Source of the DNA: Altererythrobacter sp. H2
Lineage (GTDB): Bacteria > Pseudomonadota > Alphaproteobacteria > Sphingomonadales > Sphingomonadaceae
NCBI RefSeq assembly: GCF_035319885.1
Contig: NZ_CP141285.1
Location: 2,604,001 to 2,668,000 of the forward strand
Direction of reading: 5' to 3'
Length of the DNA: 64,000 bases
Shown: one piece after another, positions 1-64,000 of the stretch
Numbering within the stretch: the first letter of the stretch is position 1
Layout: each line of letters opens with the position of its first letter
Program-made: the position numbers and the translations under genes
Notes under the pieces: generated by a model
The model's input: only the letters and a program-made list of their open reading frames with translations
The model's database searches: none
Told to the model about the DNA's origin: nothing

Positions 1-1
1 G

Positions 2-2425
2 CGCGAACAGAACCTGCAGGACGTGCCGATCGCGATCAGCGCCATCGGGGCTGAGAAGCTCGAGCAGCTTCAGGTAGCCGATGCCCGCGACCTGAGCGGC
101 CTTGCCCCGAACGTGACCATCGTGCCCGGCCAGTCAAGCAACAGCGCGGCAGTGATCTCGATCCGCGGCATCACCACCCCGGCGAGCGAGACGTTCGGCC
201 TCGATACCTCCAACGCGCTCTATGTTGACGGGATCTACATCGCCCGCTCCGGGGCCAGCGGCCTCGACGTGACCGACATCGAACGGGTCGAAGTGCTGCG
301 GGGTCCGCAAGGCACCCTGTTTGGCCGCAACACGACCGGCGGCGCAATCGCCTTCATCTCGCGCACACCCGACAACGAGTTCGGCATTCGCGGCGAAGCA
401 GGATATGGCAACTTCAACGCCTGGCACGGCAAGCTGGCGCTCGATACCGGCATGATCGGCGATGCGGTCAAGGCAACCTTCTCATACTCGCACCGCGAGC
501 GGGACGGGACAGTCGACAACCTGCTCGAGCCTAGCGATTCCCGTGATCCGGGCTCGCGCAAGTCGGACGGTTTCCGCGCCGCTGTGCGGTTCGAGCCGAC
601 CGACACGGGCTATATCCAGTACATCTTCGACTGGTCGAAGGCGACCGGCAACCCGTTTGCTTTCCAGGTGACCAATGTCGCCGATGGCACGCCGCGCCCG
701 GCCCTCAACATCAACGGGGTGCAGGTAAGCCAGACCCAGCAGGCTCCGGTTGCCCAGTACCTGGCTCGCGCCACGTTCCTCGAGCCGCAGTGCGCCCCGC
801 TGGCAGTTCCCACCCGTGAATATCGCGACGAGATCTGTCTCAACACCGACGATCTGACGACCGACAAGATTTGGGGCCACAACCTTCAGGCCTATAACGA
901 TTTCGGGGGCTTTGCCGCCAAGCTGACCGGGGGCTACCGCAAGTGGAACAGCCTGACCCGGGGCAGCGATTTCGATGGCGTGGGCACGATGCGTGGTCCG
1001 CTGTTCTCGCAGGCGAGCCTGTTCAACGGCTTCGCCGGAACCCCTGCGGCCGCTTTCCTGCCCTTCGTTTTCCCGGCCGGCACGCCGCAGTCCACCATCA
1101 ATTTCGTCGCCGGATTGCCGGTCCCGACCACCACGGCCGGGCTGTTCGACACGAGCAATGACCGCCGCCATGAGCAATTCAGCACCGAGCTGGAAATCTC
1201 TGGCGACACCGATTCCCTCGACTGGGTCGTGGGCGGGTTCTACTTCTGGGAGAAGGGTTCCGAGGACAATCCGCAGACGAGCGGCTTCGTACTCGATACC
1301 AATGCGGCCGTGTTCAGCCAGTTCGGCCCGCTCTCGCCGGTATTCCAGGCCTCCAACCCGGCCCGCTATCGGCTGGTCGTGACCCCGGCCAAGCTGGCCT
1401 ACAGCACGACCTCGGAATCCAAGGCGCTCTACGGCCAGTTCACCTTCTATCCGGGCGGACGGGACAGCGGCGCCAGCATCACCGCCGGCGGACGCTACAC
1501 CTGGGACGACAAGTCGATCGTGCGGTCGCAGAATGGTACGGCACCGCATCCGATTGCTCACACTGGGGATGCCACCTTCAACAAGTTCACCTGGAACGTG
1601 ATGGGGCGCTACGAATTCAGCCCTGACGTGAGCGTCTACGCCCGCGCCGCAACCGGCTATCGCTCCGGCGGATACAATGCGTCGGATCCGGTACCGACGG
1701 GCACCACGACCATCCCGGCCTTCAACGAAGAATCGGTCATGTCCTACGAACTCGGCCTGAAGACCGAGCTGTTCAACCGGCGCCTGCGGTTTAACGTTGC
1801 TGCCTATCACAACATCTACGACGATCTGGCCATCAACGTTCCGGTACTGACCGGATCGGGCACATTCCAGTCGCAGATCGTCAACGCCGGCAAGGTGCAA
1901 TACACCGGGATCGAGGCAGACTTCATCGCTTCGCTGAGCGACGTATTCTCAATCGATGGTTCGATCGGGTACGTCGATGTAAAATACAAGGAGTTCCGCG
2001 CTGGACAGCCGGTCAACCCGGCCGACGGGGTGCAAGACATCGCCGACTTTGCCAACGCCACCTACAGCTCGCCCCTAACGGGCAATATCGCTTTCAACGC
2101 GGTATTCCCTGTCGGCGGAAACGGAATGGAGCTGCGAGCTCGCGTCGGCTACACCCACGAGGACGGCAAATACAGCTTCAGCAACGGCATCACCTCGCCC
2201 TTCAACGAGCAGATCCGCGGCGATGACAGCGACATGGTCGACGCACAGCTGGTGCTGGACAAGATCCCCCTCGGCAGCGGCGAAGGCCGCCTGATGATCT
2301 GGGGCAAGAACCTGACCAACGACAACAACCTGGTCCGCGGGATCGATTTCGGGCCGCTCGGCTATGCAGGCGGGATCTTCAACGATCCGCGCACCTATGG
2401 CGTGACACTCGGCTTCAAGTACTGA
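2..2425 (+). CDS. TonB-dependent receptor, 5'-truncated by window edge
   Basis: Outer-membrane, TonB-energised receptor for uptake of a large or poorly diffusing substrate. The frame is open from the first bases, so the signal peptide and TonB box lie outside the window. What remains begins in the plug domain (VPIAISAIG, then VEVLRGPQGTLFGRN near residues 95-110, the standard plug signature) and continues through a long beta-barrel ending in an aromatic residue (GFKY), as expected for these barrels. A GTG at position 23 is internal, not a start. A strong hairpin terminator follows. Its place beside steroid genes suggests steroid uptake, but the sequence alone does not show the substrate. Confidence 0.93.
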   Translation, partial: REQNLQDVPIAISAIGAEKLEQLQVADARDLSGLAPNVTIVPGQSSNSAAVISIRGITTPASETFGLDTSNALYVDGIYIARSGASGLDVTDIERVEVLRGPQGTLFGRNTTGGAIAFISRTPDNEFGIRGEAGYGNFNAWHGKLALDTGMIGDAVKATFSYSHRERDGTVDNLLEPSDSRDPGSRKSDGFRAAVRFEPTDTGYIQYIFDWSKATGNPFAFQVTNVADGTPRPALNINGVQVSQTQQAPVAQYLARATFLEPQCAPLAVPTREYRDEICLNTDDLTTDKIWGHNLQAYNDFGGFAAKLTGGYRKWNSLTRGSDFDGVGTMRGPLFSQASLFNGFAGTPAAAFLPFVFPAGTPQSTINFVAGLPVPTTTAGLFDTSNDRRHEQFSTELEISGDTDSLDWVVGGFYFWEKGSEDNPQTSGFVLDTNAAVFSQFGPLSPVFQASNPARYRLVVTPAKLAYSTTSESKALYGQFTFYPGGRDSGASITAGGRYTWDDKSIVRSQNGTAPHPIAHTGDATFNKFTWNVMGRYEFSPDVSVYARAATGYRSGGYNASDPVPTGTTTIPAFNEESVMSYELGLKTELFNRRLRFNVAAYHNIYDDLAINVPVLTGSGTFQSQIVNAGKVQYTGIEADFIASLSDVFSIDGSIGYVDVKYKEFRAGQPVNPADGVQDIADFANATYSSPLTGNIAFNAVFPVGGNGMELRARVGYTHEDGKYSFSNGITSPFNEQIRGDDSDMVDAQLVLDKIPLGSGEGRLMIWGKNLTNDNNLVRGIDFGPLGYAGGIFNDPRTYGVTLGFKY

Positions 2426-2442
2426 TCCCGTTTTCCAGGGAA

Positions 2443-2485
2443 CGAAAAAAACCGGCCGGAGCAGCGATGCTCCGGCCGGTTTTTC
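2443..2485. terminator. Bidirectional intrinsic terminator
   Basis: A perfect 13-bp stem (2451-2463 with 2468-2480) closes a GCGA tetraloop. It is preceded by a run of A and followed by TTTT, so it can stop transcription from both sides. It lies between the convergent TonB receptor gene and the flavin oxidoreductase gene. Confidence 0.9.
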
Positions 2486-2506
2486 ATTTCGGCAGTGGTT
2501 CCGGCG

Positions 2507-4642
2507 TCAGGCTGCCAGCACCCGGTCGACCGCTTCGGCGGCGCCCCGGATAGCCCCTTCGATGTAGCCGATGCCATTGCAGTCCCCGACAGTCTCGACC
2601 GCGAAGCCGGCTTTACGCAGGCTCTCGGCCAGAGCGTTGTCTCCGCCTGCCCCCATCGCCACGATCACGTGGTCTGCCGGCACAAGACGGGCTTCGCCGC
2701 CGACATCGGTGAAACTGACGTCGCTCTTGCCGATCGAAATGTCCTTCACCCCGCCGTGCAGGGCAACGCCGTGTTCCTTCAGTTCCGCGAGAAGCCGCAT
2801 CCGGCGCACCAGCAGCAGGCCCTTGCCGAGGCGGGGGGCTGGCTCAATCACGGTCACCTCGCGCCCGCGCTCGTGCAGGAACTCGGCCAGCTCGACGCCG
2901 ACCAGTTCGCCCCCGACAATCACGATCCGCTGGCCGAGCGGCATCCAGGCCTTTGTGGCGCTGCGGACAAAGTCGAGGTTGGCCGTAATTCCGGTCGCGG
3001 CACCAATCTTCGTCGCCAGCCGGGTGGCCAGGCCGGTCTTGCGCCTGAGTTCCTGAGAACCCTCGCCCAGCATCAGATTGCGCATGTCATCACCGCTGAA
3101 CACGTGCGCCTGGTCTGCACCGGGAAGGGCGGGCATATCGCGCCGCGCTCCGGTGGCAACAATCACGCCGTCCGGAGCCAGTTCGCCCAGCAGGTCCGGC
3201 GTGGCGGTGGTTTCGAGCCGGATATCGACCGATGATTGCTCGGTCTCGCGGATCAGCCAGTCCAGCAGCCGCTCGTTGGCGGGATAGGCCAGCGAAGCAA
3301 ACCGCAAGGTGCCGCCAAGGCGGTCCGACCGTTCAAGCAGCGTCACCCGGTTACCGGCTTCGGACAGCCGGCAGGCCGCCTCCATTCCGCCAGGCCCGCC
3401 GCCTATCACCACGAAATGCTTTCCGGTGCGTACGGGAGCTTGCCGTTCACACTCGAAACCGGTTTCCGGATTGACCGCACATCGCAGCGGCTGGCGGACA
3501 TAGGCGGTCGAGACGCAAGTGTAGCAATAGATGCAGGGCCGCACTCCCTCCGGCGCATTGCCTGCCAGCTTGCGCGGAAGATGCGGATCAGCCAGCAGCT
3601 TGCGGCCCATGGCGAGGAAATCGTACACGCCCTGTCCGATCTGCCGGTCACCTGCCTCCGGTTCGACCCGCCCCGAGGCAATCACCGGCACGTCCACCGC
3701 CGCCTTGATGGCCTTTGCGGCGGGGATGTTCGTTTCCGGTTCGTGCGGGATGTTGGACGCCGAGTGGAGCTTGCCCATTGCCGCGTTGTGATAGGCGCTG
3801 ACCGTAATCGCATCGACCCCGGCCGCTTCAACCATGCGCGCGGTTTCGATCGCGAGATCGAGAGTGATCCCGCCCTCCTTCCCGACTTCAATTGAATCAA
3901 GCTTCACCCACAGCGGGAAATCCGGGCCGACCGCCTCACGAATGGCAGCGATAACTCGCAGCAGCAGGCGCGCGCGATTCTCCAGCGGGCCGCCGTACTC
4001 GTCGGTCCGGCTGTTCGTCTTGGGTGAAAGGAAGGACGAGATCAGGTAGCCGTGCCCGCCATGCAGTTCGATCGCGTCAAACCCGGCAGCCCTGGCCCGC
4101 GCCGCCGCCGCACCGAACTGAGCCACGACCGTATCGATATCTTCGGCGCTGAGCAGCCGGATCGAAGGCATCTTGCCGCTGAACCCGGCCATTTCCTCCG
4201 GCAGGAAATAGTCGATGAAATCGCCCTTGAACTGCGGCGGGTAGCATGGTGCCCACAGCTCCTCATCAAAGGCGTCGGCCGAGTATCCGGCCACCAGCCC
4301 CCCGTGGTGAAGCTGCGCCGCGATCTTTGCCCCATGCCGGTGAACCCGGTCGACCAGCCGGGTCAGACCCGGCAGGAAACAGTCATCCGAAATCGCGGTC
4401 TGATTAGGCTGCACGGCGCCTGTCGGCCAGGCGACCCCGGCAACCCCGGTCACGATCAGCCCAGCACCGCCCTTTGCCTGCTCCTCGTGATAGGCAATCA
4501 GGCGCTCGCCGACATGGCCGTCCGCTTCCGACAGGCTGACACCCATGGCGGTGACGAAGATGCGGTTGCGGACCTCCAGCGAGCCGATCCGCCCCGGCGA
4601 CAGCAGGTGCGGGTACCCGTTACCCAATTTCTTGCCGCTCAT
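2507..4642 (-). CDS. FMN/FAD/4Fe-4S NADH:flavin oxidoreductase (2,4-dienoyl-CoA reductase / BaiCD-BaiH type)
   Basis: Three-part old-yellow-enzyme flavoprotein of 711 aa. Residues 1-360 form the FMN TIM barrel (AAQLHHGG; IELHGGHGYLISSFLSP; NSRTDEYGG). Next comes an iron-sulfur segment with cysteines spaced C-x2-C-x2-C-x11-C (starting CIYCYTC). A C-terminal FAD/NAD part carries GGGPGGMEAA and a second dinucleotide fold (IVGGELVGVELAEFL). The cysteine spacing resembles trimethylamine dehydrogenase more than E. coli FadH (CxxCxxxC). The family reduces C=C bonds conjugated to a carbonyl; BaiCD and BaiH act on 3-oxo-delta4 bile acids. Reduction of an oxo-ene steroid is inferred. It overlaps the upstream OYE gene by four bases (ATGA), so the two are probably translationally coupled. 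Confidence 0.85.
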   Translation of the reverse strand: MSGKKLGNGYPHLLSPGRIGSLEVRNRIFVTAMGVSLSEADGHVGERLIAYHEEQAKGGAGLIVTGVAGVAWPTGAVQPNQTAISDDCFLPGLTRLVDRVHRHGAKIAAQLHHGGLVAGYSADAFDEELWAPCYPPQFKGDFIDYFLPEEMAGFSGKMPSIRLLSAEDIDTVVAQFGAAAARARAAGFDAIELHGGHGYLISSFLSPKTNSRTDEYGGPLENRARLLLRVIAAIREAVGPDFPLWVKLDSIEVGKEGGITLDLAIETARMVEAAGVDAITVSAYHNAAMGKLHSASNIPHEPETNIPAAKAIKAAVDVPVIASGRVEPEAGDRQIGQGVYDFLAMGRKLLADPHLPRKLAGNAPEGVRPCIYCYTCVSTAYVRQPLRCAVNPETGFECERQAPVRTGKHFVVIGGGPGGMEAACRLSEAGNRVTLLERSDRLGGTLRFASLAYPANERLLDWLIRETEQSSVDIRLETTATPDLLGELAPDGVIVATGARRDMPALPGADQAHVFSGDDMRNLMLGEGSQELRRKTGLATRLATKIGAATGITANLDFVRSATKAWMPLGQRIVIVGGELVGVELAEFLHERGREVTVIEPAPRLGKGLLLVRRMRLLAELKEHGVALHGGVKDISIGKSDVSFTDVGGEARLVPADHVIVAMGAGGDNALAESLRKAGFAVETVGDCNGIGYIEGAIRGAAEAVDRVLAA

Positions 4643-5718
4643 GATCGCGTGCCCCCTTCAAACGCCGGATAATCGGTATAGCCCCGCTCTTCGCCCGTGT
4701 AGAGCAGCGCGTAATCAGGTTTAGCCAGCGGTGCGCCGCCCGCGATGCGCTCGACCAGATCGGGATTGGCGATGAAGGCGCGGCCAAAGCTCACCGCCTC
4801 GGCCCGGCGCTCGGCGATCAAGGCTTCAGCACCATCCGTCTTCAGGTTGTTGTTGGCAATCACCGGCCCGCTGAAATGAGCCCGCAGCATGGCGAGCGTA
4901 TCGAGTTCCGGCAGCCCCATGTCGACGACGTGCAGATAGGCCAGCCCCAGCGCGTCAGCCGCCGTCACGAACGGCACAAACGTCTCCTCCGGATCGGATG
5001 GATCCATCCCGTTGTAGGGATTGCCGGGCGATATCCTGAAACCCACCCGGCCCGGCCCGATGGCATCGGCCAGTGCCTCCAGCACCGTGACCGGGAAGCG
5101 GATGCGGTTGGCGGGCGCACCGCCGTATTCATCTTCCCTCCGGTTGCTCGCCGGGTTGAGGAACTGGTTGATCAGATAGCCGCTGGCGCAATGCAGTTCC
5201 ACCCCGTCTATCCCTGCCGCGATGGCATTGCGGGCAGCCTGGGCGAATTCCTCCGCCAGCCCCGCCAGCTCCTCTGCGCCAAGGGCGCGGGGCAGGGTGC
5301 AGTCCATCGGCGTACCGTCCGGTCCGGGCACCTGCACCGGACAGGTCACCGCCGAGGGGGCGATCACCTCGGCCTCGAACCCGCGATTGGCGGGTACCAC
5401 CACCCGCCCGCAATGCATCAGTTGCATGACGATCCGCCCGCCCTGCGCGTGGACGGCATCGGCAACGGCCCGCCAGCCCGCCACCTGTTCCGGGGAATGG
5501 ATGCCCGGTGTGCGCCAATAACCCTTGCCTGAAGGGCTTGGCTGGACGCCCTCGGTCACGATCAGGCCGGCACTGGCGCGCTGGGCATAGTATGTTGCCA
5601 TCAAGGGGGTGGGCACGTCGCCCGGCCCCGCCCGGTCGCGTGTCATGGGGGCCATGACAATACGGTTGGCCAGCGCTATGTCGCCAAGCGATACAGGAGT
5701 GAACAGAGCGTCATGCAT
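4639..5718 (-). CDS. Old yellow enzyme, alkene reductase (NemA-like)
   Basis: Single-domain FMN-dependent ene-reductase of 359 aa, close to the usual NemA/OYE length. Visible motifs are IVMAPMTR near the N-terminus, QLMHCGRV, the HCASGYLINQFL active-site strand, NRREDEYGG and the C-terminal SFGRAFIANPDL phosphate-binding segment. I prefer the ATG at 5718 (MHDALFTPV), which aligns with other NemA-type N-termini and has GGA about 8 bases upstream. An in-frame ATG at 5745 would add nine residues but sits only 12 bases from the operator-like repeat. It probably reduces an enone, perhaps a steroid dienone. First gene of a two-gene operon with the FadH-like flavoprotein. Confidence 0.87.
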   Translation of the reverse strand: MHDALFTPVSLGDIALANRIVMAPMTRDRAGPGDVPTPLMATYYAQRASAGLIVTEGVQPSPSGKGYWRTPGIHSPEQVAGWRAVADAVHAQGGRIVMQLMHCGRVVVPANRGFEAEVIAPSAVTCPVQVPGPDGTPMDCTLPRALGAEELAGLAEEFAQAARNAIAAGIDGVELHCASGYLINQFLNPASNRREDEYGGAPANRIRFPVTVLEALADAIGPGRVGFRISPGNPYNGMDPSDPEETFVPFVTAADALGLAYLHVVDMGLPELDTLAMLRAHFSGPVIANNNLKTDGAEALIAERRAEAVSFGRAFIANPDLVERIAGGAPLAKPDYALLYTGEERGYTDYPAFEGGTRS

Positions 5719-5756
5719 TCGAGTTTTCCGGCTTTGATCGCACATTGACCTTTATT

Positions 5757-5786
5757 TGCGTTATCCTGTAAGCAAATTTCTACGCA
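5757..5786. promoter_or_regulatory. Operator-like inverted repeat, site 1 (TGCGTT-N18-TACGCA)
   Basis: Two 6-bp arms, 24 bases start to start, lie between the divergent OYE and SDR genes. The right arm ends just before the SDR Shine-Dalgarno (AAGGAGG). The same arms and spacing recur at 7820, 19427, 20990 and 39461. Confidence 0.6.
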
Positions 5787-5802
5787 TATCAAGGAGGGGA
5801 TC

Positions 5803-6555
5803 ATGAACTACGGTTTCGATGGCAAGGTCGCGCTGGTGACCGGCGCAAGCGGCGGGATCGGCCGCGCCACCGCCCTCGGCTTCGCCGCCTCGGGCGCGGC
5901 GGTGGTGGTGTCCGATGTGAACGATGCGGGGGGCGAGGAAACGGTTGCCCTGATCGCCGCTGCCGGGGGCAGGGCCGTTTACCAGCGGTGCAACGTCGCC
6001 GCAGGGGCGGAGGTCAAGGCGCTGGTCCAGCGCGCGGTGAGCGAGTTCGGGCAGCTCGATTTCGCCCACAACAACGCCGGCATCAACAACATGGGCTCGG
6101 ATGAATACGACGACGCCGTGTGGGACCGCGCGGTGGCGATCAACCTGTCGGGCGTAATGTACTGCATGCGTGAGGAAGCCGAGGTCATGCTGGCCCAGGG
6201 CAAGGGGGCGATCGTCAACACCTCCTCGATCAACGGGCTGGTCGGCAACGGCGCACAGCCCGGCTATACCGCGACCAAACACGGCGTCATCGGACTGACC
6301 CGGCACGGTGCGCTGCGCTGGGCCAAGGCGGGCATCCGGGTCAACGCGGTTTGCCCCGGCGTGATCGAGACCCCGATGACTGCGCCGCTGACCGCCAACC
6401 CGGAGATGAAGAAGCTGCTCGACGGGATGACTCCGATGGGCCGGATGGGGCAAGCCGAAGAAATCGCTGCCGCTGTCCTGTGGCTGTGCTCGGACCAGGC
6501 CAGCTTCGTCACCGGCCATCCGCTGGTGGTCGATGGCGGGGCCACCGCCACCTGA
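5803..6555 (+). CDS. SDR family oxidoreductase
   Basis: Classical short-chain dehydrogenase/reductase of 250 aa. The nucleotide-binding TGASGGIG is at the N-terminus, with NNAG, a catalytic Ser (NTSSING), YTATK (Tyr and Lys) and PG near 180. It ends in VDGGATAT. The start has a strong AAGGAGG Shine-Dalgarno at the right distance. It is monocistronic, transcribed away from the OYE pair and followed by a terminator. SDRs of this type interconvert hydroxyl and keto groups; a hydroxysteroid substrate is inferred from context only. Position and stereochemistry cannot be told from the sequence. Confidence 0.9.
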   Translation: MNYGFDGKVALVTGASGGIGRATALGFAASGAAVVVSDVNDAGGEETVALIAAAGGRAVYQRCNVAAGAEVKALVQRAVSEFGQLDFAHNNAGINNMGSDEYDDAVWDRAVAINLSGVMYCMREEAEVMLAQGKGAIVNTSSINGLVGNGAQPGYTATKHGVIGLTRHGALRWAKAGIRVNAVCPGVIETPMTAPLTANPEMKKLLDGMTPMGRMGQAEEIAAAVLWLCSDQASFVTGHPLVVDGGATAT

Positions 6556-6576
6556 CCACCTGAGGGCACGCCCAAC

Positions 6577-6615
6577 GAAAAAGGCCCGCGCCGTCAAGCC
6601 GGAGCGGGCCTTTTC
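6577..6615. terminator. Bidirectional intrinsic terminator
   Basis: Arms AAGGCCCGC (6581-6589) and GCGGGCCTT (6604-6612) flank a 14-base loop, with A-rich sequence before and TTTT after. It separates the SDR gene from the convergent Rieske oxygenase gene. Confidence 0.85.
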
Positions 6616-6636
6616 TCTATCCTCGGACCGCTTTGG

Positions 6637-7719
6637 TCAGGCCGCAGTTTCCCACGGCGCCGACTTGGTCCCCCGGGTGGTGTAGCGACCATTGACGCGC
6701 TTCTGGAACGTCTCCGCCTGCGCGCGGGGATTGTAGAACTGCTTGTACCACACCCGCACCTTGTCGAACGGGCCGTCGCCGCGCACCATCATGGGGTGAA
6801 GGCAGGGCCGCTTGTTCGACCAGATCTCGAAGTCCTGGGCAAAGGCATCGACGCCTGCCTCTTCATAGCCGCTGGCCAGCGCCCGGTCGTCCGCAGTCGG
6901 CTGAGCATTGTCGACCTTGACCATGAGGCCGTACCAGACCTTGATCACCCCGTCGTCGACCGGGGTGTGGGCGATCAGCATGTGCGACGGGTTGGCCCCC
7001 ACCATGACCGACTGGAGGATGCCGGGGCCGGTGTACCAGGTGTCGTTGGTCATCGGTTCACCGCCATCGGCGGCCAGTGTCTTGTGCCCGGCGGAAAGGA
7101 TCTGGCGGCAGACGTGCCCGTCAAATTCGTTTTCGAACGATTCCATCGCGATCGAACCATGGACTGGCTCGAGGTGTGCCTTGTCCGCCATGTTGTCGAC
7201 CACCTCCTGCGGGTGGCAGTTCAGTTCGCCCAGCTCGCGGACGTTCCAGTTGACCCAATGCGGCGCATCGTAGGCCTCGAACGGCGGCAGTTCATGGTCA
7301 GGCTGCTCATTCTCGGGATCGTGCCAGACCCACAGGCATCCGGCCCGTTCGACGACTTTCCAGCTCTTGACGCAGGCCGCCTTGGGAATCGGCGCTGGGG
7401 AATAAGGAATCTGGTTGACCCGACCGTCCGGCCCGAACCGCCAGCCGTGATAGGGGCAGCGGATATTGTCACCTTCCACATGCTCCCCGTCCTTGACGAC
7501 ATAGGAGGTGGTGTTGCGCGCGAGGTGGGTGCCCATGTGCGGACAATAGGCCTCGATCATGAAGACCTTGCCGCTCTGCGCGCCGCGATAGATCACCATG
7601 TCTTCGCCGAAATAGCGCACCGCGAGCGGCGTGGTGGTCACCTCGTCCGACCGCGCGACCATGAACCACCCGCGCGGGTAGGTAAATTCGCCCAGACCAT
7701 ATTCTGCTGTCGTTGCCAT
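6637..7719 (-). CDS. Rieske non-heme iron oxygenase, KshA-like (oxygenase 1)
   Basis: Oxygenase alpha subunit of 360 aa. The Rieske cluster ligands are C59, H61, C88 and H91 (CPHMG and CPYHGW). The mononuclear iron motif is NMADKAHLEPVHG, giving the D-x2-H-x4-H pattern of KshA-type monooxygenases. It needs an external ferredoxin reductase; none is encoded in the window. 3-Ketosteroid 9-alpha-hydroxylation, which triggers ring B opening, is one possible role, but a second similar oxygenase at 13219-14325 makes assignment uncertain. It lies at the 3' end of the long minus-strand run, 123 bases after the Lrp pair, and may have its own promoter linked to the inverted repeat at 7819. Confidence 0.88.
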   Translation of the reverse strand: MATTAEYGLGEFTYPRGWFMVARSDEVTTTPLAVRYFGEDMVIYRGAQSGKVFMIEAYCPHMGTHLARNTTSYVVKDGEHVEGDNIRCPYHGWRFGPDGRVNQIPYSPAPIPKAACVKSWKVVERAGCLWVWHDPENEQPDHELPPFEAYDAPHWVNWNVRELGELNCHPQEVVDNMADKAHLEPVHGSIAMESFENEFDGHVCRQILSAGHKTLAADGGEPMTNDTWYTGPGILQSVMVGANPSHMLIAHTPVDDGVIKVWYGLMVKVDNAQPTADDRALASGYEEAGVDAFAQDFEIWSNKRPCLHPMMVRGDGPFDKVRVWYKQFYNPRAQAETFQKRVNGRYTTRGTKSAPWETAA

Positions 7720-7818
7720 GCATCTCTCTCCGGCTAGTTCCGGGAGCGTTACACGAAACGCAATAGCATATCAAGTCAGTTACGAATGGACGGGTTTGAA
7801 GCCAATAAATTCGCTCTT

Positions 7819-7850
7819 ATGCGTAGCACATGGACTTATCTGCTACGCAT
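7819..7850. promoter_or_regulatory. Operator-like inverted repeat, site 2 (10-bp perfect arms)
   Basis: ATGCGTAGCA (7819-7828) and TGCTACGCAT (7841-7850) are perfect inverted copies; the 6-bp cores at 7820 and 7844 keep the 24-base spacing of the other sites. It overlaps the TAG stop codon of the second Lrp gene, about 100 bases upstream of the Rieske oxygenase start. It could also form an RNA hairpin, but no T-run follows. Confidence 0.6.
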
Positions 7851-8346
7851 CCCCGTCCACCAAATCTGCCCGCAGGCGATCGGCTTCTGTGATCCGCACA
7901 ACCCTGGCGTTGTACTTGACCGTCTTGACCGCAATCGAGGTCTCGACGTGATGGACGCCGGGCAAGGCAAGAATCTGGTTCGATGCCAGTTCCAGCAGGT
8001 TATCAAGCGTATTGAAGAGGCAGATCGCCAACACGTTGAACCGCCCCATCGTGACCATGACCGCGTTGACCGATGGCATTTCGGCAATCTTTGCCGCGAC
8101 ATCGCGCACTTCGTTGACGTTCACTTCGACGCCGATGAACGCCATCCGCGCGGAATCGGCGAGGCCGAAGCTGGTGATGGCCGTGAACGAGATCAGCCCG
8201 TCCTGCTGCAACCGCTTGATCCGGCCACGCACGGTGCCTTCGGTCACCCCCAGATCGACGGCGATCTTGCGGTTCGACACCCGTGCATCGCGGGAGAGCA
8301 GCTCGATAAGCTGGCGGTCAAGGTCGTCGAGTTGCGGTGCGCTCAC
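7843..8346 (-). CDS. Lrp/AsnC family transcriptional regulator (second of pair)
   Basis: A 167-aa Lrp/AsnC regulator: an N-terminal winged helix-turn-helix (LDRQLIELLSRDAR; VTEGTVRGRIKRL) followed by the RAM ligand-binding domain (VMVTMGRFNVLAICLF). The start is GTG at 8346, which overlaps the TGA of the upstream Lrp gene (GTGA), so the two are translationally coupled. Such proteins bind DNA as dimers or higher oligomers and often sense amino acids or small acids. Since two distinct family members are co-translated, they may form heteromers. They are the only regulators inside the steroid region and thus candidates for the repeated operator; no binding is shown. Confidence 0.9.
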   Translation of the reverse strand: MSAPQLDDLDRQLIELLSRDARVSNRKIAVDLGVTEGTVRGRIKRLQQDGLISFTAITSFGLADSARMAFIGVEVNVNEVRDVAAKIAEMPSVNAVMVTMGRFNVLAICLFNTLDNLLELASNQILALPGVHHVETSIAVKTVKYNARVVRITEADRLRADLVDGDA

Positions 8347-8822
8347 TGCCCGGCCCTCGCGTCAATCGGTGCCACATCGAACTTGTACTTGATCACATCG
8401 ACCGCGATTGCGGGTACCATCGACCGGATGCCTTCGATCTTGGAGAACTTCTCCAGGAACAGGCCCGGCAGCTCGTCAAAGTCCCGCAGGACCACCAGCA
8501 TGTCGATATCGTACCGTCCGGTCACCAGGTGCGCGGCAAAAACCTCGGGAAATTGCGCCAGCTCCTCGACCACATCCGCAGCCGGGCGCCCGTCAACCTC
8601 GATCGCCACTTCCATCAGCACATTGTAACCATGGGCGGAGAAGTCGGACACGGCTACTACCCGCAGCTTGTCCGCATCCTCCATTCGCCTGATCCGGGCC
8701 GAAACCGTCGCAGCGGTCAGGCCGAGCGTATTGGCAATCTGCTGGTTGGTCGCCCGCCCGTTCAGGCGCAATTGCTCGACAATTGCCCGGTCGGCATCGT
8801 CGATGGTGAAATCGTCGCTCAT
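8343..8822 (-). CDS. Lrp/AsnC family transcriptional regulator (first of pair)
   Basis: A 159-aa Lrp/AsnC protein: HTH region with ADRAIVEQLRLNGR and LTAATVSARIRRM, then the RAM domain (HLVTGRYDIDMLVVL). I chose ATG 8822 (MSDDFTIDD), preceded by AGGA at proper distance; the longer upstream reading has no family similarity. The proteins of the pair differ clearly, so this is not a recent duplication. The stop overlaps the start of the second regulator. Confidence 0.9.
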   Translation of the reverse strand: MSDDFTIDDADRAIVEQLRLNGRATNQQIANTLGLTAATVSARIRRMEDADKLRVVAVSDFSAHGYNVLMEVAIEVDGRPAADVVEELAQFPEVFAAHLVTGRYDIDMLVVLRDFDELPGLFLEKFSKIEGIRSMVPAIAVDVIKYKFDVAPIDARAGQ

Positions 8823-8893
8823 GGGTTCCTGCAAACCCCCATTTCGGCGGCGCGTCAAGCGAGCGTCTTGCGTGCGGTGGGATTTGGCTGTGG

Positions 8894-9370
8894 TCACCGG
8901 AACCCCGCCAGTTCCCGGCCCAGCATGGCAGGAGAAAAACGGCGGACCGGCCGCCTTTCCACCCACACCACTTCCAGCCGCCGCTCGGCAAACTTCCAAA
9001 GCCCCTGCTCCATGGCGTACCGGTTATGGTAGCGCATGGCGAAATCGAGCACCGCCAAGTCGCTTTCCTCCTCCCCGACCAGATGGCTGGCGATGCCGGT
9101 AGTCAGCCCGCGCACAGTGCCATGCGCATCCTGCTCGAAGGTCTGGTTGAAGACGTTGTGCATGGTCTCGCCAAAACTTGCGGCCACTTCGGCAATCATC
9201 TGTGCCCAGCCGGCGGCACCGCAATAGCGAACGATTCCATCAGGATAGGAACCAATCCTGCCATCTGCCGTGAACAGGGATCCAAGCTCCTCCGCGTCGC
9301 GGGTGTCGACCGCATGGCCATAACGGAAGGCAAGATCGTGCAGCTCCTGCGGCGCGGTGAAACACGCCAT
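8894..9370 (-). CDS. SnoaL-like / NTF2-fold protein (copy 1)
   Basis: A 158-aa NTF2-fold protein with the usual layout: an N-terminal helix (ELHDLAFRYGHAVDTRD), LGSLFTADGRI, then beta strands including HNVFNQTF and a C-terminal WKFAERRLEVVW. In steroid clusters this fold includes dehydratases (BaiE, and Hsh2 of bile-salt degraders) and isomerases, which is the likely role type here. ATG 9370 overlaps the MFS stop (TGATG); an in-frame GTG at 9373 is an alternative. The exact substrate is unknown. Confidence 0.8.
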   Translation of the reverse strand: MACFTAPQELHDLAFRYGHAVDTRDAEELGSLFTADGRIGSYPDGIVRYCGAAGWAQMIAEVAASFGETMHNVFNQTFEQDAHGTVRGLTTGIASHLVGEEESDLAVLDFAMRYHNRYAMEQGLWKFAERRLEVVWVERRPVRRFSPAMLGRELAGFR

Positions 9371-10638
9371 CACTCCGCGTCCGCCAGCCGCATCCGGTCC
9401 CGCTCCAGCCGGCTCGCAGCCACGAAAGCAAGGGTGGCGCCGAGCAGGCCGACCGGCACGATCACTGTAAGCGCCAGTCGTAATGAATGTGCGTCGTCAC
9501 CGAAGGCCTGGCTGAGTGCACCGGTCAGCCACGGGCCGACGAAATACCCCAGCATCGTGGTAGCGGCGATGAACAGGGCGGTGGCGCTGGCCCGGTAGCG
9601 GACTGGCAGCATATATTGCAGCGCCGCGAACAGCCCGACCGACCAGCCCCCGCCCAGCAGTCCGCAGGGAATCGCGAGCCACTTGGCGGAAGAGAAGGTG
9701 GGCGCCCAGATCGCGGCCACCACCAGCAGCGTCGCCGAACCCAGCGCGAGCGCCGACAGCATGGCCGGCCAGGCACGGCTGCGCTGCGACAGTTTGTCGG
9801 ATACGGCGCCGAAGCACAGCATACCGATCAGCCCGGCGAGGCCGAAATTGACCGCGAAGGCAGTCTTCGCGGCAACGGGGTCGATGGCGTAATTGCGGGC
9901 GAACAGTTCCGGCCCCCAGTATCCGAAGGATACGCCGGAGAGCGCGCCCAGCCCGAAACCGAGCGACATCAGGACGAAACTGGGTGTCCGGACAAGCAGC
10001 CGGACGAGATTGCCGAGCGGGATGGTCAGCGGGGGTGCTTCCCCTGCCCCCTGCCCTTCCCGCTGCGGCTCACGCACCAGCAACAGGGCCAGCAGGCCGA
10101 GGAATACCCCCGGGATACCGATGGCGAAAAAGGCCATGCGCCAACCATGCTCGGCTGCAATCGCGGGGCCGCCGGCCTGTCCGCCGATCTGGCCGATGTA
10201 GGTGGCAAGGCCGAGAATCGCGAACGCCATCCCGCGCTTCTCCGGCTTGAAATAGTCCGACAGCAGCGAATAGGCCGGCGCCACGAAGGCAGCTTCGCCC
10301 ACGCCCACGCCGATACGCGCGATGGCGAGGGAAACCGGCCCGGCCGCAAGGCCGGTGGCCGCCGTGGCGAGGCTCCAGATCATGCACCCGGCCGCAATGA
10401 TCCGGATCCGCGAACTGCGGTCGGCCAGACGGGCGAAAGGCACGCCCATCAGGATGTACAGCAGGACAAAGGCCGGCCCCATCAGCAGGCCCATCACATT
10501 GTCGCCGACGCCGAATTCCTCCTTGATCGGCCCGACCAGCCCGGTCAGCAGATAGCGGTCCGCAAAATTGAAGATGTAGATCACCAGCAGGGTGGCAAGC
10601 ACCACCCAGGGGTTCGAGCGAGGGGCGGCGGTGTCCAT
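9370..10638 (-). CDS. MFS transporter
   Basis: A 422-aa major facilitator with about twelve hydrophobic segments. Signature regions are NFADRYLLTGL in the first helix and FARLADRSSRIRI in the loop between helices 2 and 3. A charged cytoplasmic linker follows helix 6. The start at 10638 (MDTAAPRSN) overlaps the stop of the upstream SDR (TGATG). Its position among ligases, amidase and oxygenases suggests uptake across the inner membrane of the steroid or of a released side-chain fragment; direction and substrate are inferred. Confidence 0.88.
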   Translation of the reverse strand: MDTAAPRSNPWVVLATLLVIYIFNFADRYLLTGLVGPIKEEFGVGDNVMGLLMGPAFVLLYILMGVPFARLADRSSRIRIIAAGCMIWSLATAATGLAAGPVSLAIARIGVGVGEAAFVAPAYSLLSDYFKPEKRGMAFAILGLATYIGQIGGQAGGPAIAAEHGWRMAFFAIGIPGVFLGLLALLLVREPQREGQGAGEAPPLTIPLGNLVRLLVRTPSFVLMSLGFGLGALSGVSFGYWGPELFARNYAIDPVAAKTAFAVNFGLAGLIGMLCFGAVSDKLSQRSRAWPAMLSALALGSATLLVVAAIWAPTFSSAKWLAIPCGLLGGGWSVGLFAALQYMLPVRYRASATALFIAATTMLGYFVGPWLTGALSQAFGDDAHSLRLALTVIVPVGLLGATLAFVAASRLERDRMRLADAE

Positions 10639-11396
10639 CAGTCGCGCTTGATCATGCCGCCGTTGACATGCCAGACCTGCCCGTTGACCCATTCCCCGTC
10701 GTCCGAGGCAAGGAAGGCAACGGCTCCGGCAATATCCTCGCCCCTGCCCAGCCGGGTGTGCGGCACTGTCTTGAGCGCAGCCTCGACATATTCGTCGGTC
10801 AGGTGCTGTTTGACTGCTTCGGTCAGTACCACACCCGGACAGATGCCGTTGGCGCGGATGCCCTTCTTGCCGTATTTCGCCGCGACATGGCGCACCAGCG
10901 CGTGGATCGCGTTCTTGGTCATCGGGTAGGCGACCTGGAAGGCGTTGCCGCCGATTGCTGCGCCCGACGAGGTATAGATCATCGCCCCGCTGCCGCGCTC
11001 CAGCATGACCGGCAGTGCGGCCTGCGTGGCGAACATGTGGCTCTTGGTGTTGATCGCGAAGGAACGGTCCAGCACCTCTTCCGGGCAGTGGAGCGCATCG
11101 ATATCGCCTTCTGTCCCGCCGGCGAGGTTCGAGTGATAGAAGTCGAGCCCGCCGAACTCATCCAGCGCGGCCTGCACGATCGCGGCTTGCGAAGCGGCCT
11201 TGGTGCCATCGAGATAGACACCGATGGCCTTGCCCCCGGCAGCGCGGATCGCCTCGGCGGTTTCCGTGGCCCATTCCTCGGTAATGTCGCCAATGACCAC
11301 GGCGGCACCTTCCTCGGCCAGCCGGTGCGCGGTCGCGGCGCCAATTCCGCGCCCCCCGCCTGCGACCACCCCGACCTTGCCCTGCAATCCCCGCAT
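10638..11396 (-). CDS. SDR family oxidoreductase
   Basis: A 252-aa SDR with GGGRGIG, a Ser strand (IYTSSGAA), a YPMTK catalytic Tyr/Lys pair and ICPGVV. The usual NNAG is replaced by SNLAGG, a modest departure in the active-site scaffold. ATG 11396 has AGGAGG at good spacing; an adjacent TTG (11399) is less likely. It ends in HVNGGMIKRD. Co-translated with the MFS gene. A hydroxysteroid or hydroxyacyl substrate is inferred. Confidence 0.87.
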   Translation of the reverse strand: MRGLQGKVGVVAGGGRGIGAATAHRLAEEGAAVVIGDITEEWATETAEAIRAAGGKAIGVYLDGTKAASQAAIVQAALDEFGGLDFYHSNLAGGTEGDIDALHCPEEVLDRSFAINTKSHMFATQAALPVMLERGSGAMIYTSSGAAIGGNAFQVAYPMTKNAIHALVRHVAAKYGKKGIRANGICPGVVLTEAVKQHLTDEYVEAALKTVPHTRLGRGEDIAGAVAFLASDDGEWVNGQVWHVNGGMIKRD

Positions 11397-11408
11397 CAAT
11401 GCCTCCTG

Positions 11409-11702
11409 TCAGCCGGCCACATGCCGGACGATGAAATAGATCCCGATCGGAAAGACCAGACCGGGCAAGGCCCAGCGGGCCAGCTTCGGATTCTGGTGGT
11501 TCCACAGGCCGAGCGCACCCGCTGCGCCAAGCGCCCCTGCCCCGTCGATCCACAACCCGGCGAACCCGCCCAGGCCCAGAATCCCGAGCAGCCGCATCGC
11601 CGCACCTGCCTGCGTTTTGGCGACCGGGTTTTTGAAGCCGGCAAGTCCGGCGAGGCCAATCAAGCCCAGCAAGCCGGCAAATTGCGCAATCGCATCGCTC
11701 AT
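11409..11702 (-). CDS. Small hydrophobic membrane protein, unknown function
   Basis: A 97-aa protein made of three or four hydrophobic stretches rich in Gly, Leu and Ala (FAGLLGLIGLAGLAGF; LLGILGLGGFAGLW; ALPGLVFPIGIYFIV). No known domain is recognised. Its ATG overlaps the stop of the amidase (ATGA), and it precedes the SDR by 12 bases, so it belongs to the operon. Coupling to an exported amidase suggests a membrane partner or small permease component, which is a guess. Confidence 0.72.
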   Translation of the reverse strand: MSDAIAQFAGLLGLIGLAGLAGFKNPVAKTQAGAAMRLLGILGLGGFAGLWIDGAGALGAAGALGLWNHQNPKLARWALPGLVFPIGIYFIVRHVAG

Positions 11703-13216
11703 GACAGCACCGGCCTGCGCGCCGCCCAGGGTGCAGCGCGTTCGAGCTGGCCGGCAAGGCTGTAGAGCAGTGCCTCCTCGCCGTAACGACCGGTGAACAT
11801 CATACCGACCGGCAACCCGTCGCTGCTCTCCCCCATAGGCACCGACATGCTCGGCTGTCCGGTGAAGTTGGCAATCTGCGTGAAGGGCGAGAATGTCGCG
11901 GCGCGCTGGCCCCACTCCTGAAACGACACTCCGGGCGAAAGGCCGATCTGCCCGATCTCCAGCGGCGGCTTGGCCACCGTGGGCGAGAGGATCACGTCGT
12001 AGTTCTCCATGAACTGCGCCACCGCCACCGCTGCGCGCTGCATGGTATTGTTGGCACGGGCGAAATCCGCGCCCGTCGTGGTCTGGCCATAGCCGACGAA
12101 GCCGAGGGTTATCGGCTCCAGCACATCGGGCCCGAGCTCGATCCCGAGCGACTTTGCCCGGTCGAGGAGGTCCGCCGCCAGCGACGAGGCGATCAGGACA
12201 AAGCTTGCCTGCCCCATCGCGCCGGCATCCAGTTTGGGCGCGGCCTCCTCCACGTGGTGGCCCATGGTTTCGCACAAACGCGCGGTCGCGTTCAGCACTG
12301 CAAGGCACTCCGGATCGACCGGGGCGCCGCTGGCAGGCTTGTTCATCAGGGCGATCCGCAGCCGGCGCGGATCCCGCTCGGCATGGGACAGGAACGTCCC
12401 GTCGGACGACGGGGCCGAATAGCGCGATCCCGCTTCCGGACCGTGAGTCGCGTCGAGGAGAGCAGCCGAATCCCGCACCGAGCGGGTGATGACGTGGTGG
12501 GTGGAAAGCCCGCCCCAGCCTTCGGTGCGATAGGGGCCCATCGGGGTGCGGGCGCGGCTCGGCTTCATCCCGAACAGGCCGCAGCACGATGCCGGAATGC
12601 GGATCGAGCCGCCGCCGTCGGTGGCGTGGGCCGCCGGGATGACCCCGGCCGCCACGGCCGCTGCGGCCCCGCCGGAGGACCCGCCGGCAATCCGCTCAGG
12701 GTTCCACGGATTGCGGGTGGCGCCCATCAGCACGCTTTCAGTGGTCCCGGTCAGCCCGAATTCCGGCGTGGTCGTCTTGCCGAACACCACCAGGCCGGCG
12801 CGGCGATAGCGCTGGACCAGTTCCGTAGTGAACAGGCCGACCTGCCCCTTGTTGAGGCGGCTGCCGCCCTCGGTCGGCAGGCCCTCGATATAGGCAGCCA
12901 GATCCTTGAGCAGCCATGGCACGCCGGTAAACGGGCCATCGGGCAGCCCACGGGCAATTTCGGCGCGGGCGAAGTCGTAATGCTGCTGCGCCATGAAATT
13001 GAAGCGGGGGTTCATCGCCTCGGTCCGGGCAATGGCAGCTTCGAGCAGTTCGCCCGGAGAAACCTTGCGCTGGCGCACCAGCTTTGCCAGCCCCATTGCA
13101 TCGTGGGTTTGCAGCACGCCGTTCGCGGAAGTCGCTGTCATTGCCTTCGCTCCACCCGCAATACCAAGGGCCGCCACGGCTGCGCCGCCCGCCATCACCT
13201 CGCGCCGCGTCGCCAC
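11699..13216 (-). CDS. Tat-exported amidase (amidase signature family)
   Basis: Amidase-signature hydrolase of about 505 aa. The N-terminus has a twin-arginine motif (TRREVMAGG), a hydrophobic stretch and an AKA-like cleavage site, so it is probably periplasmic. The Ser-cisSer-Lys triad is recognisable: LLKDL supplies Lys, [16 protein letters not shown] carries the signature Ser, and [13 protein letters not shown] the other. I use GTG 13216; a TTG at 13222 overlaps the Rieske stop and is possible, whereas a start at the later ATG would destroy the Tat motif. Likely substrates are amides, such as amino-acid-conjugated bile acids or another conjugate; this rests on context. Confidence 0.85.
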
Positions 13217-13218
13217 CC

Positions 13219-14325
13219 TCAAGCCGCCTGCTGCTGCGAAGCGGGGACACCGTCACCCGCAGCATAGAAGCGCGCGTAGAACTTGCGGAAGTGCGGGATC
13301 GGCCCATCACCATCGCAGATGATCGGATTGGGCTCATACCGCATCCGGTCCCACACCACCTTGTCCTGGTCGAGCTGCTTGTTGACGTCCTTGATGATCG
13401 CACGGGCGAGCCCTGCCATCGGGCCTTCGGTCTGCTCGCGCGGCTGGGTGTAGCAATAGACCACCTGCAACTGGTCAAACTCGACCGGGATGATGCAGGC
13501 CACCAGCAGCGTCTCGCAGATGCCGGTAAAGCGCACCCAGGCCTGCCCCGGCCCGACCGAATTGCTGGTAATGGTGCCATCGACCATGCCCTTGGGCGTG
13601 CCCATCTTGGCGCGGACGATCCCGCAGCGATCCCACTCGCCCCAGCTCAGCTCGGCGGTCGGCAGCTCGGCCGTGCCGTGGATGAACTTGAAGTGGGCGA
13701 AGTCGACCCCGTTCTCGGCCATGTTCTGCAAGCTGCCGAATATCTTCCATTCGACAATGTCGTAAGGCGTCCATTCGGGGTCGCTGGCTTCAGGCAGGTG
13801 GACCACTTCGTAAAGCGGTGCCTCATCCTCCGGATGATACCAGACCCACAGCCACTGGTTGGCTTCGCGGATATGCCAGGTGCGGGTGCACTTGCGCTTG
13901 ACCTGCGGCGGGACGGCGCGGGCGTAGGGGATTTCCTTCACCACGCCCTCTTCGCCGTCATACCGCCAGGCATGGAACGGGCATTCGAGCAGGTTGCCGT
14001 GCACCTTGCCGCCGTGGCCCATGTGCGCACCGAGGTGCTTGCAATAGGCATCGACCATCCGGACCTGCCCGTCCTCCCCGCGCCAGACGGCCAGATCGCG
14101 GGCGAAATAGCGGGCCGGCTTGACCTCGCCCACGGCCAGGTCACTGGCCAGCATGAACGGATACCAGCCGAACGGAAAACCGATGTCGAGATTGCGCTCG
14201 GCTGCGGAAGGACGGCCGGCAATATCCGCGACGCGCCAGGCCTCGCGCTCGTCCTTGCTCATCTTTTCCAGCACCTGCCACACGGCAACAGGGGCGGTGC
14301 GGGCGTCGGTTGCGGCTTCAGTCAT
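13219..14325 (-). CDS. Rieske non-heme iron oxygenase, KshA-like (oxygenase 2)
   Basis: A 368-aa oxygenase alpha subunit. The Rieske ligands lie in CKHLGAHMG and CPFHAWRYDG. The mononuclear iron motif reads D-F-A-H-F-K-F-I-H (D-x2-H-x4-H) in a context resembling KshA. A GGGGAGAA Shine-Dalgarno precedes ATG 14325. It probably monooxygenates a steroid nucleus or side chain, with electrons from a reductase encoded elsewhere. The clear divergence from the oxygenase at 6637-7719 suggests different positions on the substrate. It is flanked by the amidase and amidohydrolase genes, which may mark a side-chain module. Confidence 0.88.
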   Translation of the reverse strand: MTEAATDARTAPVAVWQVLEKMSKDEREAWRVADIAGRPSAAERNLDIGFPFGWYPFMLASDLAVGEVKPARYFARDLAVWRGEDGQVRMVDAYCKHLGAHMGHGGKVHGNLLECPFHAWRYDGEEGVVKEIPYARAVPPQVKRKCTRTWHIREANQWLWVWYHPEDEAPLYEVVHLPEASDPEWTPYDIVEWKIFGSLQNMAENGVDFAHFKFIHGTAELPTAELSWGEWDRCGIVRAKMGTPKGMVDGTITSNSVGPGQAWVRFTGICETLLVACIIPVEFDQLQVVYCYTQPREQTEGPMAGLARAIIKDVNKQLDQDKVVWDRMRYEPNPIICDGDGPIPHFRKFYARFYAAGDGVPASQQQAA

Positions 14326-14374
14326 GTCATTCTCCCCGGCTGTTCCGGAACGTGAGGTGTGGGGGGTGAAGGGG

Positions 14375-15241
14375 TTACAGCTTGAACACGCGGCGGGCGT
14401 TCTCGCGCAGGAACTTGGGCCAGACTTCGTCCTTCAGCGGGACGTGCTCCATGTCGGACATGATCCGTTCAAGGCTGAGGCCCATCGGGAAATATCCGGC
14501 GTAGATGATCTTGTCCGCGCCGCGCGTGTTGGCGTAGTCGATGATCGCCTTGGGATAGTGCTTGGGGGCGAAGGCGCTGGTCGAATAATAGAGGTTCGGC
14601 CACTTGAGCATCAGCTTGACCGCCAGATCCTGCCACGGCTCGGCCCCGTGGCGCATCACGATCTTGAGGTCAGGGAAAAACCAGCAGACTTCGTCGAGAT
14701 GCTCGACCTTCTGCGTTTCCATCGGAATGCGCGGGCCGGGAATGCCGACGTTGAGGCAGATCGGAATGTCCAGCTCCACCGCACAGGCGTAGAGCGGGAA
14801 CATGTATTTGTGGTTAATCGCCACCTGCGGCAGCGTTCCGGCGGGGAACACGCTGATCGCCGATAGCCCGACTTCGGCATGGATCCGCTTGATCCGCCGC
14901 ACTTCCTCCATCCCCTTGTTGGGATCGCACGGCAGATCGAAGAAGAAGCGGTCGCCGTAGAGTTCCTTCGCGCGGCGCGAAGTCTCGTTCTCGTTCCAGC
15001 CGATCAGGGCCTGGGCAATGCCATGCTTGTCCATCTGCTCGACCGTCCACTTGACGTAGTCGTCGGCATGGCCGGTCTGGGGCACATCCTTGAACATGTA
15101 CTGCGCGGGCATGGAGAACTGCTGCAGCGTCTCCGCATCCTTGATCAGCGGACGGAAGGCCGTGAACCAGTCGGAACGGTCTTCCGCCTCGGGAATGCCG
15201 AGCATGCAGTCGATGATGCCGATATCCTTGGGCATGCCCAT
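14375..15241 (-). CDS. Amidohydrolase-2 family protein with degenerate metal site
   Basis: A 288-aa TIM-barrel protein of the amidohydrolase/ACMSD superfamily (COG2159 type). It keeps the general pattern (IVMRHGAEPW; LRENARRVFKL) but departs at the metal ligands: the N-terminal HxH expected after IID is CML, and the late S-D-F-P is Y-F-P (AGYFPMG). It may use a different mechanism or be non-hydrolytic. The start at 15241 leaves one base after the ligase stop, with GGAG upstream; an ATG two codons later is possible. Embedded in the ligase/Rieske operon. Confidence 0.82.
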   Translation of the reverse strand: MGMPKDIGIIDCMLGIPEAEDRSDWFTAFRPLIKDAETLQQFSMPAQYMFKDVPQTGHADDYVKWTVEQMDKHGIAQALIGWNENETSRRAKELYGDRFFFDLPCDPNKGMEEVRRIKRIHAEVGLSAISVFPAGTLPQVAINHKYMFPLYACAVELDIPICLNVGIPGPRIPMETQKVEHLDEVCWFFPDLKIVMRHGAEPWQDLAVKLMLKWPNLYYSTSAFAPKHYPKAIIDYANTRGADKIIYAGYFPMGLSLERIMSDMEHVPLKDEVWPKFLRENARRVFKL

Positions 15242-15242
15242 G

Positions 15243-16910
15243 TCACAGTTCTCCAATCAGGTTCGGCCAGGCCGCGCGCAGGGCGACCTTGTTGACCTTG
15301 CCCACGTCGTTGCGCGGCAGCGGGTCTTTCACGATGGCAACGCGGCCCGGCGCCTTGTACCGGGCCAGCCGTTCACCGACCCAGTCGATCACGGCCTGTT
15401 CGCCCGGGCCCTCGCCCTTGACCACGGCGACCAGCAGTTCGCCCAGCCGTTCGTCAGGAATGCCGAAGGCGGCGCATTCCCCAACGCCGGGCATTTCGCC
15501 CATGACGCGCTCTACTTCGGCACAATAGATGTTCTCGCCGCCGGAAATGACCATGTCCTTCACCCGGTCGACGATGAAGATATAGCCCTCGGCATCGACG
15601 TAGCCGACGTCCCCGGTCTTGAGCCAGCCGTCGTCGGTGAAGGCAGCGGCGGTTTCGTCCGGGCGGTTCCAGTAGCCGGCCATGACCATCGCGCCCCTGA
15701 GCTGGATTTCTCCGCTCTGGCCGGTCGGCATGACCGTCCCATCGGGTGCGACAATCCGCACCTGCGCCAGCGGCAGCACCCGGCCGGCCGAGGCGCGATT
15801 GCGGATGAAATCCTCGCCCACGGCCTGCGCCAGCGAGCCAGATGCCTCGGTCATGCCATAGCCGGTGCCCATGACCGCCTGAGGGCAGACCGCGCGTATT
15901 TCGTCGAGCAGGTTGACCGGCAGGGCCTGCCCGCCGGAAGCCACATTGCGCAGTGATGAGAGGTCCGCATCGCCCAGCTTTGCCCGGTGCAGCAGGTCCC
16001 ACATCATCGTCGGCACGGCAGAGAACAGGGTGATCTTCTCTGCCTCGATCAGCCGCACCGCCTCCTGCGCGTCCCAGCGGCGCATGATCACCACCTTGGA
16101 ACCGGCGAACAGGGGCGAAAGGAATGCTGCGCCAAGCCCCGATATATGGAACAGCGGATAGACCAGCAGCGCCGATTGCTGCGGCAGGTTGGCCATCAGC
16201 GTCTCGGCCGGGATGCCGTGCGCCCTGGCCATGTTGTGCAGCACCATCACGCCCGAAAGCTGCATCAGCATAAGGCCCGTGATCAGGCTGCGGTGGGTCA
16301 GAACCGCGCCCTTGACCCGTCCGGTGGTGCCCGAGGTGAACAGGATCGTGACCGGATCGAGCGGCTGGGCAAGGCCGGGATCAGGCAGGTCCTGGGCCGC
16401 GCGGCGCTCGATTTCCTGCCCGTCGAAGGGCTTGGTCAGATCGAGCATCCGGCCCTGATAGCCGCCCTCGCGGATCAGCGCTGCGCGGCGGCTGTCAGCC
16501 AGCACCAGCGCAGGCGTGACATCGTCCAGCATCGCCACCAGCTCGGCGGGCAAACCGCGGCTGTTGAGCAATGCCGCGATTCCCCCGGCCTTGACCACCG
16601 CCATGAAGGCGACGATCCACTCGGCCCGGTTCCGCATGCAGATCGCCACCCGGTCGCCGCGCCTGATCTGCAGCATCGGCACGAGCTGGTCACGCCAGGC
16701 GAAGACCTGCTCGAAGGTCAGGCGCCGTTCGGCCCCGTCGGAGGAGAAGTCGACCAGAAACGTCCTGTCGCCGTGCCGCCGGGCATGGTCGATCATCAGG
16801 GCAAGGTCGGGCGCGGCGTTGGCGAACTGCAGCAGCCCGTCGCGCTCGGTCAATTCAAACGGCGTGCCGGGCGCTGTCACCGCAGCGAACAGGGGATCGA
16901 CCTGGGTCAT
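15243..16910 (-). CDS. AMP-forming acyl-CoA ligase (ligase 1)
   Basis: ANL-superfamily ligase of 555 aa that activates a carboxylic acid to its CoA thioester via an acyl-adenylate. The phosphate-binding loop is LFTSGTTGRVKG, the A5 motif GTGYGMTEASG, the hinge GWLKTGDVGYVD then DRVKDMVISGGENIY, and the C-terminal catalytic Lys lies in RNDVGKVNK. It overlaps the second ligase by ATGA. A steroid side-chain acid or ring fragment is the likely substrate, inferred from neighbours. Confidence 0.88.
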   Translation of the reverse strand: MTQVDPLFAAVTAPGTPFELTERDGLLQFANAAPDLALMIDHARRHGDRTFLVDFSSDGAERRLTFEQVFAWRDQLVPMLQIRRGDRVAICMRNRAEWIVAFMAVVKAGGIAALLNSRGLPAELVAMLDDVTPALVLADSRRAALIREGGYQGRMLDLTKPFDGQEIERRAAQDLPDPGLAQPLDPVTILFTSGTTGRVKGAVLTHRSLITGLMLMQLSGVMVLHNMARAHGIPAETLMANLPQQSALLVYPLFHISGLGAAFLSPLFAGSKVVIMRRWDAQEAVRLIEAEKITLFSAVPTMMWDLLHRAKLGDADLSSLRNVASGGQALPVNLLDEIRAVCPQAVMGTGYGMTEASGSLAQAVGEDFIRNRASAGRVLPLAQVRIVAPDGTVMPTGQSGEIQLRGAMVMAGYWNRPDETAAAFTDDGWLKTGDVGYVDAEGYIFIVDRVKDMVISGGENIYCAEVERVMGEMPGVGECAAFGIPDERLGELLVAVVKGEGPGEQAVIDWVGERLARYKAPGRVAIVKDPLPRNDVGKVNKVALRAAWPNLIGEL

Positions 16911-18496
16911 GCCACCTCTGCCGCCAACTGTTTGGCCCAGCGGTAGTCCTGCTTGCCAGCCGGAGAGCGCTTGACCTCGTCCACCCAGACCAGCGACTTG
17001 GGCACCTTGTAACCGGCGAGCCTGGCCGCGAGGTAGGCCTTCACCTCGGCATATTCAGGCGGCGCCGTGCCCTGACGCGGCGAGACCACTGCTATCACCC
17101 GCTCGCCCCAGCGCGGGTCCGGTTGCCCGGCCACGACCGCATCAAAGATCGCCGGGTGTGTCCGCAGCACCTCTTCCACTTCCTCGGGAAAGACCTTTTC
17201 GCCGCCGGTGTTGATGCAGGTCGAACCGCGACCGAACACGGTGATCATGCTGTCCGCATCAAGCCGCCCCGCATCGCCGGATACCGCCCACAGCGTGCCA
17301 TCGATCGTCACGAAGGTCTCGGCAGTCTTCACCGGGTCGTTGTAGTAGCCGATCGGCGTATTGCCGGTCCGGGCGATCAGACCGGTTTCGCCGACCACGC
17401 CGATCCGGCCATCGACGATGATCTGCTGCTGCGCATTGGCAGGCAGGCGCATGACGCCTTCGTCAGACTTCTCCGCCAGTCCCGACATGCCCGTCTCCGA
17501 CGAGCCCAGCCCGTCCGTGATCGCGGCCGTAGGCACCAGCGCCTTGAGGTCGTCCTTGAGGTGCTGCGAGAACACGGCCCCGCCCGAGCCGAAGTTGATC
17601 ACGCCCGACAGGTTCCAGCGCCCCGGATTGTCACGCAAGGCATCGCGCAGCGGGGTGGCCATGGCATCGCCGACGAACTGGATCAGGTTGGCACCCTCGC
17701 GCTCGGCCATGTCGAACACCCGCTCGGCATCGAACTCGCGGCCTTCGTCGAGGATGATCGCAAGGCCATTGAGCAAGGCGCTCCACACCGCCCACATCGC
17801 CGCCATGTGCATCAGCGGGGCGAGCGGAAACAGCTTCAGCGGATAGCCGTCACGCGCGCGGCTCTCGATATCGGAAGGGTCGGTGAGCGGCCCATGCGGG
17901 TTGAAATAGCCCGCCCCGCCAGCGCAGGCGAACAGGAAGGCCCGGTGCGGCCACATCACGCCCTTGGGCATGCCGGTGGTACCGCCGGTATAGCAGAGCA
18001 GGTAATCGTCCTCGCTCCGCTCCCACGGCCCACCCGGCTCGTGCGCCAGCAGGGCGGCATAGGGGACGGACCCGGAAATCTCGGCATCCGAACCATCGTT
18101 GACGGCCACGGTCACCTTGAGCGTCGGCACATCGCCCCGCACTTCGCGGATGACCGGTGAAAACTCCGCACCGTGGATGATGGCCGCACTGTCAGCATTG
18201 GCGAACAGGTATCGCAGCTCGTCTGCGCGGTAGCGGTAATTCACGTTGTAGGGCACCGCACCCAGCTTGCAGGCGGCAATGAAGCCCTCGAGATAGGCTG
18301 GCCCGTTGTAGAGGTAGAGGCCAACCGCATCGCCCCGCCCCACGCCATGCGCCGCAAGCCCGGCGGCGAGCCGGTCACAGCGGTCGTTCAGTTCGGCAAA
18401 GGTCAGGCGCTCGTGCGCACCGATCACCGCCAGCCGGTCGGGAACCGTCCGGGCGACAGTCTCGAACAGGTCGGCAAGATGAAACCGGCTGGCCAT
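16907..18496 (-). CDS. AMP-forming acyl-CoA ligase, FadD17/FadD19-like (ligase 2)
   Basis: A 529-aa acyl-CoA synthetase. It has CYTGGTTGMPKGVMW as P-loop, a form typical of the mycobacterial FadD17/FadD19 sterol side-chain ligases rather than the common TSGTTG form. GLGSSETG, then FGRGSTCINTGGEKVFPEE and SPAGKQDYRWAK complete the family motifs. It starts one base after the SDR stop. Activation of a steroid side-chain carboxylate is a reasonable inference. Confidence 0.87.
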   Translation of the reverse strand: MASRFHLADLFETVARTVPDRLAVIGAHERLTFAELNDRCDRLAAGLAAHGVGRGDAVGLYLYNGPAYLEGFIAACKLGAVPYNVNYRYRADELRYLFANADSAAIIHGAEFSPVIREVRGDVPTLKVTVAVNDGSDAEISGSVPYAALLAHEPGGPWERSEDDYLLCYTGGTTGMPKGVMWPHRAFLFACAGGAGYFNPHGPLTDPSDIESRARDGYPLKLFPLAPLMHMAAMWAVWSALLNGLAIILDEGREFDAERVFDMAEREGANLIQFVGDAMATPLRDALRDNPGRWNLSGVINFGSGGAVFSQHLKDDLKALVPTAAITDGLGSSETGMSGLAEKSDEGVMRLPANAQQQIIVDGRIGVVGETGLIARTGNTPIGYYNDPVKTAETFVTIDGTLWAVSGDAGRLDADSMITVFGRGSTCINTGGEKVFPEEVEEVLRTHPAIFDAVVAGQPDPRWGERVIAVVSPRQGTAPPEYAEVKAYLAARLAGYKVPKSLVWVDEVKRSPAGKQDYRWAKQLAAEVA

Positions 18497-18497
18497 G

Positions 18498-19367
18498 TCA
18501 GTAGACGGCGGCCGGGTTCTTGGGCTGCGGGCTGCCCAGCATGTCGCGATAGCTCGGCTTCTCGCGCCCGCGGTCGGTCACGCCGAGCTCCCTGGCGATC
18601 TCGGCCCCGATCAGGGTCTGGCCGGACAGCTCATCCCGGTTCGGCGCGCGGTCGATGGCGTCGATGATGTGGGCGGTGAACTCGGGGTTTTCGGCGGCCT
18701 CGATGAAGCCCTCGTACTGCTCAGGATTGGTCTTCTGCGCAATCAGCGAACGCTCGGTCACCAGCGGCCCCATCCAGATCGAGACCGCGATCACGCCGCT
18801 GCCGCGCAGGTCATGCTCCATGTCATGGGCAAACTTGTCGACCCCGGCCTTCTGCGCGCCATAGGCAGGCCCGTGCATGTAACACGAACCGCCAAAGGAC
18901 GAGCCGAAGGCAATCACGCCGGAACCCTGCTTCACCATCATCTGCGCGGCATGCCAGCTCGCCACATATGCCGAGCGCAGCCCGACATCGAGGATCTTCA
19001 CCGCGTCGAGATCCTTTTCCCAGAACGGCTTCTTCTCGATCAGCTGGTGATGGATATAGGTCGCGTTGTTGACCAGCACGTCGAGCCGGCCCTGCTCCCG
19101 GGCAATCTGCGCAAACAGCGCGGCGACCTGCGCATCATCGGCATGGTCGCACATCACGGCGATACCTGTGCCGCCAGCGGCGGTCACTTCTGCGGCGGTT
19201 TCGGCAACGGTGCCGGGCAGGACCGTGCCGTCCCACCCCTTGGCATCGCCGGGCGCGACAGTCCTGCCGGTGACATAGACCGTGTATCCCAGCTCGCCGA
19301 AGCCCCGGGCAATGCCCCGACCGGCCCCGCGGCTCGCACCGGTAACCAGCGCTACCCTGCCTGACAT
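18498..19367 (-). CDS. SDR family oxidoreductase (DHRS1-like)
   Basis: A 289-aa SDR, longer than the classical 250. TGASRGAGRG binds nucleotide, NNAT replaces NNAG, and GSSFGGSCYMHGPAYGAQK holds Ser, Tyr and Lys. An extra C-terminal segment includes LIGAEIARELGVTDRG. The start at 19367 (MSGRVALVTG) has a GGGAGAGGA Shine-Dalgarno; the longer upstream reading is AT-rich non-coding sequence. It is the first gene of the long minus-strand operon running towards 6.6 kb, with the operator-like site 3 about 60 bases upstream. Confidence 0.87.
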   Translation of the reverse strand: MSGRVALVTGASRGAGRGIARGFGELGYTVYVTGRTVAPGDAKGWDGTVLPGTVAETAAEVTAAGGTGIAVMCDHADDAQVAALFAQIAREQGRLDVLVNNATYIHHQLIEKKPFWEKDLDAVKILDVGLRSAYVASWHAAQMMVKQGSGVIAFGSSFGGSCYMHGPAYGAQKAGVDKFAHDMEHDLRGSGVIAVSIWMGPLVTERSLIAQKTNPEQYEGFIEAAENPEFTAHIIDAIDRAPNRDELSGQTLIGAEIARELGVTDRGREKPSYRDMLGSPQPKNPAAVY

Positions 19368-19426
19368 GCAATCCTCTCCCTCGATTCGACGCATTGAAGC
19401 GCTTTGTGTCTCGTATAACTGCATTT

Positions 19427-19456
19427 TGCGGATTTGGAAGATTATATTTTTACGCA
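19427..19456. promoter_or_regulatory. Operator-like inverted repeat, site 3 (TGCGGA-N18-TACGCA)
   Basis: Arms at 19427-19432 and 19451-19456 (one arm with a single mismatch to TGCGTA) in an AT-rich intergenic stretch, 60-90 bases upstream of the SDR/ligase operon. Spacing is identical to sites 1, 2, 4 and 6. Confidence 0.55.
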
Positions 19457-19505
19457 AATGCGGCCAGAAGCGACCATTTCTTCGACGTTCGCGCCGCGTT
19501 CGCCC

Positions 19506-20207
19506 TCAAAAGCTGTACTGCCCGGTCGGGATTACGTCGATGGTGCCGCGATCGATGAAGCGATCGCAGCTTTCCATCATCCGGTCGAGGTTCGCCTGGA
19601 ACTTCGCCGGATCGCCCACCGCGTCGAAAAACACAAAGGGATCCCTCAGCGCCGCCTCGGGAAAACACTCCTCCACGATCGCCGTATAGGGCGGTGCGCC
19701 GTCCGTCAGCGCCCGGACGACGAGGTTCTGGACATATTCGAAATTGGCCTGGGTCTCGACCGCCACCTGCGTGTGGCAATCCTGCCATAGCTCAAGCCAT
19801 TCGGCATGGGTCAGCCATGCCGGCAAGGTCAGAAAGGCGAGCTGGGCCCAACCGGCGGTGCGCTGGCCGGGCTGCGCCGGATGCGCCGCGTTGGCGATAA
19901 TGGTCGATTCCGCTACCACCCAGCCGTGCCATCGTGCGCAGCATCCATCAAGCACGTGGTCCACACCGCCTCGCCGTGCCTGATTGGCCGAGTGCAGCCA
20001 GAACTGCACCGCCGCATCATGCTGCCGCGCACCGCGGGTCTGGCGCAGATGCGCGCCGCCTGCGCTGATGGCATCCTCGAGATTGATCCGAATATCGCTC
20101 GCACCGGCAGCACGCAGGGCGCCCGGCAGGTGCGCGATCAGCCGGTCATTGAAAGCAGCGCGATCAGCGCCGTCTTCGCTCCACAGCAGGCAGATGACCT
20201 TCTCCAT
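19506..20207 (-). CDS. EthD-domain-like protein (probable tandem ferredoxin-like fold)
   Basis: A 233-aa protein whose two halves each look like one EthD/dimeric alpha-beta-barrel unit: residues 1-110 (MEKVICLLWSEDG, FNDRLIAHLPGALRAAG) and 120-233 (FLTLPAWLTHAEWLELWQDC, AFPxxDxF-like strands, ending in PTGQYSF). EthD proteins accompany oxygenases and P450s in degradation clusters, usually with no assigned chemistry. Its ATG overlaps the stop of the upstream SDR (TGATG). Function unknown. Confidence 0.78.
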   Translation of the reverse strand: MEKVICLLWSEDGADRAAFNDRLIAHLPGALRAAGASDIRINLEDAISAGGAHLRQTRGARQHDAAVQFWLHSANQARRGGVDHVLDGCCARWHGWVVAESTIIANAAHPAQPGQRTAGWAQLAFLTLPAWLTHAEWLELWQDCHTQVAVETQANFEYVQNLVVRALTDGAPPYTAIVEECFPEAALRDPFVFFDAVGDPAKFQANLDRMMESCDRFIDRGTIDVIPTGQYSF

Positions 20208-20968
20208 CAGTCGAAATTCGCCTGGCCGCCGTCGAGCGGGATCGTTGCGCCGGTAAGATAGGCCATGTCATCCGAACACAGCGCGGCAACAGCCCGGCCG
20301 ATATCCTCCTCCAGTTTACCGATCCGGCCCAGCGGGATGGTACGGAAGAAGGCCTCGGCCTCGTCCGGGTTGTTCGCAATCCACCATTTGAGCCCCGGGC
20401 TTTCGGCATGGGGTGCAATCGTCAGCACGCGGATGCCCTGCCGGCCCCATTCGGCCGCCGCCGCGCGGGTCAGCACGCGGGTCGCCTGCTTGACCGCACC
20501 GTAAGCGCCATAGCCGGACATGTCCCACCGGATACCGGCCGACGACGCGAGGTTGACGATCACCCCGCCCCCGCGCGCGACCATATGTGGATGCACCAGC
20601 TTCATCAGCCGGAAGCTGGCCAGCGGACCGGACTCGAATCCGGCGAGGAAGGCCTCATCGCTGACATCAAGCAGCTTGCCATTCGGCACTTCCTGCGCGT
20701 TGTTGACCAGCACATCGAGCCCGCCGAACCGTTTGATCGTTTGCTCGACCATCTCCGCAAGGTTGCCGGCATCCTTCACGTTGCCGGCAATTGCCTGCGC
20801 CTCGCCGCCGCGCTCGGCTATCAGCGCGCAGGTTGCTTCCAGCTTGGCCAGGGTCCGGCCGGTAACAGCGACTTTCGCGCCGGCCGCAGCAAGCGCAAGG
20901 GCAATCCCCTGCCCGACCCCTTGCCCGGCCCCCGTTATCAGTGCCACTTTGCCGGAAAGATCGGCCAT
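20207..20968 (-). CDS. SDR family oxidoreductase
   Basis: A 253-aa SDR with TGAGQGVGQG, NNAQ in place of NNAG, a Ser strand LASSAG, YGAVK and PLDGGQANFD at the C-terminus. I chose ATG 20968 (MADLSGKVA), which has AAGGA eight bases upstream; the ATG at 20974 would be too close to it. A much longer in-frame reading upstream is a GC artefact running through the divergent SDR gene. The first gene of a two-gene operon with the EthD-like protein, sharing operator site 4 with the divergent SDR-KstD operon. Confidence 0.87.
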   Translation of the reverse strand: MADLSGKVALITGAGQGVGQGIALALAAAGAKVAVTGRTLAKLEATCALIAERGGEAQAIAGNVKDAGNLAEMVEQTIKRFGGLDVLVNNAQEVPNGKLLDVSDEAFLAGFESGPLASFRLMKLVHPHMVARGGGVIVNLASSAGIRWDMSGYGAYGAVKQATRVLTRAAAAEWGRQGIRVLTIAPHAESPGLKWWIANNPDEAEAFFRTIPLGRIGKLEEDIGRAVAALCSDDMAYLTGATIPLDGGQANFD

Positions 20969-20989
20969 CCGCATTTCCTTTTCGATGGA

Positions 20990-21019
20990 TTCGTAAATGA
21001 TAGCTTTATGAATTACGCA
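20990..21019. promoter_or_regulatory. Operator-like inverted repeat, site 4 (TTCGTA-N18-TACGCA)
   Basis: Arms at 20990-20995 and 21014-21019 in the divergent region between SDR genes starting at 20968 and 21113. The left arm is identical to that of site 6, and spacing is the same 24 bases. Confidence 0.6.
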
Positions 21020-21112
21020 TTTGGTTGACATGGAACGGCCAACTGCGTCAATTGCGTTTTCGAAGAATCCCCGCGCCGCGCTCGACCGGTAGCGGGTTGG
21101 AGAGGAGAGGAT

Positions 21113-21886
21113 ATGAGCCAGGATCTGACCGGAAAGGTCGCGCTCGTGACCGGCGGAAGCGACGGCATTGGTCTTGCCACCGCCGCGCTGCTGGCCCGGC
21201 GCGGCGCGCAAGTGGTGATCTGCGGGCGACGGCAGGAATTGCTCGACAGTGCCCGTGCCCAGATCGAAGCTGAAGGCGGCAAGGTTGAAGCATTTCAGCT
21301 CGACGTGACCGACTTTGCTGCCTTCGAGGCCTTGATTGAAGATGTCGCCACCCGCCACGGCCGGCTCGACATGCTGGTCAACAATGCCATGTCGACCCAC
21401 TACGCCCCGATCAGCCGCCTGAAGCTGGAGCACTGGCGCAAGGACTTCGCCGTCAACGCCGACGCGGTATTCGTCGGCACCAAGGCCGCGATGAAAGTGA
21501 TGGCGGCGCAGGGCAAGGGCTCGATCGTTAACATCTCCTCCACCACCGCAATTCGGGCCATGGCCAACTATTCCAGCTATTCGGCATCGAAGGCGGCACT
21601 GATCCAGTTCACTGCGGTGGCGGCAATGGAAGGGGCGCGGCAGGGCATCCGGGTCAACGCCATCGTCCCCGGTCAGGTGAACACCGCCGCCACGCTGGAC
21701 TTTGCGACCAAGGCCCCCGAACTCGCCGCCAAGACCGCCGATGCCATCCCGATGGGCCGGGGCGGCCAGCCCGAAGAACTGGCAGAAGCGATCGTGTTCA
21801 TGTTGTCGGATGCAGCCAGCTATATCACCGGTGTTGCCCTGCCGGTCGATGGCGGCAAGGCCGCGCAACTCTACATTCCGTCCTGA
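21113..21886 (+). CDS. SDR family oxidoreductase
   Basis: A 257-aa classical SDR: TGGSDGIGLA, NNAM instead of NNAG, SSTTA then YSASK, and the usual VPGQVNT region. It ends in PVDGGKAAQLYIPS. Shine-Dalgarno GAGAGGAGAGGA precedes the ATG. First gene of a three-gene plus-strand operon with the KstD-type dehydrogenase and another SDR, an arrangement that suits stepwise oxidation of ring A (hydroxyl to ketone, then desaturation). Confidence 0.89.
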   Translation: MSQDLTGKVALVTGGSDGIGLATAALLARRGAQVVICGRRQELLDSARAQIEAEGGKVEAFQLDVTDFAAFEALIEDVATRHGRLDMLVNNAMSTHYAPISRLKLEHWRKDFAVNADAVFVGTKAAMKVMAAQGKGSIVNISSTTAIRAMANYSSYSASKAALIQFTAVAAMEGARQGIRVNAIVPGQVNTAATLDFATKAPELAAKTADAIPMGRGGQPEELAEAIVFMLSDAASYITGVALPVDGGKAAQLYIPS

Positions 21887-21903
21887 ACCGCAGGAGACAG
21901 GCG

Positions 21904-23598
21904 ATGAGCGTAGGTTGGGATCAGGAAGTCGATGTCCTCGTTGTGGGATCGGGCGCGGGCGGAATGCTGTCGGCGCTGGTCGCAGCAAAGAACCATGCCG
22001 AAGTACTGATCGTCGAGAAGGAGCCGCAGTGGGGCGGCACCTCAGCCACTTCAGGGGCCGGCATCTGGATTCCCGCCAGCGACCAGGCGGCAGCAGCGGG
22101 CTTTCATGACAGCGTCGAGGATGCGTTCAAATATGTCCGTGCCCTGTCAGCCGACAATGTGCCGGACGAGAACATCCGCGCCTATGTCGAAAACGCTGCG
22201 AAAATGCTGCGCTGGATGGGCGCAAACACCGAGATCGATTACCACGCCTTCCCCTACCCTGATTACCATGCCGAAAACCCGGGCGGCTCGCCCACCGGTT
22301 ATCGCACCCACATGCCTTCCCCGCTCGACGGGCGCAAACTGGGCGACGATGTGCGCACACTGCGCTTTGCCTCGCCGGCGGCGTCGCTGTTCGGCTATCT
22401 CAACTGGCACTTCGACGAGACCTACATCCTCTTGTTCCGGGCCAAGGGCTGGTGGTGGCATCTGGCCAGGAGCCTGATGCGCTACTGGTTCGACTGGCCG
22501 TTCCGTTTCACCTCGCGCAAGGACCGACGGCTTACGCTCGGCAATGCACTGGCGGGCGGACTGCGGCTGGCCCTGAACGAGGCCAAAGTGCCGCTGTGGC
22601 TGGAAAGCCCGCTGGTCGAACTGATCGAGGAAGACGGCCGGGTTACCGGCGCGGTGATCCGTCACAGGAAGCGCGATCTGCGGGTGCGCGCGCGCAAGGG
22701 CGTGGTGCTGGCAGCCGGGGGCTTCGACAAGAACCAGGCCATGCGTGACGAACACGCGCCGCTCTATCCCAATGCGCTCTATTCCGGCGGGACCGGCGGC
22801 AACACCGGTGACGCGATCCGCGCCGGACAAGCGCTGGGTGCCGAGACGATGAACCTGCAATCGACCTGGGCGGCCCCGGTTTTCTATATCCCGGGCGAGG
22901 ATCGCGGGCGGCTGTGCACGATCGAACGCGCCCTGCCCGGCAGCCTGATGGTGAACCAGCGCGGCGAACGTTACCTCAACGAGGCGGCATCCTATCACGT
23001 GACCGGCCAGCAGATGGCCCGCCGCCAGCGCGAGCATGGCGATGCCAGCCCGAGCTGGTTCGTGTTCGACCACACCTATCGCCACAACTATCCGGTCGGC
23101 CCGGTCTATCCGCTGCTGCCCGACTGGGCGCAGAACGGCATGGTCAAGACAGTCCTCAAGAAGGGCAGGACCATCGCCGAACTCGCCGAAGCGATGGGCG
23201 TTGACGCCGGTCGTCTCGAAGCGACGATGACGCGGTACAATGCCCACGCCGCCAAGGGTGAAGACCCTGACTTCCACCGCGGCGATGCGGCCTATGACCG
23301 GATGTACGGCGATCCGCGCGTAACCCCCAATCCCTGCCTGCGCCCGCTCGACAAAGGGCCGTTCTATGCCATGCCGATCTATCCCGGCGATATCGGCACC
23401 AACGGCGGGCTGAAGACCGATGCGCGGGCCCGGGTGCTGGACGGCAAGGGCCAGCCAGTCGCCGGCCTCTACGCCATCGGCAACAGCGCGGCTTCGGCCA
23501 TGGGTGAAAGCTATCCAGGTGCCGGTGTAACCATCGGCCCGGCACTGACCTTCGGCTATATCGCGGCGAATGACCTGACCGGAGCCAACGCCCAATGA
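21904..23598 (+). CDS. kstD: 3-Ketosteroid dehydrogenase-type FAD flavoprotein (KstD family)
   Basis: A 564-aa flavoprotein, the size of actinobacterial KstD. FAD-binding GSGAGG is at residues 15-20, with EKEPQWGGTSATSG next. The C-terminal active-site segment YPGAGVTIGPALTFGY places Tyr537 and Gly541 as the Y-x3-G pair that, in Rhodococcus KstD, acts in enolisation of the 3-ketone. VLAAGGFDKN is the second FAD contact. It likely desaturates ring A of a 3-ketosteroid (delta1), but delta4-(5-alpha or 5-beta) dehydrogenases share these features. It lies between two SDR genes, with an ATGA overlap downstream. Confidence 0.82.
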   Translation: MSVGWDQEVDVLVVGSGAGGMLSALVAAKNHAEVLIVEKEPQWGGTSATSGAGIWIPASDQAAAAGFHDSVEDAFKYVRALSADNVPDENIRAYVENAAKMLRWMGANTEIDYHAFPYPDYHAENPGGSPTGYRTHMPSPLDGRKLGDDVRTLRFASPAASLFGYLNWHFDETYILLFRAKGWWWHLARSLMRYWFDWPFRFTSRKDRRLTLGNALAGGLRLALNEAKVPLWLESPLVELIEEDGRVTGAVIRHRKRDLRVRARKGVVLAAGGFDKNQAMRDEHAPLYPNALYSGGTGGNTGDAIRAGQALGAETMNLQSTWAAPVFYIPGEDRGRLCTIERALPGSLMVNQRGERYLNEAASYHVTGQQMARRQREHGDASPSWFVFDHTYRHNYPVGPVYPLLPDWAQNGMVKTVLKKGRTIAELAEAMGVDAGRLEATMTRYNAHAAKGEDPDFHRGDAAYDRMYGDPRVTPNPCLRPLDKGPFYAMPIYPGDIGTNGGLKTDARARVLDGKGQPVAGLYAIGNSAASAMGESYPGAGVTIGPALTFGYIAANDLTGANAQ

Positions 23599-24407
23599 CC
23601 GGGCGACTGGCAGGACGCGCCGCCATTGTCACCGGGGCCGGCCGGGGGATCGGCGCGGCCGTTGTCCGGCGGCTGATGGACGACGGGGCCCGGGTGGCCG
23701 CACTCGATCTGAACCAGGCCGAAGCGGAGGCGAGCGGCGCCACGCTGGCGCTGGGCTGCGATGTCGCGGATTCCGGTTCGGTCGCCGCTGCCGTCAAGGC
23801 TGCGCGCGAGGCGTTCGGGCGGCTCGACATCGCAGTCAACAACGCCGGAATCGGCCGCGCTGCCGATGACGGCTCGGACGAGTTCTATGCCAGCATGGCC
23901 CGGCGCAATGCCGAACTGGCCGAGCAGGGCAGCTCGGACGTGATCGTCGATCAGGTGATCCACATGGGCGACGACGGCTGGGCCGGGGTGCTGGCGGTGA
24001 ACCTCAACGGCACGTTCTATGTCTGCCGCGAATTCGCCCGTGTGCTGGCCGCAGACGGCCATCCCGGCACGATCATCAACATAAGCTCGACCAGCGCCCA
24101 GTCGGGCGAAGGCAGCGCGCATTACTGCGCCAGCAAGGCCGCCGTGATCGGCCTGACCCGCCAGCTCGCACGCGAACTCGCCCCGCGCAGGATCCGCGTG
24201 AACGCAGTTGCGCCGGGGCCGACCAACACCCCGATCATGCAGGGCATCCCGGATGATTGGATCGCCTCGATGGAAGCGGCGATCCCGCTGGGCCGGATGG
24301 CCGACCCGGCCGAAATTGCTGCAACAGTGGCGTTCCTGGCCAGCGACGACGCCAGTTACGTGAACGGATCGGTGCTGGTTGCCAATGGTGCCAGCTACTA
24401 CTTCTAG
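23595..24407 (+). CDS. SDR family oxidoreductase with internal helical insertion
   Basis: A 270-aa SDR. TGAGRGIGAA, VNNAGIG, SSTSA then YCASK are intact. Between NNAG and the next conserved helix, residues ~91-124 form an additional, probably helical segment (EFYASMARRNAEL) not found in ordinary 250-aa SDRs. It overlaps the KstD stop by ATGA. Its TAG stop shares the CTAG palindrome with the stop of the convergent SnoaL-like gene. Substrate unknown, probably a steroid hydroxyl or ketone. Confidence 0.87.
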   Translation: MTGRLAGRAAIVTGAGRGIGAAVVRRLMDDGARVAALDLNQAEAEASGATLALGCDVADSGSVAAAVKAAREAFGRLDIAVNNAGIGRAADDGSDEFYASMARRNAELAEQGSSDVIVDQVIHMGDDGWAGVLAVNLNGTFYVCREFARVLAADGHPGTIINISSTSAQSGEGSAHYCASKAAVIGLTRQLARELAPRRIRVNAVAPGPTNTPIMQGIPDDWIASMEAAIPLGRMADPAEIAATVAFLASDDASYVNGSVLVANGASYYF

Positions 24408-25048
24408 TCCGCCCGCACCTTGATCCTGGGCGCAGCCGCACCGCGCCGCATGGTTTCCAGGAACTTCTCAAGCGGCGCGGGTTCGGGCACCGGGCCGCCG
24501 TGGTCCCCCTCGCGCGCCCAGAACTCGGCATAGCTGGGGAACAGCTTGTGGAAGGTCCCTTCCGCCCAGTCCGTACCCGGCCAGCGCATCTTGTTTGCGC
24601 CCACCGGTGGCTTGTTCAGGTCGGTCGCGTACCAGTAGAGCGGCAGGCGCCGGGCAAAGTACCAGCGCCCGTCCTGGCGGACATAATCGTCAACATACAT
24701 CATCTGCATGATGACCCATTCGTCCGCCCCGCCTTCCACCGGGGTCTCGTGCTCGTTCTTGGAATAGACCACACCGTGGGCATGATCCGCATCGTCGAAT
24801 TCGATCACGTGGCCGCCGATATGGTGGCTGGTGCCGGTGAACGGCGAGCGCAGGGTGCGGTCCATATAGGCGCGCAAGGCCTGCCTCCCGCTGGCGTCCT
24901 TGCCCACCCGCACATCGGCCGGAAACAGGCTGACCATCGCGTCCATGTCGCGCATGTCGAGCGCAAGCGCATATTTGGCGGGCAGCTGGCGGATCGCATC
25001 GAGCGATTCCAAACGGTCTATCCGCGCTTCCAGAGTGCTATCGGTCAT
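24404..25048 (-). CDS. SnoaL-like / NTF2-fold protein (copy 2, long form)
   Basis: A 214-aa NTF2-fold protein. The N-terminal coiled helix (LEARIDRLESLDAIRQLPAKYALALDMRD reduced to its core LDAIRQLPAKYALALD) is typical of SnoaL_4 members, followed by SHHIGGHVIEF with paired His, and MQMMYVDDYVRQDGRWYFARR. A 60-residue C-terminal extension goes beyond the fold. ATG 25048 overlaps the P450 stop (ATGA). Proteins of this class include steroid dehydratases; the activity here is inferred. Confidence 0.82.
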   Translation of the reverse strand: MTDSTLEARIDRLESLDAIRQLPAKYALALDMRDMDAMVSLFPADVRVGKDASGRQALRAYMDRTLRSPFTGTSHHIGGHVIEFDDADHAHGVVYSKNEHETPVEGGADEWVIMQMMYVDDYVRQDGRWYFARRLPLYWYATDLNKPPVGANKMRWPGTDWAEGTFHKLFPSYAEFWAREGDHGGPVPEPAPLEKFLETMRRGAAAPRIKVRAD

Positions 25049-26289
25049 TTCATCCTCACCCGCACTGGCAAGTGCTTCAGTCCGCCGGTGTGATTGGTCT
25101 TCACCCACTCGGGCTCACCGGCAAGTTCAATGGTATCGACCCGTGCGGCGATCTCGGCGAACAATGCCTCCACTTCCATTTCCGCCAAAATCCGCCCCAG
25201 GCAATGGTGGGCCCCATAGCCAAACGCGAGGTGGCGGTTCGGGCTGCGATCAATCCGGAATTCATCGGGAGCGTCGAACGCCCGCTCATCGCGATTGGCG
25301 GAGAGGTACATCAGCGCAACATGTTCACCTGCCTTGACAGGCTGCCCTGCAAGTTCCGTATCAACCGCTGCCGTTCGAAGAAAATGCCGGACCGGAGTGG
25401 CCCAGCGGAACATTTCCTGCGCCGCCGGGGCAACCAGAGCGGGGTTAGCCCTGAGCTTGGCAAACTCGGCGGGATTGCGCGCCAGCTGCATCATGCCCAC
25501 GCCCACGCTTGAACTGGTGGTGTCATGTCCGGCTGCGGCCAGCAGCATGCCATAAGACAGCGTTTCCATGTCGGACAGCGGCGCGCCGTCGATCGTAGCG
25601 GTCGCGATGACCGACATGAGGTCATCAAGCGGCGCATTGCGCCGTTGCTGTACCACACCGCCGAGATAACCGAAAAATTCCATCGCAGTGGCCAGGCCGA
25701 AATCGCCATTGGCATTGCGTTCAGGGTCACTGGCACCGAACAGTTCCTGCGTCAGCCGCAGCACCAGCGGGGCATCGCTGTCCGGCAAGCCGAGGATCGT
25801 GGTGATCATGATCAGCGGGTAAGGAACCGCGACTTCCTCGACGAAATCGAAGGGGCCGCTGGCGGCCAGGGTCTCGATCCGGTCCACATAGTCCTTCGCC
25901 AGCAGGCGCATCCGTTCGCGCAGGGTGTCGAGGTACTTCGAGTTGAACCATGATTGCGTAAGCTGACGGTGCTTGCGGTGATCGGGCTCGTCCATGTCCA
26001 GCAGGGTGCGGACGGGGCCGGTACGGTTGCCGAACTGTGCAATCGTTCGGTCCTCAAACCAGGACGGCAGCAGGGTCAGGCGCGGTTCGTTCAGCCAGAC
26101 CTTGTTGTTGCGCTCCACCTCCATCACGTTGGCATGGCGCAGCACGGCCCAGAACGGACGATAGGGGTCCTGCTCGATCCACAGCACATCGCCCTGCCCG
26201 CGCATGGCGGCGAGGCGCGCGGCGATCTCGCCGTCGTCGGCATAGACCTCGGGGGAGAACGCATCGATGGTGGTGGTGGGCCGGGTCAC
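25045..26289 (-). CDS. Cytochrome P450
   Basis: A 414-aa soluble bacterial P450. The I-helix is AAAGHDTTSSS, the ExxR motif EMFR, and the heme loop AFGYGAHHCLG with the Cys ligand. The C-terminal NHTGGLKHLPVRVR resembles CYP125/CYP142-related enzymes that oxidise steroid side chains, so hydroxylation of a steroid or terpenoid is plausible. Needs an external redox partner; none is near. Co-translated with the DUF1254 gene upstream and SnoaL-like gene downstream. Confidence 0.9.
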   Translation of the reverse strand: MTRPTTTIDAFSPEVYADDGEIAARLAAMRGQGDVLWIEQDPYRPFWAVLRHANVMEVERNNKVWLNEPRLTLLPSWFEDRTIAQFGNRTGPVRTLLDMDEPDHRKHRQLTQSWFNSKYLDTLRERMRLLAKDYVDRIETLAASGPFDFVEEVAVPYPLIMITTILGLPDSDAPLVLRLTQELFGASDPERNANGDFGLATAMEFFGYLGGVVQQRRNAPLDDLMSVIATATIDGAPLSDMETLSYGMLLAAAGHDTTSSSVGVGMMQLARNPAEFAKLRANPALVAPAAQEMFRWATPVRHFLRTAAVDTELAGQPVKAGEHVALMYLSANRDERAFDAPDEFRIDRSPNRHLAFGYGAHHCLGRILAEMEVEALFAEIAARVDTIELAGEPEWVKTNHTGGLKHLPVRVRMK

Positions 26290-27623
26290 GGTTCGATCCT
26301 TTCGATCTGGGGCGGCGCATAGTGGCCGTCGAGCGCGTCCTTCTGCGGCAGGTACATGCGCAGGACGACGTGGAACGGCGTGGCGGGAACCGGCAGCCAG
26401 TTCGCCTTGCCTTCCGGCGGCTCCGAGGAAGAAAGGTGGAGCGTCAGCGAGCCATCTTCATCGCGCACCAGACCGTCGGTACGGTCTCCGATGGTGTAGC
26501 GCCCGATCGCGTTCGGCATCAGCTGCGAGGTTGCGCGGTCATAGGCGGTGATCGACCAGAACGCATCGACCGGGGGCAGGCCGTCAGCCGCGAAGCGGAT
26601 GCGATAGCGGCGGCCGCCCTGCAAGGGCTCACCCCGGTGATCGGTAATGGCGGCGGGGTAGATCGATTCTTCCGGATCGTTCACATAGCCGCCCCGCGCC
26701 GCTTCGGCGCGGAGCAGGTAGTCGAACCCGGGATCGGCAATGTTCGACGACCACATCCAGCCATTGCGGACATGGGTCGGCCGGAAGCCGCGCTGCGACA
26801 GCACCCCCGGCCCCGATCGGAGTGCACAACCGAGGCCGAGCTTCTGCCCTTCCGACAGGCTGGCCGGATCGAACGCGGCGCCCGGCCCGAAACCGGCCTT
26901 GTCGAACATCGCCATCAGGCCCGCCTCGCCCGCACGGACCGGTACCCCACGAAGCGCCTCGTTCAGCAGCGCATAGAACAGCAGGCTATCGAACGGGCGC
27001 AGGGGCTCGGCCGCCTCGACCGGTGGACCGGACGGCCCGTCAAACCGGATCGCGGCGGAAAGTTCGCGGGCGCGCTCCAGATCCGGCCCGGCCACAGCGA
27101 GCACCCGGCCCAGCATCCAGACGGTATCCGTGGCGAGGCGAATAACCTCCGCGCCTTCCGGTGCCGGGGTGCCAGGGCCGACCAGCGCATAGCGCGTGGT
27201 CGCACCGCCGTTGGTGCGCGTCCCGATATGTAGCGGCCGGCCATAGAGGTCCATGAATGCCAGCGTGTAGTACCGGTCCCCCATTGCCGGCACGTCCAGC
27301 ATGACCGGCCCCTTAGAGAGGTCCAGCCAGGCGTTGAGATAGAGCGTATCGACATTGGCCGCGCGCAGCTGCCCCTGCGTCTCCGGCGTCAGCAGATGGG
27401 GATAGATCGCCATGGTGTTGGCCGGCGCGGCCACTGGCTGCTCGGCGGCGACGCGGTGCGTTTCGTTGTGACGCTGCCGCAGCAGGTCGACCATGGGATA
27501 GCCATAGATATAGCCCTGCAGGCCGATGGACTGCGCCAGCGCGGCCTCGGGGTTGCCCGCCACGGCCCGGCATTGCTCGGCCGATGGCAAGGCCGCGGCA
27601 AGGGCAAGAGCCAAAGTCAGCAT
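26286..27623 (-). CDS. DUF1254/DUF1214 domain protein, exported
   Basis: About 445 aa with a signal peptide (MLTLALALAAALPSAEQCRA). An N-terminal DUF1254 region (YIYGYPMVDLLRQRHNE; NVDTLYLNAWLDLSKGP) is followed by a C-terminal DUF1214 region (WSITAYDRATSQLMPN; NWLPVPATPFHVVLRMYLP). The biochemical role of these domains is poorly defined. ATG 27623 has GGAG at good spacing. It heads an operon with the P450 and SnoaL-like protein, facing away from a TonB receptor gene. The periplasmic location is inferred from the signal. Confidence 0.85.
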   Translation of the reverse strand: MLTLALALAAALPSAEQCRAVAGNPEAALAQSIGLQGYIYGYPMVDLLRQRHNETHRVAAEQPVAAPANTMAIYPHLLTPETQGQLRAANVDTLYLNAWLDLSKGPVMLDVPAMGDRYYTLAFMDLYGRPLHIGTRTNGGATTRYALVGPGTPAPEGAEVIRLATDTVWMLGRVLAVAGPDLERARELSAAIRFDGPSGPPVEAAEPLRPFDSLLFYALLNEALRGVPVRAGEAGLMAMFDKAGFGPGAAFDPASLSEGQKLGLGCALRSGPGVLSQRGFRPTHVRNGWMWSSNIADPGFDYLLRAEAARGGYVNDPEESIYPAAITDHRGEPLQGGRRYRIRFAADGLPPVDAFWSITAYDRATSQLMPNAIGRYTIGDRTDGLVRDEDGSLTLHLSSSEPPEGKANWLPVPATPFHVVLRMYLPQKDALDGHYAPPQIERIEP

Positions 27624-27698
27624 CCCCGTTCTCCAATGCGTATGTTTTTCAGTGCCTGACTGCGATAACACGTATTTTCTTGCGTCGTAAGCTATTTT

Positions 27699-27729
27699 CG
27701 CGTAGCTCAATACCCATAATTATTACGCA
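27699..27729. promoter_or_regulatory. Operator-like inverted repeat, site 5 (CGCGTA-N19-TACGCA)
   Basis: Variant of the repeat in the divergent region between the DUF1254/P450 operon and the TonB receptor operon; the arms are one base further apart. Extra half-sites occur nearby (TGCGTA at 27637, TGCGTC at 27681), so this promoter may hold more than one element. Confidence 0.45.
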
Positions 27730-27769
27730 TAACACGGCCAGACACTGCATCCGGCCAAGGGGAGAGAAC

Positions 27770-30094
27770 ATGAAAGCACTGCTTGCCTGCGCATCCATCG
27801 GCGCGCTCGCTCTGGGTCTCACAACACCTGCGCTGGCGCAGGACTCCGGCGATTCCGGAGCGGAGAGCGATGGCCTGGGCATGATCGTGGTCACCGCGCA
27901 GAAGCGCAGTGAGAACATCCAGGACGTGCCGATTGCCATTTCCGCGGTTGGCTCCGAGTTTCTCGAAAGCCGCGGCATCGATTCGATCGACAAGCTGGGC
28001 ACGCTGGCCCCGAACGTGAAGATCGAGCGGGCGCCGGCCTCCAAGTCGATCTCGCAGATCGCCATCCGCGGCTCGGTCACGATCAACCCTGCGATCACCT
28101 GGGAACCGGCCGTCGGCCTCTACCTCGATGGCGTGTACATCGCGAAGGCGCAGGGCTCGATCTTCGACGTCGCCGACCTTGAGCGGATCGAGGTCCTGCG
28201 CGGTCCGCAAGGCACGCTCTATGGCCGCAACGCGCTGGCGGGGGCGGTCAACCTGATTACCAAGAAGCCCAGCGGCGAAGCCGGCGGCCTGGCCGAAGTC
28301 ACCTATGGCAGCTTTGATGAGATGCGCCTGCGCGGGGTCATCGACCTGCCACAGATGGGCGCCTTCTCGGCCAAGGTTTCCGGCCAGTACCGCAAGCGCG
28401 ACGGCCTGATCGACCTTGCGCCGAACAACCCCTCGGGCCGCAACAGCACCGACTCGATCGATTCCGGCAGCTTCATGGTCCAGCTGCGTGCAGAGATCGC
28501 CGACAACGTGACGGCGGACTACACCTACGACTATTCCAAGATGAGCCAGACGCCGCCCTTCTCGCAGCTCCTGCGGGTCAACCGCAACGGCGATCCGCGC
28601 GACATCTTCGATCCCAACGGCCCGAGCTATGCCTTCGGCGGCGCGTTCTTCCCGCTCGATACCATCGCCAACCCCGACCGTGTGACCTCCGCCTCGATCG
28701 ATGCGCCGGCCTACGAACGCTCGCGCAGCTATGGCCATGCCCTCACGCTGACGGTCGGCCTGGGCGACGCCGAGATCAAATCCATCACCGCCTATCGCGA
28801 CATGGCCTGGGCGGACGGGCTCGATCTTGACGGCTCGCCCTTTCCCGTCGCCTTCACCCAGCGCATTTCCGACTACAACGCCTTCAGCCAGGAGCTTCAG
28901 CTGACCGGGCAGGCGTTCGATGACGCCCTGAGCTATGTTCTGGGCGGGTTCTATTTCAAAGAGCAGGCCGAAACGCTCAACCCGCAGACCTACTTCGGTG
29001 GCGGCGTCGACCTCGATTCGAACTACGGCTCCAACACCGAGGCCTATGCGCTCTACGCCCAGCTCGATTACAAGCTGACCGAGGCGCTCAAGCTGACACT
29101 GGGCGCCCGCTACACCCACGAACGCAAGGACATCAGCCGCTTCTTCCGGGTCAACTTCGATCCGGCCAACGGCATCCTGGCGCCGTTGGTGGTGGCCGAC
29201 CTGCCCTATGGCAGCATCCCGGATGCCACCTACAACAACTTCTCGCCCGCAGTGACGCTGGCCTACAAGGCGTCGGAGAACGTCAACGTCTATGCCCGGT
29301 TCGCCCGCGGCTTCAAGTCGGGCGGGTTCAACGGCGAGACCAATGTCTTTGCCGCGCCCACTGCCGCTTGCCCGAGCGGCGCACTGGAACTGTGTTCGCC
29401 CTATCGCCCGGAAAAGGTCGATACCTTTGAAGTCGGCCTGAAGAGCCAGCTGTTCGACAACCGGGTGGTGTTAAACGTCGCTGCCTTCCGCGATGAGCGC
29501 AAGGACATGCAGCTGTCGGTCTTCACCGCCACCACCGGGGCAGCCTCGATCATCCAGAACGCCGCTGCCGCGCGGATCCAGGGGCTCGAGTTCGAGACCG
29601 TGATCCGGCCGGTTGATGCCCTGACCATCAATGCCTCGCTCGCATTCCTCGATTCCGACTACAAGCGCTTCATTGACGGCGGGGTCGACGTGTCGAACAA
29701 CCGGGCTTTCCCGCACGCCCCCAAGACCACCGCCGCCATCGGAGCCGACTTGCGGGTGGCCGAAGGTGACTGGGGCAAGTTCAACCTCTATGCAGACCTC
29801 AGCTATTCTTCGAGCTACTTCACCTTCCCCTATGCGCTGACCGCACCTGCTGCGTCTGACCAGGTGGCCGGATCGAGCAAGTCGGCCGGGCGGACAATCG
29901 TCAACCTGCGCGCCACAGTGGCGGAAATCCCCCTTGGCGGGGTGGATGCGGACCTGTCGGTGTTCGTGCGCAACCTGACGGAGGAGGACAATCCGTCGAA
30001 CTTCATCGACTTCGGCCCGGGCTTCGGCGGCATCCTACTGGGATACTTCCCCGAGCCGCGGACATTCGGGGTGACGGCCGGGGTCAAGTTCTGA
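27770..30094 (+). CDS. TonB-dependent receptor
   Basis: Complete receptor of 774 aa with a signal peptide (MKALLACASIGALALG... cleaved after ALAQ), a TonB-box-like IVVTAQKR, plug signature VEVLRGPQGTLYGRN-type at RIEVLRGPQGTLYGRNA, and a barrel ending in GVKF. The ATG has AAGGGGAGAG upstream. The plug opening is closely similar to the receptor at the window start, so they are paralogues. It is the first gene of an operon with a SnoaL-like protein, an SDR and a TauD-type dioxygenase. The steroid as substrate is inferred. Confidence 0.95.
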   Translation: MKALLACASIGALALGLTTPALAQDSGDSGAESDGLGMIVVTAQKRSENIQDVPIAISAVGSEFLESRGIDSIDKLGTLAPNVKIERAPASKSISQIAIRGSVTINPAITWEPAVGLYLDGVYIAKAQGSIFDVADLERIEVLRGPQGTLYGRNALAGAVNLITKKPSGEAGGLAEVTYGSFDEMRLRGVIDLPQMGAFSAKVSGQYRKRDGLIDLAPNNPSGRNSTDSIDSGSFMVQLRAEIADNVTADYTYDYSKMSQTPPFSQLLRVNRNGDPRDIFDPNGPSYAFGGAFFPLDTIANPDRVTSASIDAPAYERSRSYGHALTLTVGLGDAEIKSITAYRDMAWADGLDLDGSPFPVAFTQRISDYNAFSQELQLTGQAFDDALSYVLGGFYFKEQAETLNPQTYFGGGVDLDSNYGSNTEAYALYAQLDYKLTEALKLTLGARYTHERKDISRFFRVNFDPANGILAPLVVADLPYGSIPDATYNNFSPAVTLAYKASENVNVYARFARGFKSGGFNGETNVFAAPTAACPSGALELCSPYRPEKVDTFEVGLKSQLFDNRVVLNVAAFRDERKDMQLSVFTATTGAASIIQNAAAARIQGLEFETVIRPVDALTINASLAFLDSDYKRFIDGGVDVSNNRAFPHAPKTTAAIGADLRVAEGDWGKFNLYADLSYSSSYFTFPYALTAPAASDQVAGSSKSAGRTIVNLRATVAEIPLGGVDADLSVFVRNLTEEDNPSNFIDFGPGFGGILLGYFPEPRTFGVTAGVKF

Positions 30095-30097
30095 CCC

Positions 30098-30598
30098 GTG
30101 CCCGCCTCGCTTGAGCAGCGGCTGCAACGGCTGGAGGATGACCGCGCGATCCGGGATCTGAAGGCGCGCTACCTGCGAGCCTGCGATGCCAAGGACCCGG
30201 ACACGGTGCGCGATTGCCTGTTCCCCGAAGGAGCGGTGATCGCGTACGACGGGTTCCCTGCGTTCAACAGCCGGGATGCCTTCGTGGCGGTCTATGCTGC
30301 GATGGGCTGCGCACCGGGGGTGTTCGACATCCACCATGGCGCCAACGGGGTGATCGTGTTCGACGATTCTGACCGGGCCACGGGCCAGTGGTCGCTGCTG
30401 TTCCACAGCATCAACCTGGCAAGCCGCACCCTGACTCAGATGGGGGTCGAATACGACGACGCCTACGTGAAGCGGGATGGCCGCTGGTGGATTTCGGAAA
30501 CCCGGTCGCGACGCCTGTCATGCCTGATCCATGCGGTCGATGACGCGGGCCGGCCTACAGTTACCGTGATGGGCGAACCGCCCGCAACGTTCGGATAG
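30098..30598 (+). CDS. SnoaL-like / NTF2-fold protein (copy 3)
   Basis: A 166-aa NTF2-fold protein starting from GTG, three bases after the TonB receptor stop. Helix QRLEDDRAIRDLKARYLRAC and CLFPEGAVIAYDGFP are followed by FDIHHGANGVIVF and VKRDGRWWISETRSRR. Likely a dehydratase or isomerase-type member by context; possibly also a binding protein. Closest in layout to copy 4 at 32187-32666. Confidence 0.8.
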   Translation: MPASLEQRLQRLEDDRAIRDLKARYLRACDAKDPDTVRDCLFPEGAVIAYDGFPAFNSRDAFVAVYAAMGCAPGVFDIHHGANGVIVFDDSDRATGQWSLLFHSINLASRTLTQMGVEYDDAYVKRDGRWWISETRSRRLSCLIHAVDDAGRPTVTVMGEPPATFG

Positions 30599-30605
30599 GG
30601 GGAGA

Positions 30606-31352
30606 ATGGCCATGCGCTTTGCAGGCAAGCGGGTACTGGTCACGGGCGCAGCATCGGGTATCGGGCGGGCCACCGCCCTGCTGATGGCCCGCGAAGGGGC
30701 GCAGGTGACCATCGGCGATATCAACGAGGCTGGCCTTGCCGAAACCGCAGCGATGATCGGCGATGCGGCCCACGCCGTGCCCTACAACGCCGAAGATCAC
30801 GCTTCCTGCCGCGCGCTGGTCGAAGCCGCTGCGCAGGACAGGCTCGACGTGCTGTGCAACGTCGCCGGAATGCTCAAGTGGGGGCCGACCGACGCCTTTG
30901 CCGTCGAGGACTTCGAGCGGATCCTGCGGATCAACACGACCAGCGTGTTCGTGCTTTGCCAGGCAGCCTTGCCGCACCTGCTCGCCAGCAAGGGCAACGT
31001 GGTCAACATCGGTTCGACCTCGGGCCTGCGCGGCATGATCTACACCGCCGCCTATTGCGCGTCGAAGCACGCGGTCGTGGGCATGACGAGCGCACTGGCC
31101 GCAGAGTATGCGGCGCAGGGCGTGCGGGTGAACGCGGTCTGCCCCGGCCATGTCACCACGCCGATGACGCAGCAGGCCCCGCCCGAAGGCGAACTCGACT
31201 GGGACATGGTCATGCGCGGCATGCCCAAGCTGGTTGATGGCAGCTGCGCACCGGAAGATATCGCCGAGGCGGTCGCCTATCTGGCATCCGAAAAGGCGAG
31301 AAAAGCCACCGGTACGATTCTGGTGGTGGATGGAGGCCAGCTGGTAAGCTAA
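30606..31352 (+). CDS. SDR family oxidoreductase
   Basis: A 248-aa SDR: TGAASGIGRA, CNVAGM replacing NNAG, GSTSGLRGM then YCASK, VCPGHVTTPM, VVDGGQLVS at the end. Two in-frame ATGs (30606, 30612) exist; the second has GGAGA at better spacing. It follows the SnoaL-like gene by a few bases and precedes the dioxygenase gene by 29. A hydroxysteroid role is inferred. Confidence 0.88.
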   Translation: MAMRFAGKRVLVTGAASGIGRATALLMAREGAQVTIGDINEAGLAETAAMIGDAAHAVPYNAEDHASCRALVEAAAQDRLDVLCNVAGMLKWGPTDAFAVEDFERILRINTTSVFVLCQAALPHLLASKGNVVNIGSTSGLRGMIYTAAYCASKHAVVGMTSALAAEYAAQGVRVNAVCPGHVTTPMTQQAPPEGELDWDMVMRGMPKLVDGSCAPEDIAEAVAYLASEKARKATGTILVVDGGQLVS

Positions 31353-31381
31353 CCTCCGGAAAAACCGGGGAGAGAGGAACA

Positions 31382-32215
31382 ATGAATCAGGATCAGATCA
31401 GGCCGATGTCGCGGCATGTCGGCAGCGAAGTGCATGGACTGCGGCTCGCAAGCGCCAGCGACAGCGACATAGCGGGAATCAAGCATTTGCTGGCTGAACG
31501 CGGTCTGGTCGTTTTCCGCGACCAGGACCTGTCGGAGGAAGACCATATCGCCTTTGCCCGCCGGATCGGGCCGATCGTCGTCAACAACTATTTCCCGGCC
31601 AATGGCGGCCATCCCGAAATCGCTGAAGTCCGCAAGAGCGAGACCCAGCAGGTCAATATCGGCGGTGGCTGGCACACCGATCACAGTTACGACCAGGTGC
31701 CGGCGATGGGTTCCATCCTGGTCGCCCGCGAATTGCCGCCCAGCGGCGGCGATACGCTGTTCGCCAGCATGGCAGCAGCCTACGATTCGCTGTCAGACGC
31801 CTTCAAGGCGACGCTGGAGACCCTGCGGGCCGTCCACACCGCCGACCATATCTACGGCCCGGACGGGTTCCTTTCCAATTCGGATCAGGGTGCGGATCTC
31901 AAAGGACGGGACCTGAAGACCCGCGCGGTCCATCCGCTGGTCATCCGCCATCCGGACACCGGGCAGAAGCTGCTCTACGTGAACTCCGGCTTCACTACCC
32001 ATATCGAAGGCTGGACCCGGGACGAGAGCCTCTCACTGCTCAACTACCTGTTTTCCGTCGGCATGCGCGAGGAATTCCAGTGCCGTCTGCAATGGGCGCC
32101 GGGCACGGTGGCCATGTGGGATAACCGGTCGACCTGGCACTATGCGCTCAACGACTACCACGGCCATCGCCGCCTGATGCACCGGATCACGATTGACGGG
32201 GTACCGATCCACTGA
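31382..32215 (+). CDS. TauD/TfdA family Fe(II)/2-oxoglutarate dioxygenase
   Basis: A 277-aa dioxygenase with a complete facial triad: H98 and D100 in GGWHTDHSY, and H253 in MWDNRSTWHYALNDY; an Arg in HRRLMHR would bind 2-oxoglutarate. RBS GGGAGAGAGGAA. The family hydroxylates an aliphatic carbon next to sulfonates, ethers or carboxylates, often leading to fragment loss. Here it could act on a steroid side chain or other group; none can be chosen from sequence. Its 3' end overlaps the convergent SnoaL-like gene by 29 bases. Confidence 0.9.
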   Translation: MNQDQIRPMSRHVGSEVHGLRLASASDSDIAGIKHLLAERGLVVFRDQDLSEEDHIAFARRIGPIVVNNYFPANGGHPEIAEVRKSETQQVNIGGGWHTDHSYDQVPAMGSILVARELPPSGGDTLFASMAAAYDSLSDAFKATLETLRAVHTADHIYGPDGFLSNSDQGADLKGRDLKTRAVHPLVIRHPDTGQKLLYVNSGFTTHIEGWTRDESLSLLNYLFSVGMREEFQCRLQWAPGTVAMWDNRSTWHYALNDYHGHRRLMHRITIDGVPIH

Positions 32216-32666
32216 TTGCGAGGAGCGTGCGGGCAGCGGCCCTGCCGTCGAGCAGGGCGTTGTCCCGCCGCGCCGCCCGCCAGCCTTCGCTGGTTCGCAC
32301 GAACTGCCAGTTGTTGGCAGCCACGCGCACCGTGTCCCACCCTGCCCCGGTTTTGCGGAAGACGATGCTGTGGCACAGTGCCGTCGCCTGATCGCCCGCC
32401 AGCGTGATAACGGGCGGGCTGAGCACGTGGGCGCAACCGTCGCTCATCAAATCCCGGTGGACTGGTCCCTCGATCAGGGCTGCAATCGCGGCGTGGCCGC
32501 GCGCTTCGGGAAATCCGTCGACCGCATAGACGCCATCGCTGGTCCACAGGGCCGCCACCGCCTGCGCGTCACCGCTGTCTGCCATCGGGCCGTAGGACGC
32601 GATGAGATTACCGATCGCTTCGCGGTCTTCCAGTGCCTGCAGGCGCTCGTGGATGGTATCAGCCAA
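32187..32666 (-). CDS. SnoaL-like / NTF2-fold protein (copy 4)
   Basis: A 159-aa NTF2-fold protein: helix ERLQALEDREAIGNLIASYG, LWTSDGVYAVDGFPEARG, CAHVLSPPVITLAG, and WRAARRDNALLDG at the end. Last gene of the hsa minus-strand operon, its ATG overlapping the FAD protein stop by eight bases. The association with ring A/B genes favours a role in steroid nucleus dehydration or isomerisation, which is inference. Confidence 0.8.
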   Translation of the reverse strand: MADTIHERLQALEDREAIGNLIASYGPMADSGDAQAVAALWTSDGVYAVDGFPEARGHAAIAALIEGPVHRDLMSDGCAHVLSPPVITLAGDQATALCHSIVFRKTGAGWDTVRVAANNWQFVRTSEGWRAARRDNALLDGRAAARTLLAISGSVPRQS

Positions 32667-34119
32667 GCGCGGCCGCGCGCCCGGCCTGCCGTCCGAAGAA
32701 GGTGCAGTCAGCCAGGCTCATGCCGGAAGAATAGCCGTGCCCCCAGGCAGGCAGGCCGCTGGTGCAGCGCCCGGCAGCGTAGAGGCCCGGGATCGGCGTT
32801 CCGCCCCGGCCCAGCACTTCGCCATCGGTCGAGGTATGGAGCCCGCCGAGGGTGAAGAAGCTGAAATAGCTGGACTGGAAATTGAGCTCCAGCGCCACGA
32901 ACGGCCCCTGGTCGAGCGGCATCAGGATCGGCGGGCGCTTGTCGAACAGCGGATCGCGGCCTTCGCGGGCATGGGCGTTGTAGAACGCCATCGTGGTGCT
33001 GAGCGTGCCTTGGGGCATCTCCAGCTCGGTCTCGACCTCTTCCCACGTGTCCCCGGTCCCGGCGATGTCGGTCCGGGCGAAGTCCATCGGCTGGACGAAC
33101 TGCGCGCTGTCCAGCAGTAGGTAGACCTTGCCGCCCGGCTGGTCGACCGCGCAGCGGCTGACCCGCCCGTGGTAGCAATCCTCGTTGATGAACCGCTGGC
33201 CGTGGACATTGACGAACACCCCGTTGGCGTGACTTTCCGGCATGGTCCACGGGCAAGTGGTGAAAAACTGATCCATGTGGATCGCCTCGCCGCCAGCACC
33301 GACCCCCAGCAGGATGCCGCTGCCATCGTCCTTATCGCCGATCGGGTCGTTGAGCTTGAAAGTGTCGGGGCAATGCTTGCGCCGCAGATCATCGTTGAAC
33401 ACGAACCCGCCGGTGGCCAGCACCACGCCTTTGCTGGCGCGGACAAAGCGCGGCTGGTTGTCGATCCGCATGATCACGCCGACGATCCGGCCCTCGTCCT
33501 CGATCAACGCCAGTGCGCGGGCGTCGACGACGATCTCGACGTGTCGATTCCGGGCGCTGGCTTCCAGAATGTCGACCAGTGGCCGCCCCCCGCCCCAGCC
33601 CATGTGCTGGATCACGTGGCCGCGCGGGGCCGGTCTGGCAATGTCGCAGAACGGCGCGGCGGCCTCGCTGCCGGACCAGATCAGGGTAGAATCGTCGGTC
33701 GGCTCGATATGCTTTCCGGGCAGGTAGTTGCCGCGATAGGGCACGCCCTCCGCCTTGAGCCAGGCGTAGTGGTTCAGGGCCTCGCGCCCGTAGAGTTCGC
33801 ACTTGGCAATATCGACGCAAGGGCCGCCCGCCGCCTTGAGATAAGCGGTGAAGTCCTCGGTGCTGTCCTCGAAGCCCGCCGCGCGCTGTGCATCGGTGCC
33901 GCCACCGCCGCCGATGTAGATTTCCCCGCCCGACAGGCCCGAGGCGCCGCCGCTGCCCGAATTGCGCTCGAACAGCATGACCTTTGCGCCCGCATCAGCG
34001 GCTTCGATCGCGGCGCAGGCACCCGTGGCACCGAACCCGATCACCGCAACATCGGTTTCGAAATCCCAGCGCCCGACTTCTGCTGCCGGATAGGGCCGGT
34101 GGAGCGAAATCTCAGCCAT
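32659..34119 (-). CDS. FAD-dependent oxidoreductase, fumarate reductase/KstD superfamily
   Basis: A 486-aa flavoprotein. The dinucleotide motif GFGATG is at residues 28-33, with [16 protein letters not shown] after it, [12 protein letters not shown] as a second FAD contact, and a C-terminal segment [21 protein letters not shown]. The YPGxG motif of classical KstD is absent, so delta1-dehydrogenation in the same way is unlikely; a delta4-type dehydrogenase or C=C reductase is possible. It sits between hsaF and a SnoaL-like gene with 8-base overlaps at both ends. Confidence 0.83.
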
Positions 34120-35152
34120 CGGTACCTTGCGCCTTGAGCATATCGAGCGCGACGTCGACGATCATGTCCTCCTGCCCGCCGACCATCTTGCGACGGCCCA
34201 GTTCGACCAGGATGGCACGGGTATCGAGCCCGTAATCCCCGGCGGCCTTTTCCGCATGGCGCAGGAAGCTGGAATAGACCCCGGCATAGCCGAGCGCGAG
34301 TGTCTCGCGGTCAACCCTTACCGGGCGGTCCTGCAGCGGTCGAACCAGGTCTTCCGCCGCGTCCATCAGTGCCATGACGTCGCAGCCGTGGTTCCAGCCC
34401 TTGCGGTCAGCGGCAGCGATGAACACCTCCAGCGGCGCATTGCCCGCGCCTGCCCCCATCCCGGCGAGCGAGGCGTCGATCCGCACTGCGCCATATTGCG
34501 CCGCGACGATGGAGTTCGCCGTGCCGAGGCTCAGGTTGTGGTGCGCGTGCATTCCGCGCTGGGTTTCAGGCTTGAGCACCCGATCATAGGCTTCGAGCCG
34601 CTCGCGCACCCCGTCCATGTCGAGCGCGCCGCCACTGTCGGTGACATAAACGCAGTGAGCGCCGTAGCTTTCCATCAGCAATGCTTGGCTAGCGAGCGCC
34701 TCGGCGTCGATCATGTGGCTCATCATCAGGAACCCGGAGACGTCCATGCCGAGATCGCGGGCGATGCCGATATGCTGCTTCGAAACGTCCGCTTCGGTGC
34801 AGTGGGTTGCCACCCGGACCGAGCGCACGCCGATGTCATAGGCACGGCGCAGTTCCTCGACCGTGCCTACGCCGGGCAGGATCAGCGTGGTCAGTACGCT
34901 GCGCTCCAGCACATCGGCCACGGCCTCGAGCCATTCCCAGTCGGTGTGTGCGCCGAAGCCGTAGTTGAAGCTCATGCCCGAAAGGCCATCGCCATGGGCG
35001 ACCTCGATTGCATCGACGCCCGCCTTGTCGAGTGCGGCGGCAATCTCGCGCACGCTGTCGATGCCGTACATGTGACGGATCGCGTGCATCCCGTCGCGCA
35101 GGGTCACGTCCTGGATGTAGAGCTTGTCGCCCCGTTCGACATCGAAGCTCAT
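34112..35152 (-). CDS. hsaF: 4-Hydroxy-2-oxohexanoate/oxovalerate aldolase HsaF
   Basis: A 346-aa class II pyruvate aldolase of the BphI/HsaF family: [12 protein letters not shown] near the N-terminus gives the catalytic Arg and metal Asp, and [11 protein letters not shown] the metal His pair; [12 protein letters not shown] is the communication-domain helix. It splits 4-hydroxy-2-oxohexanoate (steroid ring A) into pyruvate and propanal, channelling the aldehyde to HsaG. The gene overlaps hsaG by ATGA, as expected for the tight complex. Confidence 0.95.
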
Positions 35153-36075
35153 GCCGCGATCCTTTCAGCAATCAGTTCGCCGGTGGCCTTGGCCGCCGCG
35201 GTCATGATGTCGAGATTGCCTGAATAGCTGGGCAGGTAGTCGCCCGCGCCCTCGACTTCGAGCAGGATCATGGTCCTGATCCCGGTGAACTCGCCCATGC
35301 CGGGAATGCGCAGCGGATTGTTGTCACCGAAGCGCTCGAACTGGACCTGCTGCTTCAACCGGTAACCGGGGACATAGGCCTGCACCCGTGCCACCATCGC
35401 TTCGACCGAGGCGCGGATTGCCTCCTCGTCTGCCCCTTCGGACAGGGTGAAGACGGTATCGCGCATGATCATCGGCGGTTCGGCCGGGTTGAGAATGATG
35501 ATCGCCTTGCCCCGCGTCGCCCCGCCGACCGCCTCGATGGCGCGGGCGGTTGTGCGAGTGAATTCGTCGATGTTGGCGCGCGTCCCCGGCCCTGCCGAAC
35601 GCGAGGAGACCGAGGCAACGATCTCGGCATAGTGGACCTTCGCCACCTGGCTCACCGCCGCCACCATCGGGATCGTCGCCTGCCCGCCGCAGGTCACCAT
35701 GTTGACGTTGGGCGCGTCGAGGTGCGCGTCCATGTTGACCGTCGGCACCGTGAAGGGCCCGATCGCGGCGGGCGTCAGGTCGACCACCCGGATGCCATCC
35801 GCCTGCAAGGCCGCGTCATGAACCTTGTGGGCATAGGCGCTGGTGGCATCGAAGGCGATGCGGATGTCCTTGTAGCAATCGAGCCGCTTCAGACCCTCGA
35901 TGCCCTCGTGCGTCGTTGCAATCCCGTGCTCGCGCGCCATGGCCAGGCCTTCGCTGGCCGGGTCGATCCCGACCACCGCCGCCAGCTCCATGTTCTGCGG
36001 ATACTTGAGCATCTTGATCATCAGGTCGGTGCCGATATTGCCCGAACCGATAATCGCGGCTTTCACCTTGGTCAT
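35149..36075 (-). CDS. hsaG: Acylating aldehyde dehydrogenase HsaG
   Basis: A 308-aa acylating dehydrogenase of the BphJ/HsaG family. Rossmann motif GSGNIGTDL, the catalytic Cys in [10 protein letters not shown], and [15 protein letters not shown] are present. It oxidises propanal (or acetaldehyde) to the CoA thioester with NAD. ATG 36075 ([10 protein letters not shown]) has AGGA upstream; the longer reading from 36105 would overlap hsaE. Partner of HsaF. Confidence 0.95.
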
Positions 36076-36083
36076 TGCTTTTC

Positions 36084-36869
36084 CTAGACAAAACGCGCGG
36101 TGCAAGTGCCCACGCCATGCAGTTCCATTTCGAACACGTCGCCCGCGACCGCCGGTTCCAGCGGCACCAGCGATCCCGACAGGATCACGTCGCCCGCATC
36201 GAGCGTCACGCCGTACTGGCCGAGCGTGTTGGCGAGCCAGGCGACGGCCTGGGCCGGATCGCCCTGCACCGCCGAGCCGAGCCCTTCGGACAGTGGCTGG
36301 CCGTTCTTGGTCACCGTGACCCGCAGGCCGGGCAGATCATGGCTGCGCGGATCAGCCCGCGCCGCGCCGAGCACGAACACGCCGCAGCTGGCGTTGTCGG
36401 CCACAGTGTCAACAATCCCGATTTTCCAGTCGCGAATGCGGCTGTCGACGATCTCGAAGCACGGTGCGATGGCGGCGGTGGCGGCGATCACCTGTTCCGC
36501 CGTCACGCCTGGCCCGGTCAGGGGCTCGGCGAGGATGAAGGCGATCTCGGCCTCGGCGCGCGGCTGGATGAGGCGGCGTCCGGCGACGTCGATCTCGCCT
36601 TCCGCCAGCATGGCATCGGTGAGGAATCCGAAATCGGGCTGGTGAACGCCGAGCATGTCCTGCACGGCCTTGCTGGTGACGCCGATCTTCTTGCCGACCA
36701 CGCGTTCGCCATCGGCCAGCCGGCGGGCGAGGAAATCGAGGCTGATGGCGTAGGCATCGTCGATCGTCAGCGCAGGATCGCGTTCGATCAGCGGGGCCAG
36801 CGTGTGCCGCTCGCGCAAGGCGCGGTAGAGCTGCTCTCCATGGAGAGCGGCGAAGTCGGTGCGGCTCAC
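36084..36869 (-). CDS. hsaE: 2-Hydroxyhexa-2,4-dienoate hydratase HsaE
   Basis: A 261-aa 2-keto-4-pentenoate hydratase/fumarylacetoacetase-fold enzyme ([41 protein letters not shown]-like [11 protein letters not shown]). It hydrates the dienol released by HsaD to 4-hydroxy-2-oxohexanoate. GTG start at 36869, overlapping the hsaB stop (GTGA). A much longer in-frame reading towards 36986 runs through hsaB and is rejected. Confidence 0.93.
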
Positions 36870-37378
36870 AGGTAGCCTCCATCCTGATAGATCAGCGGAT
36901 CGACCGCGCCGCTGACCCGGGCCCGGATCACGCGGGCAATGACGATGCTGTGGGTGCCGTAGGCGAGCATGGCGTCGATCACGCATTCGAGCTGCGCCTG
37001 CGCATCGGCGAGCGCAGGCAGGCCATTGGCCCCGTCCTGCCAGTCACCGACCTTGAACCGCTCCTCGCGCGGAACCCCGCCGCCGAAGGCCATAGAGACA
37101 TCGCGGTGGTGCCGCGCCAGCAGGTTGACCGACAGCGGCGCGGTGGGCACCAGCAGCGCGTGCAGGCTGGTCATCCGGTTGACGCAGACCAGCACCGCGG
37201 GCGGATCGACCGTGAGCGAAGTGATCGAGGTCGCCGCCATGCCCACCGGGCCTTCATCGCCCTTGGCCACCACGATCGAGACCGAGGCCGCCAGCCGCCG
37301 CATGGCCGACTTGAACACGTCCGGCAGGTCATCCGGGATCAGGGGATAGCCTTCAGCCACGCAGGAAGCCGATGGCAT
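36866..37378 (-). CDS. hsaB: Flavin reductase component HsaB
   Basis: About 170 aa, flavin reductase (HpaC-like) fold: VGMAATSITSLTVDPPAVLVCVN is the FMN-binding strand-loop (core MAATSITSLTVDPP), with PLSVNLLARHH following. It supplies reduced flavin to HsaA. The start is uncertain: ATG 37378 overlaps the hsaD stop by 26 bases; ATG 37426 and GTG 37360 are in frame too. None has a clear Shine-Dalgarno, so coupling to hsaD translation is likely. Assignment to HsaB rests on fold plus the adjacent hsaA, hsaD. Confidence 0.86.
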   Translation of the reverse strand: MPSASCVAEGYPLIPDDLPDVFKSAMRRLAASVSIVVAKGDEGPVGMAATSITSLTVDPPAVLVCVNRMTSLHALLVPTAPLSVNLLARHHRDVSMAFGGGVPREERFKVGDWQDGANGLPALADAQAQLECVIDAMLAYGTHSIVIARVIRARVSGAVDPLIYQDGGYL

Positions 37379-38171
37379 GGGTGTTGAACTCGCCGGCTCG
37401 TTCGACCTGGACCCAGTGGCCGACATGGTTGAACGTCATCGTGCGCACATCGCACCCGGCATTGAGGAAATGGCGCGCGCCGCTTTCCGGGCAGAACTCG
37501 TCCTGCAGGCCCCACATGACCAGCATCGGGTTGGGCAGCTCGCCCAGCCTCGGCGCAAGGTTCGGCGTGCGCATCCGCATCAGCACGTCCTTGGGCTGGG
37601 TCCGGGCGACAGCAAAGCGTTCCTGCACCAATGCGTCAGGGATGTTCGCGGCGAAATCGGGATGGACCAAATTGCTCACCAGCCGGCGCTGTTCGTCGAG
37701 GTTGAAGTCGGGCCCGCCGAAGTTTGATACCATGCGGGCAATGCCGGGCATCGTGAAGTAGTGCGCCTGTTCCTCGATACAGCCAGGTGCCATCAGCACC
37801 AGCCGCTCGGCAAACCCGGGGTGGTCGAGTGCGATCTGGAGCGCGATGCCCCCGCCCAGCGAGTTGCCGACCATGCTGGCGCGTTCGATGCCGTGGGCGA
37901 GAAGGGCCTCATAGACCGTGTCCGCAAACAGCTGCAGGGTATAATCGATGCCTTCCGGCTTGGAGGAGGCACCGTATCCGATCAGGTCTGGCAGCACGAC
38001 GCGGAAACCCGCATCGACAAACACCTGCCAGTTGTCGCGAAAGTTCGACGCACCCGAAGCCCCCGGTCCGCTGCCGTGGAGGAACACCACCACGGGGCCG
38101 GACCCGGCATCCTTCACATGAATCGAATGCCCGCCGGTTACGGTATAGGTCGCTTCGCTCAATCCCCCCAT
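37353..38171 (-). CDS. hsaD: Meta-cleavage product hydrolase HsaD (4,9-DSHA hydrolase)
   Basis: A 272-aa alpha/beta hydrolase. The nucleophile is S104 in GNSLGG, the acid D224 in GLQDEFCP, the base H252 in NHVGHW; oxyanion loop HGSGPGASG. This set is typical of C-C bond hydrolases of the BphD/HsaD family. It cleaves the product of HsaC into 2-hydroxyhexadienoate and the HIP acid carrying rings C/D. Eleven bases after hsaA. Confidence 0.93.
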   Translation of the reverse strand: MGGLSEATYTVTGGHSIHVKDAGSGPVVVFLHGSGPGASGASNFRDNWQVFVDAGFRVVLPDLIGYGASSKPEGIDYTLQLFADTVYEALLAHGIERASMVGNSLGGGIALQIALDHPGFAERLVLMAPGCIEEQAHYFTMPGIARMVSNFGGPDFNLDEQRRLVSNLVHPDFAANIPDALVQERFAVARTQPKDVLMRMRTPNLAPRLGELPNPMLVMWGLQDEFCPESGARHFLNAGCDVRTMTFNHVGHWVQVERAGEFNTHAIGFLRG

Positions 38172-38182
38172 GCCCGTTCTCC

Positions 38183-39397
38183 TTACAGGAACGGGTTGAG
38201 CGGTTGTTCGCCCAGCATGGTGCCGATCGCGTCACCGGTGCGGTTGTTGGGATCGTTGGCCACATGGGCGCGGCCTGCGTGGAGATCGAGCCAGGGCTGG
38301 ATGATCTCGCTGGTCATGTAGATCGCCCGGCCGCCGAACAGCTGGACCACATCGTCGATCAGCCGCGCCAGCCGCCGCACCACCGTGCTGGACTGGTAGG
38401 TGAAGAAGGCCCGTTTCTCCATCGGAATGGCCTCGCCCCGTTCGGCATAACCCATCAGCTCGTCAAAGGTCAGCCGCAGCGTGACCTCCATTTCCCGCTT
38501 TTCGGAAATCGCCCGCGCCAGCGCCGCATGCAGGATCGGATCCTGCTTCGAGGCCTTGCCGGTATTGGTCGACACCCGGTCCTGCATGATCGCCAGGCCG
38601 GCATTGATGGCAGCCTGAGCCCCGCCGAACGCGGCGGTCGAGACCGAGCGGGTAAAGACCTGCGCCCACGGCAGCCGGTAAAGCGGCCCGGTGTTCACTT
38701 CCTGCCCCGGGTTCTGGCACAGGAAGCCGTCAATCGAGCGGTGGGTGCGATATTCGGGGATGAACGCATCATCAACGATGATGTCATGGCTGCCGGTCCC
38801 TTGCAGGCCGAAAGTGTGCCACGCGTCTTCATCGATTTCATAATCGCTGCGCGGCAGCAGGAAGGTGCGCATTTCCGCTGGGGTGCCGTCATCCTTCGGC
38901 GGGCAGAACGCGCCCAGCAGGATCCAGCCGGAGTGGACCGAGCCGGTCGAGAAACCCCAGCGGCCCGACAGACGGAAGCCGCCTTCCACATGGGTCACCT
39001 TGCCGACCGGCTGGTAGGTCGAACAGACCAGCATGTCCGGGTCCTCGCCCCACACCTCTTCCTGCGCCTGTTCATGGAACAGCGCCATCTCATAGGGGTG
39101 GCAGCCCAGCACACCGTACATCCATCCGGTCGACATGCAGCCTTCGGCCAGCACCTTCTGCACTTCGAAGAAGTCATTCGGATGCATTTCGTAGCCGCCG
39201 AACTTTTCCGGCTGGAGGATGCGGAAGAAACCGGCCGCCTTCATGTCGGCAATGGTTTCTGCAGGCACATTCCGGGCGCGGGTACACGCCTTGGCGCGGG
39301 CCTTGAGCGACGGCACCATGTCGCGGGCCCGTTGCAGCAGTTCCTCCGCTGTCGGCTTCGCACTTCCGATATCAACCCGCTTCACGGCAACACCCAT
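38183..39397 (-). CDS. hsaA: 3-HSA 4-monooxygenase oxygenase component HsaA
   Basis: A 404-aa flavin-dependent monooxygenase with the acyl-CoA dehydrogenase fold (Mtb HsaA has a similar length). Recognisable regions are ARDMVPSLKARA, EVQKVLAEGCMSTGW, SGRWGFSTGS, GLQGTGSHD and LFGGRAIYM. It ortho-hydroxylates the phenol 3-HSA to the catechol 3,4-DHSA using flavin reduced by HsaB. ATG 39397 (MGVAVKRVDIG) has GAGGAG upstream; the reading extending to 39499 crosses the operator and is rejected. First gene of the hsa operon. Confidence 0.94.
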   Translation of the reverse strand: MGVAVKRVDIGSAKPTAEELLQRARDMVPSLKARAKACTRARNVPAETIADMKAAGFFRILQPEKFGGYEMHPNDFFEVQKVLAEGCMSTGWMYGVLGCHPYEMALFHEQAQEEVWGEDPDMLVCSTYQPVGKVTHVEGGFRLSGRWGFSTGSVHSGWILLGAFCPPKDDGTPAEMRTFLLPRSDYEIDEDAWHTFGLQGTGSHDIIVDDAFIPEYRTHRSIDGFLCQNPGQEVNTGPLYRLPWAQVFTRSVSTAAFGGAQAAINAGLAIMQDRVSTNTGKASKQDPILHAALARAISEKREMEVTLRLTFDELMGYAERGEAIPMEKRAFFTYQSSTVVRRLARLIDDVVQLFGGRAIYMTSEIIQPWLDLHAGRAHVANDPNNRTGDAIGTMLGEQPLNPFL

Positions 39398-39460
39398 GTT
39401 CCGGCTCCTCACCACGCAGTTACTGGTCGAACCATATCGACTCAGCGGCAAAACCCATGC

Positions 39461-39490
39461 TTCGTAATTTTTTTTATCGTTTGATACGCA
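39461..39490. promoter_or_regulatory. Operator-like inverted repeat, site 6 (TTCGTA-N18-TACGCA)
   Basis: Arms 39461-39466 and 39485-39490 around an AT-rich core (eight Ts) in the divergent region between hsaA and the SDR-hsaC-ipd operon. Arms and spacing are identical to site 4. Position fits a shared control element for ring A/B and ring C/D genes. Confidence 0.62.
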
Positions 39491-39580
39491 AATCGTCAAT
39501 TGAAAAGCCCTTTACCTTCCGATAATGCAGTTTTGATAGCGGTGCTGTGCCGCGATTCAGGAATTAAGCCGGGAAGAGGG

Positions 39581-40363
39581 GTGGCCGAATTGGCCCAAGC
39601 GCCAACCATAGACCTGACAGGCCAGGTGGCCCTGGTAACGGGCGGCTCGCGCGGGCTGGGCCGTGCGGTTGCGCTGGCGCTTGCCGGGGCCGGTGCGACC
39701 TTGGTGATCTGCGCCCGCAATGCTCCGGCCGATGCCATGCCCGGGATCGACTTCCAGTCCGCCGACGTGCGCGATCCGGACGCCGCGAAAGCGCTGGTTG
39801 ACGGGATCGTGGCCCGGCACGGGCGGATCGACATCGTGGTCAACAATGCGGGCGGCTCGCCTGCGGTGGCTGCCGCCGAAGCCAGTCCGCGCTTTTCCGA
39901 AGCAATTGTCCGGCTCAACCTGCTGGCCCCGCTCTATCTCGCGCAGGCCGCCTATCCGCACATGGCGCGCCTGGGTGGCGGCAACATCATCAACATTGCC
40001 AGCGTCTCCGCCATCCGCCCTTCCCCCGGCACCGCTGCCTACGGCGCGGCCAAGGCAGGCCTGCTCAACCTGACGCAAAGCCTGGCGCAGGAATGGGGTC
40101 CGCAGGGCGTTCGGGTCAACGCGATCATCGCCGGGCTGATGGCCACGGAAACCGCCGAGGCAACATATGGCGATGCGGCAGCGCAGGAAGCGGTCGGGCG
40201 CTCGATGCCGCTGCAGCGGATGGGCACGGGCGAGGATATCGCCGGGGCGGTGCTGTGGTTGTGCTCGCCGTTGGCCAGCTGGGTCAGCGGAGCGCGGATC
40301 AATGTCGATGGCGGCGGGGAGCGGCCATTTTTTCTCGATCTTGTCAAAGGGGCTGGGGCCTGA
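39581..40363 (+). CDS. SDR family oxidoreductase
   Basis: About 260 aa: TGGSRGLGRA, NNAGG, ASVSAIRPSPGTAAYGAAK reduced to key Ser and YGAAK, and VDGGGERP. GTG 39581 has GGAAGAGG just upstream; an ATG at 39500 would add 27 residues without SDR similarity, and TTG 39590 is also possible. It overlaps hsaC by one base (TGATG). First gene of a 15-16 kb plus-strand operon. The substrate could be a keto/hydroxy steroid or ring intermediate. Confidence 0.86.
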   Translation: MAELAQAPTIDLTGQVALVTGGSRGLGRAVALALAGAGATLVICARNAPADAMPGIDFQSADVRDPDAAKALVDGIVARHGRIDIVVNNAGGSPAVAAAEASPRFSEAIVRLNLLAPLYLAQAAYPHMARLGGGNIINIASVSAIRPSPGTAAYGAAKAGLLNLTQSLAQEWGPQGVRVNAIIAGLMATETAEATYGDAAAQEAVGRSMPLQRMGTGEDIAGAVLWLCSPLASWVSGARINVDGGGERPFFLDLVKGAGA

Positions 40364-41283
40364 TGGGTGTGAAATCGCTTGGTTATGTCGTGGTGGAAAC
40401 CACGCAGCCGGAAGAATGGGACCGGTTCCTGACCAGGGTTGCCGGGGTGATGCGCGCGCCCGATGCTGCCGACGGCGCTGCGCTGTACCGGGTCGACGAG
40501 CGCCCCTTCCGCTTCCGCATCGAGCAGGGAGCCAGCGACCGCCTGGTCGCCCCCGGCTATGAAGTGGACAGCGCAGCAGCATTGGACGATCTGGCGGCAC
40601 GCATCGCCGCTGCCGGTCGCCCGGCCGAGCACGCAACCGCCGGGGAAGCCGCGCTGCGCGGCGTGGAACGGATGTTCCGCACGGTTGACCCCGCCGGAAA
40701 CGGCGTCGAGTTCTACTGCGGCGACAGCCGGACCGAGGAGCCCTTCGTCTCCCCGCAGGGCATTTCGCATTTCGTCACCGGCGAACTTGGCATGGGCCAT
40801 GCGGTGCTCAGTGCCCCGAACTTTGACGAAACGGTGGCGTTTTATTGTGACGTGGTGGGGTTCCGACCGACCGACCTTCCCCGGTTCTATTTCCAGGGCG
40901 GGCCGCCGGAAGATTCCGGCATCGGCTTTGCCTTCCTTCATGCCAGCAACGGCCGCCATCACAGCCTCGCCATTGGCGAAGGACCGGTGCCGCCAAGCGG
41001 CTGTGTCCACCTGATGCTGGAAATGCCCAGCCTTGTCGAAGTCGGCAAGGCGCATGACCGGATGCGGCGCGAGGGGTTTCCCGAATCCGCTACCCTCGGC
41101 CTCCATGTGAACGACGAGATGACCAGCTTCTACGTCCAGACCCCAAGCGGGTTTGACCTGGAGATCGGTTGCGACGGGCTGGTGATCGATCCCGCTACCT
41201 GGGAGACGACGCGGCACGAATCGATCAGCGTCTGGGGCCATGTATGGGCGTGGCAGGAAGCCATGCGGAAGGCGGCCGACTGA
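40363..41283 (+). CDS. hsaC: Iron-dependent extradiol dioxygenase HsaC (3,4-DHSA dioxygenase)
   Basis: A 306-aa two-domain type I extradiol dioxygenase. In the C-terminal catalytic half, the Fe(II) ligands are H146 (MGHAVL), H216 (CVHLML) and E267 (FDLEIG), with a catalytic His pair at 199-200 (RHHSLA). These positions nearly match Mtb HsaC (recalled as 145, 215, 266). It opens ring A of the catechol 3,4-DHSA by meta cleavage. It is separated from the other hsa genes, being on the opposite strand with the ipd genes. Overlaps ipdA by one base. Confidence 0.95.
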   Translation: MGVKSLGYVVVETTQPEEWDRFLTRVAGVMRAPDAADGAALYRVDERPFRFRIEQGASDRLVAPGYEVDSAAALDDLAARIAAAGRPAEHATAGEAALRGVERMFRTVDPAGNGVEFYCGDSRTEEPFVSPQGISHFVTGELGMGHAVLSAPNFDETVAFYCDVVGFRPTDLPRFYFQGGPPEDSGIGFAFLHASNGRHHSLAIGEGPVPPSGCVHLMLEMPSLVEVGKAHDRMRREGFPESATLGLHVNDEMTSFYVQTPSGFDLEIGCDGLVIDPATWETTRHESISVWGHVWAWQEAMRKAAD

Positions 41284-42167
41284 TGGCCGCGCTCGACAAA
41301 CGCATGACCGCTGCCGGGATCGTCGGCCGCTTGCGCAGCGGGATGACGCTGGGCATCGGCGGCTGGGGCCCCCGGCGCAAGCCCATGGCGCTGGTGCGCG
41401 AAATCCTCCGCTCCGACCTGACCGACCTCACCATCGTTTCCTACGGCGGTCCGGATGTCGGGATGCTGTGCGCAGCCGGCAAAGTGAAGAAGCTGGTGTT
41501 CGCCTTCGTCTCGATGGACGCGATCCCGCTCGAACCGTGGTTCCGCAAAAGCCGCGAGGCCGGCGCGATCGAGGTGCTCGAACTGGACGAAGGTATGTTC
41601 CAGTGGGGGCTCAAGGCTGCTGCGTTCCAGCTGCCGTTCCTGCCCACCCGTGTGGGTCTCGGCACCGATCTCATCGAACTGGGCGGGCTCAGGACCGTGC
41701 AGTCCCCCTATGACGATGGCGAAGTGATGGTCGCCATGCCCGCGCTGAAGCTCGACGCGGCCCTGATCCATGTCCAGCGGTGCGACCATCGCGGCAATGT
41801 CCAGGCGCTGGGGCCGGACACCTATTACGACGAATGGTTCGCCAAGGCGGCAACCGAATGCTTCGTCTCAGCTGAGGAACTGGTCCCGGCCATGGAAGAC
41901 GCTTATCCCGAAGATGCCCGCGCCAACCTGTTCGAGCGGTGCTTCGTCACCGGCGTGACCGAGGCGCGTGGCGGTGCCCATCCCACCTCCCTGCCCCCGT
42001 CCTATGGCTGGGACATGGGATGGATGAAGCGCTATGCCGCTGCGGCGAAGGATCCCGGGGACTGGAGCGCGGTATCGGCGCAATTTGTCGGCGCGAGCGA
42101 GGCGGAATACCTCGCCTCGGTCGGCGGCATCGAGGCGGTAGGGGCACTCCCCCTGCCGATCTTCTGA
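41283..42167 (+). CDS. ipdA: COCHEA-CoA hydrolase subunit IpdA
   Basis: A 294-aa CoA-transferase-fold protein (LGIGGWGPRRKPMAL; VSYGGPDVGML; IHVQRCDHRGNVQ). IpdAB hydrolyses steroid ring C of COCHEA-CoA by a retro-Claisen reaction rather than CoA transfer. E103 in LDEGMF lies about where the catalytic Glu of Mtb IpdA (recalled as Glu105) is. One-base overlap with ipdB (TGATG), consistent with an obligate heteromer. Confidence 0.93.
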   Translation: MAALDKRMTAAGIVGRLRSGMTLGIGGWGPRRKPMALVREILRSDLTDLTIVSYGGPDVGMLCAAGKVKKLVFAFVSMDAIPLEPWFRKSREAGAIEVLELDEGMFQWGLKAAAFQLPFLPTRVGLGTDLIELGGLRTVQSPYDDGEVMVAMPALKLDAALIHVQRCDHRGNVQALGPDTYYDEWFAKAATECFVSAEELVPAMEDAYPEDARANLFERCFVTGVTEARGGAHPTSLPPSYGWDMGWMKRYAAAAKDPGDWSAVSAQFVGASEAEYLASVGGIEAVGALPLPIF

Positions 42168-42955
42168 TGGCGACTCTGGCAGAACTGTGCATCGCCGCGG
42201 TGGCAGAGGCGTTCCGCACGGACCGCGAACTGGTCGGCACCGGCATCGGACCGATCCCGCGTTTGGGCGTGGGGCTGGCCAAGCTGACCCATTCGCCCGG
42301 CCTGATGATGACCGACGGCGAGGCCTTCCTGGTCGAACAGCCGGTGCCGCTCGGCCCGCGCAGCTATGATGACCGCAAGCCGGCCGGCTACCTCCCCTTC
42401 AGCCGCTTCTTCGACAGTGCGGTGTGGAGCGGGCGGCGCCATGCAATGGTCACGCCGACTCAGGTCGACCGGTTCGGGCAGACCAACCTCTCGGCGCTGG
42501 GCGGCACCCATGCCCAGCCGAAGACCCAGATGCTGGGCGCGCGCGGCTTTCCCGGCAACGGGATCTATCACGCCAATTCGATGTTCATCCCGGCGCATGG
42601 CCCCCGCGTGTTCGTGACCGGTGAGGTCGACCGTATCTCCAGCCCCGGCTACAATCCGGCGCGCCGGATCGCAGGCGGGAATTACTCCGCCATCGACCTC
42701 AGGCGGATCGTCACCAACCTGTGCGTGATGGACTTCGGCGGGCCGGACAACGCGATCCGGGTCGTCTCGCTCCATCCCGGCGCCACATTCGACGAAGTAC
42801 AGGCCGCCACCGGCTTCCCGCTGATCGATGCGGTTGCGGGCGAAACGCCCCTCCCCTCTGCCGAACAGCTCGACATCATCGCTGCGCTCGATCCGCACGG
42901 CATCCGTCACACCGTTCTGCCCGAGAACCCGCCTGCCCAGAGGAGCACGCCATGA
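42167..42955 (+). CDS. ipdB: COCHEA-CoA hydrolase subunit IpdB
   Basis: A 262-aa second CoA-transferase-fold subunit (GTGIGPIPRLGVGLAKL; VTPTQVDRFGQTNLS; VTNLCVMDFGG). Pairs with IpdA to cleave ring C. Start ATG 42167 lies within the ipdA stop. A longer reading from 41939 runs through ipdA in another frame and is rejected. Overlaps echA20 by ATGA. Confidence 0.92.
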   Translation: MATLAELCIAAVAEAFRTDRELVGTGIGPIPRLGVGLAKLTHSPGLMMTDGEAFLVEQPVPLGPRSYDDRKPAGYLPFSRFFDSAVWSGRRHAMVTPTQVDRFGQTNLSALGGTHAQPKTQMLGARGFPGNGIYHANSMFIPAHGPRVFVTGEVDRISSPGYNPARRIAGGNYSAIDLRRIVTNLCVMDFGGPDNAIRVVSLHPGATFDEVQAATGFPLIDAVAGETPLPSAEQLDIIAALDPHGIRHTVLPENPPAQRSTP

Positions 42956-43854
42956 GCGACGCCATCGTTCCCAAGGTTGACCAGCCGCCGGTCTACGAGA
43001 CTGACGAGCCGGTGCTCTATGCTGCTGCCGACGGCGTGGCGCGGATCACACTGAACCGCCCGCAGTTCCACAATGTGCAGAACAGCCAGATGACCTATGC
43101 GCTGGACGACGCATTCCAGCGCGCCGTCAATGACGATGACGTGAAGGTCATCGTGCTGAAGTCCGACGCCAAGCACTTCACCGCCGGGCACGACATCGGC
43201 AGCCCCGGGCGGGACTTCCATTCGAGCTTCGAGCGGCGCCTGATGTGGTACGACCATGCCAACAAGGGCGGCGCGGAAAAGGCCTATATCCGCGAGCAGG
43301 AAGTCTACCTCGGCATGTGCAAGCGGTGGCGGGCGATCCCCAAGCCGACCATCGCGCAGGTCCACGGCGCCTGCATCGCGGGCGGTTTGATGCTGGCCTG
43401 GGTGTGCGACCTGATCATCGCCAGCGACGATGCCTTCTTCCAGGACCCGGTCCTCCAGATGGGCTTCCCCGGGGTCGAGTATTTCGCCCACGCGCATGAG
43501 CTCAACCCGCGCATCGCCAAGGAATTCCTGTTCCTCGGCGAGCGGATGAGCGCCGAAAGGGCCTATCAGATGGGCATGGTCAACCGGGTGGTCCCGCGCG
43601 CCGATCTGGAGGCAGAAGTGGCCCGGGTGGCGGGCCGCATCGCCGAGCAGCCGCGCCTTGCGCTGCAACTCGCCAAGCAGGCAGTCAACCACATGGAAAC
43701 GCTGGCGGGCAAGGAAGCGGGCATCGACGCCAGCTTCGGCTATCACCACTTTGCGCACGCCAACAACCAACTGGTTTCCGGCGACTACATCGCCGGTTTC
43801 AGCGGCAAGTCGATGGCCGAAAAGAACAAAGAGCGCGAGGCGGACAAGGGCTGA
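42952..43854 (+). CDS. echA20: Crotonase-family ring D hydrolase EchA20
   Basis: A 300-aa crotonase. The oxyanion-hole regions are KHFTAGHDIGSPG and VHGACIAGGLMLAWVCD. In actinobacteria EchA20 opens ring D of HIEC-CoA before IpdAB acts. Its length, the long middle insertion (YDHANKGGAEKAYIREQE in parts) and the position right after ipdAB and before ipdC support the orthology. Start overlaps the ipdB stop. Confidence 0.88.
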   Translation: MSDAIVPKVDQPPVYETDEPVLYAAADGVARITLNRPQFHNVQNSQMTYALDDAFQRAVNDDDVKVIVLKSDAKHFTAGHDIGSPGRDFHSSFERRLMWYDHANKGGAEKAYIREQEVYLGMCKRWRAIPKPTIAQVHGACIAGGLMLAWVCDLIIASDDAFFQDPVLQMGFPGVEYFAHAHELNPRIAKEFLFLGERMSAERAYQMGMVNRVVPRADLEAEVARVAGRIAEQPRLALQLAKQAVNHMETLAGKEAGIDASFGYHHFAHANNQLVSGDYIAGFSGKSMAEKNKEREADKG

Positions 43855-43856
43855 TC

Positions 43857-44957
43857 ATGGCAGCCTTGCCCCCCTCCCCCTTGGCGACGCCGCTGACCGA
43901 ATTACTCGGTTGCCGCCTGCCGGTGATCCAGACCGCGATGGGCTGGATCGCCACGCCGCAGCTGGTGGCAGCGAGCAGCAATGCGGGTGCCTTCGGGTTC
44001 CTGGCAGGCGCGGTGATGCAACCGGGCGAACTGGCGGCAGCGATCGAGGAAACCGGCCGGCTCACCCCGCACCGGTTCGGGGTCAACTTCCACAGCTTCC
44101 AGCCGGGAGCACGCGAGATTGTCGAGGTGATCCTCGCCCATGCCGACCGGGTGCGTGCGGTCAGCTTCGGGCGCGGACCGGATGCCGGGATGATCGCCCG
44201 CTTCCGGGAGGCCGGGATCGTCTGCATCCCTACCGTGGGTGCGGTGAAGCACGCCGAAAAGATGGTTGCCCTGGGTTGCGAGGCAATCACCGTCCAGGGC
44301 GGCGAAGGCGGCGGGCACACCGGCGCGGTCGCCACGACCGTGCTGCTGCCGCAGGTGCTGGATGCGGTTTCCGTTCCGGCTGCGGCGGCGGGCGGATTTG
44401 CCGACGGGCGCGGCCTTGCGGCTGCACTTGCCTACGGCGCGAGCGGCATTGCCATGGGCAGCCGCTTCATGATGACCAGCGACAGCCCGGTGCCCGATGC
44501 GGTCAAGGCGGCCTATGCCAGCGCTGGCACGCAGGACATTTTCGTCACCAGCAAGATCGACGGCATTCCGCAGCGCATGATTCGCAATCCCATGCTCGAC
44601 CGGATCGAGGCTGGCGGTGCGCTGGCAAAATGGCGGCGCGGGATGCTCGCAGCCGTCGCCATGAAGCGCGCCACCGGAGCAAGCTGGGGCGAACTGCTCG
44701 CCGCTGCGCGCGGGATGACCAGCCATGGCGAGATGTCGCTGCCCGAAGCCATGCTCGCCGCCGCCGCGCCGGTGCTGCTGCAGAAGGCGGTGGTGGACGG
44801 CGATGCAATCGGCGGCCTGATGGCGTCGGGCCAAGTCGCAGGGCGTCTGACCGACCTTCCAAGCTGCGCGGACCTGCTCAATCATATCGAGGCGCAGGCG
44901 CTGGAGCGGATTGCCGCGCTCGTCCCCGCCACAACCTCACTCAAGGGAGCGGCCTGA
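43857..44957 (+). CDS. ipdC: FMN-dependent IpdC (nitronate monooxygenase-like fold)
   Basis: A 366-aa FMN TIM-barrel enzyme: PVIQTAMGWIATPQLVAA, VQGGEGGGHTG and GIAMGSRFMMT are typical of the nitronate monooxygenase/2-nitropropane dioxygenase family. In steroid degraders IpdC takes part in oxidation of the ring C/D CoA ester (formation of HIEC-CoA) before EchA20. Gene order ipdA-ipdB-echA20-ipdC strongly favours this over a generic nitronate role. One-base overlap with the following gene. Confidence 0.9.
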   Translation: MAALPPSPLATPLTELLGCRLPVIQTAMGWIATPQLVAASSNAGAFGFLAGAVMQPGELAAAIEETGRLTPHRFGVNFHSFQPGAREIVEVILAHADRVRAVSFGRGPDAGMIARFREAGIVCIPTVGAVKHAEKMVALGCEAITVQGGEGGGHTGAVATTVLLPQVLDAVSVPAAAAGGFADGRGLAAALAYGASGIAMGSRFMMTSDSPVPDAVKAAYASAGTQDIFVTSKIDGIPQRMIRNPMLDRIEAGGALAKWRRGMLAAVAMKRATGASWGELLAAARGMTSHGEMSLPEAMLAAAAPVLLQKAVVDGDAIGGLMASGQVAGRLTDLPSCADLLNHIEAQALERIAALVPATTSLKGAA

Positions 44958-45712
44958 TGCCGATCACCACCACCATCTCCGACCGGATCGCCGAAATCGT
45001 ATTCGACGTGCCCCCGGTCAACGCCTTCGACAGTGAAACCTGGCTTTCGATCCCCGACATGATCACCGCCGTCGCGCGCAATCCCGACGTCAACTGCGTT
45101 CTAATCCGCGCTGCGGAGGTATCGCGCGGGTTTTGCGGCGGGGTCGATATCAAGGAAATGCAGGCGCATCCGGAGCGCATCACGCTGCTCAACCGGGGCA
45201 ATTACCTGACCTTCAAGGCGATCCGCGATGCCGAAGTGCCGGTGGTGAGCGCGGTCCACAAGTTCGTGATCGGCGGCGGCATCGGGATCTGCGGCGCGAG
45301 CGACACGATCATCGCCGCCGACGATGCCTATTTCAGCCTGCCCGAAGTCGATCGCGGCGCGATGGGCGGGGCCAGCCACCTCTCGCGGATGTTGCCGCTG
45401 CACAAGGTGCGCGCGGCCTTCTTCACCGGCGGCAATATTCCTGCGGAAGAAGCCTATCGCCTTGGCGCAGTCGAGAAAGTCCTCTCGCGCGCCGATCTGG
45501 TGGCCGAAGCACGGGCCTTCTGCGCGGTGATCGCCTCCAAGAGCCGCAAGGCGCTGGTGATTGCGAAGGAGGCGCTCAACGGCCTCGAACCGCGCGATGT
45601 CGACCGCGGTTATCGCTGGGAACAGGGCTTCACGCTCGAAATGTACATGCACGAGGACAGCCAAAGAAGCCGCGATGCCTTTGTCGAGACCGGCAAGGCA
45701 GCAGAGTTCTGA
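44957..45712 (+). CDS. Enoyl-CoA hydratase/isomerase family protein
   Basis: A 251-aa crotonase with oxyanion-hole regions SRGFCGGVDIKEM and FVIGGGIGICGASD and a C-terminal helix. A second crotonase besides EchA20, probably the hydratase for side-chain or fragment beta-oxidation (similar in setting to Mtb EchA19-type proteins). ATG 44957 is nested in the ipdC stop. The long reading from 43658 in this frame is a shadow of ipdC and echA20. Confidence 0.88.
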   Translation: MPITTTISDRIAEIVFDVPPVNAFDSETWLSIPDMITAVARNPDVNCVLIRAAEVSRGFCGGVDIKEMQAHPERITLLNRGNYLTFKAIRDAEVPVVSAVHKFVIGGGIGICGASDTIIAADDAYFSLPEVDRGAMGGASHLSRMLPLHKVRAAFFTGGNIPAEEAYRLGAVEKVLSRADLVAEARAFCAVIASKSRKALVIAKEALNGLEPRDVDRGYRWEQGFTLEMYMHEDSQRSRDAFVETGKAAEF

Positions 45713-45714
45713 TC

Positions 45715-46878
45715 ATGCAGCTGGCTTACACCCCGCAGCAGCAGGCGTTCCGCGCCGAGGTCCGCACCTGGCTGGCCGGGCATGTCCCCGCCGATCCTCT
45801 GCTGACGCTTGAGTGCGAGGAAGGCTACCACCAGCATGTCGCGTGGGAACGGCAGCTTGCCAGCGGCAACTGGGGCATGGTCACCTGGCCGGAAGCCTAC
45901 GGCGGGCGCGGCCTCGACCTGATCGAATGGCTGATCTTCGAAGAGGAATACTGGGGCGCAGGCGCACCCCTGCGGGTCAACCAGAACGGCATCTTCCTGC
46001 TCGGCCCAACGATCATGGAATATGGCACCCCGGAACAGAAAGAGCGTTTCCTGACCCCGATGGCGGCCGGCGAAAAGATCTGGGCGCAGGCCTGGTCCGA
46101 ACCCGGTGCCGGGAGCGACATGGCGGCGATCAAGACGACAGCCTTCCGGGATGGTGACCACTACGTCATCAACGGGCAGAAGACCTGGTCCAGCCGGGCC
46201 AGCTTTGCCGACTGGGGCTTTGGCCTGTTCCGCACGGAGGAAGGCAGCCAGCGCCACAAGGGGCTGTCGTTCATCCTGTTCGATCTCGACACCCCCGGCG
46301 TGACCCGCCGCCCGATCCGCCAGCTGCACGGCCACCCCGGATTTGCCGAACTGTTCTTCGACGATGTGCGCGTACCGGTGGAAAACCGCCTGGCCGGGGA
46401 AGGCGAAGGCTGGAAGGTTGCCATGGCCACTGCCGGGTTCGAGCGCGGGCTGATGCTCCGTTCGCCGGGTCGCTTCCAGGCAACTGCCCGGCGGCTGATC
46501 GAGCTGTTCCGCCAGCATGAGCGCGAAGCCTCACCTTCTGCGCGCGAGGCGGTTGCGCGGGCGTGGATGGATACGCAGGCCTATGCCTACAACACTTATG
46601 CGGTGGCCGCGAAGATCATGGCCGGTGGCAGCATTGGCGCCGAAGCCAGCCTCAACAAGATCTTCTGGTCGGAACTCGACCGCGCCATGCACCGCACCGC
46701 CATGCACCTGCTGGGCGCGGCGGCGGAGCTGCGCCAGTTCGCCGATGGCCGGATGAACGACTGGCTCGAAGGCTACATGTTCTCGCTGTCAGGGCCGATC
46801 TACGCCGGATCGAACGAGATCCAGCGCAACATCACCGCCGAGCGGCTGCTCGATATGCCCCGGGTAGGAGCAGGCTGA
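45715..46878 (+). CDS. Acyl-CoA dehydrogenase, large subunit of pair 1
   Basis: A 387-aa acyl-CoA dehydrogenase. It has QAWSEPGAGSDMAA, RHKGLSFILFD and the C-terminal IYAGSNEIQRNI. At the place of the MCAD-type catalytic Glu (YEGT) there is Ala, so the base must lie elsewhere, as in isovaleryl-type enzymes, or in the partner subunit. Encoded next to a small subunit, matching the heteromeric FadE architecture of steroid degraders. Probably dehydrogenates HIP-CoA side chain or a later ring fragment. Confidence 0.9.
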   Translation: MQLAYTPQQQAFRAEVRTWLAGHVPADPLLTLECEEGYHQHVAWERQLASGNWGMVTWPEAYGGRGLDLIEWLIFEEEYWGAGAPLRVNQNGIFLLGPTIMEYGTPEQKERFLTPMAAGEKIWAQAWSEPGAGSDMAAIKTTAFRDGDHYVINGQKTWSSRASFADWGFGLFRTEEGSQRHKGLSFILFDLDTPGVTRRPIRQLHGHPGFAELFFDDVRVPVENRLAGEGEGWKVAMATAGFERGLMLRSPGRFQATARRLIELFRQHEREASPSAREAVARAWMDTQAYAYNTYAVAAKIMAGGSIGAEASLNKIFWSELDRAMHRTAMHLLGAAAELRQFADGRMNDWLEGYMFSLSGPIYAGSNEIQRNITAERLLDMPRVGAG

Positions 46879-47810
46879 TGGATATGCTGATTGCTCCCGA
46901 ACGGCTCGAACTCGCCGAAGCCGTGCGCGATTTCCTGTCCGGCACCCATGGCCCCGAGGTTCTCCGGCGGCTCGACGCTGGTCCGAACCGCGATCCCGCC
47001 ATCTGGCAGGGACTGGTCGAGATGGGCCTTACCGGTCTGCTGGTGCCCCAAGACCATGGCGGGCTGGGTATGGGCCTGCTCGATGCCGCCCTGATAGCGC
47101 GCGAATGCGGCCGGGTGGCGCTCGCGGAGCCGCTGGTGGAGAGCGCCTTCGTCGCGGTGCCGTGGCTCGTCGCGAATGGCCGAACGGAGGATCTGGCGGC
47201 GATTGCCGCAGGTGGGCGGAAGGTCGCACCCGCGCACCAATTGAACGGCTGGGTTGCGGATGGGGAAGGTGCGGCGCTCGACAGCATCGACCCGCTGCGC
47301 AACCTGACGGCCCTGCCCGCCACCGCCAGTAACGATCCGCTGCTGCTCGACCTCGGCGCGCTGATGGCCGCCGCGCAGCTGGTCGGGCTGGCCGAGGCCA
47401 TGCTCGACCAGGCGGTCGAATACTCGAAGATCCGCACCCAGTTCGGCCAGCCGGTCGGCGGCTTCCAGGCAATCAAGCACAAGCTGGCCGATGTTGCGGT
47501 GGCGCTCGAATTCGCCCGCCCCGTTCTGTGGCGCGCGGCGCAGGCGCTGGATGACGCCATTGAAAGCGCCAGCCTGCACGTCAGCCATGCCAAGGTCGCC
47601 GCGACCGACGCGGCCTATCTCTCCGCCGAGAGCGCAATCCAGGTGCACGGGGCGATGGGCTACACCTACGAAGTCGATCTGCATTTCTGGATGAAGCGAG
47701 GCTGGGCGCTCAGCGGCGCATGGGGCAGCCACGCCTATCACCTGCGTCACATCGACGCCGCAATCATCGGCGGCACGCACCCAATTGGCCCGGAGAACAC
47801 CTTTGCCTGA
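46878..47810 (+). CDS. Acyl-CoA dehydrogenase, small subunit of pair 1
   Basis: A 310-aa protein, short for the family because the middle beta domain is reduced. The C-terminal helical domain is intact (LDQAVEYSKIRTQFGQPVGGFQ in parts; VHGAMGYTYEVDLHFWMKR). Forms a pair with the preceding gene, with a one-base TGATG overlap. Such short subunits are inactive alone and complete an alpha2beta2 enzyme in steroid pathways. Confidence 0.88.
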   Translation: MDMLIAPERLELAEAVRDFLSGTHGPEVLRRLDAGPNRDPAIWQGLVEMGLTGLLVPQDHGGLGMGLLDAALIARECGRVALAEPLVESAFVAVPWLVANGRTEDLAAIAAGGRKVAPAHQLNGWVADGEGAALDSIDPLRNLTALPATASNDPLLLDLGALMAAAQLVGLAEAMLDQAVEYSKIRTQFGQPVGGFQAIKHKLADVAVALEFARPVLWRAAQALDDAIESASLHVSHAKVAATDAAYLSAESAIQVHGAMGYTYEVDLHFWMKRGWALSGAWGSHAYHLRHIDAAIIGGTHPIGPENTFA

Positions 47811-48954
47811 AGCCTATATCATTGACGCCGTGCGCAGCCCGATGGGCCGCAAGAAGGGCTCACTTGCCGCGCTCCATCCGGCTGACCTTGCCGCGCATCC
47901 GATCCGCGAACTGTTCGCCCGCAATGACATCGATCCGGCCCTGGTCGACGACTGCGTCTGGGGATGCTGTGACACCATTGGCCCGCAGGCGGGCGATATT
48001 GGCCGCACCGCATGGCTGGTGGCGGGCCTGCCGCAGCACGTGCCCGGCACCACGGTTGACCGCCAGTGCGGATCGAGCCAGCAGGCCGTCCATTTCGCGG
48101 CCCAAGGCGTGATGAGCGGCACGCAGGACCTGGTCGTCGCGGGCGGCAGCCAGGCGATGAACGCCATTCCCATTTCCGCCGCGATGTTCGCCGGGCAGCC
48201 TTATGGCTTCGACAACCCGTTCAATACCTCGCCCGGTTGGGTCGCGCGCTATGGCGACGGCTTGCTGAACCAGATCGCATCGGCACAGATGATCGCCGAC
48301 AAGTGGGGCGTGAGCCGTGAGGACATGGAAATGTTCGCGGTCGCCTCCCACGCCCGGGCACAGGCCGCGACCGACAGCGGCGCCTTCGCCCGCGAGATCG
48401 CCCCGCTCGAAGGGCTGGCGCAGGACGAAACCATCCGCCCCGGCACTACGATGGAAGGGCTCGCCGCCCTGAACCCGGTCGGCGGCGAAGGCACCATCAC
48501 CGCCGGGGTCGCCAGCCAGAACTGCGACGGCTCTGCCGCGCTGCTGTTTGCCGGGGAGCAGGCGGTCAAGGACCACGGCCTGACCCCGCGTGCGCGCATT
48601 CACCACCTCACTGTCCGCGCCGACGACCCGGTGTGGATGCTGACCGCGCCGATCCCCGCCACCCGCCATGCGCTGGCCAAGGCCGGGATGACCGTGGACG
48701 ATATCGACCTGTTCGAATGCAACGAGGCCTTCGCATCCGTGCCGCTGGCATGGATGAAGGAGCTCGGCATCCCGCATGACAAGGTGAACGTGCGCGGCGG
48801 GGCAATTGCGCTCGGCCACCCGCTTGGCGGCACCGGCGCGCGGCTGATGACCACCCTGCTCCATGCGCTGGAGGACACCGGCGGCCGCTATGGCCTGCAG
48901 ACCATGTGCGAAGGCGGCGGACAGGCCAACGTGACGATTATCGAGAGGCTTTGA
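47803..48954 (+). CDS. fadA6: Thiolase FadA6-like
   Basis: A 383-aa thiolase. The nucleophile is C89 (DRQCGSSQ), His in NEAFAS/ALGHPLGGTGAR, and the second Cys in MCEGGGQAN. TTG 47803 has GGAG seven bases upstream and overlaps the previous stop by eight bases; another TTG (47785) is in frame. In actinobacteria FadA6 cleaves a ring C/D-derived beta-ketoacyl-CoA after IpdAB, which suits this place. Confidence 0.9.
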   Translation: MPEAYIIDAVRSPMGRKKGSLAALHPADLAAHPIRELFARNDIDPALVDDCVWGCCDTIGPQAGDIGRTAWLVAGLPQHVPGTTVDRQCGSSQQAVHFAAQGVMSGTQDLVVAGGSQAMNAIPISAAMFAGQPYGFDNPFNTSPGWVARYGDGLLNQIASAQMIADKWGVSREDMEMFAVASHARAQAATDSGAFAREIAPLEGLAQDETIRPGTTMEGLAALNPVGGEGTITAGVASQNCDGSAALLFAGEQAVKDHGLTPRARIHHLTVRADDPVWMLTAPIPATRHALAKAGMTVDDIDLFECNEAFASVPLAWMKELGIPHDKVNVRGGAIALGHPLGGTGARLMTTLLHALEDTGGRYGLQTMCEGGGQANVTIIERL

Positions 48955-48956
48955 CT

Positions 48957-49862
48957 ATGGGTATCTGCGAAGGACGGACCGTCATCGTGACCGGGGCGGC
49001 ACGCGGGCTGGGCCGCGCCTATGCGCTGGCCTTTGCCGCCGAAGGCGCGCAAGTGGTGGTCAACGACATCGGCACTTCGCTCGGCGGAGAAGGGCGCGAC
49101 ACCAGCGCGGCGGACGGCGTGGTCGAGGAAATCCGCGCCGCTGGCGGGCAGGCTGTCGCGAACTACGACGATGTCACCGACTGGGTTGCTGCCGGGCGGA
49201 TCGTCGAGGCTGCGATCAGCGCATTTGGCGACCTGCACGTGGTGGTCAACAACGCCGGGATCGTGCGCGACCGGATGTTCGTTTCCGCCACGCTGGAGGA
49301 ATGGGACGCGACCATGCACGTCCACCTGCGCGGGCATTTCTGCATCAGCCGCCACGCGGTCAACTACTGGCGCGCCAAGCAGAAGGACGGGCGCGATCCC
49401 GATGCGCGGATCATCAACACCACCAGCGGCGCAGGGCTGCAGGGCTCGATCGCGCAGGCGGCCTATTCCACGGCCAAGGGCGGCATCGCTTCGCTCACCC
49501 TGGTGCAGGCGGCAGAACTGGGCCGCTACGGCATTACCGCCAACGCGCTTGCCCCCTCGGCCCGCACCCGCATGACCGAGCAGGCCTTTGCCGACAAGAT
49601 GGCGACCGAAAGCCAGGCGTTCGACGTGATGGACCCGGCCAATATCGCGCCGACGGTGGTGTGGCTCGGCAGCAGCGAGAGCCGCGAGGTGACCGGCTGC
49701 GTGTTCGAACTCGAAGGCGGCAAGATCATGCTGGAAGACGGCTGGCGCGAGGGACCATTCGTCGATCTCGGCGCGCAGTGGGAGCCGGGCAAGGTCGGCG
49801 AAGCAGTAGGGGCACTGCTGGAACAGCGGGTGCCGCCACGCAAGGTCTGGGGGACGGCATAA
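48957..49862 (+). CDS. SDR family oxidoreductase (MFE/17beta-HSD4-type)
   Basis: A 301-aa SDR, long for the family: TGAARGLGRAY, NNAGIVRDRMF, NTTSGAGLQG then YSTAK, and a C-terminal tail ending in KVWGTA. The form resembles the dehydrogenase domain of multifunctional beta-oxidation enzymes, so a 3-hydroxyacyl-CoA substrate is likely, here a ring C/D CoA ester. It lies between the thiolase and the second FadE pair. Confidence 0.88.
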   Translation: MGICEGRTVIVTGAARGLGRAYALAFAAEGAQVVVNDIGTSLGGEGRDTSAADGVVEEIRAAGGQAVANYDDVTDWVAAGRIVEAAISAFGDLHVVVNNAGIVRDRMFVSATLEEWDATMHVHLRGHFCISRHAVNYWRAKQKDGRDPDARIINTTSGAGLQGSIAQAAYSTAKGGIASLTLVQAAELGRYGITANALAPSARTRMTEQAFADKMATESQAFDVMDPANIAPTVVWLGSSESREVTGCVFELEGGKIMLEDGWREGPFVDLGAQWEPGKVGEAVGALLEQRVPPRKVWGTA

Positions 49863-50920
49863 TGGATTTCGCCTTCACTGACGAACAGGTGATGATCGCC
49901 GAAACCGCCAGGGCCTTCTTCACCGAGAATGCCACCAGCGAGCGGACCCGCGCGGCCATGGCCGCGGACGGGATCGATCAGGCGCTGTGGCAGGCCTTCT
50001 GTCAGGAGCTTGGTCTGTCCGGGATCGGTATTCCCGAAGCCGCAGGCGGCGCCGGTCTCGGGCTGGTCGAGCTTGCCATCATCGCGGAGGCAGCAGGCGC
50101 GCAGGTCGCGGCTCTGCCGCTGCTGGGATCGTTGGCGCTGTGTGCGCAGGCGATTGCGGCCGGCGGAAGTGCCGGACAGCAGGAACAGTACCTGCCCGGC
50201 CTGCTCTCTGGCGAAGTGATCGCGGGCTATGTCCATGACGCGGCGCTCAAGGCAGATGGCGATGCGCTCACGGGCGAGGCAGGTTTCGTCGCCCATGGCG
50301 GCTCCGCCGGGCTCATGGTCGTGACCAGCAACACCGGGGCATGGCTGGTTGCGGCGGACGCGCCGGGCGTGACCGTCACGCCGCTCACCACCATGGACCA
50401 GACCCGTCCCTTTGCCCGTGTCACACTTGATGGTGCACAAGGCGAACCTCTGGCTGATCCGGCCGCGGCCATCGCCGCGGCTCATCGTGCCGGATTCGTG
50501 ACTGTCGCCGCCGAGGGGCTTGGCGTGGCCCAGGCCGCGCTTGACCGCACGGTCGCCTATGCCCGCGAGCGGGTCCAGTTCGGCCGCCCGATCGGCTCGT
50601 TCCAGGCCTACAAGCACCGCCTGGCAGACATGGTGGTGGAGATCGAGCAGGCCCGCAGCGCGGTCTACTGGGCCGCTTGTGCGGTCGACGAGGGATCGGA
50701 CGAAGCAGGCCTCGCCGTTCACGCCGCCAAGTCCTTCGCCGCCGACACCGCGTTCAAGTGCGCAGGCGACATGATCCAGCTCCACGGCGGGATCGGCTTC
50801 ACCTGGGAGCACGACGCGCACCTCTATTTCAAGCGCGCGCGGGCGCTCCAGTCCATTCTCGGTTCGGGCAACTGGCACCGCGAACAGGTTGCCGCGATGA
50901 TCCTTGGAGAAGCAGCATGA
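49862..50920 (+). CDS. Acyl-CoA dehydrogenase, small subunit of pair 2
   Basis: A 352-aa ACAD-fold subunit with a degenerate middle domain and an intact C-terminal domain (TVAYARERVQFGRPIGSFQ in parts; LHGGIGFTWEHDAH). It shares one base with the upstream SDR stop (TAATG) and four with the next gene (ATGA). Likely the partner of the following large subunit. Order is small-large here but large-small in pair 1, so the pairs are not a simple tandem duplication. Confidence 0.88.
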   Translation: MDFAFTDEQVMIAETARAFFTENATSERTRAAMAADGIDQALWQAFCQELGLSGIGIPEAAGGAGLGLVELAIIAEAAGAQVAALPLLGSLALCAQAIAAGGSAGQQEQYLPGLLSGEVIAGYVHDAALKADGDALTGEAGFVAHGGSAGLMVVTSNTGAWLVAADAPGVTVTPLTTMDQTRPFARVTLDGAQGEPLADPAAAIAAAHRAGFVTVAAEGLGVAQAALDRTVAYARERVQFGRPIGSFQAYKHRLADMVVEIEQARSAVYWAACAVDEGSDEAGLAVHAAKSFAADTAFKCAGDMIQLHGGIGFTWEHDAHLYFKRARALQSILGSGNWHREQVAAMILGEAA

Positions 50921-52095
50921 GGCTCGGGTTCAGTCAGGCGGAAGAGGATTTCCGCGCCGAATGTGCCGACTGGCTCAATGCCCAGATGGCCGGTGAATTC
51001 GCCGACATCAAAGGCATCACCACGCTCACCGAAAAGGCCGAGCGGCGCAAGGAGTGGGAGCAGCACCTCGGCGCCAATGGCTGGGGCTGCATCGGCTGGC
51101 CGAAGGAATGGGGCGGGCGCGATGCGACGCTGGCCGAGCAGGTCATCTTCGCCGAGGAATATGCCCGCGCCGGGGTTCCGGGCCGGGTGAACCACATCGG
51201 CATCGAACTGGCCGGGCCGACCCTGCTGGCGCTCGGCACGGAAGAACAGAAGCGCCGCTTCCTGCCGGACATTGCGGCGGGCAAGACGATCTTCTGCCAG
51301 GGCTTTTCCGAACCGGGCGCCGGATCGGACCTCGCCAGCGTGCGCACCAAGGCGCGGCTGGAGGGCGATGAATGGGTGGTCGAAGGCCAGAAGATCTGGA
51401 CCAGCCTCGCCCATATCTCCGACTGGATCTTCGTCGTCGCGCGCAGCGAGGAAGGCTCGAAAGGCCCCAAGGGTCTGACCTTCCTGATGATGGAACTGGG
51501 CCAGCCCGGCATCGAAATCCGCCCGATCCGCCAGATCAACGGCGATGCCGAATTCAACGAGACGTTCTTCGACGGCGCGCGTTGCCCGGCCGACAGCCTG
51601 ATCGGCGCGGTGGGCGATGGCTGGCGGGTGGCGATGACGTTGCTCAGCTTCGAGCGGGGGGTTTCCACCCTCGGCCAGCAGATGGCGTTCCGCAACGAGC
51701 TGGACGGGATCATCGCGGCGGCAAAAGCCAACGGCACCGCCAATGACCCGCTGGTCCGCCAGCGCATCGCCAGGGCAGAAATCGGCTTGCAACTGATGCG
51801 CTACGGTGCGCTGCGGATGCTGTCGAACACCGATCACAGCAAGGTCGACGGCGCGGCCCTGACCTACAAGATCCAGTGGGCGACCTGGCGCCGCAACCTG
51901 GGTGAGCTGGCGATGGACGTGCTGGGGCAGGCGGCGGAAGTCACCGACAATCCCGAATACGAATGGGACATGCTGCCCAACCTGTTCCTCTATTCCCGCG
52001 CCGACACGATCTATGGCGGGACCAACCAGATCCAGCGCAACCTGATTGCGGAAAGAGGGCTTGGAATGCCCCGCGAACCGCGAGGTGACGCATGA
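50917..52095 (+). CDS. Acyl-CoA dehydrogenase, large subunit of pair 2
   Basis: A 392-aa ACAD: GFSEPGAGSDLAS, GLTFLMMEL, GEGWxVAM-type GDGWRVAMT, and C-terminal TIYGGTNQIQRNL. The MCAD catalytic Glu position is Gly. Forms a heteromer with the preceding subunit, by gene pairing. A substrate along HIP-CoA beta-oxidation is inferred. Confidence 0.9.
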   Translation: MRLGFSQAEEDFRAECADWLNAQMAGEFADIKGITTLTEKAERRKEWEQHLGANGWGCIGWPKEWGGRDATLAEQVIFAEEYARAGVPGRVNHIGIELAGPTLLALGTEEQKRRFLPDIAAGKTIFCQGFSEPGAGSDLASVRTKARLEGDEWVVEGQKIWTSLAHISDWIFVVARSEEGSKGPKGLTFLMMELGQPGIEIRPIRQINGDAEFNETFFDGARCPADSLIGAVGDGWRVAMTLLSFERGVSTLGQQMAFRNELDGIIAAAKANGTANDPLVRQRIARAEIGLQLMRYGALRMLSNTDHSKVDGAALTYKIQWATWRRNLGELAMDVLGQAAEVTDNPEYEWDMLPNLFLYSRADTIYGGTNQIQRNLIAERGLGMPREPRGDA

Positions 52096-52874
52096 GCCTC
52101 AATCCAGTCTACCCCCCGCCCCGCAATCTGCTGGCCGGCAAGACAGTGGTGGTCACCGCCGCCGCTGGCACCGGCATCGGCTTTGCCGTGGCCAAGCGTG
52201 CCGCCGAGGAAGGTGCGCAGGTGCTGATCTCCGACTTCCACGAGCGCCGTCTTGGCGAAGCGGCAGACCGGATCGCGGCCGAAGTCGGGTGCGAGCGGCC
52301 TGCCACCTGCCTGTGCGATGTCACCCAGCAAGACCAGGTCGATGCCCTGCGCGATGCTGCGCTGGCCAGCCTTGGCCATGTCGATGTCCTGATCAACAAC
52401 GCCGGGCTCGGCGGGGAAGTGCCGGTCACCGATATGACCGACGAGCAATGGCACCGCGTGCTCGATGTCACGCTCACCAGCGTGTTCCGCATGACCCGCG
52501 CTTTCCTGCCGCACATGCAGCAGCGGCAGACCGGCGCCATCGTCAACAACGCCTCGGTGCTAGGCTGGCGGGCGCAGAAGGGGCAGGCGCACTATGCCGC
52601 CGCCAAGGCCGGGGTCATGGCCTTCACCCGCTGTTCGGCGGTGGAGGCGGCCGAATTCGGGGTGCGGATCAATGCGGTCGCGCCGAGTATCGCGATGCAT
52701 GCCTTCCTCGCCAAGGTCACGACAGACGACCTGCTGGCCGAGCTGTCCGCGCGCGAAGCCTTCGGCCGCCCGGCCGAGGTGTGGGAAGTGGCCAATGCCA
52801 TGATCTTCCTCGCCAGCGACCTCGCCAGCTACATGACCGGGGAAGTGCTCTCGGTTTCCAGCCAGAGGGCCTGA
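52092..52874 (+). CDS. ipdF: SDR IpdF-like
   Basis: A 260-aa SDR with an unusual nucleotide motif TAAAGTGIG, NNAGLG, NASVLGWRA then YAAAK, and a C-terminus VLSVSSQRA that I recall as characteristic of IpdF (Rv3559c, 262 aa). IpdF oxidises/reduces the C5 oxygen of HIP-CoA-derived intermediates. Its place directly after the FadE pair and near fadD3 fits. ATGA overlap upstream. Confidence 0.82.
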   Translation: MSLNPVYPPPRNLLAGKTVVVTAAAGTGIGFAVAKRAAEEGAQVLISDFHERRLGEAADRIAAEVGCERPATCLCDVTQQDQVDALRDAALASLGHVDVLINNAGLGGEVPVTDMTDEQWHRVLDVTLTSVFRMTRAFLPHMQQRQTGAIVNNASVLGWRAQKGQAHYAAAKAGVMAFTRCSAVEAAEFGVRINAVAPSIAMHAFLAKVTTDDLLAELSAREAFGRPAEVWEVANAMIFLASDLASYMTGEVLSVSSQRA

Positions 52875-52876
52875 GC

Positions 52877-53338
52877 ATGACCAGGGTTTTCGACACACCG
52901 CACGATCTGATCGGCAGCGAGAGCACTGTGCTCGGCCCGTCCGACTGGCTGGTGATTGCGCAGGACCGGGTCGACGGTTTCGCCGAAGTGACCGAGGACC
53001 GGCAGTGGATCCATGTCGATGCCGAACGCGCCAAGGACGGCCCGTTCGGCGGGACCATCGCCCACGGCTATCTGACCATGAGCCTGGTCAACCACTTCCT
53101 GCCGCAGCTGATCGAAGTCCGCGGGTTCAGCCATGCGGTCAACGTGGGGGCAGACCGGCTCCGCTTCCTCAACCCGGTCCGGGTGGGTGCGCGCATTCGC
53201 GGCACCGGAGAGATCGTATCGGTCGAGACAATCAAGGGCGCGATCCAGTCGGTCGTCCGGGTGACAGTGGAGATCGACGGCGAGCACAAGCCCGCCTGCG
53301 TGGTCGACACCATCAGCCGCTATTACCCGGATGCATGA
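52877..53338 (+). CDS. MaoC-like hotdog-fold (R)-enoyl-CoA hydratase
   Basis: A 153-aa hotdog-fold protein. The hydratase motif has D-x4-H: DGPFGGTIAHGYLTM. ATG 52877 follows the ipdF stop by two bases. A third hydratase of the operon, possibly for a stereospecific hydration of an enoyl-CoA from ring C/D. The longer reading from 52046 in this frame is a shadow of ipdF. Confidence 0.88.
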   Translation: MTRVFDTPHDLIGSESTVLGPSDWLVIAQDRVDGFAEVTEDRQWIHVDAERAKDGPFGGTIAHGYLTMSLVNHFLPQLIEVRGFSHAVNVGADRLRFLNPVRVGARIRGTGEIVSVETIKGAIQSVVRVTVEIDGEHKPACVVDTISRYYPDA

Positions 53339-53340
53339 CC

Positions 53341-53715
53341 ATGGCGACAGCGGACCAGATGGTGGCGGCGGTGCAGGCCTATATCAACAGCTACAACGCC
53401 GGCGATCTGAACGGCATCGTGAACGTGTTCGCCGCCGATGCCACGGTCGAGGATCCGGTCGGCACCCCGGTAAAGCGGGGGCATGACGAACTGCGCGCGT
53501 TCTTCCACGTCGGTGTGGAGGCCGGGGCCAGACTGTTCCTGGACGGGCCGGTCCGCTGCGCTGACTGCTTCGCCGCTTTCCCGTTCCATGTCGAACTGAC
53601 CTGGGACGGCGCGGTGACCCGGATCGACGTGATCGACGTGTTCCAATTCGACGGTGGCGGCAAAGTCACGGCGATGAAAGCCTATTTCGGCCCCGGCAAC
53701 ATGGGGCCTGCATGA
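53341..53715 (+). CDS. ksi: Steroid delta5-isomerase (ketosteroid isomerase)
   Basis: A 124-aa NTF2-fold protein that aligns with Comamonas ketosteroid isomerase without gaps up to the active site. The catalytic Asp38 (VEDPVG) and the oxyanion-hole pair Tyr14 (QAY) and Asp99 (IDVFQF) are all present with the same numbering. It moves the double bond of a 3-oxo-delta5 steroid to delta4, an early step, yet the gene is near the end of the ring C/D operon. Overlaps fadD3 by ATGA. Confidence 0.93.
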   Translation: MATADQMVAAVQAYINSYNAGDLNGIVNVFAADATVEDPVGTPVKRGHDELRAFFHVGVEAGARLFLDGPVRCADCFAAFPFHVELTWDGAVTRIDVIDVFQFDGGGKVTAMKAYFGPGNMGPA

Positions 53716-55247
53716 GCGCCCTGCCCCCCACCATTCCCCACGCGGCCGAGGCCGCCGCGCGCCGCTGGCCAGACCGCCTGGCGCTGGTCGAGGGTGAGGA
53801 CCGGCGCACGTTCGCCGAGCTATGGCAGGAATGCCGCACGGCAGCCTCCGCCCTGCTGGAACGCGGTGTCACCACCGGTGACCGGATCGCGATCTGGGCA
53901 CCCAACCGGCGCGAATGGGTGGTGGCTGCGGTCGCTGCACAAACTTGCGGGGCGGCTATCGTTCCGCTCAACACCCGGCTCAAGGGCCGCGAGGCGGGCG
54001 ACATCCTGCGCCGCACCCGCGCGCGCATCCTGTTCACGGTCAGCGGCTTCCTCGACATCGACTACCCAGCCCTGCTGGCCGGCGAGGACTTGCCGTATCT
54101 TGGCGAGACGGTCCTGCTTGACCGGGACTGGGGCGCATTCCTGGCCAGCGGCACCGGCCCCGACGATACGCGCATCGATGCGCAGCTTGCCACGCTCACC
54201 CCCGATCACCTGTCCGACGTGATGTTCACCAGCGGCACCACCGGCGTGCCCAAGGGCGTGCTGATGACCCACGGGCGCATCCTGCCGCAGGTGGGCGTGT
54301 GGATCGGCAACACCGGCCTCGGCGAGGGCGAACGCTACCTGATTGCCAACCCGTTCTTCCACAGCTTCGGCATGAAGGTCGGCTGGGTCGCCTGCCTGCT
54401 CGCTGGCGCGGTGATGGTTCCCATGCCGCAGTTCGACGTGGCCGAGGCTGCGCGCCTGATCGCACAGGAACGGATCGCCTTCCTGCCCGGCCCGCCGACC
54501 ATCTTCCAGATGTTGCTGGCCGAACGCGAGCGTGCGCCGTTCGACTGTTCATCGCTGCGGGGCGGCACCACCGGAGCGGCAACCGTGCCCCCCGTGCTGA
54601 TCGAACGCATCCGCAACGAGCTTGGCATGAGTGACATCATCACTGCCTACGGGATGACCGAATGCGTCAACATCACTTCTTGCCGGCCCGGCGATCCCGT
54701 CGAACTGATAGCCGGCACCTGCGGCGCTGCCATTCCGGGTAACGAAGTGATCATCGCCGACGAGGCCGGCAGCGAGCTGCCACGCGGAGAAACCGGTGAG
54801 ATCCTGGTCCGCGGCATCGGCGTGATGCAGGGTTACCTCGACGACCCGGAAGCCACCGCCGAGGCAATCGACGCCGAGGGCTGGCTCCACACCGGCGACG
54901 TCGGAACGATGGACCAGGCCGGTTACCTCCGCATCACTGACCGCATGAAGGACATGTTCATCTCCGGCGGATTCAACGTCTACCCCGCCGAGGTCGAAAA
55001 GCTCCTCTCGGCCCACCCGGCGGTCGGCATGGTTGCGGTCATCGGGGTTCCGGATGAGCGCATGGGGGAAGTCGGCAAGGCTTTCGTGGTCAGACGGCCT
55101 GGTGGAACTGTTGAAGCGGCCGAGCTGCTCGCCTGGGCTCGCGCCAACATGGCCAACTACAAGGTGCCGCGACACTTGGTCTTTCTGAGTGAACTTCCCA
55201 GAAATGCCGCCGGCAAGGTCACCAAGATTGATCTGAAGGGCAACTGA
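53712..55247 (+). CDS. fadD3: HIP-CoA ligase FadD3-like
   Basis: A 511-aa acyl-CoA ligase, the length of Mtb FadD3. It has FTSGTTGVPKGVLMTHG, ITAYGMTEC, GWLHTGDVGTMD, DRMKDMFISGGFNVYP and the catalytic Lys in RNAAGKVTKID. FadD3 activates HIP, the rings C/D acid left after HsaD, with CoA. Last gene of the plus-strand operon, and the gateway to the enzymes encoded upstream. Orthology is inferred from length and operon context. Confidence 0.9.
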   Translation: MSALPPTIPHAAEAAARRWPDRLALVEGEDRRTFAELWQECRTAASALLERGVTTGDRIAIWAPNRREWVVAAVAAQTCGAAIVPLNTRLKGREAGDILRRTRARILFTVSGFLDIDYPALLAGEDLPYLGETVLLDRDWGAFLASGTGPDDTRIDAQLATLTPDHLSDVMFTSGTTGVPKGVLMTHGRILPQVGVWIGNTGLGEGERYLIANPFFHSFGMKVGWVACLLAGAVMVPMPQFDVAEAARLIAQERIAFLPGPPTIFQMLLAERERAPFDCSSLRGGTTGAATVPPVLIERIRNELGMSDIITAYGMTECVNITSCRPGDPVELIAGTCGAAIPGNEVIIADEAGSELPRGETGEILVRGIGVMQGYLDDPEATAEAIDAEGWLHTGDVGTMDQAGYLRITDRMKDMFISGGFNVYPAEVEKLLSAHPAVGMVAVIGVPDERMGEVGKAFVVRRPGGTVEAAELLAWARANMANYKVPRHLVFLSELPRNAAGKVTKIDLKGN

Positions 55248-55387
55248 AGCAGTAAACCGCCCCCATCCCGAAAGATGGCGACTGGCCAGGACAGCCCGGC
55301 CTTCCATAACCCGCAAACCGATTCCGGTCTGCCGCGATGGCCTTTCAGAAAAATCGCGCGATTTAACCCTCGGTAGCTGGCGTCCGG
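55248..55387. other. Convergent intergenic spacer with perfect palindrome
   Basis: The 140 bases between fadD3 and the TonB receptor contain a 14-bp perfect palindrome, AAATCGCGCGATTT (55351-55364), and no clear T-tailed hairpin. Its function is not evident; it may be a protein-binding site. Confidence 0.35.
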
Positions 55388-57733
55388 CTACTCCGCAGAC
55401 CGGAATGCGGGCCCGGAACGGTGCAGCAATCGGGGGCGTCTGGGATGGCCGTTGACGGTGCACCTGCTCTGCCAGAGCCCTAAAGCGTAGAGGACCGAGC
55501 CTATCACCCGGCGGACCTGACCTAGCGTTCCGATGACGATATTGCCCGGTTCCCCGGGGTTGAGCCCGCCTGCAAAATTGGGGAATTCCTGCACATCGTT
55601 GAAATAGCGCTTGTCGAACAGGTTCTCGACCGTGAACCCGGCTTTCAGCGGACCGAATTCAACCCCGGCGGAAAGGTCCGCCACAAAGTAGGCCGGGTTC
55701 CTGAAGATCGGATAGGCATCGCCGGGCGTATCGAAGAACTGGGCATTGGTGGTGCTTGCTCCCTTGTAGCGCCCTTGGGCTCGCAAGAAGAATTCACCGG
55801 CGCCGAGGCTCCCGTCATAATCCAGTGCTCCGCTGGCGCTGAATTTGGAGACGTTGGGCGGCTGAAAACCGGAAAGATCACGGCCGGTGACCGGGGACAC
55901 GACACCATCATCCCATGCGGCGTCGATCCAGCCTGCTCCACCTGACATGGTGAACCCTTCGGCCAGCGCCCAGGTGAAATCGAACTCGATGCCCTTCTGC
56001 GTTGAATCGCCCACGTTGACGACGCCTTCGACAAACCCGCCGGTTGCCGGGTCCAGCGCCTGAAGTTCGAACTGGCGGTCACGGTAGTCGATGTAGAAAG
56101 CGGCAATTGTGAAGACCAGGGCGTCGTCCAGAAGACGCCCCTTGTAGCCGATTTCAATCTGGTCTGCGGTTTCCTTATCGTAGCCGAGGAGCGTGCCTGC
56201 GCCCGTGAGATTGGTCAGCGAGAAGTCGGCCGGCTCGAAGCCTTGCGACACGTTGATGTAGACCAGCGATGTCTCATCCGGGTTTGACCATGATAACGAG
56301 GCTCGGCCCAGAACCACTGTTTCCTCGGCAACCCCTGAAAGCCCGGTATCGAGATTGGCCCGGCGGGAACTTGTCCGGTCGATCCGCAGCCCTCCCCCGA
56401 GTTCGAAACCGCTGCCCAGTTCATAGGAGGCGTTGACAAAGCCGGCGATCTGCTCGCGCTTGCGGCGGCTGATTTCGAATGGGACCTCAGCCAGCACGAT
56501 GTCGTCTTGCTGGCTCAGCGGATCACAAGTGCCGGGATCAAGGTAACAGAATGCCTCGCGGATGATCAGAACACTGTCGAGATCGCGGTCAACCTTCGAA
56601 TAATACCCCCCGATCTGCCAGACGAACGGCCCGGAATCGTCCGATGACAGACGCAGTTCCTGCGTGAATGCGGTGAAATCCTCAGGCCGAAACAGATCGA
56701 GGACAAATTCCGGAAGGATGTCGAGATCGGTTTCCCGGCGGGACTGTGTCTCGGACCACGACGTGATCGACTGGATGGCCATATCGCCCACCGGGATGTC
56801 GATATGGCCAGTCAGGCCGAAGGTCTCCCGCTTGTTGCGCGGGTTGTAGCTGGTATCCACCAGACGGCTGTAGTTGAAATTGCCGTCCAGTTCCCGGATC
56901 CAGGGATCATTCGGAGCATCCAGTTCGTTGTAGCGCGCGGTCAGATAGATTTCCGCCCCGTCCAGATCGCCATAAAGCGCCATCCGCGCGCCGAATTGCT
57001 CCCGCTTCCCGTTATTCTCGCTGGCATCAGCCCGGCGTCCGTTCTGCCGGGGCGTGCGCGGATTGATGAGAAAACCGTCGTCAGTTTCGGCATAACCGAA
57101 CAGTTTCATCGCCCAGCTTTCGCCCAGCGGCAGGTTCAATTCGACCTGGCCATCGTAGTAACTGTCGCTGCCCGCACGAACTGAGACCTCGCCATAGAAC
57201 TGGCCAGGGTCAGGGCGCTTGGTGACAAACTTGACTGCCCCGCCAATGTTCGAGCCGCCATAGAGGATGCCTTGTGGGCCCTTCAGCACCTCGATCCGTT
57301 CCAGATCGCCGAACCGCGAAGACGCGTCGGCATAGAGCTGGACGTCATCCAGATAGAAACCGACGCCCTGAGTGTTTCCGAAGCCGCCCAGGCCACGCAC
57401 GGTAACGTTGGGAAAACCGTCGGTGCGGGTGCTCAGCTGCAAGTTGGGCACCGCAAGTCCGACGTCATCAATGTCCTGGATGTTGGCGCGCTCAAGCTGA
57501 GCCTCGCCGAATGCGGTGACTGTTTCCGGAACCTCGAGGGTAGACTCCTCCCGCTTGCGGGCGGTCACGATGATGATGATGCCCGGATTGGATTCGGCGC
57601 GCCCTGCCTCCGCATCTGCCATCTGTGCCAGTGCCGGGGCCGCCGGAGCGAGTGCAAGCAACGGCAGCGCCGTCGCGCTTCGAAGTGCCCAGAGCGGCTG
57701 CGTGCGGCAACGCGGTGCGATCGTGCGTGACAT
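55388..57733 (-). CDS. TonB-dependent receptor with extended C-terminus
   Basis: A 781-aa receptor with a signal peptide (ALPLLALAPAAPALAQ), IIIIVTARKREE as TonB box region, and plug signature ERIEVLKGPQGILYGG. ATG 57733 has GGGAGAGAA upstream. The barrel would normally end in an aromatic residue near GSVLYALGLW, but the frame continues 28 residues further (Arg/Pro-rich, ending FRSAE). The CAG codon right after that Trp (55469-55471) is one transition from TAG. The AraC regulator upstream may control it. Substrate unknown. Confidence 0.9.
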   Translation of the reverse strand: MSRTIAPRCRTQPLWALRSATALPLLALAPAAPALAQMADAEAGRAESNPGIIIIVTARKREESTLEVPETVTAFGEAQLERANIQDIDDVGLAVPNLQLSTRTDGFPNVTVRGLGGFGNTQGVGFYLDDVQLYADASSRFGDLERIEVLKGPQGILYGGSNIGGAVKFVTKRPDPGQFYGEVSVRAGSDSYYDGQVELNLPLGESWAMKLFGYAETDDGFLINPRTPRQNGRRADASENNGKREQFGARMALYGDLDGAEIYLTARYNELDAPNDPWIRELDGNFNYSRLVDTSYNPRNKRETFGLTGHIDIPVGDMAIQSITSWSETQSRRETDLDILPEFVLDLFRPEDFTAFTQELRLSSDDSGPFVWQIGGYYSKVDRDLDSVLIIREAFCYLDPGTCDPLSQQDDIVLAEVPFEISRRKREQIAGFVNASYELGSGFELGGGLRIDRTSSRRANLDTGLSGVAEETVVLGRASLSWSNPDETSLVYINVSQGFEPADFSLTNLTGAGTLLGYDKETADQIEIGYKGRLLDDALVFTIAAFYIDYRDRQFELQALDPATGGFVEGVVNVGDSTQKGIEFDFTWALAEGFTMSGGAGWIDAAWDDGVVSPVTGRDLSGFQPPNVSKFSASGALDYDGSLGAGEFFLRAQGRYKGASTTNAQFFDTPGDAYPIFRNPAYFVADLSAGVEFGPLKAGFTVENLFDKRYFNDVQEFPNFAGGLNPGEPGNIVIGTLGQVRRVIGSVLYALGLWQSRCTVNGHPRRPRLLHRSGPAFRSAE

Positions 57734-57839
57734 GGTTCTCTCCCTGACCGTGTTTAGGGAGAGAATGGCGCATTGACGCCGGTCGCGCTGCACAGTGCGT
57801 GCAATCTGGCGAGCGCAAAAGTGAAGGATAGCGCAGACC

Positions 57840-58805
57840 TTAATGGGTCGAAATGGCTTGAGTGCGCAGTTCACTCGGTGTCATGCCGAATTCGAGCCGA
57901 CATTTGCGGCCGAAATGGGCGACGCTGGAAAAACCCCAGGAGAAGGCAATGTCGGTAATGCTCCGGTGGGCGAAGGCCGGATTAACCAGGTCGCGACGGC
58001 ACCCTTCCAGACGTTGTCCAACCACATAACGCCACGGCGTGCAGGCATCGGCCTCGAACAGCCAATGGAGGTAGCGTAGCGAGATCCGGCATTCCGCTGC
58101 AATGTCATTGAGATTCAGCTCCGGATCGCGCAGCCGCCGCAGGATCCGCGATTTGACCAGTTCGAGTTGTGCAAGCCGGTGGTTGCCCTCGGAGGGCCGG
58201 GCCGGGATCGGCGCAACAAGCATGGCAATTGCAGCCTCAATCAGCGCATTGTAGCGCATGGGGCTGTGGGAATAGTCGATCCGAGAGATTGACCGCACAT
58301 AGTCGGCCAACAGCTCTGTGCCAGGTTCACCGCCGCGAAGATGACGTGGGAGTTCCCGCCAGTCGGTCGGTATCCAGTCCTTGAGGCGCTGCAGAGGCAT
58401 TACCAGCGACAGCTTGTGGAGCGGTTCGAGAACTTCGAACTGCATCGGTTGGGTGTTGTCCCAGACGAAGATATCGCCCGAACTCAGCATTGCTTCCTGG
58501 TCACCCAGACGCATGTATTCACGCCCCGACAATACAAGCTGGATGGTCAGTTGCTCCTGATCGACGTCCTGCGTGTCACGACGCGAACGGTTGGCTCCGC
58601 AGGGGTCGCAACGACAATCAACCAGAGCGATGCCAGGCAAGGTCTGCAGCCGGATGTCTGCCGCAAACTGCTGCTGGGACGGCTGGTTCGCCTGCCACTT
58701 GCCGAAAGTTCGGTTCAGTTTGTCGACCCAATCGTCGTAGTTCTCGGCAAGAGTTCGCGATGCACCTGATGCAGACGCAAAAGCGGCGTCAACCTTATGA
58801 GCCAT
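57840..58805 (-). CDS. AraC family transcriptional regulator
   Basis: A 321-aa regulator. The N-terminal AraC_binding_2 (FeaR-like) region covers residues 1-200 (LSGREYMRLGDQEAMLSSGDIF in parts); a C-terminal double HTH follows (LNLNDIAAECRISLRYLHWLF in parts; SITDIAFSWGFSSVAHFGRKCRLEFGMTP in parts). ATG 58805 has GGGAGGA upstream; a longer reading from 58916 lacks support. Probably activates the TonB receptor gene 106 bases downstream on the same strand; no operator seen. Confidence 0.9.
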   Translation of the reverse strand: MAHKVDAAFASASGASRTLAENYDDWVDKLNRTFGKWQANQPSQQQFAADIRLQTLPGIALVDCRCDPCGANRSRRDTQDVDQEQLTIQLVLSGREYMRLGDQEAMLSSGDIFVWDNTQPMQFEVLEPLHKLSLVMPLQRLKDWIPTDWRELPRHLRGGEPGTELLADYVRSISRIDYSHSPMRYNALIEAAIAMLVAPIPARPSEGNHRLAQLELVKSRILRRLRDPELNLNDIAAECRISLRYLHWLFEADACTPWRYVVGQRLEGCRRDLVNPAFAHRSITDIAFSWGFSSVAHFGRKCRLEFGMTPSELRTQAISTH

Positions 58806-58931
58806 GGCATCCTCCCGCAATTCGTCCGGCATTTCTGTCAACCAGGCCCCCGGGAGGAAGCCGATGCCGAACGAATCGTCGGCGGACATTGTGCGCGCAA
58901 TTCCGGCCTTCGGCAAATCGCAGCCCTCACA

Positions 58932-60563
58932 TCACGCCCAATTGCGCATCCTGGACGTGCCCCCGATGCCAGGGTTAAGCGAATTGGTCGGATCAAGCTG
59001 GCGGTAGAAATCGACAACGTGGGGCGGTGCTTTGTAGAGGTGACCAAAGTTGTGTTCCGCAGGCATCTGGCCGCCCAGAGCCTCGACAAGTGTTTTGACA
59101 TCTGCCTCGAATGCACAGCGTTCGACCCCCGGTTTGAGCAGAAAATCGCAATGGAAAACGTGGCACAGGAAGTGCCCGTAATCAGCGCGCAGCTTGACCT
59201 GAGCGGCAAGTGCAGGCGGCAGTTCAAGCCTGAAATCGCGCCTGTTGCGCGGGAGAGCAATATCGAGCGCAGCCAGGTCGCCTCCATCGGCCAGAAGGTC
59301 GCGGCACCGTACTCCCGCCCCCGCCACGGCAAAGCGCACCCGCATGGCTGCAGCAGCCTCCGATGGATCCAGTTCCGTCACCACGAGGTTTGGGCTGTGC
59401 GATTCCAGAAGCGCGCGCACCGGTCCGATCGCTTCGTCAACTGCCGTCAAAAGAAGGACATGTTCATAGCTGGCAAACAGTCCGCGCAAACGCCGCGGCA
59501 ATGGATGGGGCGCCACGCGTGACAAGAGGTGCGCCAGCCTGTGGGTGGCATGCTTGCCGATGGCGGTACCCAGGCGCCGCTGCAGCCGGAGCACCTTCGG
59601 CATGGCCCCGGCTCCGAACAGTTGCAGCAGCACGGTCACGTCGTTTCCGTATGCAAGCGCCAGCGAAGTCGCGTCGCGATGAAGATATTCGCACTGCTTC
59701 GGCAATGGCACTCCCGGATCAAGAAGCGCCCGGCGGAGGTCGGCCAAGGCGTCGCCCTGATCAGTCGCGACAATGAAGGTCAGTTCCTTGTTTGGTAAGG
59801 AAAACGTCGGGACGCGTACGGCGAACACAATCACCTTGCCGGCGCTCCCGGAGGCATCACGGAGACCGCGGGGATCGGCGTTGTAACGCGCCGGGCTCGG
59901 CTCCTCCACTTGCCTGACATGGTGCTCGTAATGCGAGACTGGTTTCTGTCGGCGCGGAATCTCGGGGAATGTGCCAGCCTCAACAGCGCGCAGCACCGAT
60001 TCCGGTTCGCCATCGAGCGCGATCCCGAGGCGATTGATCAGTTCCAGCGAACCATCACTACGAATGCGCGCGAACAAGGCCTCGTCGGTAAAGGCCGGGC
60101 CGCGTTCGACCAGCGCCCCGCCCGAGTTGTTGCAAATACCCCCGACGACCGAGGCGCCAATGCAGCTTGATCCGATCACAGAATGGGGTGCGCGGCCAAA
60201 CCGGGAAATTGCAGTTTCCAGCTCGGTCAGCGTGCTCCCGGCAAGACAAATCGCTTCTTCACCATTGGCAATCGGGTGAACACCGCCAAGCCGCTCGGTC
60301 GAGATGACCACGACCGGTCGATCATACGCGCCGTCAGGGGTCGAGCCACCCGTGAGGCCGGTGTTGGCTGCCTGGACAATGATGATTGCACCATGTCGCG
60401 CGCAGCAGACGGCGCACTGCCATAGTTCGACCAGGCTGCCGGGCAGCGCGACCGCCGCTGCCCGACCGGACCCGTGACGGTAACCAGTGGTATACTGGCC
60501 TACGCGCGCATCATCGTGCAGTACGTGCGCGGCCCCGACGACGGCACGCAGGGCCCGCCGCAA
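58932..60563 (-). CDS. dld: Membrane D-lactate dehydrogenase (quinone), Dld-type
   Basis: About 543 aa, aligned over its length with E. coli Dld (571 aa). FAD domain motifs are QAANTGLTGGSTP and SVIGSSCIGASVVGGICNNSGG (core GASVVGGICNNSGG); further PARYNADPRGL, AEHNFGHLYKAP and DPTNSLNPGIG. It oxidises D-lactate to pyruvate at the inner membrane. No ATG fits; TTG 60563 gives a short Dld-like N-terminus and lies 13 bases after the cupin stop. Together with gloA it completes methylglyoxal disposal. Confidence 0.88.
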   Translation of the reverse strand: MRRALRAVVGAAHVLHDDARVGQYTTGYRHGSGRAAAVALPGSLVELWQCAVCCARHGAIIIVQAANTGLTGGSTPDGAYDRPVVVISTERLGGVHPIANGEEAICLAGSTLTELETAISRFGRAPHSVIGSSCIGASVVGGICNNSGGALVERGPAFTDEALFARIRSDGSLELINRLGIALDGEPESVLRAVEAGTFPEIPRRQKPVSHYEHHVRQVEEPSPARYNADPRGLRDASGSAGKVIVFAVRVPTFSLPNKELTFIVATDQGDALADLRRALLDPGVPLPKQCEYLHRDATSLALAYGNDVTVLLQLFGAGAMPKVLRLQRRLGTAIGKHATHRLAHLLSRVAPHPLPRRLRGLFASYEHVLLLTAVDEAIGPVRALLESHSPNLVVTELDPSEAAAAMRVRFAVAGAGVRCRDLLADGGDLAALDIALPRNRRDFRLELPPALAAQVKLRADYGHFLCHVFHCDFLLKPGVERCAFEADVKTLVEALGGQMPAEHNFGHLYKAPPHVVDFYRQLDPTNSLNPGIGGTSRMRNWA

Positions 60564-60576
60564 TGGTTCGTCCGGG

Positions 60577-61032
60577 TCAGGCAGCCTGCGATGCCTCCCA
60601 CGCCGCCTGGGCAACGTCCCAGGTAACGAGCGCCAGGGTCTGCCCCCCCGGCTCGTTGACGAACTGCAAAGGGCCAAGGAAAGTCATGTAGAACTCGGAG
60701 TCCTCAGGAAAATAGGTCTTGCCATGGAACGCACTGGTCGCCTCGTAACCATAGGCCGGCGCGACAACGGTGTCGCCGCCATCATCAGTACCGCCGCGCA
60801 CCTCCATCCGGCCCTTGGTGAGATAATATTCACCCGGCCCGATGTGATGATGACTGTTGAACGAGGACCCTGCCGGACAATCGAACACCGCGGCCCATGA
60901 TCCGAGCTCAGGCGCCACGTTGAGGAGTTTCCAGCGTATCCCCCCTTCGCTCAGCGCGTCCGGGAAAGGGACCCAGGCGACCTTGTCGAGTTCCACGGCG
61001 CGGCATTCTGCCGGCGAAAAGCTGCGATTCAT
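60577..61032 (-). CDS. Cupin-domain protein
   Basis: A 151-aa single-cupin protein. Metal-binding motif 1 includes SSFNSHHHIGPGEYYLTKG (His-His, Glu) in its core HHHIGPGEYY; motif 2 lies near the C-terminal strand TLALVTWD. The family is diverse (binding, isomerases, dioxygenases). Between gloA and dld in one operon, so it may handle a triose or lactate derivative, or act as sensor. Function unassigned. Confidence 0.82.
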   Translation of the reverse strand: MNRSFSPAECRAVELDKVAWVPFPDALSEGGIRWKLLNVAPELGSWAAVFDCPAGSSFNSHHHIGPGEYYLTKGRMEVRGGTDDGGDTVVAPAYGYEATSAFHGKTYFPEDSEFYMTFLGPLQFVNEPGGQTLALVTWDVAQAAWEASQAA

Positions 61033-61057
61033 TTCTCCACTCCCTTCCAGTGCCAGT

Positions 61058-61597
61058 TCAGGAAACCGATGCGACTACACCGGCGATATTGCTGCTGCTC
61101 AGGATTTCGATCCAGTATCCGTCCGGGTCCTTGATAAAGGCGATGCCCTTCATCTTGCCATCATCCGGGTGCTTGACGAACTCCACGCCCAGTTGTTCGA
61201 ACCGCGTACAGGCTGCCTCGACGTCGGGGACGCAAAAGCCGATATGACCAAAGCCCTGTGGAGAGGAATTGCCATCGTGATAGACGGGGCCTGACTGGTT
61301 TTCAGTACCCCAGTTATGGGTCAGTTCGAGCATGGCGGGCTGCCCGAAAGCGTGCACGAAGCGCCCATCGTCGGTGGTCGGATAATCGGCCGGCCCATCG
61401 ATATACCCCATGAAGTACAGCGTGAATGAAAAAGCCTCGAACGGGATGGCCTTCACCAGCTGCATACCCATGACATCGCGGTAGAATGCCACCGAGACCG
61501 CAGGATCCTTTACCCGCAGCATAGTCTGATTGAAGACGTAGCCGCGCGTCTCTTTCGCTGGCTCGCGATAGCATTCGTCAAGTGAGCTGGTCTGCAT
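61058..61597 (-). CDS. gloA: Glyoxalase I (lactoylglutathione lyase), eukaryote-like form
   Basis: A 179-aa glyoxalase I with four metal ligands Q24, E91, H118 and E164, the Gln-Glu-His-Glu set of the zinc-type (human-like) enzyme rather than the His-Glu-His-Glu set of E. coli GloA. It isomerises the methylglyoxal-glutathione hemithioacetal to S-D-lactoylglutathione. ATG 61597 has no clear Shine-Dalgarno. First gene of an operon with the cupin and dld. Confidence 0.9.
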   Translation of the reverse strand: MQTSSLDECYREPAKETRGYVFNQTMLRVKDPAVSVAFYRDVMGMQLVKAIPFEAFSFTLYFMGYIDGPADYPTTDDGRFVHAFGQPAMLELTHNWGTENQSGPVYHDGNSSPQGFGHIGFCVPDVEAACTRFEQLGVEFVKHPDDGKMKGIAFIKDPDGYWIEILSSSNIAGVVASVS

Positions 61598-61812
61598 GGG
61601 CGGGAGGATAGCGCGCTGTCGTCGCGGTTCTCGCGTCTGGGTGCAGACAGATGCGACCAAACGCGCAATTTGATCGCATGACCCGTTCGTCCACGAGCCG
61701 TCCATATCCTGCCCTCGCCGCCAATTTGCGCAATCTTGTCCGCTTTCAGGCGGCCATTTTCCAGTCGGCTTCGGCCAAGATTGGGGCGCAAGCCAGGTGG
61801 GATCGCATATTC
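61598..61812. other. Intergenic region upstream of gloA
   Basis: A 215-base spacer between gloA and the ATP-grasp gene. No hairpin terminator or copy of the operator-like repeat was noticed. It should contain the gloA promoter. Confidence 0.4.
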
Positions 61813-62859
61813 CTAGATGATTGCGAGATGCCGATTGCTGAAGTCGTGCGGATAATCGGCCTTCGCTTTCACCTTTCGCTCGACCGCTGCGATGATCGGC
61901 TCCGAGAAGTCGACCCCCGCCATTTCGGAACAGCTCACGAGGTTACCGGGAGAGAAGACGTTCACTTCGAGAATCTTGTCGCCCACAATGTCAATGCCCA
62001 CGAGGAACATCCCATCGGCGATAAGCTTGGGACGTATCAATTCAGCAACTTTTAGTTCGCGATCCGTGATCTCGACTGCTCTGGCTTTGCCTCCGGCATG
62101 AATGTTCGAGCGAATATCGTCCTTGGCTTGTTCGCGGCGAAGAGCGCAATACCTGTCATCGATTGCCAGCGGATGTCCATTAAGCATGAAAAGGCGGATG
62201 TCGCCTTTCTTCGCAGCGTCGACATATTCCTGCGCGATAACGTAGCCGTCGCGTTGGATCGCTTCGATCATCTGGTTAAGGTTCGATCTGTTGCCAGAGT
62301 CCACCTTGAACACTCCCGACCCGCCCGAACCCTGCAATGGCTTGAGGATAATCTGATCCTTGTGCTTCTTGGCGAACGCCTTGATGTCGTCCGGGTATCG
62401 GGTGATGATCGTTTCAGCACGAACCTCAGCCGGGAAACTTTGGAAGTAGAGCTTGTTCGTTGCCCGGCCCAGGCTGTCGGGATCATTGAGCACGATTACC
62501 CCTCGCTTGACTGCCTCACGACCGAAAAGGATGCCACTCTCAGCCGCCCACGGTCGTTCTTGTGCGTCGTTTGCGGGGTCATTTCGGAGCAGGACGACGT
62601 CAATCTGCGACATGTCGATCTTTTCCCGCTTTGTCTTGTCGGACCGGAGAACCTTGAAGAACTCGTGGTGATCTTTGGATTTGCCTTTGGGGACTGAACG
62701 GACGTGCGCCTGGAGTGTTTCGTCAGACTCAAGCACCCAGTCGTCAGGGGTCACATAGAACACCTCGTGCCCACGCTGGCGCGCCTGCCATGCCAGCAGC
62801 GTTGTGGCGTAATTCGCAAATTCGGTCGCGAGGTCGTTGACAAAGAAGGCGATGCGCAT
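61813..62859 (-). CDS. Glutathione synthetase-like ATP-grasp protein
   Basis: A 348-aa GshB-family ATP-grasp ligase: N-terminal pre-ATP-grasp domain (MRIAFFVNDL), NDPDSLGRATNKLYF, ILKPLQGSGGSGVFKVD, and LVGIDIVGDKILEVNVFSP. It resembles prokaryotic glutathione synthetase but is paired with a DUF1704 protein eight bases upstream, so it is more likely a dedicated amide-bond-forming enzyme than the housekeeping GshB. Product unknown. Confidence 0.87.
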   Translation of the reverse strand: MRIAFFVNDLATEFANYATTLLAWQARQRGHEVFYVTPDDWVLESDETLQAHVRSVPKGKSKDHHEFFKVLRSDKTKREKIDMSQIDVVLLRNDPANDAQERPWAAESGILFGREAVKRGVIVLNDPDSLGRATNKLYFQSFPAEVRAETIITRYPDDIKAFAKKHKDQIILKPLQGSGGSGVFKVDSGNRSNLNQMIEAIQRDGYVIAQEYVDAAKKGDIRLFMLNGHPLAIDDRYCALRREQAKDDIRSNIHAGGKARAVEITDRELKVAELIRPKLIADGMFLVGIDIVGDKILEVNVFSPGNLVSCSEMAGVDFSEPIIAAVERKVKAKADYPHDFSNRHLAII

Positions 62860-62867
62860 CGGATATT

Positions 62868-64000
62868 TTACTCCGCGTCGAAAAGACGTTCGATTGATGG
62901 GGTTTTGGCATAAGTATCGATGCGCTTGAGGGCGCTTTCCCGCAGCATGAACTCAGGTGTCAGGCGCGCACCGTGAAGCAGCCCGCTTTCGCACAGTTGT
63001 TCGATCACGGGCACGTGGACCATAGCGATTTTTGCGCCCCAGAATGGGTCCAGGGCACCGCCGTCAGCAACCCATTCCATCACCCGGAAAAACCCGCGCA
63101 GGTAGATCGCGTCCTTAGCGAGCCCACCCGAACGATATACCCGCGCGGTAACCCCGAACGCGCGCCGGGGGCGAATGCCGCACTCGTGATGAAGCAGCCG
63201 GTAGCACTCCACGAAGTCAGCGCCCGCCAGCATGGCGTGCACCGCGACCACGCGTCCGGCGAGCAGCCGAAGGCGCGGGGCCGTAAGCCCCCCGACTGCC
63301 CATTCAGCGAACACCCCAAGGCCTTCTTGGACTTCCTCGTACCCGGCGAGACCGGTCGAAAAAATGGAAAGTCCCTGCTGCGCGCCATTGAACCCAGTGA
63401 CCAGGTGGACGCTGACTTCGTGGCACAGCAGCGGATCGACCCGGCGCTCGCTGACCTTCGCGGACTCGTCGATCATCAGCTTCGGGTAGGAAACGAGCAT
63501 GCCCGCGATGTCATTGCGGATTTCGATTACTGGAGCGAACTCCGGCGCCTGTGCGTGATAGTGCCCGATCAGCACCTCGGCCCGGTGTCTGATTTCTCGG
63601 GCGCCGACCGTCTGCTGCTTCCCCCGATGCGGAAGTGCGACGGCAAGGATTTGCCTCGCCGCCGCGAGCAATTCCTCCGACACTGAGCCGTAGAGTCCTT
63701 GCGAGTATTCCTTGAAGCTCGCCTCACCGCGGCTTTCAAGCATATGCAGCTGTGCATCGAGTTCGCGTCGCTTCTCGAGCAGTAATCCTTCGACAAGCGG
63801 CTCGTGTAGCTGTCCGAAGTCGATCTTCTGCAAACGGTGGCGGAGCGCAACGGGGTCGAAGCCAAGCGGGCGATAGGCGAATTCGGGAGCCGTGTCTGCG
63901 TGCCCCTTGAGAAACGCGACCATCGCTTCGTTGGTGTTGATGGGCGAGATCGCGAGCAGGAAGTCAAACGTGCCGGCAACATCGTTGATCTGCGCATCGG
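62868..64000 (-). CDS. DUF1704 / QEGLA-motif protein, 5'-truncated by window edge
   Basis: At least 376 aa; the frame stays open to the window edge. It carries HEVSVH (codons near 63405-63422), an H-E-x3-H metal motif, and 32 residues on the Glu of QEGLG (near 63324), the family's named motif. DUF1704 includes eukaryotic MATCAP-type tubulin carboxypeptidases with H-E-x3-H and a downstream Glu as zinc ligands, so a metallopeptidase is likely. Co-transcribed with the ATP-grasp gene. Confidence 0.88.
   Translation of the reverse strand, partial: DAQINDVAGTFDFLLAISPINTNEAMVAFLKGHADTAPEFAYRPLGFDPVALRHRLQKIDFGQLHEPLVEGLLLEKRRELDAQLHMLESRGEASFKEYSQGLYGSVSEELLAAARQILAVALPHRGKQQTVGAREIRHRAEVLIGHYHAQAPEFAPVIEIRNDIAGMLVSYPKLMIDESAKVSERRVDPLLCHEVSVHLVTGFNGAQQGLSIFSTGLAGYEEVQEGLGVFAEWAVGGLTAPRLRLLAGRVVAVHAMLAGADFVECYRLLHHECGIRPRRAFGVTARVYRSGGLAKDAIYLRGFFRVMEWVADGGALDPFWGAKIAMVHVPVIEQLCESGLLHGARLTPEFMLRESALKRIDTYAKTPSIERLFDAE

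Follow-up and report, generated by a model that had tools for sequence, protein, structure and literature searches.

In Caenibius (Novosphingobium) tardaugens NBRC 16725, the genes for 9,10-seco steroid degradation lie in two divergent regions that make up a 26.4-kb cluster (the SD cluster); the longer region comprises EGO55_13695-13795, with 13795 being fadD3 (PMC6895838). In the excerpts of that report considered here, its authors place no regulator near the SD cluster, describe its basal expression as high and its induction as only slight, and attribute the normal growth on testosterone of fadD3 and tesD knockouts to gene redundancy. In Comamonas testosteroni TA441, a BCD-ring cluster extends from tesB to tesR and includes scdL1L2, N, K, Y, M1M2, F, E, C1C2, G and D, according to an excerpt of PMC13101464. 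For N. aromaticivorans, growth on steroids had not yet been assessed, as stated in an excerpt of PMC12239570.

Here we describe the corresponding locus in a 64-kb stretch of Altererythrobacter sp. H2 DNA (the window). It is a sphingomonad SD cluster with ordinary gene content. Its arrangement has already been published and is not new, and the idea of a novel pathway organisation was dropped on the strength of excerpts of PMC6895838 and PMC13101464. The new part is its regulation, in the form of a recurring operator-like inverted repeat and a neighbouring pair of Lrp-type proteins that is probably its binder.

Eight minus-strand genes, the last of which is hsaA, diverge from 17 closely packed plus-strand genes (39590-55247), whose spacing suggests co-transcription. 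The minus arm encodes a SnoaL-like protein (32187-32666, domain match below cut-off), an FAD-binding dehydrogenase (32659-34119), the aldolase HsaF (34112-35152), the acylating aldehyde dehydrogenase HsaG (35149-36075), the hydratase HsaE (36084-36869), the flavin reductase HsaB (36866-37426, the longest open reading frame, with an uncertain start), the hydrolase HsaD (37353-38171) and the oxygenase component HsaA (38183-39397, start at 39397). The plus arm begins with an SDR, sdr1 (39590-40363, with a likely TTG start), followed by the extradiol dioxygenase HsaC (TesB; 40363-41283), IpdA (41283-42167), IpdB (42167-42955, named by position and conserved gene order), an EchA20-like member of the enoyl-CoA hydratase family (42952-43854), an IpdC-like FMN protein (43857-44957), an enoyl-CoA hydratase (44957-45712), a first FadE pair (45715-46878 and 46878-47810), a FadA6-like thiolase (47785-48954), a second SDR (48957-49862), a second FadE pair (49862-50920 and 50917-52095), a third SDR (52092-52874), a MaoC-like dehydratase (52877-53338), a SnoaL/KSI-like protein (53341-53715) and FadD3 (53712-55247). 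The three SDRs of this arm are candidates for ipdF, and several SDRs are encoded in the window.

Gene names were assigned by homology, with matches to HsaA, HsaB, HsaC, HsaD and IpdE2 falling below the NCBIfam curated cut-offs (for HsaC, 247 bits vs 450), HsaF and HsaG lying above those of their families, and FadD3 exceeding its own (675.8 bits vs 657). HsaC and IpdA also match the solved structures 2zi8 (E 3.6e-63) and 6co6 (E 1.1e-82), respectively. Elsewhere in the window lie genes for a KshA-like 3-ketosteroid 9-alpha-hydroxylase oxygenase (6637-7719, minus strand; PF19298, E 2.6e-58) and a KstD-like 3-ketosteroid dehydrogenase (21904-23598, plus strand; 511 bits, below the cut-off of 789). 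The locus thus combines the A/B-ring genes hsaA, B, D, E, F and G, tesB/hsaC with the ring C/D genes (ipdAB, echA20, ipdC, FadE pairs, thiolase, fadD3), and kshA and kstD in the neighbourhood.

An earlier, sequence-only reading had proposed a nearly complete 9,10-seco steroid pathway at 32187-55247. The pathway itself is borne out by homology-based gene content; "nearly complete" suits the whole window better than that interval, outside which the KshA and KstD-like genes lie. The same reading was right to link hsaC with ipdAB (ipdA directly follows hsaC in 27 of 32 loci examined), an arrangement already known from C. testosteroni TA441 and C. tardaugens in the excerpts at hand. Its further suggestion of a tie between hsaC and HIP degradation, in place of one with the remaining hsa genes, loses force because the two arms share the 192-bp region and operator. 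Normal growth of mutants, offered there as a counter-test, is a risky one because of the C. tardaugens knockouts described above (PMC6895838, in excerpt).

The divergent promoter (39398-39589, 192 bp) contains one strong inverted repeat, as the sequence-only reading had noted. Neither the recurrence of this repeat across the probable regulon nor the presence of a likely regulator in the window was part of that reading. It reads TKCGTA-N18-TACGMA at 39461-39490; in its idealised 32-bp form, TTGCGTAA-N16-TTACGCAA, the operator-like element occupies 39460-39491, and an ultra-conserved 20-mer (39485-39504) is formed from this element and the flank on its right (to 39506). The repeat is also present at 7819-7850, between the 3' end of lrp1 (whose last 8 bp it overlaps) and the start of kshA, and at 20989-21020, upstream of an SDR-KstD-SDR operon on the plus strand and an SDR on the minus strand. 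The 7819 site was rejected as an lrp1 autoregulatory site in the window, since it lies at the downstream end of lrp1, ahead of kshA. Weaker sites occur at 5756-5787 (score 16.2), flanked by an OYE-like gene on the minus strand and an SDR gene on the plus strand, and at 19426-19457 (score 15.9), probably upstream of an SDR-CoA ligase-CoA ligase-amidohydrolase-KshA-like-amidase operon.

Searching the 3.24-Mb genome with the pattern TKCGTAN{14,22}TACGMA, which was composed after the three window sites were known and allows gaps of 14-22, returned those three sites (hsaA/sdr1, kshA and the kstD operon), all with gap 18 and inside the window, vs 2 for the reversed control. The gap is not fully fixed, as seen from a gap-17 site at 27698 in the window (score 17.1) and from strong sites in P6W at gaps 13 and 15. 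With a 35-position model (R2), the only matches in the genome at E<=10 were 39461, a member of the training set, and 20989 (E 0.78); in an unfiltered run on the window, 7818 reached 7.3 bits (E 0.66), and the matches listed did not include 5756. Nor was the operator repeat among the matches listed by a repeat finder. The repeat stands at hsaA/sdr1, kshA and the kstD operon and, in weaker form, at other island promoters, and we therefore think it probable that the steroid island is one regulon.

Among 397 genomes of the family, the 20-mer was found in 23 (22 of them exact; reversed control 0), and all 23 primary copies lie between hsaA and sdr1. The block is nearly invariant in 22 intergenic regions chosen by synteny, where HsaC is 51-83% identical; in the 47-row alignment A1, which was selected by pattern, invariance is partly by construction, and alignment A3 is A2 without rows L062 and L063, which had wrong offsets. 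A 20-mer-like pattern is present in 29 of 32 named hsaC loci and absent from L029 and L040, while L034 begins inside sdr1. In L025, L026, L028, L030, L035, L037 and L151 the element lies upstream of sdr1, and the stretch examined in these seven loci gave no HsaA match; the divergent partner therefore differs there. Beyond the kshA and kstD-operon promoters, the repeat also occurs at TonB-receptor promoters; two of 15 sites in genomes with Lrp1 fall within rough ORF calls.

The only regulators among the window ORFs scanned are Lrp1, Lrp2 and an AraC/FeaR-like protein (57840-58916). Lrp1 (7843-8346, minus strand), our candidate regulator, and Lrp2 (8343-8822, minus strand) overlap by 4 bp, are 28% identical, and carry an AsnC-type helix-turn-helix (PF13404; 53.3 and 45.4 bits, cut-off 27) and an Lrp/AsnC ligand-binding (RAM) domain (PF01037; 47.6 and 43.9 bits, cut-off 25). 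Lrp1 matches solved Lrp and AsnC structures, the best being 2cyy (E 5.1e-15). In the 21 loci L115-L135, lrp2 always adjoins lrp1, and 14 preserve the order lrp2-lrp1-repeat-kshA; near the main lrp pairs of four genomes (L125, L127, L130 and L135) no site scoring at least 15.3 was found. Among relatives, solo copies of lrp1 occur four times (L137-L140), each with the repeat upstream and one flagged in-frame TGA. On two named plasmids, a diverged Lrp pair (46-49% identity) lies downstream of the hsa operon, at 1.2 kb on one and 4.0 kb on the other, and the hsaC/hsaA gap contains the repeat.

We propose, with a probability of roughly 65%, a steroid regulon governed by the Lrp/AsnC pair and repressed when steroid is absent; what we observe directly is the cluster content, the repeat with its gap and distribution, and its co-occurrence and adjacency with the Lrp pair, whereas binding, joint action, repression and ligand are inferred. 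Both arms, one with the ring A/B genes and the other with hsaC and the ring C/D genes, would start from the single divergent promoter with its one repeat, and they look co-controlled because hsaA and the sdr1-hsaC operon share the 192-bp region and one operator. The most likely regulator, the Lrp1/Lrp2 pair beside kshA, would occupy the repeat, on top of promoter elements, and hold both arms down without steroid, until a steroid-derived ligand bound to the pair caused its release or rearrangement. Lrp/AsnC proteins can act as activators as well as repressors, and that the pair might instead bind the repeat as a steroid-dependent activator is unlikely but deserves weight. In excerpts of the C. 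tardaugens study, kshA rose 7.8-fold and kstD 3.5-fold on testosterone, and tight repression fits poorly with the high basal expression reported there (PMC6895838). Against activation, the repeat of S. herbicidovorans follows directly after a TTGACA and has a likely -10, TATATA, within it, and kshA-type sites have TTGACA inside the repeat; with sites atop promoter elements, repression therefore fits better.

The choice of the Lrp pair as regulator also draws on co-occurrence. A close Lrp1 relative (E<=1e-45) is present in 32 of the 397 genomes, and the repeat was found in 30 of these vs 19 of the 365 others; among genomes without the 20-mer, the palindrome occurs in 9/10 with Lrp1 vs 18/364 without (Fisher 1.3e-10). 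By hand count, the 32 genomes hold 73 repeat sites vs 4 for the reversed control, and the other 365 hold 23 vs 49. The exact palindrome is absent from G254 and G252 although Lrp1 is present. This co-occurrence could simply mean that steroid degraders possess both repeat and Lrp1. A rather improbable alternative is that another regulator, encoded in or outside the island, binds the repeat as a genuine steroid operator, with the Lrp pair only travelling alongside the steroid genes. The repeat does occur outside the genomes that have a close Lrp1: 7 of 16 sites examined (out of 20, from genomes with neither 20-mer nor Lrp1) adjoin hsaA, hsaC or fadD3, in six genomes, and G295 has the 20-mer and a best Lrp of only 33%. 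What speaks against this alternative is the position of the repeat between lrp1 and kshA in 14 of 21 loci and upstream of the solo lrp1 copies, as well as the diverged pairs near the plasmid hsa operons. Other candidates fare poorly: the AraC/FeaR-like protein is matched in just one of 22 element-bearing genomes, the operator proposed for EdcR, TnnCnnTACnAnTnGTAnnGnnA, differs by eye in geometry from GCGTA-N18-TACGC (PMC8700777, in excerpt), and an EdcR-type TetR repressor is at odds with the AsnC-type domains of Lrp1 and Lrp2. That the block is merely an overlapping sigma-70-type promoter pair with no specific regulator bound is very improbable: TTGACG and TTGAAA within the 20-mer do resemble -35 boxes, covering both directions, but the equal-gap repeat recurs at further promoters, among them those of kshA, the kstD operon and TonB receptors, and only in genomes with Lrp1 is it more numerous than the reversed control.

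More tentatively, a dedicated hetero-oligomeric Lrp/AsnC pair might control aerobic sphingomonad steroid catabolism as such, sensing a steroid catabolite (perhaps HIP-CoA or an androstanedione) and recognising a fixed-gap 32-bp repeat. If the proposed switch is true, it would fill a gap in how sphingomonads turn steroid breakdown on, and a branch of the Lrp family that responds to steroids would be the missing pathway regulator in Sphingomonadaceae. A putative operator with a candidate regulator makes the question of control testable, could allow the steroid regulon of other sphingomonads to be read from sequence, and may provide a building block for sensors of steroid hormones and bile salts.

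As in the excerpted account of the C. tardaugens SD cluster, the locus has two divergent regions, with tesD on the shorter and fadD3 ending the longer, and with kshA and kstD elsewhere in the wider region; the operator and nearby candidate regulator found here do not feature in that account (PMC6895838). It shares with C. testosteroni TA441 the clustering of the meta-cleavage dioxygenase gene (tesB) with ring C/D genes, whereas the TA441 A/B-ring genes form a separate cluster (PMC13101464), and the C. testosteroni regulator TesR is of LuxR type (PMC6895838, PMC12239570), unlike the Lrp/AsnC candidate here, as far as the excerpts go. In the literature searched, no role of Lrp/AsnC proteins in steroid catabolism was found, apart from a single reference to a pair in Sphingobium Chol11, which was ascribed to amino acid metabolism (PMC12882949). 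Sphingobium sp. Chol11 has an orthologous pair encoded contiguously, NCHOL11_RS15865/15860. EdcR, a TetR protein of C. tardaugens, likewise controls steroid catabolic genes via promoter operators and belongs to another protein family. The same is true of KstR and KstR2 of mycobacteria, which control steroid catabolic genes through promoter operators and are not Lrp/AsnC proteins. Like E. coli Lrp and AsnC, Lrp1 and Lrp2 carry helix-turn-helix and ligand-binding domains above the Pfam cut-offs; unlike those, they are encoded by two overlapping genes next to genes for steroid degradation, with a 32-bp inverted repeat in steroid promoters.

The window spans bases 2,604,001-2,668,000 of a 3.24-Mb, single-contig genome. 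Eight genes on its minus strand and 17 on its plus strand, all within 32187-55247, diverge from the interval 39398-39589, and the gene families of both strands bear out the proposal of the sequence-only reading that the 9,10-seco steroid genes occupy two divergent arms. By family matches to that pathway, the minus-strand arm includes HsaA, B, D, E, F and G among its eight genes, and the plus-strand arm opens with an SDR (sdr1, 39590-40363), HsaC, IpdA, IpdB, EchA20-like and IpdC-like proteins and a hydratase; family matches further give two FadE pairs, a thiolase, two further SDRs, MaoC, a SnoaL/KSI-like protein and FadD3 on the plus strand. Structures have been solved for relatives of HsaC (2zi8, E 3.6e-63) and IpdA (6co6, E 1.1e-82). 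The names of HsaA-D and IpdE2 reflect homology and context, because their scores fall under the NCBIfam curated cut-offs. KshA (6637-7719) and a KstD-like protein (21904-23598) are encoded elsewhere in the window. Further likely steroid genes lie at 11699-19457 and 24404-32215, including a second KshA-like oxygenase, two CoA ligases, and several SDRs and SnoaL-like proteins, along with an amidase, an amidohydrolase, a P450, a DUF1254 protein and a TauD-like dioxygenase. Right after fadD3, the minus strand of 55388-60677 carries a TonB receptor, an AraC/FeaR-like regulator (matched in just one of 22 related genomes that carry the cluster) and a D-lactate dehydrogenase.

A nearly invariant block, TTCGTAA...ATACGCAAATCGTCAATTGAAAAGC, is common to 22 hsaA-sdr1 intergenic regions (the window and 21 loci picked by synteny), while HsaC identity is 51-83%. 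The 20-mer TACGCAAATCGTCAATTGAA (39485-39504), allowing two mismatches, occurs in 23 of 397 family genomes, exactly in 22, with the primary copy between hsaA and sdr1 in all 23; its reversed control had no match in the 397. One genome, G295, has a second copy, with two mismatches, adjoining a TonB-receptor-like gene. In this genome, which lacks a close relative of the regulator Lrp1 described below, the copy (locus L065, 2022-10165) lies between TonB-receptor-like and PhyH-like genes, with an integrase-like gene not far away, all named from protein starts only. Sphingopyxis witflariensis has a long hsaA/sdr1 gap in which the element occurs twice, the second copy being the weaker (L016, ~8906-9200).

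A model of the block built from 47 rows of sequence had one match in its own genome (E<=10), and found the main site in each of 22 other genomes, together with weak matches (E 0.001-1) that mainly covered the left part. In seven genomes such matches were no more than about 60 kb from the main site and shared its contig, some matching on both strands. Reading the weak matches revealed the inverted repeat TKCGTA-N18-TACGMA, whose neighbours, judged from protein starts, include KshA-like oxygenases, TonB receptors, SDRs and Lrp/AsnC regulators. A half-site score, set after the sites at 5756, 7819 and 39460 were already known, gave these and 19426 and 20989, all with one common gap, values that none of 20 Markov controls reached; at a sixth strong window site, 27698, the gap is longer by one base. 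The strict pattern, written after its three window sites were known and run with gaps 14-22, gave three distinct sites in the genome (at kshA, the kstD operon and hsaA/sdr1), each with gap 18 and inside the window, against two for the reversed control; the informative part is that there is no further site anywhere in the 3.24 Mb. Across the window and seven named-plasmid stretches, 15 sites scored at least 15.5 at the common gap and two at six other gaps. Strong sites also occur at gaps 13 and 15 in Novosphingobium sp. P6W and at gap 17 in Sphingobium herbicidovorans, so the spacing may allow some variation. Repeat pairs exactly 63 bp apart stand upstream of kshA in the window (7756-7850) and in a related locus, L117 (1403-1497); the latter score 15.7 and 17.9, and window site 7756 scores 14.6, below the Markov maximum.

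The Lrp-like protein adjoining the kshA site of locus L103 has its best match in our genome at 7843-8346 (minus strand; Lrp1, 66%), whose gene overlaps by 4 bp a second Lrp/AsnC gene (8343-8822, minus strand; Lrp2), with kshA next downstream. Close Lrp1 relatives (E<=1e-45) occur in 32 of the 397 genomes, and the palindrome in 30 of these 32 versus 19 of the 365 others. In the genomes lacking the 20-mer, with sites that had not been seen beforehand, the palindrome is present in 9 of 10 with Lrp1 versus 18 of 364 without (Fisher 1.3e-10, optimistic through shared ancestry). By hand count, the 32 Lrp1 genomes hold 73 sites versus 4 for the reversed control, and the other 365 hold 23 versus 49. 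All 21 loci examined (L115-L135) have lrp2 adjoining lrp1, 14 in the order lrp2-lrp1-repeat-kshA; no site of at least 15.3 was found in L125, L127, L130 and L135. Four solo lrp1-like genes, each in a different genome of one genus (L137-L140), have the repeat upstream and one flagged in-frame TGA apiece.

The ten genomes with Lrp1 and without the 20-mer yielded 15 sites, of which 13 lie between genes in a rough ORF call, and nine adjoin homologues of hsaA, hsaC, fadD3, sdr1, kshA/lrp1, a CoA ligase or the SDR preceding kstD. Of 16 sites fetched from genomes without close Lrp1, seven, spread over six genomes, adjoin hsaA, hsaC or fadD3, and eight of the 16, including two of those seven, fall inside rough ORF calls. 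These results support the repeat as an operator and leave a gap in the Lrp assignment. Diverged pairs on two named plasmids suggest an answer: those of S. herbicidovorans MH and P6W encode an Lrp/AsnC pair (46-49% identity to Lrp1) 1.2 and 4.0 kb, respectively, downstream of the hsa operon, and in their hsaC/hsaA gap the repeat, its spacing unchanged, follows a TTGACA box. On N. aromaticivorans pNL2 (131 of 487 kb covered), the repeat occupies the hsaA/sdr1 gap and three further intergenic positions, whereas the 50-kb stretch away from these genes has no copy. At least three contiguous Lrp/AsnC gene pairs stand among steroid-type genes there (L145 2906-3830; L147 19447-20489 and 26816-27855). 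One paper counts the species as a steroid degrader but also says that its growth on steroids has yet to be assessed (PMC12239570).

We conclude that the control element is a well-supported operator of a steroid regulon; its binding by the candidate Lrp pair is moderately supported, and the sign of control and the ligand can be proposed only tentatively. The window's 20-mer can be read as containing a half site (TACGCAAA) plus -35-like boxes for both directions, TTGACG for hsaA (minus strand) and TTGAAA for sdr1 (plus strand). A protein bound there would sit over promoter elements of the two arms simultaneously. The S. herbicidovorans repeat also surrounds a probable -10, TATATA; no clear hsaA -10 was found in the window. 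We favour repression that a steroid-derived ligand would relieve; activation is a serious rival. The 63-bp-spaced kshA sites of the window and L117 would fit an Lrp oligomer occupying two or more sites.

Neither this element nor its candidate regulator turned up in the open-access papers searched, whose one relevant mention of Lrp/AsnC proteins is of a contiguous pair, ascribed to amino acid metabolism, in a Sphingobium Chol11 cluster (PMC12882949). The gene content and order are ordinary and already known. A named genome collection queried with the window HsaC gave 32 loci, some on short contigs, of which 28 have sdr1 next to hsaC, 27 hsaC next to ipdA, and 21 hsaA and sdr1 divergent. These counts and published clusters make hsaC together with ring C/D genes the usual state; the suggestion that hsaC is tied to those genes holds as linkage (27/32 loci), an arrangement already published. 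In C. testosteroni the BCD-ring cluster begins with tesB, includes the scd genes and extends to tesR (PMC13101464), and the window cluster resembles the 26.4-kb SD cluster of C. tardaugens, which likewise has two divergent regions, lies ~30 and 50 kb from kstD and kshA, respectively, and has no regulator nearby according to its authors (PMC6895838).
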